Below are positions 1 to 64,000 of a stretch of 64,000 nucleotides of DNA, one piece after another. Position 1 is the stretch's first letter, and each line of letters begins with the position of its first letter. Under the pieces are notes generated by a model. It saw only the letters and a list, made by a program, of their open reading frames with translations. It was not told where the DNA came from and ran no database searches. The stretch lies in assembly GCA_919901855.1 (NCBI GenBank), contig CAKKQC010000001.1, positions 190,995 through 254,994 of the forward strand, in the 5' to 3' direction. The position numbers were made by a program, and so were the translations under genes. This DNA is from a bacterium. Lineage in GTDB: Bacteria; Oederibacteriota; CAKKQC01.

Positions 1-69
1 CGCGACGATTCCGATCGTCGCGACCCCCATGACCCCAAGGCACAGCATGGCTTCGCGGAGCATCTTCAT
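1..69 (-). CDS. N-terminus of a secreted or membrane protein, cut by the window edge
   Basis: Only the first 23 codons are present, starting at the ATG at 69 (MKMLREAMLCL...). They form a hydrophobic stretch typical of a signal peptide or first membrane helix. The start is supported by a TAGGAT hexamer nine bases upstream, the same arrangement as at many genes in this window. It lies just downstream of the tandem FecR genes in the same direction, separated by a hairpin. It could be a third exported protein of that group, but its N-terminus is not similar to theirs and the function cannot be told. Confidence 0.5.
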   Translation of the reverse strand, partial: MKMLREAMLCLGVMGVATIGIVA

Positions 70-78
70 GGATTTCCT

Positions 79-84
79 ATCCTA
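79..84 (-). promoter_or_regulatory. -10 hexamer TAGGAT, nine bases before the start at 69
   Basis: TAGGAT is followed by nine bases and then ATG. This fits a leaderless or near-leaderless transcript. No convincing -35 box was found. Confidence 0.45.
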
Positions 85-97
85 GCACCAAACGGCA

Positions 98-125
98 GAC
101 CGGGGGGCCGCTGGGCCCCCCGGTC
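98..125 (-). terminator. 12-bp GC-rich hairpin after FecR gene 1
   Basis: GACCGGGGGGCC pairs perfectly with GGCCCCCCGGTC around a four-base loop. It lies between the stop of the FecR gene at 152 and the -10 box of the next gene, so it probably ends the FecR transcript. The T-tract after it on the minus strand is weak (TGCCGTTTGG). The same stem sequence recurs at 1567-1596 after the paralogue. Confidence 0.5.
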
Positions 126-151
126 ACAATACGCTTGCCCAGCCTTCTCTG

Positions 152-1537
152 TTAGGGCTGGCTCGGCGAAATGGGATTCTCCTCGCCCTGCCCCGGCGGC
201 GTCACGGTCTGCGTGTCCTGCGTATTCGTCGTAGGCGGCGGCGTCACGTCGCTCGTGGGCGGGAGGGCCGGCAGTTCCGGCAGGACCTCGTCCGCCGCGT
301 ATGCCGACTCGCCCATCCCGGCGGGCTCTTCCACCACGGCCGGCTTGGCGGCCGGCGCAGTTGCGGGCTTCCCGGCAATTGGGGCGGCCGGAGGATTCAG
401 CACCGCGGCCGCCTGCGCCGCGGTCATCGGGGTCATCGCTCCCGCCCCGTTCACGACGGCGGCGGAGCCGGCGCCCAGAGTCGCAGTGCGGCCGCCCGCG
501 TCCACGACGGCCGAGCCGGCGGTCACGGTCACGACGGAGGTCACCACCGGGCCCACCCCCTTGACCTCCTGGGTCTTCGCCTCGTAGGCGAATGACGTCC
601 CATCCGCCGCTTGCACGGCCGTCTTCGTCCCCGCGAGAACGGCCGAGCCGCCCGTCACGGTGACCTTCGCGCCCGCGGGCACCTCGTCGCCGGGCTGGAC
701 CTCGACGGTCCGGCCCGCCACGACCGCCGTCACCCGGCCCGTCCCCCCGACAACCTCGAGGGTCGTGCGGGGCGGCACGCGCCGCGCCAGCTCGATCTTG
801 CCCGTCACCGCGCTGGCCGAGACCGAGTATCCCGCCTTGAGGACCCGGGTCGCCGCCGTCCCGACGCTGAACGTCGCGAGGTCGTCGTCGGCCTTGACCG
901 TACCGACCCCCACCCCGCCGTCGTCGCACCGGACCTCGACCTTGCCCGCGATGGCCCCCGGGGCCGGCGCCAGCATGTCGAACATCGTACCCTTGACCGC
1001 GCAGACCGTGCTCCCGGCCACGATCCCGAAGTTCTGGACCTTCTCGGCGCCCGTCCGGTTCAGCATCGCGCGCATCGTCCCCGTTACGAGCTGGAGGAGC
1101 GTGGACGTCCGCGTGGGCTTCCAGCCCCGGAGCTGGGCGATCCAGATCTGGCTGTCTTCCTTGAGCCGGACGAGGTCCGTGGTGCCAAACCGGATGAACA
1201 CCCGGCCGTTCCGCCCCGTGGTCACCATCGCACCCTCGGGCAGACCCATCCCCACCGTGGCCAGGACCTTCTTGGCGCCGGGCCGCGCCTCGACCGTGAC
1301 CGTTCCGACAACGGTCTCGACCACGGCGGGGCCGCGAACGGACGCCGCAGGCTTTGCGGCGGGGGCCGCCGGACGAACCGCCGGTGCAGCGGGTCTGGCA
1401 GCCGGTCGCGCGGCGGGACGGGCGGGCGCAGCAGCCGGGGCCGGCGTTGCGGCAACCGGTGCTGCCGGCGCGGCGGACGATGCTGAGGCATGGACGGTGA
1501 CGGCGAGGCAGATGAGAATGCGGGTCGCGAGGTTCAT
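152..1537 (-). CDS. FecR-domain secreted protein, copy 1
   Basis: A 461-residue exported protein. A signal peptide (MNLATRILICLAV...) is followed by a low-complexity Ala/Pro-rich linker to about residue 70 and then a FecR-type beta domain (motifs LPEGAMVTTGRNGRVFIRFG and STVCAVKGTMFDM). A further beta-rich repeat-like region follows. The Pro/Thr-rich tail (DVTPPPTTNTQDT) is shared almost exactly with the neighbouring paralogue. FecR domains occur in iron-signalling anti-sigma factors, but here there is no cytoplasmic helix, sigma factor or TonB receptor, so the domain is more likely an extracytoplasmic structural or binding module. ATG 1537 is preferred to ATG 1549 because a TAACAT -10 box lies ten bases before it. 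Confidence 0.8.
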   Translation of the reverse strand: MNLATRILICLAVTVHASASSAAPAAPVAATPAPAAAPARPAARPAARPAAPAVRPAAPAAKPAASVRGPAVVETVVGTVTVEARPGAKKVLATVGMGLPEGAMVTTGRNGRVFIRFGTTDLVRLKEDSQIWIAQLRGWKPTRTSTLLQLVTGTMRAMLNRTGAEKVQNFGIVAGSTVCAVKGTMFDMLAPAPGAIAGKVEVRCDDGGVGVGTVKADDDLATFSVGTAATRVLKAGYSVSASAVTGKIELARRVPPRTTLEVVGGTGRVTAVVAGRTVEVQPGDEVPAGAKVTVTGGSAVLAGTKTAVQAADGTSFAYEAKTQEVKGVGPVVTSVVTVTAGSAVVDAGGRTATLGAGSAAVVNGAGAMTPMTAAQAAAVLNPPAAPIAGKPATAPAAKPAVVEEPAGMGESAYAADEVLPELPALPPTSDVTPPPTTNTQDTQTVTPPGQGEENPISPSQP

Positions 1538-1547
1538 GGTAGCTTTC

Positions 1548-1553
1548 ATGTTA
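1548..1553 (-). promoter_or_regulatory. -10 hexamer TAACAT before FecR gene 1
   Basis: TAACAT, ten bases and ATG at 1537. It overlaps the alternative upstream ATG at 1549, which argues for the downstream start. Confidence 0.4.
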
Positions 1554-1566
1554 CCACTTGAAACAG

Positions 1567-1596
1567 GACCGGGGGGCCCGACATGGCCCCCCGGTC
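1567..1596 (-). terminator. 12-bp hairpin after FecR gene 2, same stem as at 98-125
   Basis: GACCGGGGGGCC / GGCCCCCCGGTC with a six-base loop, between the stop of FecR gene 2 (1620) and the promoter of FecR gene 1. The identical stems and near-identical flanks show that the tandem duplication included the downstream hairpin. Confidence 0.5.
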
Positions 1597-1619
1597 ACAA
1601 TCGCTTTGCCGGCCTTCAG

Positions 1620-3095
1620 CTAAGGAGTCGGCTGGCTCGGCGACACCGGGTTCTCGTCCCCCGTGCCCGGGGGCGTCACCGTCTCGGTGTCCTGCGTATT
1701 CGTCGTAGGCGGCGGCGTCACGTCGCTCAAGGGCGGAAGGGCCGGCAATTCCGGCAGGACCTCGCCCGGCGCGTACGCCGGTTCGGCGGGCGCCTCCGGC
1801 TCCGTCGCCTTCGGGGCGGTGGCCGGGGCCGCCGGTGCGGCGGGAGCCGCCGGCGCGTTCAGCACCGCGTTCGCTTGGGCCGCCGGCATCTGGGCCAGGA
1901 GCCCGCTCGAGCTCACGACGGCCGCCGAGCCCGCTCCGACGGTCTCCGTGCGTCCGCCCGAATCCACGACGGCCGAACCGGCCGTGACGGACACGACGGT
2001 GGTCACCGCGGGCGCCGCGCCCTTCACGTCCTCGGTCTTGGCGTCGTACGAGAACGACGTTCCCTCGCCCGCCTGCAGGGCCGTCTTCGTCCCCGCGAGG
2101 ACGGCCGAGCCGCCCGTCACGGTGACCTTCGCCCCCGCCGGCACCTCGTCGCCGGGCTGGACCTCGACGGTCTTCCCCCCCACGACGGCCGTGACCCGGC
2201 CCGTCCCGCCGACGACCTCGAGGCTCGTCCGCGGCGGCGCCCGGCGCGCCAGCTCGATCTTGCCCGTCACCGCGCTGGCCGAGACCATGTACCCGGCCCG
2301 CAGGACGCGCGTCTGCGAAGTCCCGATGTTGAAAACCCCGAGGTCCGTGCCGGCCGCGAGCGTGCCGACCCCGACGCCGCCGTCATCGCACCGGACCTCG
2401 ACCTTGCCCGCGATCGACCCCGGCGCAGGCGCGACCATGTCGAACATCGTGCCCTTGACCGCGCAGACCGTGCTCCCGGCCACGACGCCGAAGTTCTGGA
2501 CCTTCTCGGCCCCGGTGCGCCGGAGCATCGCGCGCATGGTGCCCGTCACGAGCTGGAGCAGGGTGTTCGTGCGCGTGGACTTGGAGCCCTTGAGCTGGGC
2601 GATCAGGATCTGGCTGTCGCCCTTGAGCCGGACGAGGTCCGTGGTCCCGAACCGGATGAACACCCGGCCGTTCCGCCCCGTGGTCACCATCGCCCCCTCG
2701 GGCAGGTCCATCCCCGCCGTGGCTTGGACGGCCTTGGTGGCCGGCTGGAACTCGACCCGGACGACCCCGACGACGGTCTCGATCCGGGCTCCGCCCGGCG
2801 CGGTCGCGACAGCACCCGCCGCTGCGGCGGGAACAGTGCCCGCGGCGACAGCCGCGGGAGCGGGTGCCGGCTTCGCGGCAACCGCCGCGGGCCTTGCGGC
2901 AACTGCGGCCTTAGCCGGCGCGGGCTTCGGCGCCGGAGCGGTCGAGACGGCGGGTGCTGACCCGGTTGGGGCCTTCGCCGGCGCGGGAACCGCCGCAGGC
3001 GCGGCGGACGGCGTCGCGGACGCTGCGGCCGCGGATGATGCCGCGTTCGCGGTAACTGCCAGGCACAGGGCCAAAGGAAGCAGGATGTGTTTCAT
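1620..3095 (-). CDS. FecR-domain secreted protein, copy 2
   Basis: A 491-residue paralogue of the gene at 152-1537, with the same order: signal peptide (MKHILLPLALCLAVTANA), Ala/Pro-rich linker to about residue 110, FecR domain (GAMVTTGRNGRVFIRFG) and the same Pro/Thr-rich tail. Long stretches are identical in protein and nearly so in DNA, so the duplication is fairly recent or kept similar by conversion. The ATG at 3095 is chosen over an upstream in-frame start. It begins a proper signal peptide and has TACACT nine bases before it, and the longer version would overlap the end of the preceding gene. Function is unknown; the position next to polysaccharide genes suggests an envelope role. Confidence 0.8.
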   Translation of the reverse strand: MKHILLPLALCLAVTANAASSAAAASATPSAAPAAVPAPAKAPTGSAPAVSTAPAPKPAPAKAAVAARPAAVAAKPAPAPAAVAAGTVPAAAAGAVATAPGGARIETVVGVVRVEFQPATKAVQATAGMDLPEGAMVTTGRNGRVFIRFGTTDLVRLKGDSQILIAQLKGSKSTRTNTLLQLVTGTMRAMLRRTGAEKVQNFGVVAGSTVCAVKGTMFDMVAPAPGSIAGKVEVRCDDGGVGVGTLAAGTDLGVFNIGTSQTRVLRAGYMVSASAVTGKIELARRAPPRTSLEVVGGTGRVTAVVGGKTVEVQPGDEVPAGAKVTVTGGSAVLAGTKTALQAGEGTSFSYDAKTEDVKGAAPAVTTVVSVTAGSAVVDSGGRTETVGAGSAAVVSSSGLLAQMPAAQANAVLNAPAAPAAPAAPATAPKATEPEAPAEPAYAPGEVLPELPALPPLSDVTPPPTTNTQDTETVTPPGTGDENPVSPSQPTP

Positions 3096-3102
3096 GGTTT
3101 TC

Positions 3103-4851
3103 CTAGTGTACCACACGCACCCACGGCCGCCGGGCGCGGCGCCAGGGCCGCAGCGCTGCGGCCACCGCAAGGAATTGCGCGCCATCCTTCTCGCGCCCCG
3201 TCCACCACAGCGCGGTGCCCGCGACCTCGGCCAGCCCCGCGTGGTCGGGCGTCCCCTTGAGTCCCCGCGCCGCGGCCGCCAGCGCCTGCCGGGCGAAGAG
3301 CCGCCGCGCCACGATGTTCTCGTCGCCGAGCCACAGGAGCGCGACGCCGAGCTCGCGCTCGTACCCCGGATGGCCGGGCGCGTACCCGAGGGCGCGCTCG
3401 TACAGCGCCGCCCGCGCCGCCAGATCCCCGTCCACGGCCCGGTGCGCGCACCACCAGCCGCCGAGCATGCGAGCCGTGCTCCAGGTCCCCCACAGCGCGA
3501 GCGCGACGAGCGCCGCCCGCCCGGGCCAGCCGGTCCGTTCCTGGGACGCCTCCTCCCGCCGCCGCATATCCCCGCGCGGCCGGGGCCGGAAGATGAGCCC
3601 CGCCGTGAGCAGGAAGACGGCCGCGTTCGCCGGACTCGCGAGGTTCAGTTCCGCCGACGCATGGGCCAGGAACGTGATCATCGCCGCGAGGGCCCCCCCG
3701 AGCAGGGGCCGGATCCCGGGCTCGTCCCACGCCCACCACGCCCGGATCTGCGAGACGATCTGGAGCAGGAGCCCGAGACCGAGGATGGCGCCCGCGACCG
3801 CGCCCCCACCCACGAGCAACTCGAGCCACTCGGCGTGGGCGTGGTCCACGGGCGCGGGTATGTCCGTCGCGTACGCCGCCTGGAAGGGCGCGAACGCGTA
3901 CTCGAACGCCCCCAGCCCGTACCCCCAGACCGGCCTCAGCTTGACCATGGGCCACGCGGCCTCCCAGATCCGGACCCGCATGGCGAACGACCCCCGGAAC
4001 GCCCCCGAGTTCTCCTTCATGTCCGCCAACCGCGGGAACGCGACGGCCAGGGCAACGTAGGTGGCGACGCAGATGAGCAGGGTCACGAACCACCGGTTCC
4101 GGGTGCGGCGGGGCGCGAACCCGAACGCCCCCACCACGCCCGTCCCCACCCCGGCAATGGCGAGCGAGTGGATGGCCCCGCGCGACTCGCAGAGCCAGAT
4201 CGCGAATCCCTGGAGAGCCAACAGGCAGAGCAGGAAGACCTGCGTTGTCCAGAGAGTCGCGAGCGCCCCGACCCGCCGGGAGCCCCGGTACCCGGCCGCC
4301 CGCGCCCAGATCAGCCCCGCCCCCACCGCGAAGGTCATGACCAGGAGCCCGCCGGCGTGGTTCTTGTAGTAATACGGGCCGAAGGGCATGAACCCGTCCG
4401 GAATCGGCCGGATCCCGTAGAAAGTCTCGGCGCCGCTCCCCATCTGCACGATCCCGATGACCGAGATGATCGTCCCCATGGCGAAGAGCGCCCACGCGGC
4501 GATCGAAGCGCGCCGCCTCGACTGGGCGACCGCCGCGGCGGTCCAGATCAGGCACGCATACGCGGCCCAGAGCCGGCCGGCTTCCGTCGTCGCCCAGCGC
4601 GAACTCGTGACCGGCCCCGTGACGGCCGTGATCGCGTGCGCCGGGTGACGCGCCTGCACCGCGGCGAGCACCGCGAGGCCCAGCATCCCCCACGTCAGCG
4701 GCGGCACCTCGCTCCAGCGAAACGGCCGGGTGAACGCCAGCACGGCCGCGAGGGAAAAAAGCGACATCTCGAGGAGTCCGGAGGACCACGGCTCCACGCA
4801 TCCGAACAGGAACGGCCCGAGGCAGACGGTGGCGAGCAGCCAGATGCTCAC
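3103..4851 (-). CDS. O-antigen ligase/polymerase-like membrane protein
   Basis: A 582-residue polytopic protein with about ten hydrophobic segments. It carries the Wzy_C/O-antigen ligase signatures: NHAGGLLVM near residue 165 and a periplasmic-loop region with WGYGLGAFE and DHAHAEWLELL near residues 305-345. The last ~150 residues are soluble and repeat-like (possible TPRs). Members polymerise or ligate polysaccharide on the periplasmic side of the inner membrane. The start is a GTG with TACACT seven bases upstream. It is followed by the FecR genes and preceded by the tyrosine autokinase, which supports a role in exopolysaccharide assembly. Whether it is a ligase (WaaL) or a polymerase (Wzy) cannot be told. 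Confidence 0.82.
   Translation of the reverse strand: MSIWLLATVCLGPFLFGCVEPWSSGLLEMSLFSLAAVLAFTRPFRWSEVPPLTWGMLGLAVLAAVQARHPAHAITAVTGPVTSSRWATTEAGRLWAAYACLIWTAAAVAQSRRRASIAAWALFAMGTIISVIGIVQMGSGAETFYGIRPIPDGFMPFGPYYYKNHAGGLLVMTFAVGAGLIWARAAGYRGSRRVGALATLWTTQVFLLCLLALQGFAIWLCESRGAIHSLAIAGVGTGVVGAFGFAPRRTRNRWFVTLLICVATYVALAVAFPRLADMKENSGAFRGSFAMRVRIWEAAWPMVKLRPVWGYGLGAFEYAFAPFQAAYATDIPAPVDHAHAEWLELLVGGGAVAGAILGLGLLLQIVSQIRAWWAWDEPGIRPLLGGALAAMITFLAHASAELNLASPANAAVFLLTAGLIFRPRPRGDMRRREEASQERTGWPGRAALVALALWGTWSTARMLGGWWCAHRAVDGDLAARAALYERALGYAPGHPGYERELGVALLWLGDENIVARRLFARQALAAAARGLKGTPDHAGLAEVAGTALWWTGREKDGAQFLAVAAALRPWRRARRPWVRVVH
3105..3110 (-). promoter_or_regulatory. -10 hexamer TACACT before FecR gene 2
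   Basis: TACACT lies nine bases before ATG 3095. The box sits inside the last codons of the preceding gene, whose stop is at 3103. Confidence 0.45.
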
Positions 4852-4858
4852 TTCAGTC

Positions 4859-4864
4859 AGTGTA
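4859..4864 (-). promoter_or_regulatory. -10 hexamer TACACT before the O-antigen ligase-like gene
   Basis: TACACT, seven bases and GTG at 4851. No Shine-Dalgarno site is visible. Confidence 0.4.
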
Positions 4865-4896
4865 ACAGCCGGACGTCACCTGCGACGGCCGACGGC

Positions 4897-6699
4897 TCAG
4901 GAGTTCGACGATCCCCCGACGGGCGGCGCCGGCGGCGTCTTCGCGGCCGACTTCGCCATCGCCTCCAGCCGCTCCTCGTTCGACGCCGCGTAGTAGCGGC
5001 GGTAGTACGCGCTGTACCCGTACGGGCCGAACGACTCGTACTGCGCCTTGTTCAGCACGATGCCCAGCACGTGGGCGAAGGATTCGCGCAGGCGGTGCAC
5101 CGACCGCTGGATGAGGTAGACGCGGGACTGGCCGGCGCCCACGACGAGGATCACGCCGTGCGTGTGACGGCCCCACACGAGGGCGTCGGCGATCGGGAAC
5201 AGCGGCGAGCTGTCCACGATCACGCGGTCGTAGCGCTTGGTCGCCCACTCCAAGAGGGTCACGATCTTCTCGTCGTGCAGCAGCTCGGCCGCGTTATCGG
5301 GCACCGGCCCGCACGGCAGCAGCGTCAGGTTCGGAACGCTGGAGTCGATCCGGGCGGGATCCCCCGCTCCGTTCGACAGGTAGGTCGAGAGCCCCGTCTC
5401 GACCTTGACCTCGAATACGCGGTGCACGGCCGGCCGCCGCAGATCGCCGTCGACCAGGAGCACGCGCTCCCCCGCCGCCGCGAACGCCCGGGCGAGGTTC
5501 GACGCCACGAACGTCTTCCCCTCGTCCTCGATCGAGCTGGTCACGAGCAGGACCTTGGGGCCGGTAACCTGCGCCAGCCGGAAGTTCACGGCCACCCGCA
5601 GGTTCCGGTACGCCTCCAGCGTCACCGACCGGCCGTCGCGCCAGATGGAGTCGTACGCCGCGGTCTCCGACCACTCCAGCCGCCCGATGAGGTGGATAAG
5701 CCCCAGGCACGGCACGTGGATCATGCCTTCGACGTCCTCGGCCGTCCGCACCGTCAGGTCCCACCGGTCCACGATCAGACCCACCCCGACCCCGGCCGCC
5801 AGCCCGAGCAGGACCGCCAGGGCCATGATCCGGAACCGCCGGGGCCGCGTGGGCCAGTCCGGCGCGCGCGCCTCGTCCACGATCCGGACGTTGCTCCCCT
5901 TGAACTCGCCGCCGAGCTGGATCTTGAGGCTCTCGACGATGTGGTCCACCTCGCGCTCGATCTGGCCGTTGACCGCGGTCATCCGGGCCTTGAGCTGCTG
6001 CATCCGCGGGTGCTCGGGCCGGTACCGGCTCGAGAGCTCCGCCCACTCCCCCTGCAGGGACGCGAGCTGGCCCTTCAGCGTCTGGATCAGCGGCGAACCG
6101 ACGACGGCGGGCAGGGACTCCTTCACCGACTGCGGGACCTTCCCGTCCAGCGACTTCAGCAGGGCCTTCGACAGGAAGAGCTTGTTCTCGAGGTTCTGTT
6201 CGATGAACTTGCGCGCCCCCGAATTCGCGATATCCGCCGCGAGCTTGGGGTCGCGCGACACCCCGACGATGCTCACGAGCCTGGTTCGCCGCACGGGCTC
6301 GATCCGGATATGGGCCTTCTGGAGGCTCCCGACCGCGTCGCCGCCCTGGAACTCGCGGTACAACCCGAGCTTGAGGTCGTCGAAGACGGCCTGAGCGAGG
6401 CTCCGGCTCTGGAGGATCGCGTACTGGGTCTGGTAGTAGTCGTCCTGGGTCGAGTCCATCGAAACCCCGTCACGCTCCAGTGCGTTCGACCCGACCTTCT
6501 CGATCAGGACCAGCGCCTTGGATTCATACTCGGCCCGCATCGACAGGACGGCGATCGCGGTCACGATGACGATCAGGGACGCGACGGCGCCGATGATCTG
6601 GCGCCTCCGGCGGATCACGCGCCAGAGGTGCCAGAGATCGATGCTCAGTTCAGGGGCCGTATCCGGCGCCTGCGGCGGGGGTATCGTCTGCGGACTCAC
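4897..6699 (-). CDS. Wzc-type polysaccharide co-polymerase and tyrosine autokinase
   Basis: A 600-residue inner-membrane protein controlling chain length and export of polysaccharide. A Wzz-like domain starts near residue 20, with a first membrane helix at about 37-55, a long periplasmic coiled-coil region and a second helix near 290. The cytoplasmic BY-kinase follows from about residue 370: Walker A-like SSIEDEGKT near 391, Walker A' LLVDGDLRRP and Walker B VIVDSSP. The C-terminal tail has a tyrosine cluster (YESFGPYGYSAYYRRYY), the usual autophosphorylation site. The GTG start has an AGGGA Shine-Dalgarno site and an upstream TAGCAT. It partners the sugar transferase, the ligase-like protein and the export lipoprotein near 19 kb. 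Confidence 0.9.
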   Translation of the reverse strand: MSPQTIPPPQAPDTAPELSIDLWHLWRVIRRRRQIIGAVASLIVIVTAIAVLSMRAEYESKALVLIEKVGSNALERDGVSMDSTQDDYYQTQYAILQSRSLAQAVFDDLKLGLYREFQGGDAVGSLQKAHIRIEPVRRTRLVSIVGVSRDPKLAADIANSGARKFIEQNLENKLFLSKALLKSLDGKVPQSVKESLPAVVGSPLIQTLKGQLASLQGEWAELSSRYRPEHPRMQQLKARMTAVNGQIEREVDHIVESLKIQLGGEFKGSNVRIVDEARAPDWPTRPRRFRIMALAVLLGLAAGVGVGLIVDRWDLTVRTAEDVEGMIHVPCLGLIHLIGRLEWSETAAYDSIWRDGRSVTLEAYRNLRVAVNFRLAQVTGPKVLLVTSSIEDEGKTFVASNLARAFAAAGERVLLVDGDLRRPAVHRVFEVKVETGLSTYLSNGAGDPARIDSSVPNLTLLPCGPVPDNAAELLHDEKIVTLLEWATKRYDRVIVDSSPLFPIADALVWGRHTHGVILVVGAGQSRVYLIQRSVHRLRESFAHVLGIVLNKAQYESFGPYGYSAYYRRYYAASNEERLEAMAKSAAKTPPAPPVGGSSNS

Positions 6700-6717
6700 G
6701 TGCTTCCCTGTCCATTC

Positions 6718-6723
6718 ATGCTA
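6718..6723 (-). promoter_or_regulatory. -10-like TAGCAT upstream of the tyrosine autokinase
   Basis: TAGCAT lies 18 bases before the GTG start, with an SD-like AGGGA between them. This would be a short-leader rather than a leaderless promoter. Confidence 0.3.
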
Positions 6724-6734
6724 TCACCCGGGAC

Positions 6735-8141
6735 CTAGTTTCGGTGGCGCTTGAGCAGGGCGCCCAGGTGCGCGGCATGCTCGGCCTCGTGTTTCCCCAG
6801 GAACAGCTCGCGGTACTTCGTTCCCTCCATCGCCGCATCCTTCACAAACACGCGCCTTACGGTCCTCAACAGGATCGTCAGGTCCAGATCCAGCGACGCG
6901 TGCACGAGGTAGTAGAGGTCGTACCGGAACTTCTCCAGCGAGTCCCCGGGGTCGCGCGTGGCGCGAAAGTTCAATTGCGCCCACCCCGTGATCCCCGGCC
7001 GCACCAGGTGGCGCACCTGGTAGTGCGGAATCACGCGCTCGAGCGCCTCGACTTCCCGGGTCCACTCCGGGCGCGGGCCCACCATCGACATCTCCCCCAC
7101 CAGCACGTTCCAGAGCTGGGGCAGTTCGTCGATCCGGCACCGCCGGAGGGCCGCCCCCACCGGCGTCACGAGCTTCTCCCCCGTTTCCCCGTCCGCCGGA
7201 AACGCCGCCCGGTTCTCCGCCCCAGGGGCCATCGTCCGGAACTTCCACACCATGAACTCCGCGCCCAGGTGCCCGATCCGCCTCTGGCCGAAGAGGACCG
7301 GAGGGCCGTCGAAGAACCGGATCAGGACCGCGGCCGCCGCCATGACCGGCAGCGTCGCGACGAAGAGGACGCCCGCCGCCGCGAGGTCCAGCCACCGCTT
7401 CACCCCGAGGTACCAGCCCCGCTGGCGCTCAAGAACGGAACTCAGGAGCCACGCGGCGCTCACGGCGTGCTCGACCATGACCTTGCCCATCAGGGTCTCG
7501 TAGAAGTCGCGGAGGGCCATTACCCGCACCCGCCGCGCCACCAGCTCGCCCATCGTCTCCCTCACTTCGTCCCAGTGGTCATCCAGCCACCCCACGTCCG
7601 CGACCACCAGGTCCACCTCCCCGATCCGCAACGGTACCGGCACGTACCCGAGCTGGGGATGCCGGTGCAGGTCCTCGCGAACCTCACGGATGTACGGCGT
7701 CTCCCCGAGGAACGCGACCCGCTCGCGGAACTGGGTCATCCGGAAGAAGGTCATGATCGTCCGGCGCCACAGGAAGATCCCCAGGTGCCCGAAGACCACG
7801 GTGAGCACGAGGTGCGTCTTGGGCGTGGCCCCGACGACCCGGTAGGGGTAGAAGAAGTAGAAGAAGACGATTCCGGTCAGGATGTTCACCGCCGCCGCCG
7901 TCAGCACCGCCCGGATCTTGAACGGCAGGCCCCGCAGCCGCCGCAGGTCGTATAGCCCGACCGCGTACGCCACGAAGACCCAGAGCGCGAACAGGATGTT
8001 GAACGCGCTGAAGTGCTGGGCGTAGTACGGGAGGTCCGCGGGACGGAGGTGCCGCACGGACAGGGCAAGCCATAACCCGGCGTTGAGGATCGCCAGGTCG
8101 CCCGCCACGAGGAGATAGTTCCGCCAGTGCCTCGGCATCAT
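6735..8141 (-). CDS. Polyprenyl-phosphate glycosyl-1-phosphate transferase (initiating sugar transferase)
   Basis: A 468-residue protein of the WcaJ/PssY type that starts a polysaccharide repeat unit by moving a sugar-1-phosphate onto undecaprenyl phosphate. Several membrane helices occupy the first ~150 residues, followed by a nucleotide-binding-like middle and one more helix near 245-265. The conserved catalytic part includes GQRRIGHLGAEF, VWKFRTM, RRCRIDELPQLWNVL, MSMVGPRPEW and VRPGITGWAQLNFRAT. Two ATGs start the frame (8141 and 8138). No SD is seen, but TATACT lies 12 bases upstream. It is the expected first enzyme for the polymer handled by the neighbouring kinase and ligase-like genes. 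Confidence 0.9.
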   Translation of the reverse strand: MMPRHWRNYLLVAGDLAILNAGLWLALSVRHLRPADLPYYAQHFSAFNILFALWVFVAYAVGLYDLRRLRGLPFKIRAVLTAAAVNILTGIVFFYFFYPYRVVGATPKTHLVLTVVFGHLGIFLWRRTIMTFFRMTQFRERVAFLGETPYIREVREDLHRHPQLGYVPVPLRIGEVDLVVADVGWLDDHWDEVRETMGELVARRVRVMALRDFYETLMGKVMVEHAVSAAWLLSSVLERQRGWYLGVKRWLDLAAAGVLFVATLPVMAAAAVLIRFFDGPPVLFGQRRIGHLGAEFMVWKFRTMAPGAENRAAFPADGETGEKLVTPVGAALRRCRIDELPQLWNVLVGEMSMVGPRPEWTREVEALERVIPHYQVRHLVRPGITGWAQLNFRATRDPGDSLEKFRYDLYYLVHASLDLDLTILLRTVRRVFVKDAAMEGTKYRELFLGKHEAEHAAHLGALLKRHRN

Positions 8142-8153
8142 GGGATTTCAATA

Positions 8154-8159
8154 AGTATA
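8154..8159 (-). promoter_or_regulatory. -10 hexamer TATACT before the sugar transferase
   Basis: TATACT, 12 bases and ATG 8141. It implies a leader of only a few bases. Confidence 0.4.
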
Positions 8160-8197
8160 GCTCGCCCCCACTGCACGTCCCACCACCGTGGCGGGCG

Positions 8198-10018
8198 CTA
8201 TTTCCTCTTCAGCCCCTTCAATGCACCCCCGGCTCCGCCGACGGCCGCCGACGACGTGCCCTTCTTCTTGAGGTCTTCGATGACCTTGTCCACCTGGGCT
8301 TGCGCGGAGCTCAGCGACGACGCCTTCACGCCCAGTTTCCCCAGCGCCTTACCCGACTTCCCCGTGATCGCCGACGCGATCTTGTCCCGCTCCCCGTCCA
8401 CCAGCCCGTTCACGCGCGCCTGCGCGGCCGCACGGGCAGCCGCCGTCTCCCGCTGCGCCACCGCCCCCACCGCGGACTTGAACGCGCTATCCATGCTCGA
8501 CTTCACCTTGAACGACGGACTCGTCAGCTTGCCGCCGAGGACGATCGTGACCTGCAGGCGCTTGAGCCCCGTCAACGTGTCGTGCAGAACCGCCATCATC
8601 TTCTGCTTGACCTGCTCCGGGCTCATGTCGTTCGCGAGCCTGACCGGCTGGGCGTTGAAGTCGACCGTCCCCGCTACCGCCTCACCCCGCGTCGAAAGAT
8701 CGACCTTGAGCGTGCCCTTCCCGTCCTTGATCGAGACCGGCCCGCCGAGGTCTCCGAGCTGGGTGCCCGCCAGATCCATGCCCGAATAGCGGAAGCTTAC
8801 GGTCTCGCGCGCCGTATCCTGGGTGTAATCCAGGACGGCCTTGAGATGGAGGCTCCGCGAGCCCTTGCCCCCGTCGATCACGAGCATGATCGGCTTCCCC
8901 ACGAGCTTGGGGTCGCTCGTAACATCCGTGAGCGCCCCCTTGTACTCGATCGGGTTTTCGCCGGCCGTCACTCCGCTGATCCTGGCCTTCTTGAGCCAGA
9001 ACGCCGGCCACTTGTAGTGGAACTTGAACTCGATGTTCCGCCCGTCCCGCACGGGAGGCGGCGCCTTCTTGGCCGGCATCATCGCCCGGATCTTGCGGAA
9101 CCAGTACAGCCCGGACTCGATCCGCCCGAACCAAGTCTCGCCGATCACGGCTCGCGTGATCCCCTCCGTGGACAGGGAGCTGATCCCGAACCTGGCCAGC
9201 TCCGCATCCACGTCCTTCTTCTTCTGCTCGTTGATCCGGGCGACCGTGCCCTTCGCCGCCGCGGTTTCGGCCGTGATCGACGTCTTGGCCGCATTCACCG
9301 TGGCCGTGAGCTGCCTGAGCTCGCCCTGGAGCTTCTGGGCCTCCTTCGCGTCCTCCGCCGCTTTCTTGGCTCCCGCCGCGCCCGAGTAGCTGGTGGCCTT
9401 GACCCGGTCGAGGAAGGCCTTGGCCTCGGCCACCTTCCCGTCGACGTTGATCCCGTCCGCGGTCCGCTCCCACTGGTCCGCGGCCGCCGTCACCCGGGCC
9501 TGCTCGCCCATGGCCATCTTGTAGGACTCCAGGTCCTCGGCCCTGATCTTCTTGGGGTCGAACTGGGCCTTGAGGTCGGCCGTGGGCAATCCCGGCTTCT
9601 TCGCCGTCGCAACGGCAGTCGGACCATCGCCCTTCGGTGGCACTGACTCTGCCGTCTTGACCGCGATGGCGCCGCTGGACTTCCGCGCCGTCCCGGTACG
9701 GACTCCCAGGATCTCGCCATCTTCGATGATGACCTTCATCCAGGTCAGCGGCTTCACCGCGAGCTGGAAACTCATGGTCTCGACCTCGAGCGCGTTCGTC
9801 ATCGGAGCGGCCTTGTCGGTCACCTGGAGGCCCCGCAGGGTCACCGACGCGTGCCGCCACGAGATGTCCACCCCGGCGAGGTCCACGCGGGCACCGTTCA
9901 TGGTCGTGCCGGCCTTCTCGATCGCCCACTCGACGGTCCAGTCCAGGAAGAAGACGGCAAAGACCACCACCAGCCCGAGGGTAACCAGTCCGGGTACGAC
10001 CGCCTTCCAGCGAATCAT
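8198..10018 (-). CDS. TIGR03545-type uncharacterised membrane-anchored protein
   Basis: A 606-residue protein with one N-terminal membrane helix (about residues 9-28). A long AsmA-like beta-rich region follows, interrupted by a charged, Ala-rich helical stretch at about 190-280 (likely coiled coil), then more beta structure and a Lys-rich end. The N-terminal WISWRHASVTLRG-like layout and its pairing with the small membrane gene at 10032-10544 match the TIGR03545/TIGR03546 pair, whose function is unknown. AsmA-like folds suggest lipid handling or a bridge across the periplasm; that is inference. It begins 13 bases after the partner's stop, so the two are co-transcribed. Confidence 0.72.
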   Translation of the reverse strand: MIRWKAVVPGLVTLGLVVVFAVFFLDWTVEWAIEKAGTTMNGARVDLAGVDISWRHASVTLRGLQVTDKAAPMTNALEVETMSFQLAVKPLTWMKVIIEDGEILGVRTGTARKSSGAIAVKTAESVPPKGDGPTAVATAKKPGLPTADLKAQFDPKKIRAEDLESYKMAMGEQARVTAAADQWERTADGINVDGKVAEAKAFLDRVKATSYSGAAGAKKAAEDAKEAQKLQGELRQLTATVNAAKTSITAETAAAKGTVARINEQKKKDVDAELARFGISSLSTEGITRAVIGETWFGRIESGLYWFRKIRAMMPAKKAPPPVRDGRNIEFKFHYKWPAFWLKKARISGVTAGENPIEYKGALTDVTSDPKLVGKPIMLVIDGGKGSRSLHLKAVLDYTQDTARETVSFRYSGMDLAGTQLGDLGGPVSIKDGKGTLKVDLSTRGEAVAGTVDFNAQPVRLANDMSPEQVKQKMMAVLHDTLTGLKRLQVTIVLGGKLTSPSFKVKSSMDSAFKSAVGAVAQRETAAARAAAQARVNGLVDGERDKIASAITGKSGKALGKLGVKASSLSSAQAQVDKVIEDLKKKGTSSAAVGGAGGALKGLKRK

Positions 10019-10031
10019 GCTTGGGTCCCAG

Positions 10032-10544
10032 TCATCCCGCGAACCTCTGGTACGTGAGGAAGAGCCGGGAGCCCATGATCAGGTGCACGATCTTCCACTT
10101 CATGATCACGGCCATGACCTTCACCCGGTACTGGACGACGGCCCACTTGAGGATGAAGTAGACGGGCAGGGCGAGGAGGACCGACAGCACGAGGCTCCCG
10201 AGCGTGAGCGTGTTATTGAACTTCGTCCACGGAATGACCGGCGTGTTGTACATCCCCGTCCACGTGGCCTTCAGTCCCGGGAGGGTCAGGAGCCAGTACC
10301 CGATCTTGTTCGAGAGGGGGTCCAGCAGGTACCCGACCCCCGAGAAGACGCCCCACGCCAGCATGCCCGACGTGAAGTTCACGCGCAGGACGATGAGCAG
10401 GCCCAGCACGATGAGGTTGTGCAGGCTCGTAAAGGGGGTCATGCCGATGATGAACCCCAGCGCCATACCCCCCGCGATCGCCTTTGGCGTCGCGTCCCTA
10501 TTCAGGATTCCCAGGAACTTGATGAGAAACTTCAGCGCCAGCAT
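10032..10544 (-). CDS. TIGR03546-type small membrane protein
   Basis: A 170-residue protein with four or so membrane segments, Gly-rich in the first half (MALGFIIGMTPF), resembling the DUF2062-like fold of the TIGR03546 family. These proteins are encoded beside TIGR03545 proteins, as here. The role is unknown; the pairing suggests an inner-membrane partner for the long periplasmic protein. The ATG at 10544 has TAAGAT nine bases before it and no SD, so this is probably the first gene of a leaderless two-gene transcript. Confidence 0.72.
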   Translation of the reverse strand: MLALKFLIKFLGILNRDATPKAIAGGMALGFIIGMTPFTSLHNLIVLGLLIVLRVNFTSGMLAWGVFSGVGYLLDPLSNKIGYWLLTLPGLKATWTGMYNTPVIPWTKFNNTLTLGSLVLSVLLALPVYFILKWAVVQYRVKVMAVIMKWKIVHLIMGSRLFLTYQRFAG

Positions 10545-10553
10545 CCGTTCGTT

Positions 10554-10559
10554 ATCTTA
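10554..10559 (-). promoter_or_regulatory. -10 hexamer TAAGAT before the TIGR03546-type gene
   Basis: TAAGAT, nine bases (AACGAACGG) and ATG at 10544. Confidence 0.45.
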
Positions 10560-10632
10560 TGCCTCTTCCGCCCCTTCTTCAACCATCCGCCCGGTCCGCG
10601 AGGAGCCGGACCGGCCTCTTCGACTCGACGCC

Positions 10633-12102
10633 TCAGGACTGGCCAGACAGGAGTCTGGCCAGGAGCTCGGAGAGATCCACGCGGGCCATGACGGTTACCT
10701 CATCGGCCGCGGCGTACGGGATGAAGAGACGCCCGGCATGGAGGAGGGCCCCGCAGGTGTAGACGACGTTGGGGACGTAGCCGTCCCGGAGGGACTCGGG
10801 GGGCACCAGCAGGGGCTCGCGCAGGCGGCCGCGGATCTTCCGGGGGTCCTCGAGGTCCAGCAGCATCGCGCCGATGGAGTACTGGCGCAGGGGCCCGACG
10901 CCGTGCGTGAGGAGCAGCCAGCCCTCGGGGGTCTCGATCGGGGAACCGCAGTTGCCGATGAGCCGGTACTCCCAGGGATGAGCCGGCTGGGCCAGCGGCT
11001 CGGCCGTCTCCCAGAAGGTCACGCGGTCGGACCGCATGAGGAACAGGTTCTGGCCGTCGATGCGGGAGCACATGACGTATTCGCCGCGGATCCGGCGGGG
11101 GAAGAGGGCGAGCCCCTTGTTGACCGCGCAGTCCCCGTTCAACGTGGACACCTTGACGGTCCGGAAGTCGTCCGTCTGCATCAGCATCGGGAGGATGCGC
11201 CGGCCGTCGAACGCCGTGTAGGTGCCGTAGTAGGTGCCGGTCCCGTCCGGCTCGGTGAACCGGACCAGCCGCAGGTCCTCGACGCCCCGCGCCTCGTACG
11301 GACTCTGCGGGAACATGACGAGGTCGCTGATGCGCCCCCCCGCCGGCCGGCTCAGGGTGTAGTTCGCGTCCGCCAGCGCGAGCACGCCGGCCAGGGCGCG
11401 CTCCGAGGGCGGGTCCGGCGCCCGGCGGGCGGCCTCCAGCGCGGCCACCAGCTCCCGGTAAGTGAACCACTCCCCCAGGCCGGCGAGGACGCGATCCGCT
11501 TCCGCCGGATCCGCGCCGTGGGCGCCGACCGTGCGGCGGAAGAACTCGCGCAGGTACCGCCGGTCGGGAACGATCCGGGCGCGCACGGCGCGGAGCGGCG
11601 CATCGTCCAGCATGACTCCACCGTCGGCCCCGATGGTCCCCTCCCGAAAGACCGTCGAGGACAGGTGGCCCTCGCCGACCGCCCGGAGGCTCATGACGAA
11701 CCGCCGCGCCCCCGGGGGCGCGCCCGACGGGTCGGGATGCGGCACGATGGAGGGGTTGAACAGCGCCGCCGCCTCGAGCGTGTATTCCATCGTGAAATAG
11801 GCGCCCAGCAGGGCCCGATGGGGGTCCGCGTGCGTGGCCGGCGCCGCCAGCCGCCGGCAGGCGGCGAGGTAGAACTCCTCGAGCCGCTCCCCGAAGTCCG
11901 CGTGGCGCGGGTCGAAGACGCGGCGGACCTCGTCCAGCTCGCGCGTGGCGTCCGCCCCCGAAAGCGCCTCCACGCGCCGGAACACCGAACGCAGGGCGTC
12001 CGGCTGGTCCGGCACCGCCGGCAGGGCGAGGACCCGATGGTCGCTGCCCGTGATCTCGATATCGAGCCGGACGAGGGAGGTGGCGGCGTCGGGGCGTTCC
12101 AT
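10633..12102 (-). CDS. GH130-family glycoside phosphorylase or mannosidase
   Basis: A 489-residue cytoplasmic enzyme; no signal peptide is visible. The second half shows the five-bladed propeller typical of GH130: RGVEDLRLV (with the conserved Asp), YTAFDG, a GNCGSPIETPEGWLLLTHGVG segment spread over residues near 370-390, and a closing YAAADEVTVMARVDL. GH130 enzymes cleave or phosphorolyse beta-mannosides. The N-terminal ~190 residues are less typical and may be an added helical domain. It starts 13 bases after the glycosyltransferase fusion ends, so the two form one unit. The combination suggests making and trimming a mannose-containing glycan. Substrate is not determinable. Confidence 0.8.
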   Translation of the reverse strand: MERPDAATSLVRLDIEITGSDHRVLALPAVPDQPDALRSVFRRVEALSGADATRELDEVRRVFDPRHADFGERLEEFYLAACRRLAAPATHADPHRALLGAYFTMEYTLEAAALFNPSIVPHPDPSGAPPGARRFVMSLRAVGEGHLSSTVFREGTIGADGGVMLDDAPLRAVRARIVPDRRYLREFFRRTVGAHGADPAEADRVLAGLGEWFTYRELVAALEAARRAPDPPSERALAGVLALADANYTLSRPAGGRISDLVMFPQSPYEARGVEDLRLVRFTEPDGTGTYYGTYTAFDGRRILPMLMQTDDFRTVKVSTLNGDCAVNKGLALFPRRIRGEYVMCSRIDGQNLFLMRSDRVTFWETAEPLAQPAHPWEYRLIGNCGSPIETPEGWLLLTHGVGPLRQYSIGAMLLDLEDPRKIRGRLREPLLVPPESLRDGYVPNVVYTCGALLHAGRLFIPYAAADEVTVMARVDLSELLARLLSGQS

Positions 12103-12115
12103 GGCGTTCCCCGGT

Positions 12116-14434
12116 TCAGCGCGCCGGCGTGGCGCCCGCCGCGGCGGCGGCGAGGGCGCCGGCAGCCGCCACTTCTTCGCGCAGCAGGTCGTGCACGGTG
12201 ATGAGCGAGGTCAGCCACGCGAGCGTGGACTCGGCTCCCTCGTTGAGATTGGGGCCCGTCGACTGGAGCCCGTCGCGACAGCCGCCCGTCTCGAAGTCAT
12301 ATACGACGGATTCCGTGTCGTTGTTGCCGAGGAACCACCACAGGAACCGCCGGGCCCGGTCGCGCCAGACCGGGTCCCGCGTCGCACGCCACGCCTCCGC
12401 GCACGCCTCCACCAGCGCCATCGCGTCCACGGGCTGCTGGTCGAACCGCGCCCACTCCTGTCCCTCCACCATCCAGCCCCGGTTACCGATCAGGCTCACC
12501 TTGCCGGTCGGGTCCAATTGGAGCCCGACGAGCCAGTCGAGCGACGCGAGGCCCTGGGCGAGCATGGCGGGATCGGGCATCCACTGTCCCGCCAGGATGA
12601 GCGCGTGCGGGATCTTGGCATTGTCGTAAGTGACGGTCGTCTCGCACCACGGCCAGGCCGGGGTCGCCCGGGACTTGAAGAGTCCCGCAAGCTTCCCCGC
12701 CAGCTCCGCGCGCGCGCGCCGGACGAAGGTGTCCCCGGAGAAACGCCGCAGGTAGGCGTGAATCCCCACGAGCGTGAACGCCCAGGCCCGCGGCGAAGTG
12801 AAGGTCCCGACGGGCGGGAGCGCGGCGCAGAACAGGCGTCCCGCCAGCGCCCGGGTGGCGTCCTCGTGCGCCAGCGCCGCCGTCAGGCCCAGCGCCCACA
12901 GCGCCCGCCCCTGGACGTCGTCCTCGAAGGCCTCGCCGGCATCCCACCGCCGGTCGTACGCCAGGACGTTGCGGAACCGGCGCGTCTTCTCGTCGTACGC
13001 ATGGCGGAGGTAGGAGAGGTAGATGCGCGACAGCGGCAGGATCGCGTCGTCCCCCGCGAGGTCGTGGTGCAGCATGGCCGCCACGAGCGCCCGGGCGTTG
13101 TCGTCCGTCGTGTACCCGCGGGCCCGCTCCGGCGTCGCGTACACGGCGTGCTGGATGATGCCCGTGTCGTCGGTCAGCGTGCGCAGGTGCTCGAGGCTGA
13201 TGTCGGGCAGGCCCTGGAGATCCGGCTCGGGGACGCGGAACGGCGCGATCGGGCGGGGGCGGCTCACGCGCTCGCCCATGACCTTCTCCCCCAGCCGCAG
13301 GTACGCGTCGGCCACCTCGCGCCAGACCATGTGGCGGCCGTGCTCCCAGGCCTTCCGGCGCATGACCGCCCGCCCCGCTTCGTCATCGAGGGTGGCCACG
13401 ATCTCGCGGGCGAGCGCGTCCGCGTCCCCGAAGGGGAACAGCCGGCCCCGGCCCTCCGCGAGGAGTTCGGTCGCGTACCGGTACGGGGTCGAGATGACGG
13501 CCTTGCCCGCCCCCAGCGCGTAGGCGAGCGTGCCGGACGAGATCTGGTCCGGGTTCGGATAGGGCGTGATGTAGACATCCGCCGCGCCGAGAAAGGCCAG
13601 CAGCTCTTCCAGCGCCACGAACCGGCTGTGAAACACGACGTGCTTCGCGACGCCGCGTTTCTCGGCCAGCCGCTTCAAGCCCGTCAGATAGGCGTTGCCA
13701 TCCCGCCGGTAGACGTGCGGATGGATGGCCCCCAGCACGACGTAGACCGCGTCGGGATGGGACGCGAGCACGCGCGGCAGGGCCTCGACCACGACTTCGA
13801 GACCCTTGCCGGGAGAGAGGAGGCCGAACGTCAGCAGGATCGGCCGCCCCCCGAGCCCGAACTGGGCCTTCGACCGGGCGGGGTCCGTGAACGGCACGTC
13901 CGGGATGCCGTGCGGGATGACCTCGATGCGCGAAGCGGGCACCCCGTACGCGGATTGCAGGATGTCCGAGGCCGTCCGGCACATGACGACCAGGCGGTCG
14001 GACAGCTCGGCGAGCTGGCGCGTGCCGGCGAGCTGGTCGGCGTTCGGCGAGGACAGGACCGTATGGAGGGTGGAGATCAGCGGCATCCGGAGATTCTGGG
14101 CCAGCGCGAACACGTGCTCGCCGGCACGCCCGCCGAAGATGCCGAACTCGTGCTGGAGGTAGACGACGTCGATCTGGTTGATATTGAGGAGATCCGCGGC
14201 CATCTGGTAGTCCGCGAGCCGGCCCGCCTGGATCTGGAACCGCACTTCCGGAGGGTAGGCGTACCCGGCCGGGCGGTCGTCCATGGCCAGCACCATCGGA
14301 GCGAGCCCGCCCGCCGTCGCCATGGCGTCATGCAGGTCCTTGGAGAACGTGGCGAGCCCGCATTGCCGCGGGAGGTAGGACGAGATGAGCGCCGCCGTCT
14401 GGACCTTCGTGGGGTGACCGTTCGGTGAACTCAC
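12116..14434 (-). CDS. GT4 glycosyltransferase fused to an alpha/alpha-barrel domain
   Basis: A 772-residue protein in two parts. Residues about 10-385 are a GT-B family 4 transferase (SYLPRQCGLATFSKDL at the start, LLTFGLLSPGKGLE, PNPDQISSGTLAYALGAGKAV with the nucleotide-sugar Glu-like region). Residues about 395-760 form an all-helical domain with repeated aromatic and Trp-rich segments (RGYTTDDNARALV, PAWPWCETTVTYDNAKIPHAL, NEGAESTLAWL) like an (alpha/alpha)6 barrel of glycan epimerase or hydrolase type. The start is taken as GTG 14434; no clear SD or -10 supports it. It is coupled to the GH130 gene downstream. Confidence 0.78.
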   Translation of the reverse strand: MSSPNGHPTKVQTAALISSYLPRQCGLATFSKDLHDAMATAGGLAPMVLAMDDRPAGYAYPPEVRFQIQAGRLADYQMAADLLNINQIDVVYLQHEFGIFGGRAGEHVFALAQNLRMPLISTLHTVLSSPNADQLAGTRQLAELSDRLVVMCRTASDILQSAYGVPASRIEVIPHGIPDVPFTDPARSKAQFGLGGRPILLTFGLLSPGKGLEVVVEALPRVLASHPDAVYVVLGAIHPHVYRRDGNAYLTGLKRLAEKRGVAKHVVFHSRFVALEELLAFLGAADVYITPYPNPDQISSGTLAYALGAGKAVISTPYRYATELLAEGRGRLFPFGDADALAREIVATLDDEAGRAVMRRKAWEHGRHMVWREVADAYLRLGEKVMGERVSRPRPIAPFRVPEPDLQGLPDISLEHLRTLTDDTGIIQHAVYATPERARGYTTDDNARALVAAMLHHDLAGDDAILPLSRIYLSYLRHAYDEKTRRFRNVLAYDRRWDAGEAFEDDVQGRALWALGLTAALAHEDATRALAGRLFCAALPPVGTFTSPRAWAFTLVGIHAYLRRFSGDTFVRRARAELAGKLAGLFKSRATPAWPWCETTVTYDNAKIPHALILAGQWMPDPAMLAQGLASLDWLVGLQLDPTGKVSLIGNRGWMVEGQEWARFDQQPVDAMALVEACAEAWRATRDPVWRDRARRFLWWFLGNNDTESVVYDFETGGCRDGLQSTGPNLNEGAESTLAWLTSLITVHDLLREEVAAAGALAAAAAGATPAR

Positions 14435-14558
14435 CCGTTATTGTCTCATGCGCGTCGGGGGTGTCGTTTCGGCGCTGTGCATGGCATGCCTAACGTGGCT
14501 GGCGCGCCCAAAGTGCCCCGACGGCTCAGCCAATTCCGTCGCGCGTGCCGGCCAGGCG

Positions 14559-16196
14559 CTACTTCACCGCCCCGGGGTTCGCCACGCAGCGGAAGCCGGT
14601 ATTGATCATCGTGTAGGCGGGATCGTCGTCCATGCGCGCCGCCGAGCGGCAGGTGTTTTCGCGATAGTCCCAGGACCCGCCGCGCAGGACGCGCCGCGTG
14701 CCGGTGGCCGGGCCCTGGGGGTCGTCGATCGGGCCGGTCTCGTAGTAGTGCTTGCCGAACCAATCCGCGCACCACTCGATCACGTTGCCGTGCATGTCAA
14801 ATAGCCCCCACGCGTTCGGGAGCTTGCGCCCCACCGGGTGGGGGTGTTTGTCCGAGTTCGCCTCGGTCCACGCGTAGTCGCCGAGCTTCTTCGGGTCGTC
14901 CCCGAAGCACCAGTTCCCGGTGCTCCCGGCCCGACACGCGTACTCCCACTCGGCCTCCGTGGGCAGTCGCTTGCCATAGTGCCGGGCGTAGTCAGCGGCG
15001 TCCTTCCAGCTCACCATGATCACGGGCTGGTCGCCGCGGCCCCATCCCTCGTCCTTGGGCTTCCGCCGGAACGTCCGCAGCGATGCGCGGCAGAACCGGT
15101 CGTACCGGTCGAAAGTCACCTCGAACGTATCCATATAGAAGGCGCCCACCTTCACGGGGTGCGGGGGGCGGTCGTCCAGGCGGTCCACCCCCATGATGAA
15201 CTCCCCCGCCGGGATCAGGACCATCGGCGCGCCGTCCCGGCCGATGATGGTCTTCGGCAGTCCGCCGCCCTCCGGGGAGGGGCCCTTCGACTCGAGGACT
15301 CGCTCAGGACTCGCAGGGCTCGTCACGAAGACGAACTCGCCCTCGCCGCTGCGGCCGACCTGGGGATCCTGGGCGGTGCGGAACCGCGACAGCGACGTCT
15401 GTGAGACGTTGGGCTTCACGTAGGCTGCGATCTCGTCGCTCGTAACGATCCCATCATGGTCCGCGTCCGCCGCTCCCGTGATCGCGGAAAGGAAGTAGCG
15501 CGTGAAGAGCCCCTGCCCCTGCCACTCGTGCGCCTCCTGCCCCGCCCCGCCTGCGGTCATGACCATGCGCACGCGTTTCCTCGTGACCTGGGCCAGGTAG
15601 TCGCTGAGCTGGGCCGAGAGCCCGAGTGCCCGCGTTGAGAGCGCGAGCCCGGAGTAGCAGGCGTCGGCGACGTACAGGACGTGCTTGCTCGGGTAGTCCT
15701 CGAACCACGCCGTGAGCTCGTTCATCGAGAGCCCTGAGGACCGCAGGCGGTTCCGGTCGCCGTCCACGGGCACGAGGTACCCGAGCGCCCGATCGCCCTC
15801 ACCGGTGGAGACGCCGTGCCCGGCGAAGTAGACGAGGACGCGGTCCTCCTTCCCCAGCTTGTTCGGGAGCTCGTCGCCCAGCACTTCCATGATCCGCTTC
15901 CGGGTCGCCTGCCCGTCCAGGAGCATCGTGACCGTGAATCCCTGAGCGGTCAGAGCCGCCGCGACCGTGCGGGCGTCGCGGACGGCACCGGTGAGCTTCG
16001 GCACGTTGGGGTTCAGGTACTGGTCGATGCCGATCACGACAGCGAAGGAGTGGTCGTAGATCCTGACGGCCCCCGCGAGCCCGCCCCGGCCGCCGGATGG
16101 CGCCTGGTAGACGACCGCCACGCCGCGGTCCGCGGCCGGGCAGAGAGCCGCCTGCGCCAGGAGACCGAACAGGGCGAGGCGCGCGGGAAGATTCAT
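14559..16196 (-). CDS. Caspase-like peptidase (C14) fused to a SUMF1/FGE-type domain
   Basis: A 545-residue exported or surface protein. A signal peptide (MNLPARLALFGLLAQAALC) is followed by a caspase-like domain at about 35-270 with the catalytic His in YFAGHG and Cys in DACYSG. A formylglycine-generating-enzyme/sulfatase-modifying-factor domain covers about 310-545 (IPAGEFIMG, LPTEAEWEYACRAG, DMHGNVIEWCADW, LRGGSWDY, NTGFRC). Many such SUMF1 domains lack enzyme activity and act as C-type-lectin-like binders. The fusion suggests a peptidase activated or targeted by ligand binding. A much longer frame exists, but ATG 16196 opens the signal peptide and has TAAGCT eight bases before it. Confidence 0.85.
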   Translation of the reverse strand: MNLPARLALFGLLAQAALCPAADRGVAVVYQAPSGGRGGLAGAVRIYDHSFAVVIGIDQYLNPNVPKLTGAVRDARTVAAALTAQGFTVTMLLDGQATRKRIMEVLGDELPNKLGKEDRVLVYFAGHGVSTGEGDRALGYLVPVDGDRNRLRSSGLSMNELTAWFEDYPSKHVLYVADACYSGLALSTRALGLSAQLSDYLAQVTRKRVRMVMTAGGAGQEAHEWQGQGLFTRYFLSAITGAADADHDGIVTSDEIAAYVKPNVSQTSLSRFRTAQDPQVGRSGEGEFVFVTSPASPERVLESKGPSPEGGGLPKTIIGRDGAPMVLIPAGEFIMGVDRLDDRPPHPVKVGAFYMDTFEVTFDRYDRFCRASLRTFRRKPKDEGWGRGDQPVIMVSWKDAADYARHYGKRLPTEAEWEYACRAGSTGNWCFGDDPKKLGDYAWTEANSDKHPHPVGRKLPNAWGLFDMHGNVIEWCADWFGKHYYETGPIDDPQGPATGTRRVLRGGSWDYRENTCRSAARMDDDPAYTMINTGFRCVANPGAVK

Positions 16197-16204
16197 GCCC
16201 GCTG

Positions 16205-16210
16205 AGCTTA
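16205..16210 (-). promoter_or_regulatory. -10 hexamer TAAGCT before the caspase-SUMF1 gene
   Basis: TAAGCT, eight bases and ATG 16196, in the 40-base gap after aroB. Confidence 0.4.
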
Positions 16211-16236
16211 ACACGCCCCGGGTGACGGGGGACCGG

Positions 16237-17346
16237 TCAGGACGTCGTGAACCGATTCCGGACGACGCGCTCGACCAAGCGAAGAGGCACGCCCTCCCTG
16301 ATCCTGGTCTTGCCGATCCCGGTCGCAAGCACGAACCGGTTCTTCCCATTCACGAACTTCTTGTCCATCCAGAAGAAGTGCATGATCCTCGCCAAGTCAT
16401 GGTTCTTGATCCGCACGGGGAGTCCGATCCTGATCAACAGGTTCTCGATTCTCGCCGCCACGCTCCTGTCCAGCATGGCAAGCTCCACGGCGATGTCGTT
16501 GGCGCATACCATGCCGATCGACACGGCCTCGCCATGCCGGTAGGCGTAGCGGGACGCAGACTCCACGGCATGGCCGATCGTGTGGCCGTAGTTCAGGACC
16601 GTCCTGATGCCTTTGGTCTCGAACTCGTCCCGCCGGACGATATCCGCCTTGATCCGGTAGTTCGTGAGGACGACCTGCGTCATCACCTCCCTATTGAGGG
16701 AGAACACCTTGTCCACGTGGCTCTCGACGAGATCGAAGAGCCCAGGGGAACGGATTACGCCGTGCTTGACGACCTCGGCCAGGGCGGACCTCACCTCTCT
16801 CTTGCTCAGGGTCTTCAGGAGGTCGAGATCTGCGTGCACCAGCCTGGGCTGATGGAAAGCCCCGACCGTGTTCTTGATCCCGTCGAGGTTGACGGCGGTC
16901 TTGCCCCCTATCCCGCAGTCGACGAAAGCCAGGAGGGTCGTCGGCACCTGGACATAGTCGACCCCTCTCCGGTACGTGGCGGCCACGAAACCGCCGAGAT
17001 CGCCGACCACGCCACCGCCCAGATTGACCACGAAGAGCTTCTCGTCCTCGCTCGCGCAGAACCCGACCGCTTGCCGCATGATCCGCCGGTACGAGGCGAA
17101 GCTCTTGTTCTTCTCCCCATCCGGCAGATAGGCGACCCTGATGTCCCTGTAACCCCCGCGATTCAGCGCTTTCAGGAGATCACGCAGGTACAGTTTGCCG
17201 ATCGCGGGACTCGTGATGACGAATGCCTTCCCGCGCAGGCCGAGACGCCTGATGCGCCGGCCAAGCTGGCCCAGGATGCCGAAGCCCACGAGGATGTCGT
17301 AGTCTCTCCCGCCCCCGACCCGGACCCGGATCTTGTTCACGAGCAT
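16237..17346 (-). CDS. aroB: 3-dehydroquinate synthase family protein
   Basis: A 369-residue NAD- and metal-dependent cyclase; AroB turns DAHP into 3-dehydroquinate in the shikimate pathway. Visible family features are the nucleotide-binding GGGVVGDLGGFVAATYRRG, CGIGGKTAVNLDGIKN, and the metal ligands in LAEVVKHGVI, NYGHTIGHAVES and HGEAVSIGM. It stands alone here with no other aro genes. CGIGGKTAVNL differs from the usual SSVGGKTGVN of housekeeping AroB, so another sugar-phosphate cyclase of the same superfamily is possible. Its base composition looks slightly less GC-rich than its neighbours. ATG 17346 has TAGGAT six bases upstream. Confidence 0.8.
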   Translation of the reverse strand: MLVNKIRVRVGGGRDYDILVGFGILGQLGRRIRRLGLRGKAFVITSPAIGKLYLRDLLKALNRGGYRDIRVAYLPDGEKNKSFASYRRIMRQAVGFCASEDEKLFVVNLGGGVVGDLGGFVAATYRRGVDYVQVPTTLLAFVDCGIGGKTAVNLDGIKNTVGAFHQPRLVHADLDLLKTLSKREVRSALAEVVKHGVIRSPGLFDLVESHVDKVFSLNREVMTQVVLTNYRIKADIVRRDEFETKGIRTVLNYGHTIGHAVESASRYAYRHGEAVSIGMVCANDIAVELAMLDRSVAARIENLLIRIGLPVRIKNHDLARIMHFFWMDKKFVNGKNRFVLATGIGKTRIREGVPLRLVERVVRNRFTTS

Positions 17347-17352
17347 GCTTCC

Positions 17353-17358
17353 ATCCTA
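17353..17358 (-). promoter_or_regulatory. -10 hexamer TAGGAT before aroB
   Basis: TAGGAT, six bases (GGAAGC) and ATG 17346. The hexamer itself could also serve as a weak SD, so the leader is uncertain. Confidence 0.35.
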
Positions 17359-17373
17359 TCAGGCCTCTGGCCC

Positions 17374-17424
17374 ATAAGGTACACGATTTACAGGTACCTA
17401 TCGTATAAGGTAGTCATCTCTACC
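17374..17424. promoter_or_regulatory. Repeat-rich candidate operator upstream of aroB
   Basis: ATAAGGTA occurs at 17374-17381 and again at 17405-17412, 31 bases apart (about three helical turns). The second copy is the arm of an imperfect inverted repeat (TACCTATCGTATAAGGTA, 17395-17412). GGTAG/CTACC form another inverted repeat at 17409-17424. The stretch is AT-richer than its surroundings. A regulator-binding site is inferred, not shown. Confidence 0.35.
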
Positions 17425-17504
17425 TAGCCTCGCACGGTCCTGTTTCGCCCCCCGTGTCACGGCACCCGGCAACGGCGCGCAGCCCCCTGCGCCACCAGCG
17501 ATCT

Positions 17505-18995
17505 TCAGTCCCACGCCACGTCGTTCCAGCGAAGCTCGTTGCGGAAGGCGGGGATGGTCGTGCCCTTGTCGATGGTCACGACTTCGATGCCGGACATGAG
17601 GGCGAAGTCCTCGAGGTGCTCGCGGGTCAGGCACTGGCTGAAGCCGGTGTGGTGCGCGCCGCCGGCGAGGATCCAGGCCGCGGCCGCGGTCTTGAGGTCC
17701 GGCCGTGGCACCCAGACGGCGCGGGCCACGGGGAGTTTCTTCAGCGGCTTCGGGCTCGCCACGACGTCGACCTCGTTGAGGATCATGCGGAACCGGTTGC
17801 CCATATCGAGCACGGTGGCGTTGAGCGCGGGGCCCCTGGCGACATCGAAGACGAGCCGCGGGGGGTCCGCCTTGCCGCCAATGCCCAGCGGGTGCATCTC
17901 GAGCGAGGGTTTCCCCTTCGCGATGGATTCGCAGACCTCGAGCATGTGGGCGCCCAGCACCTTGGGGCCTTTGGGGTCGAAGTCGTAGGTGTAGTCCTCC
18001 ATGAACGAGGCGCCTCCGGCCAGGCCGGTCCCCATCACCTTCATGGCGCGCACGAGGGCGGCGGTCTTCCAGTCGCCCTCGGCGCCGAAGCCGTAGCCGG
18101 CGGCCATGAGCCGCTGGATCGCGAGCCCCGGGAGCTGGGACAGTCCGTGCAGGTCCTCGAACGTGGTCGTGAGCGCCTTGAACCCGCCGCGCTCGAGGAA
18201 CGCCTTGAGGCCGAGCTCGATACGGGCCGCGTCGCGAAGCGACGCCCGCTTCTGGCCGTTCTTCCGCAGGGGGGCCGCGACGGCGTACGTCGCGTCGTAT
18301 TCGGCGCAGAGTCTTTCGATCTCGCGGTCACCGACAGCCGCCATGAGCGCCACGAGCTCGCCCACACCGTACCCGTTGACCGCGTAGCCGAATTGCGCCT
18401 GGGCCTCGACCTTGTCGCCCTCGGTGACCGCGACCTCGCGCATGTTGTCGCCGAGCCGCGCGACCTTGAGCCCCCGGGCGTCGGCCCGGGCGGCGGCGGC
18501 GCGGGCCCAGACGCCCAGCCGGGCGCGCACGGCGGGGTCCTGCCAGTGCCCGACGATGACCGTGCGGTCGAGGCGCAGGCGGGTGCCGATGAACCCGAAC
18601 TCGCGGTCGCCGTGGGCGGACTGGTTAAGGTTCATGAAGTCCATGTCGATCGTGCCCCAGGGCAGGTCGCGGTTGAACTGGGTGTGGAGGTGGGCCCAGG
18701 GCTTGTCGAGGGCCGTCAGCCCGGCGATCCACATCTTCGCCGGGGAGAACGTGTGCATCCAGAAGATCAGCCCGGCGCAGGCCGGGGCGGCGTTGGCTTC
18801 GCGGCACACGGCAGTGATGGCCTCCGGCGTCGTGACGACCGGCTTCCCCACCACGCGAACCGGGATCTCGCGGGCGGCGGCGAGCCCGTCGGCGACGGTG
18901 CGGGCGTTGGCCCCCACCTGCCTGAGCGCGGCCTCGCCGTAAAGGGACTGGCTGCCGGTGACGAACCAGAGTTCGTGAGCGCGAAGATCGGCCAT
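17505..18995 (-). CDS. araA: L-arabinose isomerase
   Basis: A 496-residue cytoplasmic enzyme interconverting L-arabinose and L-ribulose. Length and motifs fit AraA throughout: [12 protein letters not shown] at the start, [45 protein letters not shown] and HMLEVC (metal-binding Glu region), HPLGIGG and GGAHHTGFS (metal-binding His residues). A longer frame exists, but ATG 18995 has an AAGGAG SD site and starts the conserved sequence. It lies 17 bases after the polysaccharide-export lipoprotein gene and is probably co-transcribed with it. AraB and AraD are absent here; the xylulokinase near 29 kb is a possible pentose-pathway companion. Confidence 0.92.
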
Positions 18996-19012
18996 GGGGA
19001 GCTCCTTTCGGA

Positions 19013-19642
19013 TCAGAACAGGGTCTGGGGCACGAAGATGACATCCTCGGGCTGGAGCACGAGGTCCTTGTCCTTGTCGCCCTTCGTCACGTCGTTGACG
19101 GGCACCGTAATGGTCTCCTGCCCGCCCGCCGCCGTCTTGCGCACGACCCGGACGCTGTTGCCGGCCGCGTACTTGGTGAATCCCCCCGCCTGCGCGATGG
19201 CCTCGACGCACGTGAGCGGCGAGGTCGTGGGGATGTCGATGGCGCCGGGCCGGGTGACCTCGCCGAGGATGACGACGCGGCGGGCGTGGGATTCCTTGAC
19301 GCTCACGGAGACGAACGGGTTGACGACGAAGGCGTTAAGTTTGGCGCGGAGCGCGGCCTCGGCCTGGGCGAGCGTGAGCCCCGCGATCTCGACCTCGCCG
19401 ATGAGCGGGAAGTTGATGCGGCCGTCGGCGGTGACGCGGGCGGGTCGGGTAAGGTCGGCTTCGCCGTAGACGGAGATGTCGAGGAGGTCCTGGGGCGAGA
19501 TGCGGTACTCGGCGGCGACCGCCTTGGCGAGATCCGTCGGCAGGTCGGTAGCCGGAGCCTTGACGGCCGACTTGCCTCCACCGCAGGCGGCGAGCCCAAT
19601 GCCGAGGAGAACCGCGCATACCGGAACCAAGCGTTGCCTCAT
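19013..19642 (-). CDS. Polysaccharide export lipoprotein (Wza/GumB family, SLBB domain)
   Basis: A 209-residue outer-membrane lipoprotein. The signal peptide ends in lipobox LAAC, followed by a Poly_export domain ([37 protein letters not shown]) and one SLBB domain ([36 protein letters not shown]). It is shorter than E. coli Wza and has a single SLBB, as in many minimal exporters. It would form the periplasmic channel working with the Wzc-type kinase at 4.9-6.7 kb. ATG 19642 is chosen over the in-frame GTG at 19645 because TAAGAT lies exactly nine bases before it. Confidence 0.9.
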
Positions 19643-19651
19643 CACCGTGTC

Positions 19652-19657
19652 ATCTTA
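19652..19657 (-). promoter_or_regulatory. -10 hexamer TAAGAT before the export lipoprotein gene
   Basis: TAAGAT, nine bases and ATG 19642. It lies directly after the terminator of the upstream gene, so this gene and araA form a separate transcript. Confidence 0.45.
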
Positions 19658-19679
19658 CCCCAACCCCGCAAAAAACAAA

Positions 19680-19710
19680 CGGCCGCCGCGACTAGACGTC
19701 GCGGCGGCCG
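19680..19710 (-). terminator. Rho-independent terminator of the outer-membrane barrel gene
   Basis: A perfect 13-bp stem (CGGCCGCCGCGAC / GTCGCGGCGGCCG) with a five-base loop. On the minus strand it is followed by GTTTGTTTTTTG. It lies 20 bases after the stop at 19731 and is the clearest intrinsic terminator in the window. Confidence 0.85.
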
Positions 19711-19730
19711 CGGCCCATGGAACCGGGCGG

Positions 19731-20927
19731 TTACAGGATGTAGTCGGCTGAAAGCGAGAGCTGGTTGTCCGTGTACTTGTAGGTGTCGAAGTTGGACGAC
19801 CGCGTGCGCATCAGGTACCCGAGCTTGAACGTTTGCTTCTCGATCAGGTGATACGAGAGGTTGAGCCCAACCGTCATGTTCGTATCCCGGCGACGTGCGT
19901 CCAGAAGCGTGCCGTCCGCGAGGAACGCGGCGCGCGCGTCGGGGTACTGGTCGACGCCGTAGGCGCCGAGGACCTGGACGCTGAACCGCTTGTTGAGTTC
20001 CTTCGTGACCGCGAGCGAGCCGCCGGTCTGCATGTAGTACCGGTTGAACACGGACTCGACGAAGCTGCGCCCACCCGCGAGCGAGACGCTGATGGACGAA
20101 GGTCCGTCCCACTTCAGGGACGCCGTGAACCCGCCGGTCGTGTACTCGCTCGTCTCGCCCGTCAGCGTCTGGCTGTACTTGCGCGAGACGGTGTTGGCCT
20201 CGACCAGCCCCGTGATCCGGGACGTGATCTCGCCCTCGACTCCGGCACCGATGAGGCTGCCCGTCGAGTCGTTGAACGAGGACGCGGACTTGAAGTTCAC
20301 GTTCGACGACTTGAAGAACCCGAATACCTTCGTCTTGGCCGACGGCCGAAGCCCAAGCCGGATTCCGGCGAGAAGCTCGTTGCGGTCGAGGAGCGGAGCA
20401 AGGCTCGCCACACGGTAGTGATGGATCGTGTCGATGACGCGCAAGCCGGCGTAGAGCTTCGGCCCGACGGGGAGGTCGAACAGGAGCGCGGCGTCGTTCT
20501 GGTTCCGCAGCGACCGCGCCGTGAGCTCGGACGAGGCGGGGTCGGCCGTGATCCGGAACTGGTCGTCGAGGCCGATCAGCCCCTCGGGCATGTACTCGAC
20601 CTGCGTGCTCAGGGCCGCCGTCTGCTGGACCGCGTTGTTGACCTTCTGGTAGACGGAGTAGATCTGCGGCGCGATCTCGTAGCCGACATTGAGGGACGCC
20701 TTCTTGCCCTTGATCCCGATGCCGAGCGCGGCGGACGGCTCGGCGATCCACGCGCTCGTCGCATTCTTGGGCGCGAGGAAGATGTTGGAGTCATTGGTGA
20801 CCCCGATGCCGATCTTGGGGCGAATCTGGAGGCCGCCCTCATTGGCGCCCGCAGCGGCCAGCGCCGCCCCGGTCAGCAGACACAGGACCGTCACGAGAGA
20901 ACTATGCCTCAAGGTCATCGTTGTCAT
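19731..20927 (-). CDS. Outer-membrane beta-barrel protein, exopolysaccharide-associated type
   Basis: A 398-residue protein with a signal peptide (LVTVLCLLTGAALAAA) and an all-beta mature part of alternating strands. It opens with GGLQIRPKIGIGVTNDSNIF, a pattern typical of the outer_membrane beta-barrel (BBP2-type) proteins found in polysaccharide loci, and ends in LSLSADYIL. The final residue is Leu rather than the usual Phe. A conduit or accessory role for polysaccharide at the outer membrane is inferred from the adjacent Wza-type gene. ATG 20927 has TACAAT nine bases upstream; a strong terminator follows. Confidence 0.75.
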   Translation of the reverse strand: MTTMTLRHSSLVTVLCLLTGAALAAAGANEGGLQIRPKIGIGVTNDSNIFLAPKNATSAWIAEPSAALGIGIKGKKASLNVGYEIAPQIYSVYQKVNNAVQQTAALSTQVEYMPEGLIGLDDQFRITADPASSELTARSLRNQNDAALLFDLPVGPKLYAGLRVIDTIHHYRVASLAPLLDRNELLAGIRLGLRPSAKTKVFGFFKSSNVNFKSASSFNDSTGSLIGAGVEGEITSRITGLVEANTVSRKYSQTLTGETSEYTTGGFTASLKWDGPSSISVSLAGGRSFVESVFNRYYMQTGGSLAVTKELNKRFSVQVLGAYGVDQYPDARAAFLADGTLLDARRRDTNMTVGLNLSYHLIEKQTFKLGYLMRTRSSNFDTYKYTDNQLSLSADYIL

Positions 20928-20936
20928 GGTTCAGGC

Positions 20937-20942
20937 ATTGTA
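20937..20942 (-). promoter_or_regulatory. -10 hexamer TACAAT before the outer-membrane barrel gene
   Basis: TACAAT, nine bases (GCCTGAACC) and ATG 20927; no SD. Confidence 0.5.
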
Positions 20943-21085
20943 GCACAGGAACGGGGTAGCCCCGAAGCCCCCGCCCCCTCCGGCCGACATAAGGCCCCGA
21001 ATAACCCGAAAAAGGCACAACCACTGGTATGCACCCCCGACCGGAGGCCCCAGAGGGCCACCCGGCTATCGCACGCAACACCGGG

Positions 21086-22135
21086 TCACGCGAAGTGGTC
21101 GAAACCGCCGACCTGACCGTGCCATCCGGCCAGACGCACGCCCGGGCGACCCGGACCCGCTTCCCCGACCGCCGTGAGCGGCAGGAGGGCGCGGGCGGCG
21201 GCGCGGGACGCCGCGGCCCAGCGGGCGCGCGGGATGGCGGCGAGGAGCTCGTACTCCTCGCCGCTCTCGAGCGCGAGCCGAACCGGGTCCCACCCCAGCC
21301 GGGGCGCCAGGGAGCGGGCGGCGGGGTGGACCGGGACGGCACCGGGCACGAGCACGAGCGCGACGCCGGACCCGGCCGCGAGCAGACCGGCCTCGTGAAC
21401 GAGCCCGTCGGAGACGTCGATCATGGCCGACACGAACGGCGCCAGCGCGCGGCCGGCGGCCGACCGGGGGACGGGGACCCGGTGACGCCAGATAGCATCG
21501 GCCACGGCCCCGCCATGCCAGCCGCGGCGGAGGCACTCGAGGCCGGCGGCGGAGGCGCCGAACGAACCTGAGACCGCAAGGAGGTCGCCGGGACGGATCC
21601 CGTCGCGGCCCACACGCCTGACCGGGGCCTCGCCCGTCAGCGCCACATGACACGCGACCCGGGTGCCGCGCGCGAGGTTGCCGCCCGCGACCGCGACGCC
21701 GAACCGGCGGCCGCAGGCGAGGAGGCCGGCGTAGAAGTCACGGAGCCAGGCCACGGGCAGGGCGCGCGGGAGCTCGAGCGAGACGAGGGCCGCCCTGGGG
21801 ACGCCGCCGGCAGCCGCGATGTCGGAGACATTGACCGCGAGCGCTTTCCATCCCGCCATCCAGGCGGGAGTCCAGCGCGTGCGGAAGTGCACGTCCTCGA
21901 TGAATGCGTCCGTCGTGAGCAGGGTCCGGCCGGTCGTGCGGACCGTCGCACAATCGTCCCCCGGACCGCGGAGCACCACGGTTCCTCCGTGGTGCTCCGA
22001 CGCGCCTCTGCCGTTCCGGCGCACGCGGAAAGCCGAAACCCGGCGCAACGTTGCCCGGGACGCTCCTGCGGCGATCCACCCGCCAATCAGGTCGATCAGC
22101 CGCGACTCCCCCGCATGCCCGACGGTTCCGGTCAT
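21086..22135 (-). CDS. thiL: Thiamine-monophosphate kinase
   Basis: A 349-residue enzyme making thiamine diphosphate from thiamine monophosphate with ATP. PurM/ThiL family features: GPGDDCATV near residue 48, [30 protein letters not shown], the second-half [16 protein letters not shown] and [11 protein letters not shown]. The ATG overlaps the dnaJ stop (ATGA), giving translational coupling. A much longer upstream frame is only an overlap with dnaJ. It is the last gene of the groES-to-thiL run. ThiL in a chaperone operon looks like a chance operon neighbour rather than a functional link. Confidence 0.9.
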
Positions 22136-23271
22136 GATGGCTTGAACCTCCGCTTCTTCTCCTCGAACCGCTCGACGGACTCGTAGTCGGACGGACTTCC
22201 ATCCGCCTCGAGCTCCCGCAGAAGCTCGGCTTGCCGGCGCGACAGCCGGCGCGGGACCTCGACCTGGACTCGGACAAGCAGGTCGCCGCGCGACCGCCGG
22301 TTCACGGCGGGCATGCCCTGCCCGCGCATGCGGAAGACCTGGCCGGGCTGGGTCCCCGAAGGGACGTGCAGGCTCGCGCTCCCCTCGAGCGTGGGAACGC
22401 TCACGTCGCCCCCGGCTGCCGCGACCGAGAGCCTCACCGGGAGGTCGAGCATCAGGTGGTCGCCCTCGCGCTCGAAGAGTTCGTGGTGCCGCACTCCCAC
22501 GGCCAGGTAGAGGTCGCCGCGCGGCCCGCCGTTGAGTCCGGGCTCTCCCTCCCCCGCGAGCCGGACGCGCATCCCGGAGTCGACGCCCGCGGGGACGTTG
22601 ACCGTCAGCGTGCGCTCGACCCGGGTCCGGCCCGACCCCCGGCAACCGGGGCAGGGCGAGTCGATGACGACGCCACGGCCCCGGCACTTGGGACAGGTGC
22701 GGCTGATGGCGAAGAAGCCCTGGGAGACGTGGATCTGGCCGCGGCCGCCGCAGGTCTTGCAGGGCTCAGGGGCGGTGCCGGGCTTGGCGCCGGAGCCGGA
22801 GCAGGTGCCGCAGATCTCGGTGCGCGGGAAGGTGATGCGGCGCTCGCCGCCCTTGAAGGCCTCCTCGAGCCCAAGCTCGAGCCCGACTTCGAGGTCCTCG
22901 CCGGGCTCGCGCCCGCGCCGCCGGCCGCCGAGCCCGCCGAAGAACCCGCCGAGGAGGTCTTCGAACATGTCGCCCATGCCGCTGCCGCCCATGTCCCCGA
23001 AGGGACCAGCCCCGGCCCCCGGCCGCGCGCCCATGCCGCCGTCAGCCGCGCCACCGTCGTACCCGAAGGTGTCGTAGGCTTTTCGCTTGCGGGCATCGGA
23101 GAGGACTTCGTAGGCTTCATTGATCTCCTTGAAGCGGTCCTCGGCGCCCTTGTCGCCCGGGTTCGCGTCCGGATGGTGTTTCTTGGCCAGCGTGCGGAAG
23201 GCCCTCTTGATGTCGTCTTCGTTCGCGCCGCGCGGGACGCCTAGAACGTCGTAGTAGTCTCTCTTGGCCAC
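22132..23271 (-). CDS. dnaJ: Chaperone DnaJ (Hsp40)
   Basis: A 379-residue co-chaperone that delivers substrates to DnaK and stimulates its ATPase. J domain at 1-70 with the HPD motif ([11 protein letters not shown]), a Gly-rich linker to about 125, and four CxxCxGxG zinc repeats at about 150-215 ([32 protein letters not shown]). The C-terminal substrate-binding domains follow. The start is GTG, 14 bases after dnaK. The stop overlaps the thiL start. Confidence 0.97.
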
Positions 23272-23285
23272 GGGCTATCTTTCGT

Positions 23286-25202
23286 TCAGGCCTTTGGTCC
23301 CTCGGGCTTGAAGTCGGCATCCACGACGCCGGGGCCGTCGCCTGGCTTCTTGTCGTCCGGACCGCCCGGCGCGTCGCCGGGCTTCCCGCCCGCTTCCTTC
23401 GCCTTCGCGTACATGACCTCGCCGAGCTTCATCGACGCCTTGCCCAGCGCGTCCGACGTCTTCCGGATCCGCTCCGTATCCGTCCCCTTGAGCGCCTCCT
23501 TGAGATCGTTGAGCGCCGCCTCGATGTTCTTCCGGGTCTCGGCATCCACCTTGTCCCCGTGCTCGCCCAGCGCCTTTTCCGTGGCGTAGGCCAGCGTATC
23601 GGCCTGGTTGCGCACCTCGGCCGCCTCGCGCTTCTTCTTGTCCTCGTCCGTGTGGGCGGTCGCATCCCTGACCATCTTGTCGATCTCGTCCCGGTTGAGC
23701 CCCGACGACGGCCGGATGGTCATCGCCTGCTCCTTGCCGGTCCCGAGGTCCTTGGCGGTCACGTGCACGATCCCGTTCGCGTCGATGTCGAACGTGACCT
23801 CGACCTGGGGCACGCCCCGGGGGGCGGGCGGGATCCCGACCAGGTCGAACTTCCCCAGCGAGACGTTGTCCCCCGCCATCTCGCGCTCGCCCTGCAGGAC
23901 GTGCACGGTCACGGCGTTCTGGCTGTCGGAGGCCGTCGAAAACACCTGCGACTTCTTGGTCGGGATGGTCGTGTTCCGGTCGATGATCTTCGTCGACACC
24001 CCGCCCAGCGTCTCGATGCCCAGCGAGAGCGGCGTCACGTCGAGGAGGAGCACGTCCTTGACCTCGCCCTTGAGCGCCGCGGCCTGGATGGCCGCGCCCA
24101 CGGCCACGACCTCGTCCGGGTTCACGCCCTTGTGGGGCTCCCGGCCGAAGAACTTCTTCACCGTCTCGACCACGAGGGGCATCCGGGTCATGCCGCCGAC
24201 GAGGACGACCTCGTTGACGTCGCCGGCCTTGAGCCCCGCGTCCTCGAGCGCCTTGGCCATCGGACCGCTCGTCCGCTCGACGAGGTCGCGTGTCAGGTTC
24301 TCGAGCTGGGCCCTGGTCAGCCGCGTGACCAGGTGCTTGGGGCCGGACGCGTCCGCCGTGATGAACGGCAGGTTGATCTCGGTCTCGAGCACGGTCGAGA
24401 GTTCGCACTTCGCCTTCTCGGCGGCCTCCTTGAGCCGCTGTAGCGCCATCCGGTCGCTGCGGAGGTCGATCCCCTGCGACTTCCGGAAGTCCTCGGCGAG
24501 CCAGTCGATGACCTTCTGGTCGAAGTCGTCGCCGCCCAGATGCGTGTCGCCGTTCGTGGCCTTGACCTCGAAGACGCCGTCCCCGATCTCGAGGATCGAG
24601 ATGTCGTAGGTGCCGCCTCCGAGGTCGTAGACCGCGATCTTCTCGTTCTTCTTCTTGTCGAGCCCGTACGCGAGCGCGGATGCCGTGGGCTCGTTGATGA
24701 TCCGGAGCACCTTGAGCCCCGCGATCTCCCCCGCGTCCTTCGTCGCCTGCCGCTGGGCGTCGTTGAAGTACGCCGGGACCGTGACGACCGCCTCGGTCAC
24801 CTTGTCACCGAGGAACGCCTCCGCGTCGGCCTTCAGCTTCTGAAGCACCATGGCCGAAATCTCGGGCGGCGAGTATTCCTTCCCCTCGATCGTGACCCGG
24901 ATGTCGCCGTTGGGCGACGCCGTCAGCGGGTACGGCACGAGCTTGCGGTCGGGCTGGACCGCGGGGTCGTCGAGCTTGCGCCCCATGAACCGCTTGATCG
25001 AGAAGACGGTGCGGTCCGCGTTCGTGACGGCCTGGCGCTTGGCCACCTGGCCGACGAGCCGCTCCCCCGTCTTCGTGATCGCGACCACGGAAGGCGTGAG
25101 CCGGCTCCCCTCCGCGTTGGCGATGACGACGGGCTCGCCGTGCTCCATGAACGCCACGACCGAGTTCGTGGTCCCTAGATCGATACCGACGACTTTTGCC
25201 AT
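23286..25202 (-). CDS. dnaK: Chaperone DnaK (Hsp70)
   Basis: A 638-residue ATP-driven chaperone of full length. The nucleotide-binding domain starts [14 protein letters not shown] and contains [27 protein letters not shown] and [13 protein letters not shown]. The substrate domain ([13 protein letters not shown]) and helical lid follow, with a Gly/Lys-rich tail ending [14 protein letters not shown] strong GAGGAGG SD precedes ATG 25202. It follows grpE after 28 bases. Confidence 0.98.
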
Positions 25203-25230
25203 GACGTCCTCCTCGCTGACGATGTCCTAT

Positions 25231-25887
25231 TTAAGAAGATGCCTTCGCGGGGGGCCGGGCCGAAGACGGCCTTGCCACCCGCACCTTGGCCGGCCGCAGG
25301 ACGCGCCCGCGGAGCACGTACCCGGCCTCCAGCTCGCCCGTGACGGTCTCGACCGTCGCGTCCTCGCGTTCCTCCTGCAGGAGCGCCTCGTGCCGGTGGG
25401 GGTCGAACGGCTTCCCCACCGCCTGGATGCGCTCCACGCCCTGCTTCGCCAGCACGGCCTGGAACTGCCGCATGGTCAGCTCCACGCCCTTCGCCACGCT
25501 CTCGACGGCCGCCGCGTGGGGGCTGCCGTCCTCGACCTTCGCCTCCGCGCACGCCGCGAGCGCGCGCTCGAGGTTGTCGAGCACCGGGAGGAGGTCCTTG
25601 ACGAGCGCCTCCCCCGCCCCCGCCGCGAGCTCCTGGCTCTCGCGCTGGGAACGTTTGCGGTAGTTGTCGAAATCCGCCGCCAGCCGAACGTACCGCTCGT
25701 TCGCTTCCGCCAGCTTGGCGTCGCTCGCGGACATAAATCCATCATCTGCATCCCCGGGCGCCTCCGCGACAGCGTCCAGTTCCATGGCCTCGGTCGGCCC
25801 GGTGGCCGGAGGTGGTTCCCCACCTCCGGCCCCGGAACCTTCCGCCTGAAGGTCGGCCGCTTCCAGCCGCCCTTCGTCGTCCGTCAT
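25231..25887 (-). CDS. grpE: Nucleotide exchange factor GrpE
   Basis: A 218-residue DnaK exchange factor. An acidic, low-complexity N-terminus leads to a long coiled coil from about residue 55 (RYVRLAADFDNYRKRSQRE) and the C-terminal beta wing with the family pattern KPFDPHRHEAL, GYVLRGRVLRPAKVRVA. It sits between groEL and dnaK in the expected order for a GrpE-DnaK-DnaJ unit. No good SD was seen, so coupling to groEL translation (26-base gap) is likely. Confidence 0.95.
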   Translation of the reverse strand: MTDDEGRLEAADLQAEGSGAGGGEPPPATGPTEAMELDAVAEAPGDADDGFMSASDAKLAEANERYVRLAADFDNYRKRSQRESQELAAGAGEALVKDLLPVLDNLERALAACAEAKVEDGSPHAAAVESVAKGVELTMRQFQAVLAKQGVERIQAVGKPFDPHRHEALLQEEREDATVETVTGELEAGYVLRGRVLRPAKVRVARPSSARPPAKASS

Positions 25888-25913
25888 GACCGGGTATCCG
25901 GCCCTGCGGACCT

Positions 25914-27542
25914 CTAGAACTCCGGTCCGCCGTGCCCGTGGGGGCCCGCCGGCGCCGGCTTTTCCTTCTCGGGAATCTCCGTGATCAGGGTCTCCGTCGT
26001 GAGCAGCAGGGCGGCGACCGACGCCGCATTCTGCAGGGCGCTGCGCGCCACCTTCGTCGGATCGATGATCCCGGCTTTCATCATGTCCGTGTACTTGTTC
26101 TCGGAAGCGTCGTACCCAATGTTGGGGTCCGTTTCCTTCTTGACATGGTCCACGACGACCGAGGGCTCCGCGCCGGCGTTGAACACGATCTGCCGGAGAG
26201 GCTCTTCGAGGGCCCGGCGCACGATGTCCACGCCGACCTTCTCGTCGCCTTCGGCCTTCACGGCGTCAAGCGCCTTGACGCAGCGCAGGAGGGCCACCCC
26301 GCCACCGGGGACGATGCCTTCCTCGACCGCCGCGCGCGTCGCATGCAGGGCATCCTCGACGCGGCTCTTGCGTTCTTTCATCTCGGTCTCCGTCGCGGCC
26401 CCGACCTCGATGACGGCCACGCCGCCCGCGAGCTTCGCGAGACGCTCCTGGAGCTTCTCCCGGTCGTAGTCCGACTTCGTGTCGTCGATCTGAGCCTTGA
26501 TCTGCTTGATGCGGCCCTGGATCTTGGACTTCTCGCCCGCGCCCTCGACGATGGTCGTGTTTTCCTTGTCCACCGTCACGCGCTTGGCGCGGCCCAGGTC
26601 CTCGACGCCGACCTTCTCCAGCTTCACGCCGAGTTCCTCCGCGATGACCTTCCCGTTGGTCAGGATCGCGATGTCCTCGAGCATGGCCTTCCGGCGATCG
26701 CCGAAGCCCGGCGCCTTCACCGCGCAGCACGCGAACGTGCCGCGTATCTTGTTCACGACGAGCGTCGCGAGGGCTTCCCCGTCGATGTCCTCGGCGATGA
26801 TGAGCAGCGGCTTGCCGCGCTGCACGACCTTCTCCAGCAGGGGCAGGAGGTCCTTCATGTTCGAGAGCTTCTTCTCGTGGATCAGGATCAGGGGATCGTC
26901 CAGCGACGCCACCATCGTGTCCGGGTTGGTCACGAAGTAGGGCGAGATGTACCCCTGGTCGAACTGCATCCCCTCGACGATCTTCTTCTCGGTCTGGATG
27001 GACTTGGCTTCCTCGACCGTGATGACGCCGTCCTTGCCGACGGCCTCCATGCACTCGGCGATGAGGTCGCCGATCGTCCGGTCCATGTGCGCCGAAATCG
27101 TCGCGACGTTCGACACTTCCTTCTTGTCGTTGACGGTCTTGGACTGCTTCTTGAGCTCCGCGACCACGGCCTCGACCGCAAATTCGATGCCGCGCTTGAG
27201 CGCGATCGGGTTCGCCCCGGCCGTCACGTTCTTGAGCCCCTCGCGGTACAGGGCCTGCGCCAGCACCGTCGCCGTCGTCGTGCCGTCCCCCGCCACGTCC
27301 GAGGTCTTGGACGCGACCTCGCGGACGAGCTGGGCGCCGATGTTCTCGAACGGATCCTGGAGCTCGATTTCCTTCGCCACGGTCACGCCGTCGTTGGTCA
27401 CGGTCGGCGACCCGTACTTCTTCTCGAGCACCACGTACCGGCCCCGGGGGCCGAGGGTGACCTTCACCGCGTTCGCCACGGCGTCCACACCACGCTGGAC
27501 CGCCCGGCGCGCTTCCTCGCTATAGAGCAACTGTTTGGCCAT
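25914..27542 (-). CDS. groEL: Chaperonin GroEL
   Basis: A 542-residue chaperonin subunit. It has the full set of family motifs: [20 protein letters not shown] split around residue 35, [47 protein letters not shown]. The C-terminus ends [12 protein letters not shown] rather than the usual GGM repeats. The SD is GGAGG before ATG 27542. It is paired with groES 16 bases upstream. Confidence 0.98.
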
Positions 27543-27558
27543 GGTAAATTGCGCCTCC

Positions 27559-27846
27559 TTACTCGATGACGGCCAGCACGTCCTCTTCGCGGAGGATCAT
27601 GAGTTCCTGGCCTTCTACCTTGATCTCGGTGCCGGCATACTTGCCGAACAGGACGCGGTCGCCCTTCTTCACTTCGAGCGCCACGCGCTTCCCGTTGTCG
27701 TCGAGCTTTCCCGGCCCGACCTCGACCACCTCGCCCTTCTCGGGCTTCTCCTTCGCGGTGTCCGGGATGATGATCCCGCCGCGCTTCTCCTCTTCCTGAT
27801 CCAGCGGCTTCACGACCAAGCGGTCAGCCAACGGCCTCAGCTTCAT
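27559..27846 (-). CDS. groES: Co-chaperonin GroES
   Basis: A 95-residue GroEL lid subunit: [15 protein letters not shown] at the start, the mobile-loop region [31 protein letters not shown] and [13 protein letters not shown] at the end. ATG 27846 is chosen over an in-frame GTG two codons upstream because GGAGGAG is well spaced from it and GroES proteins begin MKLRPL. It is the first gene of the chaperone run. No CIRCE inverted repeat is visible upstream. Confidence 0.97.
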
Positions 27847-28271
27847 TTCCACTCCTCCTTCGCAAAGTTAATGAGGACCTTTAGGGTCCGTCGAGGACTC
27901 CCGGCGCCTGTCTAACGCCCAAGGAGCCCTGACTCAGCCCGGATTCACCGGGCCCGAGACCCATGGCGCTAGAGAGACCACCATGAGCCCGGTGGATACT
28001 TGTGCATGGAGGATGCCAACGCATAAATGATTGTTATTTATGACTTTTATGATCACTGATGTCTCATAATGGAGCGGTTTGGTGATGCACGATGGAAGAA
28101 TAATGTATGTTAAATAAATACCGGCTCCCATGGGCGGCCCTTCGAGCCGGTTTCAGCAGAACCACGGCACGGTCCAGGGGTCCAGCCGGGGACTGCCGGG
28201 TCGACCGCCGCCATCGAGGCAGGGTCCGGCTGTCGATGGCCGGTCGGGGCGGGAACCGGTCGGACCCGGGG
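27847..28271. other. Non-coding promoter region between xylB and groES
   Basis: No credible gene. The part at about 28015-28120 is strikingly AT-rich for this genome. It holds two perfect small inverted repeats: CATAAAT/ATTTATG (28022-28042) and TTATGA/TCATAA (28047-28069). A larger imperfect hairpin (CACCGGGC...GCCCGGTG with an inner CATGG/CCATG) lies at 27946-27994 and would fall in the groES 5' leader. The region probably carries the chaperone promoter and operator; no CIRCE (TTAGCACTC) or obvious sigma-32 promoter was recognised. Confidence 0.5.
28022..28069. promoter_or_regulatory. AT-rich paired inverted repeats upstream of groES
   Basis: CATAAAT-gattgtt-ATTTATG at 28022-28042 and TTATGA-N11-TCATAA at 28047-28069. 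Both are perfect in their arms and sit in an AT-rich island. They are a candidate repressor site or promoter upstream element for the chaperone operon. Confidence 0.4.
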
Positions 28272-29792
28272 CTACTCGGCGGCGGACCGGAAGATCGGCC
28301 GGAGCGCTGGGTAGAGATCCCGGAAGACCCGGTAGCCGGCATCGTAGGTCCGCCGCAGGGCGGGGTCGGAAGCGAATCGGTCACGCTCGGAGACGCAGGT
28401 CCGAACCGCGTCCCGATAGCTCCGGAAGACCGACGTCCCGATTCCGGCCAGCATCGCGGCACCCATCGCAGGCCCCTCTTCCCGGACGAGGCGGACGGTG
28501 GTCGCACCGTAGACGGCAGCCTGCATCCGGCACCAGAACGGGTTGCGCGCGCCGCCACCCGACAGCCGGATCCGCGCGACGTGGACGCCGAGCCCGCGGA
28601 CGAGCTCGACCGAGTCGCGCATGCCATAGGCGACGCCCTCGAGGACGGCGCGGGCCAGATGGGCCGGGCCGGCCTTGAGCGAGAGCCCGTATAGGACCCC
28701 GCGGGCCCAGGGGTCAGCATGGGGAGTCCGTTCGCCGGTGAGATAGGGGAGGAAGACGACGCCATCGGAACCGGCCGGAACCTTGGACGCCTCGCGGCAG
28801 ATGATGTCGTAAGGGTCAGCCCGAGACCCCGCCGGAATGACGGACACCCCCAGCGTGTCGCGATACCAGCGAAGCGCCCCGCCCGCGGCGAGCATGACCC
28901 CCATGCAGTGCCACCCGCCCTTGACCGACGAACAAAAGAGATGAAGGCGGCCATCGGGAACCTGCTTGGGGCACTCGCAGGCGGCGAAGACCACGCCCGA
29001 CGTGCCGAGGCTTGCGGAAACGACACCCGGCTCGATGACCCCGCATCCGATCGCGCCCGCCGCCTGGTCGCCGCCCCCGGCGACCACGGGAGTGCCCTCG
29101 GGCAGCCCCGTGAGCCGCGCCACCGCGGCCGTCACGGCCCCCGTCACCTCACACCCCTCGAACGCGTCCGGAAACCACCGGCGGGGGAGACCCAACGCCT
29201 TGAGCATGGGCTCCGACCAGGTCCGGCGGCGGACATCGAAGAGGAGAGTCCCCGACGCGTCGGCCACGTCGGTCGCATGCCGCCCGGTCAACCTCAATCG
29301 CACGAAGTCCTTCGGCAAGAGAACGCGCTCGGTCTTGCGGAACACCTCAGGCAGGTGGCGGCGGACCCACAGGATCTTGGGCGCCGTAAAACCCGTCAGG
29401 GCGGGGTTGAACGTGAGGGCCAGGAGCGCCTTTGGCCCCCCGACCCGCTCCGTGATCTCGTCGCACTCGGCGGAGGTTCGCTGGTCGCACCAGAGAAGGG
29501 CGGGGGTCAGGACTCGGTCAGACCGGTCGAGGAAGACCGACCCGTGCATCTGCCCCGTGAGCCCCAGCCCCACGACCTTGGCCGGGGACTTGGCCACCAG
29601 TGTCCGAATTGCTGACACGCAAGCTTTCCACCAGAGTTCGGGGTCCTGCTGGGCCCAGCCGGGTCGGGGGATGTCCAGGGGATACGGCTCGGTGACACTG
29701 GCCACCACGCGTCCATCGGGAGCCAGAAGGAGGGCTTTGAGCCCCGAGGTGCCGACGTCCACCCCCAGGAGCACGCCAACGGCACGTTTCAC
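28272..29792 (-). CDS. xylB: Xylulokinase (FGGY family)
   Basis: A 506-residue sugar kinase making D-xylulose 5-phosphate. FGGY features: LLGVDVGTSGLKALLL at the N-terminus, the xylulokinase signature TGQMHGSVFLD, WCDQRTSAEC, GGGDQAAGAIGCGV, SASLGTSGVVF, and SGGGARNPFWCRMQAAVYG. The frame runs further upstream into the tRNA-Val gene, so that part cannot be coding. GTG 29792 gives a normal length and starts just before the first beta strand. The start codon lies inside a parS-like palindrome (29785-29800). A close FGGY relative of other substrate specificity remains possible. Confidence 0.88.
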   Translation of the reverse strand: MKRAVGVLLGVDVGTSGLKALLLAPDGRVVASVTEPYPLDIPRPGWAQQDPELWWKACVSAIRTLVAKSPAKVVGLGLTGQMHGSVFLDRSDRVLTPALLWCDQRTSAECDEITERVGGPKALLALTFNPALTGFTAPKILWVRRHLPEVFRKTERVLLPKDFVRLRLTGRHATDVADASGTLLFDVRRRTWSEPMLKALGLPRRWFPDAFEGCEVTGAVTAAVARLTGLPEGTPVVAGGGDQAAGAIGCGVIEPGVVSASLGTSGVVFAACECPKQVPDGRLHLFCSSVKGGWHCMGVMLAAGGALRWYRDTLGVSVIPAGSRADPYDIICREASKVPAGSDGVVFLPYLTGERTPHADPWARGVLYGLSLKAGPAHLARAVLEGVAYGMRDSVELVRGLGVHVARIRLSGGGARNPFWCRMQAAVYGATTVRLVREEGPAMGAAMLAGIGTSVFRSYRDAVRTCVSERDRFASDPALRRTYDAGYRVFRDLYPALRPIFRSAAE

Positions 29793-29800
29793 GTGAAACA
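29785..29800. promoter_or_regulatory. parS: parS-like centromere site 1
   Basis: CGTTTCACGTGAAACA matches the bacterial ParB-binding consensus TGTTTCACGTGAAACA at 15 of 16 positions, with the 14-base palindrome GTTTCACGTGAAAC perfect. Known parS sites cluster near the replication origin. No parA/parB gene is in the window. Confidence 0.85.
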
Positions 29801-29821
29801 CCCCCCCGGAACCCCCGGGGA

Positions 29822-29837
29822 TGTGCCACGTGAAACA
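29822..29837. promoter_or_regulatory. parS: parS-like centromere site 2
   Basis: TGTGCCACGTGAAACA, 14 of 16 matches to the parS consensus, with an intact right half. Its centre is 37 bases from that of site 1. A GC-rich hairpin (CCCCGG/CCGGGG) lies between the two sites. Confidence 0.7.
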
Positions 29838-29869
29838 CCCCGCAAAGGAGCTCCTTTTCTGATGAAGCC

Positions 29870-29943
29870 TGGGCGGTACAGGACTCGAACCTGTGACCCC
29901 TTCCATGTCAAGGAAGTACTCTAGCCAGCTGAGCTAACCGCCC
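29870..29943 (-). tRNA. tRNA-Val (GAC)
   Basis: Cloverleaf: acceptor GGGCGGT/ACCGCCC, D arm GCTC...GAGT, anticodon stem CTTCC/GGAAG with loop TTGACAT (anticodon GAC, reading GUC), T arm ACAGG-TTCGAGT-CCTGT, discriminator A. The CCA end is not encoded. Confidence 0.97.
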
Positions 29944-30048
29944 GTATTTTAACTAGCTTGCCTTTGCCAACACTTCCGCCCGGCCTCGGCTAACCCTCGG
30001 CCGGCGTGGACCTCGCTCTCGCTCGGCCCAACCTCACGGCAATCAGAC

Positions 30049-30123
30049 TGGAGGCGGGAGTCGGAATCGAACCGACGTATAACGGTTTTGCAGACCGTCG
30101 CCTTGCCTCTTGGCTATCCCGCC
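30049..30123 (-). tRNA. tRNA-Cys (GCA)
   Basis: Cloverleaf: acceptor GGCGGGA/TCCCGCC, D arm GCC...GGC, anticodon stem ACGGT/ACCGT with loop CTGCAAA (anticodon GCA), T arm GTCGG-TTCGATT-CCGAC, discriminator T and an encoded CCA. Its 5' 44 bases are repeated exactly upstream at 30195-30238. Confidence 0.96.
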
Positions 30124-30177
30124 GTTGTCATCCACTGCACCAAGCCGCACATCCGCACCGGCCGTCGCCGGACGTTG

Positions 30178-30194
30178 CCCCCCGAAGCGGGGGG
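30178..30194. other. Stable 7-bp hairpin between the tRNA-Cys copies
   Basis: CCCCCCG pairs with CGGGGGG around a three-base loop, directly after the truncated tRNA copy on the minus strand. It might stop transcription or processing of the fragment, but no T-tract follows. Confidence 0.35.
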
Positions 30195-30238
30195 TAACGG
30201 TTTTGCAGACCGTCGCCTTGCCTCTTGGCTATCCCGCC
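30195..30238 (-). repeat. Exact 44-base copy of the 5' part of tRNA-Cys
   Basis: Identical to 30080-30123: the acceptor 5' strand, D arm and whole anticodon arm. It stops just after the anticodon stem, where a hairpin replaces the variable region and T arm. It cannot fold as a full tRNA, so it is a tRNA-derived remnant in direct orientation upstream of the intact gene. Confidence 0.85.
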
Positions 30239-30321
30239 ACTTCTGGCGTATCCCGCCAGCGCCTCTGGATTCTAACACGCAACCCGGCCCCCTCCGTGTC
30301 AAGCACCCCGGCAAAGAGCCG

Positions 30322-30338
30322 GGCGCGGGTCCTGTCGG
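30322..30338 (+). repeat. Left arm of a diverged inverted repeat
   Basis: GGCGCGGGTCCTGTCGG is exactly repeated on the other strand at 30775-30791. Weaker similarity continues about 45 bases further in both copies. Confidence 0.6.
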
Positions 30339-30774
30339 GGGCCTCGTCACCGTTCGCTCGCCATTGCGGCTGAGGCCAGAGCGACCTGCTTCACTTCCCA
30401 GCGCTGGCGAGCGCCTGCCTGCGGAGGACCGCGAGCAGGCGCGGCAGGGCCTGCAGCCGCCCAACCACTGTCGCCGCCTTTAGGCTCGCGAAGCTGACTT
30501 CGGCCCCCTCCTCCCGCGCCCGGCATTCTTGCCGACACGGGAGGGGGCCGGGTCGGGGGGAGGTCGGGCGGGAGTTGCGCCGAGCCGTCTGGCGGCGCGG
30601 GAGGAGGAGGTTGAAGTCAGTTCCGCGAACCGAAACGCGGCGTCAATGGGGATGTACCAGCAGGTCATGCTGCGGCTGACCGCATTCCGATGCGTCAGCC
30701 GCTCGACAGCAGTAGCAAGGGAACCGGCATGCCTTGGCAGAAGCCGCCAAGGTGAGCGGACACTGACGAGACCT

Positions 30775-30791
30775 CCGACAGGACCCGCGCC
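30775..30791 (-). repeat. Right arm of a diverged inverted repeat
   Basis: Reverse complement of 30322-30338 over 17 exact bases. Read in the matching frame, both copies encode nearly the same peptide (AGPVGGLV[TS]VRSP), with mostly third-position differences. Confidence 0.6.
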
Positions 30792-30876
30792 GCCCTCGCC
30801 GAGCGGTCCCGAACGACCTCCCCCCGACCCGGCCTGGAAGGGTCCCACTACAAGGGAATTGGCGGGGAAGTCGCGG

Positions 30877-33258
30877 TTAGAGGCGGGGGGAGGAGGCTTC
30901 GATGCGGCGCCCGAGCTCGAGGGCGCGGGCATTCTTGGGCTCCAGCTTGAGCGCCTCGCCGATCGCGTGCCGGGCCGTCCCCAGGTCGTGGAGCACCCAG
31001 GCCGAGAGCGCGATACCCACCCAGGCCTCTGCGAACGTCGGGTCCAGCCGCACGGCCTCCCCGTCCTGCGCCAGGGCATCCTTGAACCGCTCGAGCATGC
31101 CGAAAGCGGCGGCCAGGTTGTGCCGGATGATGGGCACCGCGGGGCGCAGCCTAACCGCCTCACCGAAGGCCTGGGCGGCCTGGCGGTAGTCCCGGCGCTC
31201 GAACGCCACCTGACCCAGGATGATCCAGGCGGTCGCGAAATCCGGCATCCGAACCGTCGCCTCGCGCATCCTTCGGACCACCAGCCCGCGATCCACGGCA
31301 AGCCCCTCCCAGAGCCCGCCGGACCCGGGATCCAGCGCCTCCGTGCGCGCGCCGGCCTTCGCGCCTTCCTCGAACCGGCCCGCCAGGGCGAAGAACACGG
31401 CTTCCCGGTATGGCCAGGCCGAATTGTGGGGCTGAAGCGCTTCCGCCCGGCCGTACGCCTCGGCGGCCGCCGCGAACTCGCCCCGGCCCGCGTGAATCCC
31501 GGCGACCTCCACCCAGGCCGTGATGAAGTTCGGGGCCTGCTTCAGCAGGGCTTCGTATCGCGCCATGGCCTGGTCCGGCCGGCCGTTCTCCCGGTCGAAG
31601 TCCGCGCGATCCGCGAGGGCGTCGGCCAGGTACGGATGGAGCCTCAGCCGGACGCTGAGCATCTCGTCCGCGAGCGCCTCATCATGCTTCTTGATCGCGA
31701 TCCGCGCGAGCCAGCGCGCCACGCGATAGTCGTGGGGGAGCATGAGCCGGGCGCGGAGGGCGATCTCGTACGCGACGGGCGGGCGGTTCGCCTCGAGCTG
31801 GCCGCGGACGTGACGGAGGTAGCCGCCCCCGACGAGGTCCGCTCCGGCGAGGCACGCGGTCCCGAGGCCAAAGACCAGGATCGCGACACCGGCCAGGGTC
31901 GAAGCGTGGGCGAGGATACTGGCCGGCGGTGGCGACAACGGGGGCGGCGCCGGATGCTGGGGGTCGATCGGCGGAACAGCCGGAGCGTCACCGCGGGTCG
32001 CCGGCAACTCCGTTCGCAGGCGACCCAAGCTCACCCCCATCACGGTCCAGAACAGGATCGCGGTCGGCACGATCTGGAACGGAAAGTTCACCCAACTGTA
32101 GATGAACGCGCCCGCGATCGCGGTTCCGATCGCCCACTGGTTCCACCACTCGGCGCGACGACTGGCGGCCGCGAGGACCGCCAGCCCGCGAATCCACGGA
32201 ACGAGCCACGCGATCAGGCCCCAGAGGAAGAGGGCGACACCGACGAGACCGAGCTCGGCCGCGAACTGGAGCAGCTCGCTGTGCGCGTGCTCGCTGTAGG
32301 CATACGGCAGGAACTGGGCGAGGTGGAACTTCGCGCCCTCGGACTGGTGCCGCGGAAACTGGAACTTGAAGGCGCCCGTACCCCATCCGGTGAACGGTCG
32401 TTCACGTGCCTCAGCCAGCGCGACGCTCCACAGGAACCGCCGTCCTGTGGCGTCGTACCCGCCCACCGAGACGATGCTCCCCAGCCGGCCCCGGAGCAAG
32501 GGCGAGGTCGCGATTAGCGTCACGGCGATGACGCCCGCGACGGCTGCCGCCCGGCCAAGCCAGCGTCGCTCCATGGGGGCCAGCCCGCCGCCCCGCCAGA
32601 TCCAGAAGGCCCCCCAGCAGCCGCAAGCCAGCGAGGCCAACCAGGCGCCGCGCACGTGGCTGAGCAGAAAACCCATGGCCAGCAAGGGCGCCAGGGCCGC
32701 CTCAGCCCGCCCCGCCCCTGTGCCCGCGGCCATCGAAGCCGCGAGCAGGGGCATCACGACGAGCAGGTGGCCGGCGTAGTAGTCGGGGTTGCCCAGCGTT
32801 CCAAAGGCCCGGCCGAAACTGATACTCCAGGGCATGGGGTCGTACCCGGCCGCCTGCGCGAGCCCGTAGACCGTGCAGAGGCCGGTGGCCCAGATGGCGG
32901 CGGCGCGCAGGCGGGGCCACGACCGCGCGGCGGCAATCCCGAGCCAGAGGGCCGACACGCTCCCCGCCAGCTCGAGGCCCCGGCGCAGGGAATCCCACGG
33001 GTTCACGGACCAGCCGCAGGCGGCGAGCGTCCAGCCGGCGAAGAGGGCCCATGGCAGGGTCGTGCGATCGAGCCGGGGGGCAAGGCGCCCCCTTGCCAGC
33101 CGCCATCCGGCGAGCGCGAGCACGGGCGCCAGGCAGACGGCCTGGGCAATCCGCCACCCGGAGAAGAAGACGTCCTCGACGACAGTGCAGAGGGTGAGGG
33201 GGACCAGTCCGAGCAGGGCGAGCGCGCACAGGCGCACGAGGGGTCCGCCGGGTCCCAT
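30877..33258 (-). CDS. O-antigen ligase-like membrane protein with C-terminal TPRs
   Basis: A 793-residue inner-membrane protein. About eleven hydrophobic segments to residue ~470 carry Wzy_C/ligase motifs: FGTLGNPDYYAGHLLVVM near 150, WGTGAFKFQFP and SEHAHSELLQFAAELG near 310-340. The C-terminal 300 residues are a TPR array (repeats with N-A-Y-x-E-A-L spacing, e.g. QAMARYEALLKQAPN and AAQAFGEAVRLRP). It transfers or polymerises a glycan on the periplasmic side; the TPRs suggest partner binding, perhaps a pilin- or protein-glycan ligase. It is unrelated in position to the polysaccharide locus at 3-21 kb. ATG 33258 has TACAAT nine bases upstream. Confidence 0.82.
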   Translation of the reverse strand: MGPGGPLVRLCALALLGLVPLTLCTVVEDVFFSGWRIAQAVCLAPVLALAGWRLARGRLAPRLDRTTLPWALFAGWTLAACGWSVNPWDSLRRGLELAGSVSALWLGIAAARSWPRLRAAAIWATGLCTVYGLAQAAGYDPMPWSISFGRAFGTLGNPDYYAGHLLVVMPLLAASMAAGTGAGRAEAALAPLLAMGFLLSHVRGAWLASLACGCWGAFWIWRGGGLAPMERRWLGRAAAVAGVIAVTLIATSPLLRGRLGSIVSVGGYDATGRRFLWSVALAEARERPFTGWGTGAFKFQFPRHQSEGAKFHLAQFLPYAYSEHAHSELLQFAAELGLVGVALFLWGLIAWLVPWIRGLAVLAAASRRAEWWNQWAIGTAIAGAFIYSWVNFPFQIVPTAILFWTVMGVSLGRLRTELPATRGDAPAVPPIDPQHPAPPPLSPPPASILAHASTLAGVAILVFGLGTACLAGADLVGGGYLRHVRGQLEANRPPVAYEIALRARLMLPHDYRVARWLARIAIKKHDEALADEMLSVRLRLHPYLADALADRADFDRENGRPDQAMARYEALLKQAPNFITAWVEVAGIHAGRGEFAAAAEAYGRAEALQPHNSAWPYREAVFFALAGRFEEGAKAGARTEALDPGSGGLWEGLAVDRGLVVRRMREATVRMPDFATAWIILGQVAFERRDYRQAAQAFGEAVRLRPAVPIIRHNLAAAFGMLERFKDALAQDGEAVRLDPTFAEAWVGIALSAWVLHDLGTARHAIGEALKLEPKNARALELGRRIEASSPRL

Positions 33259-33267
33259 GGCGGGCCC

Positions 33268-33273
33268 ATTGTA
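33268..33273 (-). promoter_or_regulatory. -10 hexamer TACAAT before the TPR ligase-like gene
   Basis: TACAAT, nine bases (GGGCCCGCC) and ATG 33258. It is divergent from, and only 13 bases away from, the -10 box of the plus-strand gene at 33302. Confidence 0.5.
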
Positions 33274-33286
33274 GCGCCCTCAGCGT

Positions 33287-33292
33287 TAGAAT
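33287..33292 (+). promoter_or_regulatory. -10 hexamer TAGAAT before the propeller lipoprotein gene
   Basis: TAGAAT, nine bases (GGGAGAACC) and ATG 33302. GGGAG in the gap could also act as an SD. Confidence 0.45.
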
Positions 33293-33301
33293 GGGAGAAC
33301 C

Positions 33302-34285
33302 ATGAAGACCCGCATCCTGATTCTCGCCCTCGTCGCCGGCACGCTCGCCGGATGCCTCAACCGCGTCTCCTGGCTGGCCGACGGCCGGCGGCTCGTCTAC
33401 CTCCAGGATCGCGCCGTCTGGCTCATCACGCTCGACGGGCAGCGCACGAAGCTCGGCGACACGGGGACCCTCGCCGACCCCGAGGTCGTGGCGGCCCCGC
33501 GGGGCGGGCTGATCGCGCTCGCGGGCGCTTCCGGCGGGCGCGGCCGCGTGACGATCCTGACCGAGGGCGGCACGATCGTCTGGACGGGCACGATGCCGGG
33601 AGAAGAGGTCCAGCTCCTGCCGGGCGGGTGGAGTCCCGATGGCGCCCGCCTCCTCGTGTGGGGCGGCAAGAAATCACTGCTGATCGAGACTTCCACGGGG
33701 ACCGCCAGCATCCTCGAGACCGGCGACGCCCCCCGGTTCGCGGCCGCCGGCGACCTCATCTCGCTCCGGGCAGGGAAGTCCGGGCCGACGGTGCTCGAAC
33801 GGCGTCCCGCCGCGGGCGCCGTCACCGCGACCGCCTGGAAACTCCCGGCGGGACTGACCGAACCCTCGGCCCTGTTCCTCACGGATGACGGCACCGCGGC
33901 GTGGTGGAAGGGGCGCCGGGGCGACGTCGAGGTGACGGTCCTCGCGGGCGCCGACGGGCGGCTCGTGTTCTCGAACACGCGGACGCTCGTGGCCGCAGGG
34001 CCGGACGGCCGGTCCTACCTGACCGAGGACGGCGGGTACGCGCTCATGAGCGCGGACCGCCCCACGCTGAACCTCAACCCGGCGTACAACGCCCTGCTCC
34101 GGATGGACATCAACTGGCAACTGGCGGACCCCCGGGCCGCGGCGGAGAAGTACGACGCGGGGGAACTCCTCAAGAGCGCGCCCGCGTTCTCGCCGGACGG
34201 CACCCGCGCCGCGATCCTGACGCCGCACCTGCTCTGCGTCGTGACCATCAAGACGGGGGAAGCCGTCGCCATCGCAAAATGGTGA
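33302..34285 (+). CDS. Unknown lipoprotein with a beta-propeller-like fold
   Basis: A 327-residue exported lipoprotein (MKTRILILALVAGTLAGC; lipobox LAGC). The mature part shows repeated four-strand blades with propeller-like sequences (SWLADGRRLVYLQD, GWSPDGARLLVW, PAFSPDGTRAAILT), resembling TolB/WD40-like or quinoprotein-like propellers. No catalytic motif is visible. It is divergent from the TPR ligase-like gene with a 43-base shared promoter region, and convergent with rplS. A scaffold role at the envelope is a guess. Confidence 0.7.
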   Translation: MKTRILILALVAGTLAGCLNRVSWLADGRRLVYLQDRAVWLITLDGQRTKLGDTGTLADPEVVAAPRGGLIALAGASGGRGRVTILTEGGTIVWTGTMPGEEVQLLPGGWSPDGARLLVWGGKKSLLIETSTGTASILETGDAPRFAAAGDLISLRAGKSGPTVLERRPAAGAVTATAWKLPAGLTEPSALFLTDDGTAAWWKGRRGDVEVTVLAGADGRLVFSNTRTLVAAGPDGRSYLTEDGGYALMSADRPTLNLNPAYNALLRMDINWQLADPRAAAEKYDAGELLKSAPAFSPDGTRAAILTPHLLCVVTIKTGEAVAIAKW

Positions 34286-34299
34286 CCTGAATCGCCAAA

Positions 34300-34325
34300 C
34301 CGCCCACCCCCAAGGGGGTGGGCGG
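34300..34325. terminator. Bidirectional hairpin between the lipoprotein gene and rplS
   Basis: CCGCCCACCCCC / GGGGGTGGGCGG, 12 complementary bases around AA, between two convergent genes. T-tracts are poor on both sides (TTTGG on the minus strand), so efficiency is uncertain. Confidence 0.6.
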
Positions 34326-34352
34326 CTCTAAGGCGCCTTCTGGCCGCTCGTG

Positions 34353-34910
34353 TTACTTCGGCTTCGAGGATTCCTTGGACTTGGCCTTCGCGAGCGCCTT
34401 GTTCTTCTCGACCTGCTCGGCCTTGCGCTTCGTGCGCGCCGCCTTCTTCTCGTCCCGGGCCGCCTTCGCGGCATCAGCCCGCGCCTGCTCCTCGGGCGTG
34501 AGCGCGGCCACCGCCTCCTCGGCCGTCACCACGGGCACCTCGTCGGCTCCGTAGTCGCGCCGCAGTTTCGCGTCCTTGCCGGTCTTCTCCCGGATGTAGT
34601 AGAGCTTGGCGCGCCGCGCCTTGCCCCGGCTCACGACTTCCCACTTGGAGACGAAGGGGGAGTGCAGGGGGAAGGTACGCTCGACGCCGATCCCGAACGA
34701 GGTGCGCCGGACAGTCACCATCTCGCGGGTGCCGCCGCCGCGCTTGCTGATCACGGTGCCCTCGAAGAGCTGGAGGCGCTCCTTGGCGCCTTCGGGCACG
34801 CGAATCGTCAACCGCAGCGTGTCGCCGGGGTTGAACCGGGGAAGACGTCCCTTGAGCTGGGGCGTCTCCACGTGCCGCATGAGTTCACTGGCCGAAACGG
34901 AAAGTCGCAT
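34353..34910 (-). CDS. rplS: Ribosomal protein L19 with an extended charged tail
   Basis: A 185-residue large-subunit protein at the 30S-50S interface. Residues 1-125 are canonical L19 (FNPGDTLRLTIRVPEG, LQLFEGTVISKRGGG, TVRRTSFGIGVERTFPLHSP, VSRGKARRAKLYY). About 60 extra residues follow, rich in Lys, Ala and Glu; most bacterial L19 are near 115-120 residues. A strong AGGAGG SD precedes ATG 34910. It ends the rpsP-khpA-rimM-trmD-rplS operon in the standard order. Confidence 0.96.
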   Translation of the reverse strand: MRLSVSASELMRHVETPQLKGRLPRFNPGDTLRLTIRVPEGAKERLQLFEGTVISKRGGGTREMVTVRRTSFGIGVERTFPLHSPFVSKWEVVSRGKARRAKLYYIREKTGKDAKLRRDYGADEVPVVTAEEAVAALTPEEQARADAAKAARDEKKAARTKRKAEQVEKNKALAKAKSKESSKPK

Positions 34911-34940
34911 GGTCGTCCTCCTTGAATCGAATAAGCCGGA

Positions 34941-35669
34941 TCAGGCCGAATCCCGCCCTAACGATGCTAGCACGGCGCGGTCCGTTTCATCGAGGGCCGC
35001 CCGCTCGAGCAGGTCCGGACGCTTGGCCCACGTGGCCCGCAGGGCCTCCTGGCGCCGCCAGGCCGCGACCGCCCCGTGGTCCCCGGAGACGAGAACGTCG
35101 GGCACCCGGAGGCCCCGGAACTCCTGTGGTCGCGTGTAATGCGGAAAGTCCAGGAGACCCTGCGCAAAGCTGTCCCGGGCCGCCGAGGTCTCGTTCCCCA
35201 GCACGCCGGGCAAGTGGCGCGCCACGGCCTCGAGCAGGACGAGCGCCGGAAGCTCGCCGCCCATGAGCACGTAATCGCCGATCGACACCTCGCGGTCCAC
35301 CAGCTCGAGGCGAACTCTCTCGTCCACGCCCTCGTACCGGCCGCACAGGAGCAGGAGCCCGCGGCTGCCGGCCAATTCCGTGGCGAGCGCGTGCGTCAGG
35401 GGCTCGCCCTGCGGCGAGAGCAGGATCACGGCGTCGCCCGGCTGGCGGTGCGTCTCGACCGCCTCGAACAGGGGCTCGGGCTTGAGGACCATCCCGCCGC
35501 CGCCGCCGAACGGCACGTCGTCCACGGTCCGATGCCGGTCGTGCGCGTGGTCCCGGAGGTCCACGACCTTCGTCTCGAGCGTCTTCGCCTCGACCGCGCG
35601 GCCGACGAGGCCGGCACCCAGGAACGTCCGGACGAGGTCCGGGAAGATGGAAATGATCGTGATCCTCAT
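34941..35669 (-). CDS. trmD: tRNA (guanine-N1)-methyltransferase TrmD
   Basis: A 242-residue SPOUT methyltransferase making m1G37 in tRNAs. Motifs: MRITIISIFPDL at the start, DDVPFGGGGGMVLKPEPLF, LSPQGEPLTHALA, LCGRYEGVDERV, EVSIGDYVLMGGELPALVL and HYTRPQEFRG. The ATG overlaps the rimM stop (ATGA), so translation is coupled; the longer upstream frame is an overlap with rimM. Confidence 0.97.
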   Translation of the reverse strand: MRITIISIFPDLVRTFLGAGLVGRAVEAKTLETKVVDLRDHAHDRHRTVDDVPFGGGGGMVLKPEPLFEAVETHRQPGDAVILLSPQGEPLTHALATELAGSRGLLLLCGRYEGVDERVRLELVDREVSIGDYVLMGGELPALVLLEAVARHLPGVLGNETSAARDSFAQGLLDFPHYTRPQEFRGLRVPDVLVSGDHGAVAAWRRQEALRATWAKRPDLLERAALDETDRAVLASLGRDSA

Positions 35670-36202
35670 GGCTTCCGTTTCGTCAGGCACGCCTCGAGCA
35701 GGCCCGGCGGCACGCGGACCGTGATGGCCCCCGTTCCCGCGGGCATCGCGACCACGAGGGCGCGAAGCGCCGGAAATAGGAGGTCGCCGTCCGGCCCCGA
35801 GATCTCCCAGCAGTCGTTCGCGCCCGTCCGGACCACGTCCGTCACGGTCCCGAGCGCGCGGCCGTCCTCGGCGACGACGGCACGCCCGACGAGGTCGCGT
35901 ACGTACCACGCGCCCTCCGGCAGGGGCGGCGATGCGGCCGGCTCGACCGCGAGACGGGTCCCCGCGAGCGCCGCGGCCCCCTCGCGCGTCGCCGTTCCCT
36001 CGAGGGTAACGAGCCAGCGGCCCTCGACCTCGCGAGCCGAGGTCACCTGGGCCGCCACGGCGGCGCCGTCACGAACAAGCAGGACCCCGGCGAGGGTGCG
36101 GTGGCGGTTCGGAACGTCGGTCAACGGGCGGACCCAGACCGCTCCCGCGACGCCGTAGGCGCCGGTTATCTCGCCGATCTCCACCCTTTGGGGTTCTTCC
36201 AC
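35666..36202 (-). CDS. rimM: Ribosome maturation factor RimM
   Basis: A 178-residue 30S assembly factor binding S19. The N-terminal barrel (VEIGEITGAYGVAGAVWVRPLTD split around residue 8-30) and the C-terminal PRC-barrel (WYVRDLVGRAVVAEDGRALGTVTDV) are both present. No ATG fits; GTG 36202 gives the normal length and lies just after the khpA stop, with a GGGGGGTGA SD-like stretch upstream. GTG 36184 is an alternative. Confidence 0.93.
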   Translation of the reverse strand: MEEPQRVEIGEITGAYGVAGAVWVRPLTDVPNRHRTLAGVLLVRDGAAVAAQVTSAREVEGRWLVTLEGTATREGAAALAGTRLAVEPAASPPLPEGAWYVRDLVGRAVVAEDGRALGTVTDVVRTGANDCWEISGPDGDLLFPALRALVVAMPAGTGAITVRVPPGLLEACLTKRKP

Positions 36203-36209
36203 CGGAGCA

Positions 36210-36470
36210 TCACCCCCCGGCGCGGCGGGCGTCCTGCTCCTCGTCGATGACTTCCAGCGTCGCGTCCTTCTGCGACCGGATGGCGGCCGCGTGAACGAGC
36301 GTGCGCATGGCTTTGATCGTCCGCCCCTGGCGGCCGATGACATGCCCGACGTCCCCGGGGGCGACCCGGAGTTCGAGCGAGATCGTACTGGCGTTGTCGG
36401 TTTCCCGGACATCCACGGCTTCCGGGCGGTCGACCAGCGCCCGGGCCAGCAGTTCCACGAGTTCCTTCAT
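36210..36470 (-). CDS. khpA: KH-domain RNA-binding protein KhpA
   Basis: An 86-residue single-KH protein of the YlqC/KhpA family, with GxxG loop VIGRQGRT and flanking helix-strand pattern. It is normally encoded between rpsP and rimM, as here, and is thought to act in RNA processing or cell-length control together with KhpB. GGAGGGG SD before ATG 36470. Confidence 0.93.
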   Translation of the reverse strand: MKELVELLARALVDRPEAVDVRETDNASTISLELRVAPGDVGHVIGRQGRTIKAMRTLVHAAAIRSQKDATLEVIDEEQDARRAGG

Positions 36471-36534
36471 GGGAGTTACCCCTCCTTGAATTGTGGGATG
36501 ACGTTCAAGCGGACCCGGCTATTCGGGGGTCGGA

Positions 36535-36771
36535 CTAGCGGCCGGCCCGCTTCAGCAGACCGCGCACCGTCGGTGAAACCGACGCGCCGCGTGCCTGCCA
36601 GATCTTGACGCGCTCGAGCTTGACCTTGAGGCCCTCGCCCTTGCCGCGCGGCACCCAGGTGCCGAGCGTCTCCAGGCACGCACCGTTGTTCTTGCGGCGC
36701 GAGTCCAGTACCGCGACGCGGTACTGCGGCTGGCTCCTCTTCCCGACGCGCATGAGACGAATCGTGACCAT
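36535..36771 (-). CDS. rpsP: Ribosomal protein S16
   Basis: A 78-residue small-subunit assembly protein: MVTIRLMRVGKRSQPQYRVAVLDSR in the N-terminal half, then ETLGTWVPR and a short C-terminus. Normal length. AAAGGA SD before ATG 36771. First gene of the operon; an extended -10-like TGCTATGCT lies about 45 bases upstream. Confidence 0.96.
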   Translation of the reverse strand: MVTIRLMRVGKRSQPQYRVAVLDSRRKNNGACLETLGTWVPRGKGEGLKVKLERVKIWQARGASVSPTVRGLLKRAGR

Positions 36772-36815
36772 CGTGACGTTTCCTTTCAGGACAGACGACT
36801 TTCGAACAGGACACT

Positions 36816-36821
36816 AGCATA
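36816..36821 (-). promoter_or_regulatory. Candidate -10 box (TATGCT) for the rpsP operon
   Basis: TATGCT with an upstream TG (TGCTATGCT), 44 bases before rpsP. Together with the SD this would give a conventional leader. Confidence 0.3.
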
Positions 36822-36839
36822 GCAGAACGTCCCCCCCTG

Positions 36840-37619
36840 CTACAGCGAGCGGATATACGCGACCAGGGCGTCGAGATCGCGGGGCGCGAGCCGGGTCCGG
36901 AACAGGGGCATCCGGATCGCCTGCCGGTGGAGGAACCAGCGCGCCGCCGGGTTCGATTCGAGCCGGGGGATGCTCCCGTCCCGGATCCAGCCCCGGAGCT
37001 CCTCGTCGTTCCGCACGAGCTCCCGGAAATCCCCGCCGGTCCAGGGCGGAATCGCACCCGTGAAGCTCCCGGGATTCGGCCCGCCGGTGAGCCCACCGGC
37101 CCCGTGACAGCCGAAGCACCCGGACGAGGCGGCGACCGCCCGTCCCCGCTTGACGGTCGCCGTCGGATCATCCTTCGATCCGGGGCGGCTCCACCCGGCG
37201 ACGGCCTCCACGTATGCCGCGAGGTCCGCGATCCCGCGGGGCGACACGAACCCGGCGAACGCGAGCATCTTCAGGAGGCCCGTGCGGGGAGTTTCGGCGT
37301 CCGCCGAAACTCCCCGGAGCGGGCGGGCCGCCCCAGCCCGACCGCTGGCGATCCATTCGCGGACCTCCGCGTCGTCCGACGCGTACATGGCGAGCGCGCC
37401 GCCGGTCCAGCCCGGGACCTCGCCTTCCTCCGCGCCGGGATTCGGCATCCCACCCGCTCCGCCGGCCCCGTGGCAGTTGAAGCAGCCGAGCCGCTGGGCG
37501 AGGAGCATGCCGCGCCGCTCCGGCGTGGCCGCCGGGCGCCGCACCGCGACGACGGCGACTGCAAGCAGGACGGCGGCCGCGAACACCCCCGCCGCAGCCA
37601 TCCGAAGGCGCCCGGTCAT
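36840..37619 (-). CDS. Di-heme c-type cytochrome, membrane anchored
   Basis: A 259-residue periplasmic electron carrier with an N-terminal membrane helix (MAAAGVFAAAVLLAVAVVAV) and two class I cytochrome c domains. CxxCH heme sites are CFNCH near residue 47 and CFGCH near 170, each followed by GAGG...NPG. Candidate Met ligands are present (e.g. LLKMLAFAGF and RMPLFRTRL). SD GAGGAG before ATG 37619. It sits beside two heavy-metal-binding-domain proteins, which suggests redox chemistry linked to metals, but no oxidase is nearby. Confidence 0.88.
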   Translation of the reverse strand: MTGRLRMAAAGVFAAAVLLAVAVVAVRRPAATPERRGMLLAQRLGCFNCHGAGGAGGMPNPGAEEGEVPGWTGGALAMYASDDAEVREWIASGRAGAARPLRGVSADAETPRTGLLKMLAFAGFVSPRGIADLAAYVEAVAGWSRPGSKDDPTATVKRGRAVAASSGCFGCHGAGGLTGGPNPGSFTGAIPPWTGGDFRELVRNDEELRGWIRDGSIPRLESNPAARWFLHRQAIRMPLFRTRLAPRDLDALVAYIRSL

Positions 37620-37706
37620 GCGCTCAACTCCTCTTCTCGAGGTCCAACCGCATTTCACGATTATTAACTCGGGCGACCCCCGGTTATTGGCGTCCCCGGC
37701 AACGCG

Positions 37707-37994
37707 TCATTCCCCTGTCTGCTTCTTCTGCTGAACGAGATCCATGGCGCACTTAGGGCACTTGCCCGGCTTGTCACCGGTGTAGTGGCCCATCGGACAC
37801 GCCCAGACCTGCACAGCCTCGGTTCCCCCCGAGTCCGTTATCGTCGTGGCGCTCGCCTGCCCGGCGTGCCGGTCATGGGATCCATGCGACATCCCGCAGC
37901 CCATCATGCCACAGCCGGCCATGGCCCCCGCCACCGAGACGACGCCCACCCAGCGCATCGCTGATTTCACCGATCCCTCACCCGTCTTCGACAT
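37707..37994 (-). CDS. Small lipoprotein with a heavy-metal-binding domain
   Basis: A 95-residue lipoprotein. Lipobox AMAGC precedes a Met/His/Cys-rich segment (CGMMGCGMSHGSHDRHAG) and a C-terminal heavy-metal-binding domain (VWACPMGHYTGDKPGKCPKCAMDL), the module found in CusB-type proteins. Four Cys and a Met can bind soft metals. Strong SD (AGGAGGAG) before ATG 37994. Likely a periplasmic copper or silver chaperone or scavenger for the efflux systems 1-2 kb away. Confidence 0.82.
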   Translation of the reverse strand: MSKTGEGSVKSAMRWVGVVSVAGAMAGCGMMGCGMSHGSHDRHAGQASATTITDSGGTEAVQVWACPMGHYTGDKPGKCPKCAMDLVQQKKQTGE

Positions 37995-38088
37995 CTCTTC
38001 TCCTCCTATATTGGAAGATAAGCGGCGGCGGCCTCTTGCGGCCGCCGCCCCCAATCGGGAAGGCCGGATCAGCCGACCCCGCCCGGGT

Positions 38089-38649
38089 TCAGCTCTTCTT
38101 CTTCTCGAGTGTCATCCCGCAGTGCGGACACTTGCCCGGCTTGTCGGACGTCGCGCAGCCCATCGGACACGCCCAGACTTCCTTCGCGGGCGTCGCGGGC
38201 GCCGTTGCGGCGGCGGGTGCCTGAGCCGGCGCAGGAGCTGCCGCGGCCGCCTTAACCCGTTTGATCGAGCTCATCTGGATCGCCTTGATCCCGTCGTGCT
38301 CGATGACCACACCCTTGAGCTCGGCGGGATAGCCAGCCAGTTTCGCCACCTTCCCCTTGATCGACTCGTGCCCCTGCCCGAGCAGGAGGTACACGGTCCC
38401 GTCCGCCGCCAGGAACCCGATGGGCAGGCCCTTGTTGATGCACATGGACGCGCATGCCGCGTGGTCGGGCCCCTTCCCGGTTTCGGGATGCACCGTGAAA
38501 CAGTAGAGGTCGATGACCTCGCCCTGCAGCGTTACTTCCGTGCCCTTCGCATGCTCCTCATCGTTATGCCCCGCTTCCCCCGCGTACGCGACCGTGGCCG
38601 ACACCAGGCCCGCCGCCAACCCCACGAGCACAAACCGCAGATTCTTCAT
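38089..38649 (-). CDS. Periplasmic protein with a C-terminal heavy-metal-binding domain
   Basis: A 186-residue protein with signal peptide (MKNLRFVLVGLAAGLVSATVAYA). A middle domain (TLQGEVIDLYCFTVHPETG...CASMCINKGLPIGFLAADGTVYLLLG split in two parts) looks like the small beta-rich fold often found with Cys-His metal sites. An Ala/Pro-rich linker follows, then a heavy-metal-binding domain VWACPMGCATSDKPGKCPHCGM. SD GGGGAGG before ATG 38649. Probably co-transcribed with the small lipoprotein and cytochrome genes downstream; a divergent sigma-54-type promoter lies 170 bases upstream. Confidence 0.8.
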   Translation of the reverse strand: MKNLRFVLVGLAAGLVSATVAYAGEAGHNDEEHAKGTEVTLQGEVIDLYCFTVHPETGKGPDHAACASMCINKGLPIGFLAADGTVYLLLGQGHESIKGKVAKLAGYPAELKGVVIEHDGIKAIQMSSIKRVKAAAAAPAPAQAPAAATAPATPAKEVWACPMGCATSDKPGKCPHCGMTLEKKKS

Positions 38650-38828
38650 GACGAACCTCCCCTTGCCACTCCGTGTTGTAACCACATCAAGCCACCCAGA
38701 TTGCGGTCCCGAATACGAACACCACCATCACCCGCCCGCGCCTCGCGGTTGACCATCGTTCATCGTCATCGCTTGAGAACCCTCCTTCCACGAACCCATC
38801 CAAGGTCGTCCCATACTGCTGCTCGAAG

Positions 38829-38845
38829 GTGCAAGCCGCGTGCCC
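38829..38845 (-). promoter_or_regulatory. Sigma-54-type promoter facing the heavy-metal-binding genes
   Basis: Minus-strand GGGCACGCGGCTTGCAC: GG and GC with the required ten-base spacing, GGCACG and TTGCA intact, one weak base in the -24 box. Predicted start near 38819, giving a leader of about 170 bases to ATG 38649. Confidence 0.5.
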
Positions 38846-39074
38846 GGCGCGCGGGCCCCTAATTCCCGCAAAGGAGCGGGGGAGCCCGGCGGGAACTGCG
38901 GCATATACGGCAGGACTGTCTGAGATGACCCACGGCACACGGACCGCCAAGAGGCGCCGCACCCGGGGCAGCCTTGGAGCGCCAAGTGTAGCATTTGCCG
39001 CACCGGATTGTGCGATACCGCCCTCCATGGCCCCTCCAATGCCGGGGAACCCATGTAATCAGGTGCGTTTCGGG

Positions 39075-39091
39075 TTGGCACGAACCTTGCT
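39075..39091 (+). promoter_or_regulatory. Consensus sigma-54 promoter of efflux operon 1
   Basis: TTGGCACGAACCTTGCT matches the -24/-12 consensus (YTGGCACGrNNNTTGCW) completely, with GG-N10-GC spacing. The predicted start is near 39102, only three bases before ATG 39105. Sigma-54 promoters need an NtrC-type activator; one is encoded at 55628-57001. Confidence 0.7.
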
Positions 39092-39104
39092 CTCTAAGGT
39101 CACC

Positions 39105-40409
39105 ATGACTCGAATCGTACTGTCCCTGCTCACCCTCGGCGCGGTCGCCGCTGCATCCGGCGACCCAGCTCCGGTCCGGCTGGACGCCTTGCTGGCGGAG
39201 GCGCGGGATGCGTCGCCCATGATCCGGGCAGCCCGGGCCGAGGCGGATGCCGCGGCGGCCCGGGTTGCGGGGGCGTCGAGCCCGGGCGAGGTCATGGTCG
39301 AGGGCGCGCGCACGGAGAGTCCCGCGATGCGGTCGACCATGCTGGGCGCGCGGCTCGACCTGCCGTTTCCCGGTTCCTCGATCCTCGCCGGGCGCGCCGC
39401 CAGCCTCGCCGCCCGGGCGGCGGCGGAGCGTGCCCGCGCCGTGGAGCTCGACGTGCTGGCCCGCATCCGGACGGCATACTACCGCCTCGCCCGCGCCGCC
39501 GGCACGCTCGCGGCCGCCGAACAGGCGCGCGACTTCTTCCGCCAGGCCGCCGCCGTCGCGAAGGCCCGGGCGGTCACGCCCGCGCGCGGACGGACGTCCG
39601 GCGCGCCGGCCGGTCCGTCCACGGGGATGGGCGGCATGGGGGCTTCGGCGCCGTCCGGCGACGCGACCGCCGACTACCTCCTGCTCGAGGCCGAGGCGGC
39701 AAGGATGAACCCCATGGTCGTCATGCAGGCGAACGAGCGCACGGTCGCCGAGGCCGAGCTCGCCGAACTGCTCGGCCGGCCCCGCGACCGGTCGCGGATC
39801 GGGACGGCCGTCCTGCCCGACCTGCCCGAGCCGTCCATCGATCCCGACCGGCTCGTGGACCGCGCGCTGGCCCGGTCACCCGAACTCCTCGCGGCGCGGT
39901 CCGACGCCGCCGCGGCCGGCGCGGAGGCCGGACAGATGGCGATCATGATGCTCCCCATGGTCTCCCCCTTCTACCAGGCGGAACGGTTCGAGATGGGCGG
40001 GACCGGCCGGACGATCGGGGTGGCGCTCTCTTACCCGATCTGGTTCTGGAAGCCCGCGGCGGCGTGGCGGGAGGCGGTGGCCATGCGGACCGCGAAGCGC
40101 GCCGACGCGGCCGCACGCGAGGCCGAGGTGACGCGGATGGTGCGGGAGGAGGTCTCCGAGACCCGGGCGCACTGGTCGGCGGCGGTCGAGTACCGGGACG
40201 CCGTCGTGCCCCTGCTCGACCAGGCCGTCCGGTCCGCCCGCGGATCCTACGAGGCCGGGCGGACGGACGTGCTCCGCCTGCTGGCGGGGATGCAGCAATG
40301 GCTGTCGGCCACTACGGACTACTACGACGAGGCGTACCAGTACGGCGAGCACCGGGCCGCCCTGGAGCGGACGGTCGGAGAGCCGATCGAGGAGGTGAGG
40401 TCACGATGA
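39105..40409 (+). CDS. TolC/CusC-family outer-membrane efflux protein, operon 1
   Basis: A 434-residue outer-membrane factor of a tripartite metal pump. A signal peptide (MTRIVLSLLTLGAVAAASG) is followed by two repeats of long Ala-rich helices separated by short strands, the OEP architecture (VRLDALLAEARDASPMIRAARAE; SPELLAARSDAAAAGAEA). A Met-rich insert (MGGMGASA, MAIMMLPM) fits copper or silver. The conserved IGVALSYPIWFW segment follows. ATG 39105 is chosen over an upstream frame extension as it opens the signal peptide. Its stop overlaps the next start (ATGA). Confidence 0.85.
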   Translation: MTRIVLSLLTLGAVAAASGDPAPVRLDALLAEARDASPMIRAARAEADAAAARVAGASSPGEVMVEGARTESPAMRSTMLGARLDLPFPGSSILAGRAASLAARAAAERARAVELDVLARIRTAYYRLARAAGTLAAAEQARDFFRQAAAVAKARAVTPARGRTSGAPAGPSTGMGGMGASAPSGDATADYLLLEAEAARMNPMVVMQANERTVAEAELAELLGRPRDRSRIGTAVLPDLPEPSIDPDRLVDRALARSPELLAARSDAAAAGAEAGQMAIMMLPMVSPFYQAERFEMGGTGRTIGVALSYPIWFWKPAAAWREAVAMRTAKRADAAAREAEVTRMVREEVSETRAHWSAAVEYRDAVVPLLDQAVRSARGSYEAGRTDVLRLLAGMQQWLSATTDYYDEAYQYGEHRAALERTVGEPIEEVRSR

Positions 40410-41719
40410 GGACGACGCGGCTCGTGACGGTGGCGTGGATAGCCTGGGCGGTCGTGGCGGTGCTCCCGGGGTCGGCCCCGGGAGCACCGGCGGCGGCCCC
40501 GGCGGTGCGGGAGGTGTGGGCCTGCCCCATGGAGGACACGGTGCCCACGCTCGCGCCTGGCCGGTGCCCCACCTGCGGGATGAAGCGGGTGAAGCGGGCG
40601 ATGAAGCCAGGCGACAAGGCGAAGATGGCGGCGGCCGCGAAGCCCGCCGCCGCGACCGCGAAAGCGGCTCACACCCCCGCCCCCGGAGCCGCGCCGAAGC
40701 CGGGGACGCCGGCCGGGAAGGCGAAGTACCACTGCCCCATGCACCCCCAGATCGTGCAGGACAAGCCCGGCGAGTGCCCGATCTGCTTCATGCAGCTCGT
40801 GCCGATCAGGCAGGAGGACGTCCGGATGCCGATCGAGGGACGCGCGGTCGTGAACATGGATGCGGACCGGCGCCGGCAGTTGGGCGTGGCGACCGAGACC
40901 GTCCGGCGCCGGCACCTGACCCGGACGATCCGGCTGCCCGGCCGGATCGCGTACGATCCGGGCCTTTACGAGGCGCTGACCGAGTACCAGTCGGCCGCGG
41001 AGGCCGGGGCGCGCGCCGGGGACCGGACCGCGGGACCGATGGCGGCCGTGCTTAACGCCGCCCGGCTCAAGCTCGCGCGGTTCGGGCTGGACGAGGCCCA
41101 AGCCCGCGCGCTGGCCGCTTCCGGCCGCGTCCAGACCCTGATCCTGCCGGGAGACACGATGTGGGTGCTCGCCAGCGCGTTCGACCAGGACCTGGCGTGG
41201 ATCCGCCGGGGCCAGACGGCGCGGATCGAGGTCTCGTCGCTGCCGGGACGGAAGATCACGGGGACCGTCGAAGCCATCGAGCCGTCCCTCGATCCGGTAA
41301 GCCGGACGGCGACCGTGCGGCTCCTGGCCGACAACCCCGTCGGGGCCGCGATGCGCCTCGAGATGTACGCGACCGTCCGGGTCGAAGCGGAGATGGGGGA
41401 GCGGCTGGTCGTGCCCCGGGACGCGGTCCTGGACACGGGGGAACGCAAGATCGTGTTCGTCGTCCGGGGCGACGGGCTGGAGCCCCGCGAGATCGAGACC
41501 GGGATTCGGGCGGACGACGGGCTCGAGGTGACCCGGGGTCTCAAGGCCGGCGAGACCGTGGTCTTGTCGGGCAACTTCCTCATCGATGCCGAGAGCCGAA
41601 TCCGGGCGGATATCGCGAAGATGATGTCGGCTCCCGAACCGGTTTCCGGCAGCGTTCCGGCGGACACCGACACCCCGCGTCCCCCCGCGGCTACGGAGAC
41701 GGGCGGTCATGCGCACTGA
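40406..41719 (+). CDS. CusB-type membrane fusion protein with two heavy-metal-binding domains
   Basis: A 437-residue periplasmic adaptor. Signal peptide, then two tandem heavy-metal-binding domains: VWACPMEDTVPTLAPGRCPTCGM (residues ~33-55, split) and YHCPMHPQIVQDKPGECPICFM (~110-131, split), joined by an Ala/Lys/Pro-rich linker. The adaptor core has VNMDADRRRQLGVATETV, RLPGRIAYDPG, a hairpin, VLASAFDQDLAWIRRGQ, GTVEAIEPSLDPVSRTATVRL and VVPRDAVLDTGERKIVFV. One extra metal domain compared with E. coli CusB, which has none. Coupled to the TolC gene (ATGA) and overlapping cusA by 11 bases. Confidence 0.9.
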   Translation: MRTTRLVTVAWIAWAVVAVLPGSAPGAPAAAPAVREVWACPMEDTVPTLAPGRCPTCGMKRVKRAMKPGDKAKMAAAAKPAAATAKAAHTPAPGAAPKPGTPAGKAKYHCPMHPQIVQDKPGECPICFMQLVPIRQEDVRMPIEGRAVVNMDADRRRQLGVATETVRRRHLTRTIRLPGRIAYDPGLYEALTEYQSAAEAGARAGDRTAGPMAAVLNAARLKLARFGLDEAQARALAASGRVQTLILPGDTMWVLASAFDQDLAWIRRGQTARIEVSSLPGRKITGTVEAIEPSLDPVSRTATVRLLADNPVGAAMRLEMYATVRVEAEMGERLVVPRDAVLDTGERKIVFVVRGDGLEPREIETGIRADDGLEVTRGLKAGETVVLSGNFLIDAESRIRADIAKMMSAPEPVSGSVPADTDTPRPPAATETGGHAH

Positions 41720-44700
41720 CAGCCCGGCCCCGCGCGAAGGACTGATCGAGCGCACGATCGATTTCTCGGCCCGCAACCGGTTCGCCACGCTCGCCGGGGT
41801 CGGATTGGTCGCGCTCGTGTCGCTCGTCATGCTCCGCCGGATTCCCCTGGACGCGATTCCCGATCTTTCGGACACCCAGGTCGTCATCTACTCGGAGTGG
41901 ATGCGGTCGCCGGACGTGATCGAGGACCAGCTCACGTACCCGATCGTCACGGCCCTGCTGGGAGCACCGAAGGTCAAGGCGGTCCGGGGCGTGTCCGATT
42001 TCGGGTTCTCGTACGTGTACGTAATATTCGAGGACGGGACCGACGTCTACTGGGCCAGGTCCCGGGTGCTCGAGTACCTGTCCGGGATTCAGGGGACGCT
42101 CCCTCCGGGGGTCAAGACCCGGCTCGGTCCCGACGCGACCGGCGTGGGCTGGGTCTTCCAGTACGCGCTCAAGGACCCGACCGGCCGCTGGAACCTGGCG
42201 CAACTGCGGAGCCTCCAGGATTGGTACCTGCGATATCTGCTTCAGAGCGTGCCGGGCGTTGCGGAAGTGTCCACCGTCGGCGGCTTCGTCCGGCAATACC
42301 AGATCGAGGTCAATCCCGACGCCCTCTTCTCCTACGGCATCGGGCTGATGCAGGTCGTGGCGGCGGTCCGGGCCTCCAACCAGGAAACCGGCGGACGGCT
42401 CATCGAATTGGGGGGCGCGGAGTACATGATCCGCGGCCGTGGCTACGTCAAGTCGGCCGCCGATCTCGACCGGATAGCGGTCGGGTTCAACCCCGCCACG
42501 GGCACGCCGGTGCTGGTCCGAGACGTCGCCCGGGTGTCGCTCGGGCCGGACGTGCGGCGGGGGGTGGCGGAACTCGACGGCGAAGGCGAGGTGGTCGGCG
42601 GGATCGTCACGATGCGCTACGGCGAGAACGCGCTCAAGGTGATCGAGCGCATCAAGGCTCGCATCGAGGAGCTCCGGCCGTCGCTGCCCAAGGGGGTGGA
42701 ACTCGTCACCGTGTACGACCGGAGCGAGCTGATCAACGAGTCGGTCACGACGGTATCCCGCGAGCTGGCGTGGGAGATCGTGTTCGTGAGCATTGTGATC
42801 TTCCTCTTCCTGCTCCACATCCCCAGCGCCCTGATTCCGATAGTCACCATTCCGTTCGCGGTTCTGATCTCGTTCCTCCCGATGGGATGGCTCCACGTCA
42901 CGTCCAACATCATGTCGCTGGGGGGCATCGCGGTCGCGATCGGCGACCTCGTGGACGGCGCAATCGCACTGGTCGACAACGTGCACAAGAAGACCGAGCG
43001 ATGGCGGACATCGGGCCGACGCGAGGAATACCGCGAGGTCGTGATCGCCGCGATCAAGGAAATCGGCCGCCCAATGTTCTTCTCCCTGCTCGTGATCGCA
43101 GTCTCGTTCCTTCCGATCTTCGCGCTGGAGGCGCAGGAAGGCCGGCTCTTCAAGCCCCTCGCGTTCACCAAGATCTTCTCGATCCTGATGGGCGCCCTCC
43201 TTGCGATTACGCTGGATCCGGCGGTTCGCCTGCTCTTCACCCGGCAGACCGAGTACCGGTTCCGGCCGGCCTGGCTCTGCCGGATCGTGAACGCGGTCGT
43301 CGTCGGGAAACTCCTGGACGAGGAACGACACCCGGTCAGCCGGTTCCTGTTCCGCGTCTACGAGCCCGCGGTCCGGTTCGTGCTCGCCCGCCGCCGGGCC
43401 ACGATCGCGGTCGCGGCGCTGCTCGTTTTCGCGACTCTCCCGGTCTTCCTCCGGCTGGGGTCCGAGTTCATGCCGCCGCTCTGGGAGGGATCGCTCCTGT
43501 ACATGCCCACCACCCTGCCGGGTATCTCGGTTGCAGAGGCCGCGCGTCAGCTAGCCTTGCAGGACCGGCGGATCAGGAAGATCCCGGAAGTCACGCGGGT
43601 GTTCGGGAAGGTCGGCCGGGCCGGAACCTCGCTCGACCCCGCGCCCTACTCCATGGTCGAAACCACGATTCTGCTCCGCCCCAAGGACGAATGGCGGCGC
43701 GGGCTGACCGAAGAGGGCCTAAAGGCCGAATTGGACATGGCCATGCAATTGCCCGGATGGATCAATGCCTGGACGATGCCGATCAAGAACCGGATCGACA
43801 TGCTCTCGACGGGCGTGCGCACGCCGATCGGGATCAAGGTGCTCGGCAGTCGCCTCGAGGACCTGGAACGGATCGCGATCGCCGTGGAACAGGCGGTGCG
43901 GACGGTGCCGGGCACCCGGTCGGCGCTGGCCGAGCGGGCCACCGGCGGGTACTTCCTCGACATCGACATCGACCGGGACGCCATCGCGCGCTACGGACTG
44001 TCCGTGGACGATGTCCAGATGACGATCGAGACCGCGATCGGCGGTGACCCCGTGACCACGACGGTCGAGGGCCGGGAACGGTACACGGTCAGCGTACGGT
44101 ACCCCCGCGAGTTGCGGGGCGACCCGGACGCCATTGCCCGGGTGCTGGTCGCGACGATGGACGGCCGGCAGATCCCGCTGGGCGAGCTCGCCGCCATCTC
44201 GCTCAAGACCGGCGCCAGCATGCTGCGGAACGAGAACGGACTGCTCGCCGCGTACGTGTTCGTGGATTTCACCGATCCGGACATCGGCGGGTATGTCGCC
44301 CGGGCGAAGCGGGCGGTCGCCGAACAGGTCCGGCTTCCCGCCGGTACGACACTGTTGTGGAGCGGCCAGTACGAGTACATGCAGAGGGTGGCGAAGCGGC
44401 TGAAGCTCGTGGTGCCGATCACGCTCTCGATCGTGTTCTTCATCATCTACCTCTCCACCCGGTCGCTGGTCAAGACCTCCATCGTGCTCCTCGCGGTCCC
44501 CTTCTCCGCGATCGGCACGATCTGGCTCCTGTGGGCACTCGACTACAACATGAGCATCGCGGTCTGGGTAGGGATCATCTCCCTCCTGGGCCTCGACGCC
44601 GAAACGGGGATGTTCATGCTGCTCTACCTCGACCTGGCACACAAGGACCGGCAGGATCGCGGGAAGCTGCAGACCCTGGCGGACCTCAACGAAGCGGTGG

Positions 44701-45029
44701 TCTACGGCGCCGTGCGGCGAATCCGGCCCAAGCTCATGATGGTTGCGGTGAACTTCATCGGATTGCTGCCGGTGATGCTGGGGACCGGCACGGGCGCCGA
44801 GACGATGAAACGCGTCGCCGCCCCCATGGTCGGGGGGCTCTTCACTTCGCTGATCCTCGAACTGCTCGTCTATCCCGCGGTCTACTCGCTCTGGCGCGAA
44901 CGGCAATTGCCGGGAACGGGGGCGCGGCCGCCGCGGCGGAACGGTAATGGCGGCGGCGCGGAGCCGCTCGTCCCGGTACGAGTGCGGGAGCTGATCGCCT
45001 CCGCGCGCGGCAAGCCGGGAAGGGGATGA
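41709..45029 (+). CDS. cusA: CusA-type heavy-metal RND efflux transporter, operon 1
   Basis: A 1106-residue proton-driven inner-membrane pump of the HME-RND class. N-terminal helix then IPLDAIPDLSDTQVVIY, twelve membrane helices in two sets, and large periplasmic loops. The Met residues typical of Cu/Ag members are seen in LLYMPTTLPGIS, SMVETTILLRPKDEW and TMPIKNRIDMLSTG. Helix 4-type motif IAVAIGDLVDGAIALVDN carries the proton-relay acidic residues. The Met pattern supports Cu(I)/Ag(I) rather than Co/Zn/Cd. The C-terminal tail extends about 40 residues. Confidence 0.93.
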   Translation: MRTDSPAPREGLIERTIDFSARNRFATLAGVGLVALVSLVMLRRIPLDAIPDLSDTQVVIYSEWMRSPDVIEDQLTYPIVTALLGAPKVKAVRGVSDFGFSYVYVIFEDGTDVYWARSRVLEYLSGIQGTLPPGVKTRLGPDATGVGWVFQYALKDPTGRWNLAQLRSLQDWYLRYLLQSVPGVAEVSTVGGFVRQYQIEVNPDALFSYGIGLMQVVAAVRASNQETGGRLIELGGAEYMIRGRGYVKSAADLDRIAVGFNPATGTPVLVRDVARVSLGPDVRRGVAELDGEGEVVGGIVTMRYGENALKVIERIKARIEELRPSLPKGVELVTVYDRSELINESVTTVSRELAWEIVFVSIVIFLFLLHIPSALIPIVTIPFAVLISFLPMGWLHVTSNIMSLGGIAVAIGDLVDGAIALVDNVHKKTERWRTSGRREEYREVVIAAIKEIGRPMFFSLLVIAVSFLPIFALEAQEGRLFKPLAFTKIFSILMGALLAITLDPAVRLLFTRQTEYRFRPAWLCRIVNAVVVGKLLDEERHPVSRFLFRVYEPAVRFVLARRRATIAVAALLVFATLPVFLRLGSEFMPPLWEGSLLYMPTTLPGISVAEAARQLALQDRRIRKIPEVTRVFGKVGRAGTSLDPAPYSMVETTILLRPKDEWRRGLTEEGLKAELDMAMQLPGWINAWTMPIKNRIDMLSTGVRTPIGIKVLGSRLEDLERIAIAVEQAVRTVPGTRSALAERATGGYFLDIDIDRDAIARYGLSVDDVQMTIETAIGGDPVTTTVEGRERYTVSVRYPRELRGDPDAIARVLVATMDGRQIPLGELAAISLKTGASMLRNENGLLAAYVFVDFTDPDIGGYVARAKRAVAEQVRLPAGTTLLWSGQYEYMQRVAKRLKLVVPITLSIVFFIIYLSTRSLVKTSIVLLAVPFSAIGTIWLLWALDYNMSIAVWVGIISLLGLDAETGMFMLLYLDLAHKDRQDRGKLQTLADLNEAVVYGAVRRIRPKLMMVAVNFIGLLPVMLGTGTGAETMKRVAAPMVGGLFTSLILELLVYPAVYSLWRERQLPGTGARPPRRNGNGGGAEPLVPVRVRELIASARGKPGRG

Positions 45030-45070
45030 GTCATCTTCTGGGTCCGCAACTCATCGACGGGAGGATGACC

Positions 45071-45280
45071 ATGAACAACCGTGAACACAGATGGTTGCCT
45101 TCGGCAGGGCTCCGGGTGATCGCGTTGGCGGTCGCGATCTGGCTTGGCGGATGCGCCGCTCCCTACACCGACCGCAACGGAACGGACGATTCCGTGCCAC
45201 GAGAGCCCGGCACCGGGCACGAAGGGACGCACGGTTCGGGGAGTCGCACCCGCCCCGGCGGCGGAGGCAGTTGCCACTGA
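45071..45280 (+). CDS. Small lipoprotein after cusA, ending in Cys-His
   Basis: A 69-residue putative lipoprotein: signal peptide with lipobox LGGC, then a short mature part that is Gly/His-rich and ends GGGGSCH. ATG 45071 is favoured by GGGAGG six bases upstream; ATG 45026, overlapping the cusA stop, is an alternative. No family is recognised. The location as last gene of the efflux operon and the terminal Cys-His hint at metal binding. Confidence 0.5.
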   Translation: MNNREHRWLPSAGLRVIALAVAIWLGGCAAPYTDRNGTDDSVPREPGTGHEGTHGSGSRTRPGGGGSCH

Positions 45281-45302
45281 GCCACGGCCACGGAGGGGGG
45301 AG

Positions 45303-48300
45303 TCAACCCGTCGCGAGGCCCATCCCCCTCTTTTTCCACAGGAGGTATACGGCGGGGTAGACGATAAGCTCGAGCAGGAAAGAGGAGAAGAGGCCCCCCA
45401 CCATGGGGGCGGCGATCCGCTTCATCACGTCCGCACCCGTGCCCGTCGAGACCATGATCGGCAGCAGGCCGATGAACGCGCAGGCCACGGTCATGACCTT
45501 CGGCCGCACGCGCTTGACCGCGCCGTGGACGATCGCGTCCTTGAGATCCGAAAGAGTGCGCATGCGCCCGTCTTCCACGGCCCGGTCGTGGGCCAGCTCG
45601 AGGTACAGGAGCATGAAGATCCCGGTCTCCGCGTCGAGACCCGCCAGCGCGATCATGCCCACGGCCGACGCCACGGACAGGTTGTAGCCCAGCGCCCACA
45701 TGAGCCACACCGCGCCGATGAGCGAGAACGGGACGGCCATCAGGATGATGCCGGTGCGGACCATCGACCGGGTGTTGAGGTAGATGAGGGCGAAGACGAG
45801 GACGACCGTGAGCGGAATGACCAGCTTCAGGGTCTCCCAGACGCGGGCCATGTTCTCGAACTGGCCGCTCCAGAGCAGGGTGTAGCCTTCGGGCAGCTTG
45901 AAGCGCTTCGCCAGCCGGAGCTTGGCGCTCTGGACCAGTCCCCCGATGTCGCTGACGCCCGTGTCGACGTAGACGAACGCCGCCAACTGCCCGTTCTCGT
46001 TCCGGATCATGCCCGGCCCCTCGATCGTCCGCACCCGCGCCACGGAGCCCAGCGGCACCTGGTGTCCCATCATGTTCGTGAGCAGGACCCGCTTGACCTG
46101 CTCGATATCCTGCCTCAGTTCGCGCTCGTACCGCACGTTGACCGGATACCGCTCGCGCCCCATGACCATGGTCGTGACGTTCTCGCCGCCCAGCGCCGCC
46201 CCCAGCACCATCTGGGCCTCGGCCACCGAGATGCCGTGCCGCGCCAGCGCCCGCCGGTTCCATTCGACGTCCAGGAAATACCCGCCCATCGCGCGCTCGG
46301 CGAAGACGTTCCGCACCCCCGGCATGTCCCGGAGTGCGGCCTCCACCTGAAGGCTTACCGACTGGATGACGGCAAGGTCCGGGCCCATCACCTTGATGCC
46401 CACCGGAGTCCGGATGCCCGTGGACAGCATGTCGATCCGGTTCTTGATGGGCATCGTCCAGATGTTCGGGATGCCCGGGAACCGCATCTTCCCGTCGAGT
46501 TCCCGCACGAGCTCGTCCGTGGTCTGCCGGTCGAGCCAGATCCAGCGCACGAGCGGCTTCATGAAACCCGGCATCCACCCCGAGTACCACCGCCTCTTTT
46601 CGGGCCATTCGGCCCTGGGCTTGAGCAGGATCGTGGTCTCGACCATCGAGAACGGCGCGATGTCCGTGGACGACTCGGCCCGGCCGGCCTTGCCGAACAC
46701 CCGGGCGACCTGGGGGAAGGATTTCAGGAGCCGGTCCTGGCGTTGCAGGATGCGGCCCGCTTCCGTCACCGAGATGCCCGGCAGGGCGGTCGGCATGTAG
46801 AGCAGACTGCCCTCGTCCAGGTTGGGCATGAACTCGCTGCCAAGCCGGAAGTACGGAATCAGGGTGGTCGCCAGGGCCAGCACCGCGTAGAGGATCGTCC
46901 GGCGGGGATGCTCCAGCACCCATTCGACGACGGGGTGGTACCACTTGAAGAGGAAGCTGGAGGCGGGGTTGTCCTCCTCCTTCTGCATCTTGCCCACCAC
47001 GACCGCGTTGACCAGCCGGGCCAGCCACGGGGGGTTGAAGACGAAGTTGTCCAGCCTGATCAACATCAGTCGCATGGCCGGGTCCAGCGTGATCGCCATG
47101 ATGGCGGCGACGATCATGGAAAGGTTCTTGGTGAACGCGAGCGGCTTGAACAGCCGGCCCTCCTGGTCCACGAGCGCGAACACGGGCAGGAACGAGACCG
47201 CGATCACGAGCAGGGAGTAGAAGCTCGGCCGGGCCACCTCCTGGATGGCCTTCACCATGATGGGCCGGTAGTCACCTTTGCGCCCCCCGGAGTCCCATTC
47301 CTCCATGCGCTTGTGGCTGTTCTCCACCACCACGATGGAGGCGTCCACCATCGCGCCGATGGCCACCGCGATGCCGGACAGCGACATGATGTTCGCGGAC
47401 ACGCCCAGGTAGTACATGGGAATGAAGGCGAGGAGGACGGCCATCGGAAGGGTGACGATCGGGATCACGCTGGAAGGGATGTGCCAGAGGAAGAGGAGGA
47501 TCACCAGGCTGACCACGATCATCTGTATCACAAGCTCGTGCTTGAGGTTCTCGATCGCCCGGCCGATAAGGTCGGAGCGGTCGTACACGGTCTCGATCTC
47601 CACGCCCTGGGGGAGTCCCGGCTTGATGTCTTCCAGCCTCTTCTTGACCCGCTCGATGACCGCCGGCGCGTTCTCCCCGTGGCGCATGATCACGATCCCG
47701 CCGACGGCCTCGCCCTCGCCGTCCAGCTCCGCGATGCCCCGGCGGATCTCGGGACCCCACGCGACCCGGGCGACGTCCCCGACCCGCACGGCCGTCCCCG
47801 TCTTCTCGTCGGCCCGCACCGCGGCCTCCCGGTAGTCGGACAGACTCTTCGCATAGCCCCGCCCGCGCACCATGAACTCGGTGCCGGCGAACTCCATGAG
47901 CCGGGCGCCCATCTCGAGGTTGGCGTCCCTGACCGCCCGCACTACGTCCATGGTCGAGACGCCGTAAGCCTGCAGGCGCACGGGGTCCATGGTGACCTGG
48001 ACCTGCCGGACAAACCCGCCCACGGGGGCCACTTCGGCCACGCCGGGCACGGACTGCACCTGAAACCGCACATTCCAGTCCTGGAGCGAGCGCAGGTCCG
48101 CGAGACTGTTGCGGCCGGTCTTGTCCACCAACGCGTACTGGAAGATCCATCCGACGGACGTGCCGTCTGGGCCGAGTTCCGTCTTGACCCCCTCCGGCAA
48201 CTGCCCCTGCATCTTGGACAGGTACTCGAGCACGCGGCTCCGCGCCCAGTAAAGGTCCGAACCGTCCTCGAAAATGACGTAGACGTACGAGTAGCCGAAA

Positions 48301-48557
48301 TCCGAGAACCCGCGGATCGCCTTGACGCGCGGCACCCCCAGAAGCGCCCGGGTGATGGGGTAGGTCACCTGGTCCTCCATGATGTCCGGACTGCGGTCCC
48401 ATCGCGAGTAGACGATGACCTGGGTGTCGGAGAGGTCGGGAATGGCGTCGATCGGGATGCGCTTCAGGACGTACGCAGCCCAAAGGACGAGGACTCCGAC
48501 GGTGGCGACCGTCAAACCCCGGTTGCGGGCGCACGCGGCGACGATCCGCTCGATCAT
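45303..48557 (-). CDS. cusA: CusA-type heavy-metal RND efflux transporter, operon 2
   Basis: A 1084-residue HME-RND pump with the same architecture as the plus-strand copy: IPIDAIPDLSDTQVIVY, WTMPIKNRIDMLSTGI, LLYMPTALPGIS, IAVAIGAMVDASIVVVEN. It keeps the canonical acidic pair region and the Cu/Ag Met residues. An insert of about 30 residues (RRWYSGWMPGFMKPLVRWIW) near residue 640 resembles E. coli CusA-like proteins. It is clearly a separate lineage from copy 1, not a recent duplicate. It ends 22 bases from the lipoprotein gene of the convergent operon 1. Confidence 0.94.
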   Translation of the reverse strand: MIERIVAACARNRGLTVATVGVLVLWAAYVLKRIPIDAIPDLSDTQVIVYSRWDRSPDIMEDQVTYPITRALLGVPRVKAIRGFSDFGYSYVYVIFEDGSDLYWARSRVLEYLSKMQGQLPEGVKTELGPDGTSVGWIFQYALVDKTGRNSLADLRSLQDWNVRFQVQSVPGVAEVAPVGGFVRQVQVTMDPVRLQAYGVSTMDVVRAVRDANLEMGARLMEFAGTEFMVRGRGYAKSLSDYREAAVRADEKTGTAVRVGDVARVAWGPEIRRGIAELDGEGEAVGGIVIMRHGENAPAVIERVKKRLEDIKPGLPQGVEIETVYDRSDLIGRAIENLKHELVIQMIVVSLVILLFLWHIPSSVIPIVTLPMAVLLAFIPMYYLGVSANIMSLSGIAVAIGAMVDASIVVVENSHKRMEEWDSGGRKGDYRPIMVKAIQEVARPSFYSLLVIAVSFLPVFALVDQEGRLFKPLAFTKNLSMIVAAIMAITLDPAMRLMLIRLDNFVFNPPWLARLVNAVVVGKMQKEEDNPASSFLFKWYHPVVEWVLEHPRRTILYAVLALATTLIPYFRLGSEFMPNLDEGSLLYMPTALPGISVTEAGRILQRQDRLLKSFPQVARVFGKAGRAESSTDIAPFSMVETTILLKPRAEWPEKRRWYSGWMPGFMKPLVRWIWLDRQTTDELVRELDGKMRFPGIPNIWTMPIKNRIDMLSTGIRTPVGIKVMGPDLAVIQSVSLQVEAALRDMPGVRNVFAERAMGGYFLDVEWNRRALARHGISVAEAQMVLGAALGGENVTTMVMGRERYPVNVRYERELRQDIEQVKRVLLTNMMGHQVPLGSVARVRTIEGPGMIRNENGQLAAFVYVDTGVSDIGGLVQSAKLRLAKRFKLPEGYTLLWSGQFENMARVWETLKLVIPLTVVLVFALIYLNTRSMVRTGIILMAVPFSLIGAVWLMWALGYNLSVASAVGMIALAGLDAETGIFMLLYLELAHDRAVEDGRMRTLSDLKDAIVHGAVKRVRPKVMTVACAFIGLLPIMVSTGTGADVMKRIAAPMVGGLFSSFLLELIVYPAVYLLWKKRGMGLATG

Positions 48558-48567
48558 GTGCGGACCT

Positions 48568-49581
48568 CTACCGGTACTGTTCCAGCGCCGCCCGGAACTG
48601 CGATTCCGAATCGATGAGGAAGTTCGCGGAGGTGACCACCCGGTCGCCCTCCTTCACCCCGGACAGCACCTCGACCCAGTCCTCGCCCGCCTTTCCCAGC
48701 TTCACCTCCCGGGGCGCGAAGGATCCCTTCCCGTCGGTCAGGAATACGACCTTGCGTTCGCCGCTGTACAGGACGGCGTCGGCCGGAATGGCGAGCCGCT
48801 TCCCAAAGTCCAGGAGGACATCCGCCTCGACGTAGACCCCCGGCTTCAACCACCCGGCGTCCTCCGTGGGCGTGAGCGTCACCGCGTAGCTGCGGGTGAG
48901 CGCGTCGAACCCGGAGTCCACCCCGGCCACGACCGCGTCGACCGTCTGTTCCTGCGAGCCGGCCAGCGTCGCCCGCATGCCCGCCCGGACCGTGCCGGCA
49001 TCCATCTCGAGCAGTTCCGCCGTCACCCGCCCCCCGCCCGTCACCCGGCCCGGCAGGCGCAACCGGCGCGACAACGCCCGGCGCTCGATGACGCCCGTCT
49101 TCACGCCGATCAACTGCCGCCGTTCTTCCGTGAGGGCGAAGGCCGCCTTCCCCGGCACCGTGGACTTGCCTCCCGCGGTGGTCGTGGTCGCCTCGACCGA
49201 GTCCGCATAGACCGGGACGTAATCCATGCCCATGGAATCCTTCATCGGCTTGTCCGACACCTTCGTGGGGTCCATGGGGCTCTGGTATTTCAGGATCCTC
49301 CCGGCGTGCCCCTTGGCGTCCCCGGCGGATTTCCCGGGCTTCTCGCGGGCGACCTTCACCAGGGTCATGTGGCAGATGGGGCAGGAGCCCGGGTGATCCT
49401 GGACGATCTGTGGATGCATCGAACACTGGTAGAAATAGGCCGTATCCGCGGTCGCCTGGCCGGCGTGACCGCAGCCGCGCACGGTCACGACGATCCCGGC
49501 GACCAGCACCACCCCCGCCACGGCCACCGCCGCCACAACTGATACCTTCCATTTCCTCTTGGCAAGTTTCCCGTTCTTCAT
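48568..49581 (-). CDS. CusB-type membrane fusion protein, operon 2
   Basis: A 337-residue periplasmic adaptor. One N-terminal membrane helix, a heavy-metal-binding domain (YQCSMHPQIVQDHPGSCPICHM, split near residue 60), then the typical CusB stretch YQSPMDP...KDSMGMDYVPVY. The adaptor core (KTGVIERRALSRRLRLPGRV, AGMRATLAGSQ, IPADAVLYSGERKVVFL) follows. The alpha-hairpin part is short, so the total is shorter than usual CusB (about 400). Its ATG overlaps the TolC stop (ATGA). Confidence 0.88.
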   Translation of the reverse strand: MKNGKLAKRKWKVSVVAAVAVAGVVLVAGIVVTVRGCGHAGQATADTAYFYQCSMHPQIVQDHPGSCPICHMTLVKVAREKPGKSAGDAKGHAGRILKYQSPMDPTKVSDKPMKDSMGMDYVPVYADSVEATTTTAGGKSTVPGKAAFALTEERRQLIGVKTGVIERRALSRRLRLPGRVTGGGRVTAELLEMDAGTVRAGMRATLAGSQEQTVDAVVAGVDSGFDALTRSYAVTLTPTEDAGWLKPGVYVEADVLLDFGKRLAIPADAVLYSGERKVVFLTDGKGSFAPREVKLGKAGEDWVEVLSGVKEGDRVVTSANFLIDSESQFRAALEQYR

Positions 49582-50906
49582 CTATTCCCCCCGGATTTCT
49601 CGCCCTTGAGCCGGGCCAGGACAGCCACCGACCGGCCGATCTGGGCCTTGAGCATGAGCCGTTCGATGTTCATGGAGACGAAGGCACCCACGGCGGTCAG
49701 CACGTCGGCCGGACCGATTGAACCGCTCTGATACCCGGACACCGCGAAGTCCAGCGCCCGCCCGGTCTGCGGGATGATCTCGCCGTCGAAGATGGCGAGC
49801 TGCTCCCGCACGATCCCGAGCCGCGAGATCTCCTCCGAGGCCATGCGGCGGACCTCCAGCCGGGCCTGCCGGATCATTTCCGTGGACGCCAACACCTCCT
49901 CGGTCGCGGCACGGTTCTCACCGACCGGCCCCCAGAACCACACGAACGGCACCGTGACCTTCGCCATAGCCATCCCCGTCCGCAAGCCGTCCTTCATGTC
50001 CACTGCTCGGTACTGGAGCATGAAGTCCGGGAACCAGCCGGCGCGAGCCTGGGTGCGCCGGGCCTGCATCGCTTTGAGGTCCTGGAGCGCCACGGCGACG
50101 GTCGGGCTGTCGTCCAATCCCGCATCCAGCCACGCCGCGTCCTCGGGCGTCAGGGACTCAGACGGGACTGACGCCTCCGGCTCGCCCAGGTCGCCGGCCG
50201 GGTCGAGGCCCATCAACGCGCTGAGCTGAGTCTCCGCCGTGCGACGTTCCTGCCGGAGGTCGAGGGCTTTGGCTTTGAGCGAGGCCGACTCCATCCGCGC
50301 CATGGGATCCATCAACTGTTCCATCCGGCCGACCTGGCCGAACTGGCTTCGTCTCCCGGACAGCTCCACGACCTGGGTCATGGCCTCCCGGGCACGCGCC
50401 ACCACCCGGGCGGATTCCACGGCCACCACCAGGTCCCACCAGGCTTGCCGGGCCATGAAGACCTGTTCCTGGACGACGCGGCGGGCCTCGGCCTCCGCCT
50501 TCCGCGCATCCGCCGACCCCGCCCGACGGGCTAGGAGTGTCTTGCCGGGGAAGGGAATTTCCTGGGTGATGTCGACCGACTTCCGGTCGGCCTCGCCGGG
50601 GGCGAATCCGGGCCGGGGGAAATCCTCGTAGCTCACGCCCAGCCCGGGCGCCGGCCACGCCGCCGCCGCCGAGGCCATCGCGCGCGCGGCGCGTGCGGCC
50701 GCGAGCGCAGCCTGAATTTCAGGATTGCGCTCGCGGACGCGCGCTTCCACCAACTCCAGCGTGATGGGCGGCTTCGCGCCCGGCGTCGCATCCGTCGCGG
50801 TTGTCGTCGTGACCGTGGCCGCAGCCGCCCCGCCGCCAACCAGCCAGATCGTGCACAGCATCGGGATCATCGACATCCTGCCGGTCATGTACCCCGAGTC
50901 CGCCAC
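49578..50906 (-). CDS. TolC/CusC-family outer-membrane efflux protein, operon 2
   Basis: A 442-residue outer-membrane factor with signal peptide (MIPMLCTIWLVGGGAAAA) and two OEP repeats (ITLELVEARVRERNPEIQAALAA split; SYEDFPRPGF; VDITQEIPFPGKTLLARR; AMAKVTVPFVWFWGP). The start is uncertain: GTG 50906 has TAAACT six bases upstream, ATG 50888 and ATG 50870 are alternatives, the last with a GCAGG SD. First gene of the minus-strand efflux operon. Confidence 0.85.
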   Translation of the reverse strand: MADSGYMTGRMSMIPMLCTIWLVGGGAAAATVTTTTATDATPGAKPPITLELVEARVRERNPEIQAALAAARAARAMASAAAAWPAPGLGVSYEDFPRPGFAPGEADRKSVDITQEIPFPGKTLLARRAGSADARKAEAEARRVVQEQVFMARQAWWDLVVAVESARVVARAREAMTQVVELSGRRSQFGQVGRMEQLMDPMARMESASLKAKALDLRQERRTAETQLSALMGLDPAGDLGEPEASVPSESLTPEDAAWLDAGLDDSPTVAVALQDLKAMQARRTQARAGWFPDFMLQYRAVDMKDGLRTGMAMAKVTVPFVWFWGPVGENRAATEEVLASTEMIRQARLEVRRMASEEISRLGIVREQLAIFDGEIIPQTGRALDFAVSGYQSGSIGPADVLTAVGAFVSMNIERLMLKAQIGRSVAVLARLKGEKSGGNR

Positions 50907-50912
50907 TCGTCC

Positions 50913-50918
50913 AGTTTA
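50913..50918 (-). promoter_or_regulatory. -10 hexamer TAAACT before efflux operon 2
   Basis: TAAACT, six bases and GTG 50906. It supports the longest of three possible starts. Confidence 0.3.
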
Positions 50919-51130
50919 CTCCGCCGGAACGTGTTCATACCTATGATTTACAACGGCAGGCAGGCCGACCTAGTGCCCGAAGGTCCAGGACGGGGGAATC
51001 ATGACGGGACGGGCGTATCAGGCCCGATTCCGGCTGTCGCCCTCGAGCCAACTTGTCCACCCATTTCGCCCCCGAGCGGCGACAGAACCTGCACCGCGCA
51101 GCCCCGACGGCGGATGCCACTGACCGGACT

Positions 51131-51652
<522 letters not shown>

Positions 51653-51667
<15 letters not shown>

Positions 51668-52333
51668 GCCCCGCGATCCTTCAAGGATGCAGTCTATACG
51701 CAACTGGCCCGCATCGGGAAGGCGGTTGCCAGCCCGAAACGCCTCGAGTTATTGGACCTGCTCGCGCAGGGGAGGCATACCGTCGAGCGCCTCGCCGAAA
51801 TGTCCGGGATGAGCGTTGCCAACGCTTCCCAACATCTCCAGGCGTTGCGACGTGTCAGGCTGGTCGAGCGTGAGAAACGGGGCCTTCACGTCCACTACCG
51901 CCTGGCCGGCAGCGATGTGGCGGGCTTCTTCCTTCGCATGCGGGCGCTTGCCGAGACGCAGTTGTCGGAAATCGAGGAAGCCCGGCGGCAATTCTTCGAG
52001 GACAAGAGCACCGCCGAAGCGGTTGGGCCGAGGGACCTGTTAAGGCGGGTTCGCAAAGGTGAGGCGGTGCTCATCGATGTGCGGCCCGAGGAGGAGTACC
52101 GCGAAGCGCACATTCCGCATGCCATTTCCATGCCGCTGGAGGCGCTGAAGAAGCGCCTGAGAGTATTGCCGCGCAATCGGGAGATCGTGGCCTATTGTCG
52201 CGGACCCTACTGCGTCCTGGCCGTTGACGCGGTTCGGACACTCAGGAAACGCGGTTATCGTGCGGTCCGCCTTGAAATGGGTGTTCTGGAGTGGAGGGAA
52301 GAGGGCATGGTATTGGCAACAGGGCCTGCCTGA
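51653..52333 (+). CDS. ArsR-family repressor fused to a rhodanese domain
   Basis: A 226-residue regulator. Residues ~10-95 are a winged helix (IGKAVASPKRLELLDLLAQG, ERLAEMSGMSVANASQHLQ, REKRGLHVHYRL). Residues ~120-220 are a rhodanese domain (VRKGEAVLIDVRPEEEYREAHI split) with active-site loop AYCRGPYC. The DNA-binding part has no cysteine, unlike the dithiol sensors BigR/SqrR, so sensing probably uses the rhodanese Cys carrying a persulfide. It autoregulates through the palindrome over its start and controls the sulfur genes that follow. Confidence 0.9.
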
Positions 52334-52358
52334 TTCCGTTCAAAGGAGTGCGAAGCAT

Positions 52359-52679
52359 ATGAAGATGGGGATAGTCCTGACCACGACCGAGCCGGAGACC
52401 GTGTTCAACGTCTTCCGGCTGGCGAACTACTCGATAGACAAGGGGGATTACGTGTCCGTCTTCCTGCTGGGGAAGGGGGTCGAACTGGACCAGATCGAGG
52501 ATGCCAAGTTCGACGCGCAGGGCCAGGCGCGGACCTTCCTGGGGAAGAACGGGAAGATTTTGGCCTGCGGGACCTGCCTGAAGATCAGGAACTCGGGAGG
52601 ATCAGAATTGTGCCCGGTGTCGACGATGAAGGACCTGCACGAACTGGTGCGGGACTCGGACCGGGTCCTGACCTTCTGA
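52359..52679 (+). CDS. DsrE-family sulfur-carrier protein
   Basis: A 106-residue cytoplasmic protein of the DsrE/TusD-like fold: MGIVLTTTEPETVFNVFRLA at the start, VFLLGKGVELDQI and a Cys-rich segment ACGTCLKIRNSGGSELCP carrying the likely persulfide-bearing cysteines. SD AAAGGAG precedes ATG 52359; an in-frame extension upstream overlaps the regulator and is ignored. Its stop overlaps the desulfurase start (TGATG), implying coupled translation and probably direct sulfur transfer between the two. Confidence 0.85.
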   Translation: MKMGIVLTTTEPETVFNVFRLANYSIDKGDYVSVFLLGKGVELDQIEDAKFDAQGQARTFLGKNGKILACGTCLKIRNSGGSELCPVSTMKDLHELVRDSDRVLTF

Positions 52680-53815
52680 TGAGGATCTACCTCGATCACA
52701 ATGCCAGCACTCCCATCGCACCCGAGGTGGCCGACGCGATGCGCCCGTTCCTCTCCGGTCACTTCGGCAATCCGTCGAGCAGGCACTGGGCTGGGATCTC
52801 CGCGAAGGAAGCGGTGGAGAACGCCAGGAAGCAGGTCGCGGGATTGCTCGGATGCAATCCCTCCGAGGTCGTGTTCACCAGCGGGGGAACCGAGGCGAAC
52901 AACCATGCCATAAAGGGCGTGTACTTCGCCAACCGGGGAAGGGGCAGCCACATCATCACCTCTTCGGTCGAGCATCCCGCAGTCATCGAGCCGTGCAGGT
53001 TTCTCGAGAGCCTGGGTGCCTCCGTCACCTATCTTCCGGTCGACGGTTACGGACGGGTGGATCCCGGAGCGGTCCGCAAGGCGATCACCCCGCGGACGAT
53101 CCTGATCTCGATCATGCACGCCAACAACGAGACGGGGACTCTCCAGCCCATCCGGGAGATCTCGCGGATTGCCCGGGAGCACAAGGTTCTCCTGCATACC
53201 GATGCCGCGCAATCCGTCGGGAAGATCGGCACGCTGGTCGATGACCTTGGCGTGGACCTGTTGTCCGTCGCGGGGCACAAGCTGTACGCTCCCAAGGGCG
53301 TCGGGGTGTTGTACGTCCGCAGGGGAATCGTCCTGGAGAGGTTCATGCATGGCGCCGGCCATGAGGGAGGCCGGCGCGCCGGAACCGAGAACGTGATGCT
53401 TGACGTCGGCCTGGGAAAGGCATGCGAGCTGGCCGGTGAGTGGATCGGGATGCCCGGAGTCAAGGCCTTTCGGGATCTGTTCTGGCGGGAGCTGAAGGCG
53501 TGGCTGGGGGACCGGATCGTACTGAACGGCCACCCCGAGGATCGGCTTCCCAATACGCTCAACGTGTCCTTCGTCGGACGCGTTGGCGCGGACATTCTGA
53601 GTGCCATGGAGGGGATCGCGGCATCGACCGGGTCGGCCTGCCACGATGGTCTGGTGGAACTCTCGCCGGTCCTGAAGGCCATGGGGGTCGCCCCGGAGGC
53701 CGGCATGGGAGCAATTCGGTTCAGTCTGGGAAGGACGACAACGGAAGAAGAGATAGGGGAAACCCTTCAATGCCTCCGGGCTCTTCCCCGTGGGCTGATG
53801 GAAAAGGAGGCGTGA
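52679..53815 (+). CDS. Cysteine desulfurase (NifS/IscS family)
   Basis: A 378-residue PLP enzyme releasing sulfur from cysteine as a persulfide. MRIYLDHNASTPIAPEV at the start, FTSGGTEANNHAI, the PLP lysine in SVAGHKLYAPKG, RRAGTENV, and the catalytic Cys loop STGSACHDG. The short Cys loop fits group I (NifS/IscS-like). No IscU or other Fe-S scaffold is nearby, so the sulfur may go to the DsrE protein rather than clusters. Start ATG 52679 shares a base with the DsrE stop. Confidence 0.94.
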   Translation: MRIYLDHNASTPIAPEVADAMRPFLSGHFGNPSSRHWAGISAKEAVENARKQVAGLLGCNPSEVVFTSGGTEANNHAIKGVYFANRGRGSHIITSSVEHPAVIEPCRFLESLGASVTYLPVDGYGRVDPGAVRKAITPRTILISIMHANNETGTLQPIREISRIAREHKVLLHTDAAQSVGKIGTLVDDLGVDLLSVAGHKLYAPKGVGVLYVRRGIVLERFMHGAGHEGGRRAGTENVMLDVGLGKACELAGEWIGMPGVKAFRDLFWRELKAWLGDRIVLNGHPEDRLPNTLNVSFVGRVGADILSAMEGIAASTGSACHDGLVELSPVLKAMGVAPEAGMGAIRFSLGRTTTEEEIGETLQCLRALPRGLMEKEA

Positions 53816-53817
53816 AG

Positions 53818-54348
53818 ATGGCGGAACAGGTGATTCAGGGGATTCTGCTCGCGTTGCACAACATCGCCCTGGTGGGATGCGCAGCGGCGCCGTTCTACAA
53901 CCGGGCGCTGGTGCTGAAGCGGGCGCAATACGGGCCCAAGCTCCATTACGAGCTCGACAAGGTCGTCGAGGATACCCTGCAGGGCAATGCCCCGTATTGC
54001 ATCGCGTTTCTCGTGACCCTCTTGGTCACGGGAGTCGGTATGCCGATCAATCACTACGTGTTCCAGGGAGCGTTTCGGGCGACGAGTCCGGTCGCGGTGA
54101 CTGCCCTCGTGGTGAAACTGCTCGCCGTGGGCGGGATGGTCTGGATCATGACGACCATCTTCTGGGGCATCAACCCGCGGATCATGGCGATCTGGCACGG
54201 GTTTGCCCCGGGAGCCGCCCCTGCGGAGGCGGACGAAAAGGCGTTCTTTGCCCTGCGTGCCAGGCGGAAGGCCCTGTGCGAGGTCTGCCTCAAGTTCGCG
54301 ATCGTGGTGTTGGTGGCCAGCGCATTCCTGGGGTTCGGCAGGTCATGA
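53818..54348 (+). CDS. Unknown four-helix membrane protein in the sulfur operon
   Basis: A 176-residue integral membrane protein with four likely helices (about residues 6-27, 60-82, 92-120 and 153-172) and a conserved-looking FWGINPRIMAIWHG loop. Cysteines at residues 21, 60, 149 and 152 (CEVC) could react with sulfur species. No family was recognised; roles such as sulfide or thiol transport, or a quinone-linked subunit, are guesses. SD GGAGG is seven bases before ATG 53818, directly after the desulfurase stop. Confidence 0.7.
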   Translation: MAEQVIQGILLALHNIALVGCAAAPFYNRALVLKRAQYGPKLHYELDKVVEDTLQGNAPYCIAFLVTLLVTGVGMPINHYVFQGAFRATSPVAVTALVVKLLAVGGMVWIMTTIFWGINPRIMAIWHGFAPGAAPAEADEKAFFALRARRKALCEVCLKFAIVVLVASAFLGFGRS

Positions 54349-54391
54349 GCCACACGTGGGTCAATCGCGGCCGTACGGCCGAAAGGGGTCA

Positions 54392-55588
54392 ATGATGAAG
54401 ACGCACGGTCTGGGGTTGTCCACTCGATGCATCCATGCGGGGGATGAGCTGGACGGGCGCGGCGGCATCCATACGCCGCTGTACAACCATTCGACCTTCG
54501 CCTTCCGGAACACGGCGGCCCTGCTGGACGTCGTCGAGGGCCGCGCCATGGGGAATCTCTATACGCGATACGGGTTGAACCCCACCATCCGCTCGGTGGA
54601 GGAGAAGCTCGCCAGCGTCGAGGGCGGCGAACAGGCCCTGGTCTTCAGTTCGGGCATGGCCGCCGAATCGGCGACCTTCCTGGCGTACTGCAAGGCCGGG
54701 GATCACGTCATCTGCCTCGGGGACGCCTACGGCGGGACGATGGAACTGCTGGGGGGCAACCTTCCCGACCTCGGGATCTCCACGACCTTCCTGCTCGGCA
54801 GCGAATTGGACCGCCTCGAAGACACGATCAAGGCCACCACGCGCCTCATCTTCTTCGAGACGCCGACGAATCCGCAGATGGAGGTGTTCGATATCGCGGG
54901 TATCTCCGCGATCGCGCGGCGGCACGGCGTGCTGTCCGTCGTCGACAGCACCTTCGCGACACCGGTGAACCAGTCTCCCCTCGCACTCGGGGCGGATCTG
55001 GTCATCCACAGTACGACGAAGTACCTTGGCGGCCACAGCGATCTGACCGGGGGCGCGGTCATCGGCGCCACGAAGTTCCTCGCCCCCATCTCGGTCTGGC
55101 GCAAGAATCTCGGCCAGATGATGGCACCCGAGGTCGCCTTCCTCCTTGCGCGCAGCCTGCGTACGCTGGTTGTCCGCGTGCGGGCACAGAATGCGGCGGC
55201 CCTGACGATCGCCGAACGCCTCGCCAGCCATCCCCGCGTGGCACGGGTCAACTACCCCGGACTTCCCGGATTCGCAGGCCACGCTCTTGCGAACACCCAG
55301 ATGAAGGGGTTTGGGGGGATGATCAGCTTCACCGTCAAGGGCGATGCGCACATGGTGGCGGCGGTGGTGGACCGGCTCAAGCTGTTTTCAATCGCCCCGA
55401 GCCTGGGCGGCGTCGAAAGCCTGGTGACTCAACCCATCACGACCACGCATCATGGCCTGTCGGCGGAGGAACGGGCACGCCGGGGCATCGTGGACGGCAT
55501 GGTGCGTATTTCGGTCGGGCTCGAGGATGAGGCGGATCTCTGGGGGGATCTCGCGCAAGCACTGGCGACAGGGCCGACCCCCGCCTGA
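54392..55588 (+). CDS. Trans-sulfuration PLP enzyme (Cys/Met metabolism family)
   Basis: A 398-residue fold-type I enzyme of the MetB/MetC/MetY/MGL group. STRCIHAGDELD at the N-terminus, YTRYGLNPTIRSVEEKLA, FSSGMAAESATFL, FFETPTNPQMEVFDI, the PLP lysine in HSTTKYLGGHSDLTGG, and SLGGVESLVTQPI. The family includes cystathionine gamma-synthase, gamma- and beta-lyases and O-acetylhomoserine sulfhydrylase; the specific reaction cannot be told. Position in the operon favours a sulfide- or persulfide-releasing or -fixing role. Two adjacent ATGs (54392, 54395) follow a GGGG SD. Confidence 0.88.
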   Translation: MMKTHGLGLSTRCIHAGDELDGRGGIHTPLYNHSTFAFRNTAALLDVVEGRAMGNLYTRYGLNPTIRSVEEKLASVEGGEQALVFSSGMAAESATFLAYCKAGDHVICLGDAYGGTMELLGGNLPDLGISTTFLLGSELDRLEDTIKATTRLIFFETPTNPQMEVFDIAGISAIARRHGVLSVVDSTFATPVNQSPLALGADLVIHSTTKYLGGHSDLTGGAVIGATKFLAPISVWRKNLGQMMAPEVAFLLARSLRTLVVRVRAQNAAALTIAERLASHPRVARVNYPGLPGFAGHALANTQMKGFGGMISFTVKGDAHMVAAVVDRLKLFSIAPSLGGVESLVTQPITTTHHGLSAEERARRGIVDGMVRISVGLEDEADLWGDLAQALATGPTPA

Positions 55589-55595
55589 GACGACG

Positions 55596-55617
55596 CCGGG
55601 GGCCCGTACGACCCCGG
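55596..55617. terminator. Weak hairpin between the convergent sulfur operons
   Basis: CCGGGG-N10-CCCCGG in the 39-base gap between the trans-sulfuration gene and the response regulator. No T-tract, so only a candidate bidirectional terminator. Confidence 0.35.
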
Positions 55618-55627
55618 ACCGAGCGGC

Positions 55628-57001
55628 CTACTCCCTAGCCGGGCCCTTTCCACCGATACCGTACTTCTCCATGCGGTAGATCAGCGTGGCGCGCGTGAGG
55701 CCGAGGAGGTCCGCAGCCCGGGTCTGGTTGCCGCCGGTCCGGTCGAGCGCGGCCTCGATCAGCCGCCGCTCGAGGTCCTCGAGCACGATCCCGCCCTCCG
55801 GCAGGGCGAATGCCGCTGGCGGCGCGCCCGGCACGCGGATCTCCTCCGGCAGCAGGTCGGACCCGATCGTGCGCCGGTCGCCGAGCAGCACGAGCGCGCG
55901 CTCGAGCGCGTGCTCGAGCTCGCGCACGTTCCCGGGCCACGCGTACCGCGCGAAGAGCTCCAGGACGGACGGCTCGACCGAGACGTCGGCGCGCCCCCGG
56001 CGCTCGAGGAAGTGCCGGCACAGGAGCGGGAGATCGTCCCGGCGCTCGCGCAGGGGCGGCATCCGCACCTGGATCACGTTGATCCGGAAGTACAGGTCCT
56101 CGCGGAAGGCGTTGCGCGCCACGGCCTCCTTGAGGTCCGTCTTGCTCGCCGCCACGATCCGGACGTCCACGGGGATTGGGCGGGTGCCGCCGACGCGCTC
56201 GACCTCGCGCTCCTGGACGGCCCGCAGCAGCTTGGCCTGCATGGGAGCCGGCATCTCGCCGATCTCGTCCAGGAACAGTGTCCCGCCCCCCGCCCGCTCG
56301 AACCGGCCCTGGTGGTCCGCGACCGCGCCGGTGAAGGCGCCCCGGACGTGGCCGAACAGCTCGCTCTCCATCAGGCTCTCGGGCACCGCGGCGCAGTTCA
56401 CGGCCACGAACGGGCCGTCCGCCCGCGGCGAGAGCGCGTGGACGCTGCGGGCGGCCAGTTCCTTGCCTGTCCCGCTCTCGCCCACGAGCAGGACCGTGGC
56501 CTCCGACCCCGCCGCCTGGCGTAGCACCTCGAGCGCCGCGCGAAAGGCGGCCGATTCCCCGACGAAGTCGCCCGGCCGGAAGAATTCGCGCAGGCGGCCC
56601 CGGAGCACGCGGTTCTCGGATCGGACGCGCCCGACCTCGATCGCGCGCTCAAGGACGAGCGCCATCTCGTCCATGTCGAACGGTTTGACGAGGTAGTGCG
56701 CCGCCCCCAGCTTCATCGCCTCGACCGCGGACTCGACCGACCCGTGGGCCGTCATTACCACGACCGGCGGCCGCTCGCCGCCGGCCCCCGCCAGTTCGCG
56801 GAGGATCTCCATCCCGGTCATCTCCGGCAGGGCGAGGTCCAGGAGCACGGCGTCCGCGCCGCGCCGTCCCAGCGCCTCCCAACCCCGGCGGCCGTCCGCC
56901 GCGGCCTCGACCTCATACCCCTTCCCATCGAGGGCGATCCGGAGGACCGTCGCGAGGCTGGCGTCATCCTCGATCACGAGAATCCGGCGCCGCGCGGTCA
57001 C
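55628..57001 (-). CDS. Sigma-54-dependent response regulator (NtrC/ZraR type)
   Basis: A 457-residue activator. Receiver domain at 1-120 (ILVIEDDASLATVL; phospho-Asp in LLDLALPEMTG; MTAHGS). AAA+ domain at about 140-380 with Walker A GESGTGKE, the sigma-54-contacting GAFTGA loop and Walker B GGTLFLDEIGEM. A Fis-type helix-turn-helix lies at the C-terminus (TRAADLLGLTRATLIYRMEK). The start is GTG 57001, overlapping the kinase stop (GTGA). A longer upstream frame is only overlap with the kinase. It is the natural candidate to drive the sigma-54 promoters near 39 kb. Confidence 0.95.
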   Translation of the reverse strand: MTARRRILVIEDDASLATVLRIALDGKGYEVEAAADGRRGWEALGRRGADAVLLDLALPEMTGMEILRELAGAGGERPPVVVMTAHGSVESAVEAMKLGAAHYLVKPFDMDEMALVLERAIEVGRVRSENRVLRGRLREFFRPGDFVGESAAFRAALEVLRQAAGSEATVLLVGESGTGKELAARSVHALSPRADGPFVAVNCAAVPESLMESELFGHVRGAFTGAVADHQGRFERAGGGTLFLDEIGEMPAPMQAKLLRAVQEREVERVGGTRPIPVDVRIVAASKTDLKEAVARNAFREDLYFRINVIQVRMPPLRERRDDLPLLCRHFLERRGRADVSVEPSVLELFARYAWPGNVRELEHALERALVLLGDRRTIGSDLLPEEIRVPGAPPAAFALPEGGIVLEDLERRLIEAALDRTGGNQTRAADLLGLTRATLIYRMEKYGIGGKGPARE

Positions 57002-58053
57002 GCCGCACCTCCCGGCAGGTCGAGCCGCGCCTCGGTACCGCCGCCCTCGGCGTCGGCGAGCTCGAGACTCCCGCCGTGCGCCGCCACGATCCGCTTCGCC
57101 ATCGGCAGGCCGAGCCCCGTGCCCCCCTCGCGGGTGGTCACGAACGGCTCGAACAGCCGCCCCCGGACCTCGGCCGGCAGTCCCGGCCCGGCGTCGCGGA
57201 CGGTCACGCGGACGCTCCGTCCCCGGACGGCGACGGACACCCGCACCTCGCCCCCTGCGGGAGAAGCCTGGACGGCGTTGAGGAGGAGGTTGAGCAGGGC
57301 CTGTTTGAGCCGCGTCGGATCCGCGGATACCGACGGCGCACCCGGAGGCGCGTCCACGCGGACGGTCACGGACCGGGGGGCGGCCGAGTGGGTCACGAGC
57401 GCGACGGCCTCGGCGACGACGGCGGGCACGTCGCAGGCCGTCCGGACAAGCTTGGGAGGCCGCGCGTACTCGAGGAACTCGCGGACGAGGTCGTCCAGCC
57501 GAGCGCTCTCCCGGGCGACTATCCCGAGCAGCTCGTCCCGGGTTGCCTCCGGCGGATTCCCCTTGCGGAGTTGGGCGGCGGCTCCCGCGATCGAGGCCAG
57601 CGGGTTGCGGACCTCGTGCGCCATGCCCGAGGCCAGCGTCCCCAGGCTCTTGAGCTGATCGGTGCGCAGGAGGGCATCCTGCTGGCGCCGGAGCGACGCG
57701 GACAGGCTCCCCGTCAGCCCGCCCACGGCGGCGTACATGGCCATCTCGAAGACGGCGTCCCAGGTCTGCGTCGGGATCTCGTCCCAGCGCTGGACGACGT
57801 GGGGAGCGTAGAGCGCGATCGTGACCACGGCCGCCGCCAGCCCGCCGCGTACGCCCCAGAGCAGGGCGGCCGACACGACGGGCACGTAGTAGAGCCGCCG
57901 CAGGACGCCGTGCAGGATGTGCATGTGGTGGGTCGCCGGGGTGACGTAGTGCAGGAGCGTGATCGCGACGAGCGGCACGGTCACGAGCCAGAGGCCGGGC
58001 GGGGCCAGCCACAGACGCGCCGGGCCGAACGCGGAACCGAGCGTTTTCCTCAT
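56998..58053 (-). CDS. Membrane sensor histidine kinase
   Basis: A 351-residue kinase. Four or five hydrophobic segments in residues 15-130 with very short loops, so it has no large periplasmic sensor and probably senses within the membrane. HisKA motif GMAHEVRNPLASI near residue 148 (phospho-His), then HATPase boxes LNLLLNAVQAS, VRDAGPGLP, GGTGLGLPMAKRIV. ATG 58053 has TATGAT nine bases upstream, so the pair may be transcribed separately from cysK, 36 bases upstream. Cognate of the adjoining response regulator. Confidence 0.93.
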   Translation of the reverse strand: MRKTLGSAFGPARLWLAPPGLWLVTVPLVAITLLHYVTPATHHMHILHGVLRRLYYVPVVSAALLWGVRGGLAAAVVTIALYAPHVVQRWDEIPTQTWDAVFEMAMYAAVGGLTGSLSASLRRQQDALLRTDQLKSLGTLASGMAHEVRNPLASIAGAAAQLRKGNPPEATRDELLGIVARESARLDDLVREFLEYARPPKLVRTACDVPAVVAEAVALVTHSAAPRSVTVRVDAPPGAPSVSADPTRLKQALLNLLLNAVQASPAGGEVRVSVAVRGRSVRVTVRDAGPGLPAEVRGRLFEPFVTTREGGTGLGLPMAKRIVAAHGGSLELADAEGGGTEARLDLPGGAA

Positions 58054-58062
58054 ATTCAAGCC

Positions 58063-58068
58063 ATCATA
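58063..58068 (-). promoter_or_regulatory. -10 hexamer TATGAT before the histidine kinase
   Basis: TATGAT, nine bases (GGCTTGAAT) and ATG 58053, in the short gap after cysK. Confidence 0.5.
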
Positions 58069-58089
58069 ACCCGCGTCGCGCGTCGGCGA

Positions 58090-59063
<974 letters not shown>

Positions 59064-59067
<4 letters not shown>

Positions 59068-61364
59068 CGCACCCTCCTGACCGCCACGCGCCAATGGCCG
59101 TCCCCGGGCTTGACGCCGAGGACCTCCTGTCCCTGTTCGGTGAAACTCGCGGGCACGTTCTGCACGGGTTCGCCGTCGTCGAGCAGAATCTCGAGCACCT
59201 CCCCGGTGGCGACGCCCTCGAGCGCGACCTTGGCCTTGACGAAGTTCATGGGGCACGCGACCCCCCGGAGGTCGATCGAGCGCGACGGAGTCCCGTCCGC
59301 CTGCCCGCCCGGCGCGGCCGTGACCGGCGGAATCCTGAACTTGAGGCTGGCGTCGAGCGAGGCGAAGAGCGCCTCCACCCGCGCGACCAGGATCTTCGCC
59401 GGCTCCAGCAGGTCCGCGAGCCCGGGCCGGTCGCCCATCCGCCATTCCACCGCGGCGGCCGAGAGTGACAGCGCCTCTCCGCCGACCCAGCCCGGCTCGA
59501 TGAGCCGGGTCCGGAACGCGTCGAAGATCTCGCGGTCCGTCCTCGGCTCGGCGCCGAACGCGACCAGGAGGGAGCGCGCCGCGGCCACCGTGGCGCGGTA
59601 GAGGGCCTCGTTCGCCCCCGGACCGGGGCTTCCCTCGGCAGACTTCAGCTGCGCGCGGGCCTCCGCGAGATCCATGCGGATCACGTCCATGACGCCCGCG
59701 CCGCACTCGCCGGGCCCCCGCCCGGCGAGCGAGAACGGGACGTCCACTCCGAGATCGCGGCACAGCTCGTCGGGAGCCGGATCCGGGATCGTCGCGCTCT
59801 CCGCGACCAGCTTGGCCGTCGTCTCGCGCCCTCCGCCGGCGGCCAGCGCCTCCGCCACCAGCGCGGGGATGCGCCGGGCCGGCACCACGCCCAGCCGCTC
59901 TCCCAGCCGGGCCTGCCCCTCCCGGATGACCGCGCCGGCCAGCACCTCGTAGCAGGGGACGAGCCGGTCGCCGACCCGGCGGGCCCGTCCCTCGAACCCG
60001 ATGTCGCCCGAGAGATGCTGTCCGCACGAGTTGGGGCATCCGCTGATCCGGATGACCGGTCCGTCCGCGGGCACGCGGACTCCCCGCCGGCGCACCTCCG
60101 CGTCGATCGCCCCGGCCAGGTTCCGGGACAGGCAGAGGCCGAGCTTGCACGTCTCCGCCCCGGTGCAGGTGACGATGTCGGCTCCCGCATCCGCGCCATC
60201 AGCCGGCCGGCCAAGCGCCGCGAGCAGGCCGGCCACCCGGTTCCGGGGCACCCCGGTGACGAGGAGGGCCTGGTCCGGGGTGGCCCGGAGCGGACCCCGG
60301 CCGTCCGCCGCCGCCGCGCCGGCGATCGCGCGCAGGTCGTCGTGGCGGAAGTGCCCGAAGGTCCCGCGGACCCGGACCGTGACGCGGCCGGGATCGCGCT
60401 CCGGCCAGAGGTCGCGCGCGATGCGGTCCCTGTCTCCGGCGGGGACGCTGGCGGGAACCCCGGGCGGGTCGCCACCCAGGGCCGGAACCCTTCCGGGCAG
60501 GCCTTCCGCCTCGACCCGGGCGCGCTCCTCGCGGTAAAGCCGCACGAATCCGGCCTCGCCGACGCGATCGAGGACGAACCGGAGCCGCGCCTGATGCCGG
60601 TTCGCGCGGTCGCCGTGGCCATCGAACAGCCGCTTGACCGCCTCCGTGACCGCGAAGATCTCCTCCCGGCGGATGAACTCCTCCACCCGGACCGCGGTGC
60701 GCGGCCGGTTGCCCAGCCCGCCGCCCGCCCAGACCGAGAACCCGGCGGCCCCCCCGGCCCCGAGTCGGGCGAAGAACCCGACGTCGGATACCGACGCGAA
60801 CGCGCAGTCGCGCCCGCATCCCGAGAATGCCACCTTGAACTTGCGCGGCAGGTTGTACGAGCTCGGAGCCTGGAGCTGGTGCTCGGCCACGGCGATGGCG
60901 CAGGGCGCCACGTCGAAGACCTCGGCCGGGCACACGCCCGCCCGCGGACAGGCGGTCACGTTGCGCACCGTGTTCCCGCCGCCCCCGCGGGGCGACAACC
61001 CCGCCGCGAGGAGGCCCTCGACGACGTCCGGGGTATTCTCCAGCGGCAAGTCGTGAATCTGGAGATCCTCCCGCGTCGTCGCATGCACGAGACCGCTCCC
61101 GTGCCGCTCCGCCAGGTCCGCGATCCGGACAAGCTGGTCCGGCGTCACCCGGCCGGCCCCCAGCCGGATCCGGACCATGAACCGGCCGGTCACGCGCTGC
61201 TCGTAGAGGCCCATCGTGACCCGGTGGGCCTTGAACGCTACCGGCGACATCTCGCCGCGGCCGAACCGTTCCACCGCGCCCCGGTATTGCAGCGTCTCCC
61301 GTCGTACTTCCTCCGGCAGGCGCAGGACGAGATCGCCACCCGCCCCCAACATCGTCTCTGTCAC
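59064..61364 (-). CDS. Siroheme sulfite/nitrite reductase fused to a TusA-like domain
   Basis: A 766-residue reductase, most likely assimilatory sulfite reductase making sulfide. Two ferredoxin-like/siroheme half repeats: N-terminal part with [38 protein letters not shown] and [12 protein letters not shown]-terminal half with the Fe4S4-siroheme cysteines in [12 protein letters not shown] and [11 protein letters not shown] helical region (~560-680) follows. Residues 694-766 form a TusA-type sulfurtransferase domain with its Cys-Pro motif ([14 protein letters not shown]). GTG 61364 has a perfect AAGGAGGT SD. Confidence 0.9.
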
Positions 61365-61386
61365 GTTCGGACCTCCTTGATCGTTT

Positions 61387-63210
61387 TCAGATGCTGTAAT
61401 CGGGCACCAGCTCCCTCGACTGCAGTCCCTGCACGACGGCCGCCACCGCCTCCGCGGACGCCGGCCCGGCCGGCACCTCCACCTGCGGCCGGAACGCCGT
61501 GAAGGGATTCCCGCCCACGGCCACCACGAAAACCTCGTTCGGCTCGTTCAGGATGCGGAGCGTCTCGAGGTCGTGGTCCTCGACGTCGCCGAGCGTCGTA
61601 ATGACGAGGACCCCGGCATCCGTCATGATCCGCGCGAGCTCCCCCAGCCTCCGGAGCTCGTCATCCGCCGGCGCGCGGCGTCCGCCCTCCGCGAGGTCCG
61701 CCGATACGTTCCGGATGCCGAGGTAATACGACATGCACTCGCGTTCGAACAGGTGAGCCTCGACCCGGCGGGCGAGGTCGCGCACGTCCGCGCCCCCCGG
61801 ACCCGTGAAGACGATGAATTTCCCCGGATGCCGGAATCGGCGTTCCCGCATCGCGCGGGTGACCAGCCCCGTCTCCCATGCGTTCTCGCGCCGGTCGACG
61901 CGCTCGCGCAGGATCGACCGGCCGGCGCCCGCGTCCTCGAGGATGATCCCGCACCCGGCGATCCGGAACTCGTCCACGATCACGAACCGCCCGGTGCCTT
62001 CGAGATCGGCGTGCAGGTCGAAGGCGACCGGCCGGGCCGTCTCCAGCAGGCACTCGGCCACGTCGTGCCGCTCGACCTGCTGGCGGCCCGCGACGGTGCT
62101 CAGCTCGGAAGCGTCGAGGACGTTGACGACCTCGGCGAGCTGGACCTGAACCCGCGCCGCCCCGAGCTTGAGCCGGTAGGACCGTTCGCGCACCATGGGC
62201 GCGTGCCCCATCCAGAAGAGGTTCGCCCGGAACCGGCGGCTCACGCGCGGAAGCGCATCCCCGGCGCGGCACATGACCTCACCCGGCTTCACGTACACCT
62301 GCTCGGTCAGCGTCACCCCGACCGCGCGGCCGGCTCTAACCGCGCCGCCTCCGCCCAAGCCGAATTCCTCGGACGACCCGATCGTCGACCGCTTGCCGGA
62401 CGGCAGGAACACGACCGCGTCGCCCGGTGCCGCGGTCCCGGTCTCGACCGTCCCCGCGACGATGCGCCGGCTGTCGCCGTCCTCCGTGAACTTGTAGACG
62501 TCCTGGACCGGCAGCCGGAACGGCAGCCCCGCCCGGTCGGGGGCGGGAACGAACGCCTCCACCTGCTCCAAGACGGTCGGCCCCTCGTACCAGGCGGTCT
62601 CGGGGGAGCGGGTGGTGACGTTGGCGCCCTCCCGCGCGCTGACCGGAATGAAGGACACTGGGCTGACGGCCAGCCGGCGGAGGAACGCCCCGTACTCGTC
62701 CCGGATCGCCTCGAACGCCTCGCGCCGGTACCCCATGAGATCCATCTTGTTCACGATGACGGACACCTGCCGGACGCCGAGCATGGAGAGCACGTACCCG
62801 TGCCGCTTCGAGTTCTCGCGGATGCCTTCCTGCGCGTCGATCACGAGCAGGGCCGCGCCGGCCCGCGCGGCCCCGGTAACCATGTTCTTCAGGAACTCGA
62901 TGTGGCCGGGAGCGTCGTGGACGACGTAGTCCCGCGCGGCCGTCCGGAAGAAGCACCGCGCGGTGTCGATCGTGATCCCCTGCGCCTGCTCGTTCTTGAG
63001 CGCGTCCAGCAGGAACGCGTACTCGAACGGCCGGGCGTTGCGCTCGCACATGGCCCGGACCTGCTCGAGCTTGCCGTCCGGCAGGGACCCGGAGTCCGCG
63101 AGGAGCCGGCCGATCACCGTGCTCTTGCCGTGGTCGACGTGGCCGACCACGACGACGTGCATCTGGGCCCGCGCGGACGCGGACGCGGGAACCGCACCCA
63201 TGCCGCTCAC
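61387..63210 (-). CDS. cysN: Sulfate adenylyltransferase large subunit (CysN) with a degenerate CysC-like domain
   Basis: A 607-residue GTPase subunit of ATP sulfurylase. G1 [10 protein letters not shown]3 DAPGH and G4 NKMD are intact, then the EF-Tu-like barrels ([20 protein letters not shown]). Residues ~464-590 align with APS kinase ([19 protein letters not shown]), but the P-loop is replaced by [11 protein letters not shown] with no GKS/T. This domain therefore looks unable to bind ATP, and a separate CysC would be needed elsewhere. GTG 63210 overlaps the cysD stop (GTGA); ATG 63201 is an alternative. Confidence 0.92.
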
Positions 63211-64000
63211 ATGTACCCCCCCCGGCGGAGGGTTTCGAGGCCGCCCCCGTCGTCGACATCCTGGGCCCGCCCCGCGCGCTCGGCCACCCGCGCGAACTTG
63301 CCCGTCCGCAGCTCCGCGACCACCTCGCGCACGGACCTGGCCGTGGACGCCACGGGCTTCGTGCACGGGTGGCACCCGAGCGACCGGTAGCGCGTCCCGT
63401 CGCCCCGGTCGAAGTAGAGCGCGGTCACGGGCACGGCCTCGCGCTCGATGTACTCCCAGATATTCAGCTCGGTCCAGTCGAGGAGCGGATGGATCCGCAC
63501 GTGGGTCCCCGGCGCGAACTCCGTCGCGTACTGCCCCCAGAGCTCGGGCGGCTGGTCGTCCACGTCCCACTCGCTCGACACCTCGCGGGGGGAGAAATAC
63601 CGCTCCTTCGACCGGCTCCCTTCCTCGTCCGCCCGGGCGCCCACGATGACCCCCGTGAACGGCTCGCGACGCTCGTCGGGCTTCCACTCGCCGGTCGCGA
63701 CGTCGAGCCGGAACCGCGGCCAGTCGCCGGACACCGTGTGCTTCAGGGCCTCGCTCTTGAGGGTCCGGCAGCACGCGATCCGGTCGAGGGCGCCGTCCGG
63801 GAACGTCCGCCGCGCCTCGAGCGCCTCCCGGTTCGCGCCGACGACCATGTCCAGCTTCCACTCGCGCGCCAGCCGGTCCCGGTACGCGATCATCTCCGGA
63901 ATCTTGAAGGACGTGTCGATGTGCACGAGCGGGAAGGGCACGTGGCCGAAGAACGCCTTGCGCGCCAGCATGAGCATGACGGTGCTGTCCTTCCCGATGG
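63207..64000 (-). CDS. cysD: Sulfate adenylyltransferase small subunit (CysD), 5' end beyond the window
   Basis: The last 264 codons of ATP sulfurylase subunit 2, which activates sulfate to APS together with CysN. The visible start is the PP-loop ([18 protein letters not shown]), so about 30-40 N-terminal residues are outside. Further motifs: [69 protein letters not shown]. An ATG inside the PP-loop (63977) is not the true start. It leads the cysD-cysN-sir-cysK run. Confidence 0.95.

Follow-up and report, generated by a model that had tools for sequence, protein, structure and literature searches.

Predicted -10 promoter boxes against gene start codons, with an exact second spacing at nine bases, in a probable relative of Coatesbacteria

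Genes in which a TANNNT hexamer lies by the start codon and the Shine-Dalgarno (SD) site is absent have been described in Actinobacteria and Deinococcus-Thermus (PMC3160421, PMC3898074, PMC12340547), and the genome analyzed here shares with them both of these features as well as the high GC content, the occurrence at leading genes, the coexistence with SD-led genes and a weak or absent -35. In D. radiodurans the -10 peak is found 6-7 bp ahead of the ORF (Zhong et al. 2025, PMC12340547), and in bacterial genomes generally the peak lies at about 12 bp when the first T is taken as the reference (Zheng et al. 2011, PMC3160421). The known systems peak at about 6-7, whereas the present genome adds an exact second peak at nine. 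As far as a light literature search shows, genes of this kind are known already, while the lineage and the exact spacing of nine appear to be new; promoter-at-start expression would in this way be extended to one family of an uncultured phylum. Deinococcus-Thermus possess an outer membrane. The initial annotation had considered the presence of such genes in a diderm bacterium surprising, an argument that is weak, since leaderless genes led by TA hexamers have been reported in several diderm phyla (Zheng et al. 2011, PMC3160421).

The window, a stretch of 64,000 nucleotides, belongs to a 4.68-Mb assembly of 91 contigs with approximately 70% GC (G000), whose DnaK shares 82% identity with its counterpart in Candidatus Coatesbacteria isolate nzgw597, the other matches listed reaching no more than 74%. 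Based on this identity, G000 is probably an uncultured relative of Coatesbacteria. A total of 1,055 starts were called in 1.59 Mb of G000 (34% of the genome) with a home-made caller whose only inputs are coding potential and start-codon type, the upstream sequence being unseen, and the bases separating the TANNNT hexamer from the start codon are referred to as the spacer. Deinococcus, Thermus and Rhodococcus plasmids served as control lineages in an identical pipeline; two further genomes of the same phylum, G006 (41% GC stretches) and G010 (38% GC), yielded zero gene calls and lie outside the comparison.

All ten hexamers quoted in the initial annotation were found at their starts in the window, and the nine-base spacer claimed for eight of these starts was confirmed in each. 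On the minus strand, boxes with spacer 9 precede the ATG codons of a gene that runs past the window edge (TAGGAT, 69-84), a FecR-domain gene at 1620-3095 (TACACT, 3095-3110), a DUF2062 gene at 10032-10544 (TAAGAT, 10544-10559), a beta-barrel porin-like gene at 19731-20927 (TACAAT, TG-extended, 20927-20942), a Wzy_C/TPR gene at 30877-33258 (TACAAT, 33258-33273) and a histidine kinase gene at 56998-58053 (TATGAT, 58053-58068). To these is added the polysaccharide-export gene at 19013-19642, where TAAGAT (19642-19657, minus strand) has spacer 9 relative to the ATG and spacer 6 relative to an in-frame GTG at 19645. The eighth case, TAGAAT on the plus strand (33287-33302), precedes the ATG of the gene at 33302-34285, which is divergent to the Wzy_C/TPR gene and separated from it by 43 bp; the TACAAT of the latter is kept in the relative G001. 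Shorter spacers are found on the minus strand before the GTG of an O-antigen ligase-like gene at 3103-4851 (TACACT, spacer 7, 4851-4864, with TGT immediately ahead of the box), the ATG of a caspase-like/FGE-sulfatase gene (TAAGCT, TG-extended, spacer 8, 16196-16210) and the ATG of a 3-dehydroquinate synthase gene at 16237-17346 (TAGGAT, spacer 6, 17346-17358), and on the plus strand before the ATG of a gene encoding an ArsR-type HTH and a rhodanese at 51653-52333 (TAGTAT, spacer 6, 51641-51653). These 12 starts, among which those at 16196 and 17346 add to the ten quoted, are convincing and a few others, such as 50906 and 1537, are doubtful, so the initial figure of at least 15 was slightly generous. 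With regard to gene content, the gene at 14559-16196 (minus strand) fuses a Peptidase_C14 (caspase-like) domain to an FGE-sulfatase domain behind its own box, the region 3103-33258 holds genes for the synthesis and export of polysaccharides (two O-antigen ligase-like, Wzz/kinase-like, a sugar transferase and an SLBB-domain export protein), and three clustered tRNA matches, two strong and one at threshold, are located at 29870-30238 (minus strand).

Beyond the window, the upstream TANNNT plot proposed in the initial annotation displays positional peaks at spacers 6-9 in the 1.59-Mb sample. TANNNT occurs at spacers 5 to 11 in 8, 40, 34, 21, 43, 8 and 7 genes, respectively, against a background of 4.6 per position, and its occurrences at 9, 6 and 7 rank first, second and third among 64 XYNNNZ patterns at ten positions. 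When nearby in-frame starts are allowed, the counts at spacers 6, 7, 8 and 9 reach 60, 57, 29 and 59 against a background of approximately 12-13, an excess of about 150 genes, or about 14% (one in seven) of the 1,055 starts. Decoy hexamers are flat in the G000 sample, except for those overlapping the -10 consensus. Spacer 9 exceeds spacers 8 and 10 (p=4e-6); its count was inflated in an initial 448-kb sample of G000 (26 versus 9 and 7), which the 1.59-Mb sample put right. In the controls, spacers 6, 7, 8 and 9 are represented by 8, 4, 3 and 1 genes in Deinococcus, 15, 5, 2 and 2 in Thermus and 5, 4, 2 and 0 in Rhodococcus, and the ratio of spacer 9 to spacers 6-7 is 43 versus 74 in G000 and 3 versus 41 in the pooled controls (Fisher p=8e-5). 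The exact second peak at nine is found in G000 and in its same-family relative and is near absent in the three control lineages. A single duplicated gene family behind this peak was ruled out, as 55 spacer-9 genes fall into 49 protein clusters and their upstream DNA is unrelated. A non-canonical start codon at -3 was likewise rejected for this class, the triplet being canonical in 2 of 55 genes and one mismatch from ATG in 8 of 55.

The reading of the hexamer as a promoter placed at the start is supported by these peaks and by its sequence surroundings. When 188 starts are aligned on the hexamer, position -2 is G in 62% and position -3 is T in 35%, corresponding to an extended -10, and the -35 signal is weak, its matches showing enrichment only at spacings of 17 and 18. 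TG is found ahead of the box in 57 of the 188 (30%), compared with 5.4% for the remaining TANNNT sites (p=4.5e-27) and with the 7% reported for M. tuberculosis (Cortes et al. 2013, PMC3898074). The promoter of the G000 rRNA operon is TTGACA-18-TACAAT, also with TG, and TACAAT is the most frequent hexamer at TA starts in this genome. The TG extension, a -35 located 17-18 bp away and an identical -10 in the rRNA promoter together indicate that the hexamer is a sigma-70-type -10 box rather than a translation signal, and promoter-at-start transcription is a well-supported prediction for approximately 14% of G000 genes.

We hypothesize that housekeeping sigma-70-type -10 boxes immediately adjoin the start codons of leading genes. 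At spacers 6-7, and probably 8, the polymerase would begin at the first base of the start codon, and the resulting leaderless mRNA would be translated by ribosomes recognizing a 5'-terminal AUG or GUG, a predicted mode of ribosome loading. At spacer 9 it would start on the usual seventh base after the box, that is at -3, producing a leader of one triplet, and operon-internal genes would depend on ordinary SD sites. Taken as a whole, this arrangement is very likely in our opinion. In the spacer-6 class, C is present at -1 in 68% of the genes and the purine (A/G) of the start codon is the seventh base past the box; for spacer 9 this base corresponds to -3, where a purine is found in 77% versus 53% of other genes (p=0.0025), together with YR at -4/-3 in 47% versus 26% (p=0.005). 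This base composition suggests that spacer-9 transcripts start at -3 and carry a leader of 3 nt, with moderate strength only, since several positions were tested; one polymerase behavior with two leader lengths, 0 and 3, would be its simplest reading, to be held with the same moderate confidence.

Alternatively, the spacer-9 class may be strictly leaderless too, with transcription starting on the A of the ATG, ten bases below the -10, across a long discriminator, and the purine at -3 serving otherwise. A pyrimidine at -1, found in 70% versus 56% (p=0.08), would be compatible with such a start, as would the requirement of mycobacteria for a 5'-terminal RTG in leaderless translation (PMC4633059), a rule that a 3-nt leader would breach and that counts against a start at -3. 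However, the purine and YR signals fall on the seventh base, which is also the distance observed in the spacer-6 class, spacer 8 is rarer than spacer 9 even though it needs a shorter stretch, and spacer 9 is not used by the three control lineages; strict leaderlessness of this class is unlikely in our view. The strict leaderlessness claimed initially for all these starts fits spacers 6-7, whereas the spacer-9 transcripts, with a start at -3 indicated by composition, are probably not strictly leaderless. We tentatively propose that the family may use two fixed registers, with leaders of 0 and of exactly one triplet, and that its ribosomes may tolerate one triplet between the 5' end and the start codon. 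The exact second spacing would then stand in clean contrast with the mycobacterial need for a 5'-terminal start codon.

It is very improbable that the real starts lie downstream and that the hexamers are ordinary promoters followed by leaders. The starts are predictions, with alternative in-frame candidates in several genes; nevertheless, the enrichment depends on the frame and on the precise start codon, with no TANNNT peak ahead of out-of-frame start codons in the G000 sample, the caller is blind to upstream sequence, and an ortholog pair with the same N-terminus (58% identity) retains a -10 box ahead of the shared start codon, the spacer being 9 in one member and 7 in the other. Starts preceded by a -10 box at 6-9 bp may be called with greater confidence in gene annotation.

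An SD site is found at 10 of the 188 TA starts (5%) versus 286 of the 866 other starts (33%; p=2e-17), in agreement with the earlier remark that TANNNT starts are mostly without SD, and the SD sites described at operon-internal genes were confirmed. The share of TA starts is 40% among divergent genes, 19% among co-directional genes at least 25 bp apart and 6% among operon-internal genes. The 3' end of the G000 16S rRNA, GGATCACCTCCTTTCT, carries an intact anti-SD CCTCC, so SD-led initiation coexists with TA starts. A non-SD, A/T-type ribosome site would explain why the hexamer occupies the usual SD place and replaces the SD, and AT-rich non-SD sites occur in part of FCB bacteria (PMC9581028), but this least probable reading is largely refuted by the TG of the extended -10, by a -35 lying exactly 17-18 bp away, by the occurrence of this box in the rRNA promoter and by the near absence of the hexamer from operon-internal genes.

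Of the 19 divergent pairs separated by 20-50 bp, 17 display one or more TA starts and 8 display two, whereas for pairs more than 100 bp apart the corresponding figures are 19 of 54 and 1 of 54. Some divergent gaps of 19-27 bp are made up of a single near-palindromic -10 box common to both genes, flanked by a short spacer on each side, for instance CATGGACCGTATCATAGAAGGAATG, and -10 boxes overlapping on opposite strands are found in G000 at C10:22827/22847 and C1a:168587/168613, among others. Bidirectional promoters of Salmonella (PMC10268837, citing Warman et al. 2021) share overlapping near-symmetrical -10 boxes and divergent transcripts. In contrast to these, the shared box in G000 occupies the greater part of the 19-27 bp that separate the start codons, and both predicted mRNAs would be leaderless or nearly so; opposite-strand starts of bidirectional promoters are 7-25 bp apart, and the G000 geometry would allow a predicted distance of approximately 20-26 bp. 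At two loci, C10:22827-22847 (L204) and C1a:171067-171087 (L120), divergent genes 19 bp apart hold one shared near-palindromic -10 box that would serve the start codons of both.

In G001, the only same-family relative sampled, fragmentary and with an estimated contamination of 6%, TANNNT is found 4, 3, 3 and 5 times at spacers 6, 7, 8 and 9 against a background of 0.15, with a ratio of spacer 9 to spacers 6-7 of 5 versus 7. No TANNNT signal was detected in the sampled stretches of G004 (68% GC, SD at 39%) and G007 (53% GC), each from another family, and 23 pooled GC-rich loci from other phyla displayed a slight TANNNT excess at most. Since the two other families sampled rely on SD, one of them at equal GC, the trait was apparently gained or kept in one family only, and it seems to follow family rather than GC alone or phylum as sampled. 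Conservation of TA starts at single orthologs is patchy: the ortholog of the polysaccharide-export gene in G001 has no TA start, and 3-dehydroquinate synthase was not found in the sampled stretches of G001, its orthologs in other families being without a TA start at the likely start. Two minor observations concern the G000 genes themselves. GTG is the start codon in 20 of 54 genes of the spacer-6 class versus 18 of 134 of the spacer-7 to -9 classes in the sample, and ribosomal protein S8 (L001, G000:C19:70554-70940) scores 116 bits against its family, compared with 154-176 bits for full-length S8 in other genomes of the phylum.

Follow-up and report, generated by a model that had tools for sequence, protein, structure and literature searches.

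Across several unrelated phyla, the gene for a four-helix membrane protein, hereafter MEM, has the same sulfur genes as neighbours, so MEM probably plays an undescribed part in how bacteria handle sulfur. In the window, i.e. the whole 64,000-nucleotide stretch of DNA that was analysed, its gene follows those of an ArsR-rhodanese fusion, a DsrE-family sulfur carrier and a NifS-type cysteine desulfurase. We lean, with only slightly more confidence than doubt, to reading this set as a horizontally spread, persulfide-responsive sulfur-relay operon, wherein DsrE and MEM would exchange sulfane sulfur or electrons.

Operon layout and predicted control

ORF coordinates and profile matches confirmed that the five genes which the sequence-only reading had placed at 51653-55588 are present with the domains and spacing it described. 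The operon and its surroundings contain the following features.

51131..51538, minus strand: RND efflux permease gene lacking its 5' part, with only the 3' end (final ~125 aa) remaining, adjoining the operon
51618..51646, plus strand: sigma-70-like promoter TTGACT-17-TAGTAT, the operon region's only promoter-like site (one observed against 0.8 in shuffles)
51642..51667, plus strand: perfect 10-bp inverted repeat AGTATTCAAG-CATGTC-CTTGAATACT, spanning the -10 box and the start codon
51653..52333, plus strand: ArsR winged-helix and rhodanese fusion, 226 aa, candidate persulfide-sensing repressor (Rhodanese 1.2e-15, HTH_5 4.3e-10)
52359..52679, plus strand: DsrE-family sulfur carrier, 106 aa, with a CGTC motif (DsrE 1.5e-7)
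52679..53815, plus strand: NifS-type cysteine desulfurase, 378 aa (Aminotran_5 6.1e-73)
53818..54348, plus strand: MEM, four-helix membrane protein, 176 aa, distant CopD-like relative (profile and alignment)
54392..55588, plus strand: 398-aa PLP enzyme of Cys/Met metabolism, same direction, 43 bp 3' of MEM (Cys_Met_Meta_PP 7.1e-126)

In gene order, the spacing is 25 bp, a one-base TGATG overlap, 2 bp and 43 bp, and no plus-strand terminator-like site was found between the operon genes, a count close to the shuffle expectation. The desulfurase matches the NifS model TIGR03402 at 1e-131, yet stays under the cut-off of the model; both the PLP lysine motif (HKLYAPKG) and the catalytic-loop cysteine (STGSACH) are intact, which are the residues expected of a NifS/IscS enzyme. 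The permease remnant is a probable rearrangement, insertion or recombination boundary. The GC3 of the ArsR-rhodanese gene is 0.73, versus ~0.88-0.91 in its surroundings. Elsewhere in the window, a sulfite reductase hemoprotein frame (59064-61364, minus strand) runs on into a C-terminal TusA domain; both this gene and a cysteine synthase-like one are found downstream of the operon, and an RND/heavy-metal-binding adaptor gene lies near it.

The genes for ArsR-rhodanese, DsrE, the desulfurase and MEM are predicted to share one common promoter and one ArsR-type operator. If the promoter is real, transcription would begin at the ATG or right beside it, giving a leaderless transcript. The core of the inverted repeat, ATTCAA-N8-TTGAAT (51645-51664), is likely the operator of ArsR-rhodanese and is the single match within the window (up to one mismatch allowed; 0.04 expected). 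Such a sequence, at spacing 8 only, precedes most of the ArsR-rhodanese orthologues examined, in several phyla: the match is exact in L003, L010, L101 and L105, has one mismatch in L012, L019, L102 and L114 and two in L011 and L015, and was not found before ArsR-rhodanese in L013, L014, L103 or L104. Summed over the loci, mismatches amount to 25, against a minimum of 56 among 200 shuffles. Because the consensus was drawn up after viewing the window, L003, L010 and L101, these four are non-independent tests of it, and L105, L102, L012, L019 and L114 are the better ones.

Among the aligned ArsR-rhodanese sequences the rhodanese loop CRGxYC is invariant, whereas the alignment contains no conserved cysteine in the ArsR part or anywhere else outside the rhodanese part. 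Therefore, the sensing thiol is probably located in the rhodanese domain. The regulator thus combines a catalytic sulfurtransferase cysteine with an operator (AWTCAA-N8-TTGAWT) at its own promoter, the combination looked for in a persulfide-sensing regulator. It resembles the SqrR/BigR/SoxR repressors in its ArsR fold and sulfur context, but it lacks the conserved cysteine pair that defines them in the ArsR domain and has the invariant cysteines in the rhodanese loop instead; its score with the BigR model is far under the cut-off. SoxR itself detects sulfane sulfur by two cysteines (PMC12423496).

ArsR-rhodanese genes also occur without MEM. In L103, L104 and L105 they are divergent from or adjoin RND pump genes, and L105 carries a perfect copy of the operator. 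By eye, the place of MEM behind other ArsR-rhodanese genes is taken by a Fer4 membrane protein and a VTT-like protein (L101) or by a YeiH-like protein (L103). These replacements, including the RND pumps of L103-L105, are mixed and not decisive.

Distribution of MEM and its linkage to sulfur genes

A scan of ~85,000 GTDB genomes yielded 21 MEM homologues, 60-74% identical, in genomes labelled as Deltaproteobacteria/Desulfobacterales, Elusimicrobia, Spirochaetes, Myxococcota, Ignavibacteria and Marinimicrobia; L114 is a 22nd close homologue. Whole-genome searches found MEM in 1 of 45 genomes of the phylum of the window, in 4 of 395 of the phylum of the Desulfobacterales locus and in 4 of 295 of the phylum of one Elusimicrobia locus; in that of the Marinimicrobia locus, close copies occur in 3 of 245 genomes and distant copies in three more. 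MEM is thus rare, patchy and highly conserved, which suggests that it, or the operon, has spread horizontally. The plasmid collection contained no MEM homologue.

We assessed linkage by tblastn of the five window proteins and variants of them against the MEM loci. In 15 of the 22 loci (L003, L004, L007-L010, L012-L016, L019-L021 and L114), MEM has an intact DsrE gene no more than 1 kb away; three of these loci (L020, L021 and L114) have a DsrE with one in-frame TGA, and one (L015) is cut by the end of its contig. Fragments of DsrE lie near MEM in L011 and L017, and in L002 and L018 the distance to DsrE is 2.1-2.6 kb; L005, L006 and L022, the last being a partial locus, showed no DsrE near MEM. 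Neither DsrE nor ArsR-rhodanese adjoins the two MEM copies of one MAG, L005 and L006. Besides the window, ArsR-rhodanese adjoins MEM in nine loci (L003, L010-L015, L019 and L114), a plain ArsR lies within 1.4 kb in four more (L008, L016, L018 and L021), and NifS is part of the cluster in five (L003, L004, L010, L013 and L018). Related MEM loci from one phylum are not independent of each other.

At least six gene orders share this content: ArsR-rhodanese/DsrE/NifS/MEM in the window, ArsR-rhodanese/DsrE/MEM/NifS in L003 and L013, ArsR-rhodanese/MEM/DsrE in L012, L014, L015, L019 and L114, ArsR-rhodanese/MEM/DsrE/NifS in L010, DsrE/MEM in Elusimicrobia and MEM/NifS/ArsR/NifS/DsrE in L018. Gene content that stays constant while the order varies argues for functional coupling. 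The sequence-only reading had proposed the order of all five genes as a conserved unit. This did not hold, as the order varies and the trans-sulfuration (Cys/Met PLP) enzyme was found by tblastn in none of the other MEM loci; we therefore regard this enzyme as a local neighbour outside the conserved module. What the reading had set beforehand as its test, linkage of the membrane protein to sulfur genes elsewhere, came out in its favour, with DsrE within 1 kb in 15 of 22 loci; the grouping of a persulfide-type sensor, a sulfur carrier, a PLP enzyme that moves sulfur and an undescribed membrane protein is genuine and recurs.

Several loci have further neighbours. In L005 a gene for a DsbA-like thioredoxin follows MEM, and soxT1A likewise has such a neighbour. 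SAM-dependent methyltransferases of differing types lie close 3' of the cluster in L007, L014, L016, L018 and L101. Arsenic methylation was considered and rejected, as the methyltransferases of L007, L014, L016 and L018 were seen by eye to lack an ArsM-like cysteine pattern. A PNP-type phosphorylase is encoded in L010, and a similar one was recognized by eye in L101.

Family, cysteines and topology of MEM and the DsrE partner

The sequence-only reading could not place MEM. No confident family emerged here either, although a weak and consistent relation to CopD-like proteins did. MEM of the window alone has no Pfam or NCBIfam match. Across the family, 16 of 22 members match the CopD Pfam model weakly over helices 2-4 (best E 9.5e-5, all under the cut-off), and seven match the NCBIfam CopD model (best 1.9e-5); among the matches listed, the best reaches 22.3 bits against the CopD (PF05425/NF033808) cut-off of 32.1. 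In profile comparisons, four of ten single four-helix CopD-like proteins score 22-32, whereas nine unrelated membrane proteins, shuffles and reversals all score 18.5 or less. The collinear match, weak but consistent, marks MEM as a distant relative of four-helix CopD-like proteins. No member matched YeeE/YedE (PF04143) at E<=10 (Pfam) or E<=1 (NCBIfam), or HemJ (PF03653) at E<=10. The proposed structure-based search with the 176-residue protein gave no clear relative, which carries no weight either way: Foldseek returned no PDB match at E<=0.001 with the AlphaFold model (helical, middling confidence, pLDDT 70), the VIA-align matches listed are generic helical bundles at tied Z with no clear relative among them, and a PDB sequence search gave nothing at E<0.1.

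H14, C21, C61, K100, P120, C154 and C157 are conserved in the close MEM family (codons of C61, 53998-54000; C154, 54277-54279; C157, 54286-54288), and the alignment shows H14, G72, G84, K100 and P120 to be invariant across MEM, its distant homologues and CopD-like proteins. MEM and CopD-like proteins (PF05425, NF033808) therefore have in common the weak collinear match and H14, G72, K100 and P120, but the three CopD-like proteins aligned have no cysteines at the positions of C61, C154 and C157; moreover, CopD-like proteins are known from copper handling, whereas MEM stands in a sulfur-gene context. The CEVC motif singled out by the sequence-only reading is present in the close family as CExC near the start of helix 4, but beyond it only C157 is kept. 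C61 and C157 persist in L111 and L112, distant homologues with ~25-28% identity (E 1e-14 to 2e-17), whereas C21 and C154 do not, so the CxxC is not essential in the wider family. L111, at 27.8% identity, keeps the order ArsR-MEM-DsrE. The family-averaged number of K+R is 4.3 in loop 1 and 8.4 in loop 3 and near zero in the other loops. By the positive-inside rule, loops 1 and 3 are therefore predicted to be cytoplasmic, which would probably place C61, C154 and C157 at helix ends on the cytoplasmic face.

The CGxC of DsrE is invariant in the MEM partners apart from the three Marinimicrobia-type loci L020 (2489-2830), L021 (8684-9025) and L114 (7108-7440), whose DsrE genes have a single in-frame TGA exactly at the first cysteine of this motif. 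A conserved hairpin, GAUGCCC-NNN-GGGUAUC, lies ~15 nt 3' of the TGA; it clearly exceeds shuffles in L114 alone, or otherwise if just a short piece is folded. SelB scores above the cut-off in the genomes of L020 and L021. The TGA is a probable selenocysteine codon, and a candidate selenocysteine at this position supports redox or persulfide chemistry at the first cysteine of DsrE. DsrE-like selenoproteins with UxxC have been known since a 2005 report (PMC1088965); the candidates described here differ in being linked to one particular membrane partner and regulator.

A candidate sulfur relay, its alternatives and its meaning

For the chemistry, docking, direction and substrate of such a relay, we infer the following scheme. 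ArsR-rhodanese, bound to ATTCAA-N8-TTGAAT over the promoter, would repress the operon, and a persulfide on the rhodanese cysteine would release it. DsrE would be loaded by the desulfurase, by excess cellular persulfide or by both, and would dock on the cytoplasmic face of MEM. There, C61 and C157, aided by C21 and C154, would form a thiol centre with which DsrE may swap electrons or sulfane sulfur. MEM would then carry sulfur across the membrane or feed electrons into it, as a counterpart of YeeE/SoxT in ArsR-YeeE-TusA/DsrE modules. Of the homeostasis or export system that the sequence-only reading had suggested, the export part fits no better than redox exchange, import or signalling would.

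The relay between DsrE and MEM is favoured because the set follows the logic of known modules. SoxT1A/1B work with the ArsR-type SoxR, the conserved cysteines of SoxT are essential, and carriers such as TusA/DsrE have been proposed to take over sulfur from SoxT (PMC11582611). TsuA-TsuB (YeeE-YeeD) pairs a membrane protein with a soluble sulfur carrier (PMC11073785), and the YTD cluster consists of YeeE-TusA-DsrE, as cited in PMC13293266. Common to these YeeE/YedE-type modules and our set is a membrane protein with conserved cysteines, needed for function in the known modules, linked to a soluble carrier (TusA or DsrE), and to SoxT/SoxR additionally an ArsR-type sulfane-sulfur repressor beside the membrane protein. 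By contrast, MEM has four helices with weak CopD similarity and no YeeE family match, the sensor is fused to a rhodanese, a cysteine desulfurase is often present and TusA was not seen in the cluster as a separate gene. In the open-access literature we found no paper describing this gene set, none with ArsR, a rhodanese domain, cysteine desulfurase and DsrE together, and nothing on CopD with DsrE or sulfane sulfur that describes it. By this comparison, the module logic is known, and the membrane component, apparently from another family, would be what is new.

Against the relay speak the ArsR-rhodanese genes that adjoin RND pumps and have no MEM, the MEM copies of L005 and L006 with neither DsrE nor ArsR-rhodanese beside them, and the absence of C21 and C154 from distant homologues. 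CopD-like ancestry and metal-resistance neighbours weigh partly against a sulfur relay and toward metals, and they keep alive a role in metal or mercury stress, in which MEM would be a CopD-like Cu/Hg/Cd transporter or thiol site and DsrE/NifS would give metal-binding sulfide or thiols. Besides the weak CopD matches in 16 of 22 members (NCBIfam CopD in seven), this is suggested by the RND/heavy-metal-binding adaptor near the operon in the window, P-type ATPases with HMA domains in L005/L006, TolC/RND in L008 and, in L111, MerT and an HMA protein, both ~5 kb away from the distant homologue there. In L114 (3119-5544, minus strand), MerR, an HMA-bearing mercuric-reductase-like (MerA-type) flavoprotein and a small thioredoxin are divergent from the ArsR-rhodanese/MEM/DsrE cluster, and many members of the ArsR family are metal sensors. 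However, metal genes lie near only about a quarter of the loci, are of several unrelated types and stand mostly outside the cluster, whereas DsrE and ArsR(-rhodanese) recur with much greater constancy. A thiolate metal site in the ArsR part is also unlikely, since cysteines are not conserved there. We consider a metal-stress role unlikely overall. Somewhat more improbable still is that MEM acts as a membrane thiol oxidoreductase, linked to quinone or heme, which oxidizes or reduces the DsrE cysteine pair and translocates no sulfur. Selenocysteine in place of cysteine in DsrE would suggest redox turnover, H14 and K100 are retained from the CopD-like scaffold, and the distant homologue in L112 adjoins a monothiol-type glutaredoxin. 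HemJ, a clan relative, employs one His and one Lys for heme; yet the profile comparison with two HemJ-like proteins, the only two compared, gave no signal.

Close linkage of MEM to the sensor gene, together with the precedent of SoxT1B (PMC11582611), would also fit a signal module that relays information on outside sulfur to the ArsR-rhodanese repressor and does nothing else. We hold this to be quite improbable, given that L004, L007 and L020 have MEM and DsrE and no ArsR-rhodanese was detected there, within the limits set by contig ends. The least probable, and hardly credible, is an ordinary supply cluster for cysteine/methionine or cofactor sulfur with an incidental membrane protein. The sulfite reductase-TusA and cysteine synthase-like genes downstream in the window and the thiamine genes neighbouring L018 point that way, but MEM, DsrE and ArsR(-rhodanese) recur jointly in unrelated phyla and differing orders, and assimilation genes do not.

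Returning to the sulfur relay, a bolder version of it, which we put forward tentatively and are inclined to doubt, is that MEM is the first of a novel class of membrane proteins that translocate sulfane sulfur or act as thiol-redox enzymes, derived from a CopD-like scaffold and working with (seleno)DsrE and a rhodanese-based repressor. Few proteins, most of them YeeE-like, are known to pass sulfane sulfur through the membrane or to let it react there. If the relay is true, a second, unrelated membrane family acting with DsrE, a cysteine desulfurase and a rhodanese-based repressor would constitute a new route. It would offer a testable set of cysteines, C61 and C157 foremost, supply persulfide sensing with a compact inducible operator, and place a DsrE selenoprotein in a pathway.
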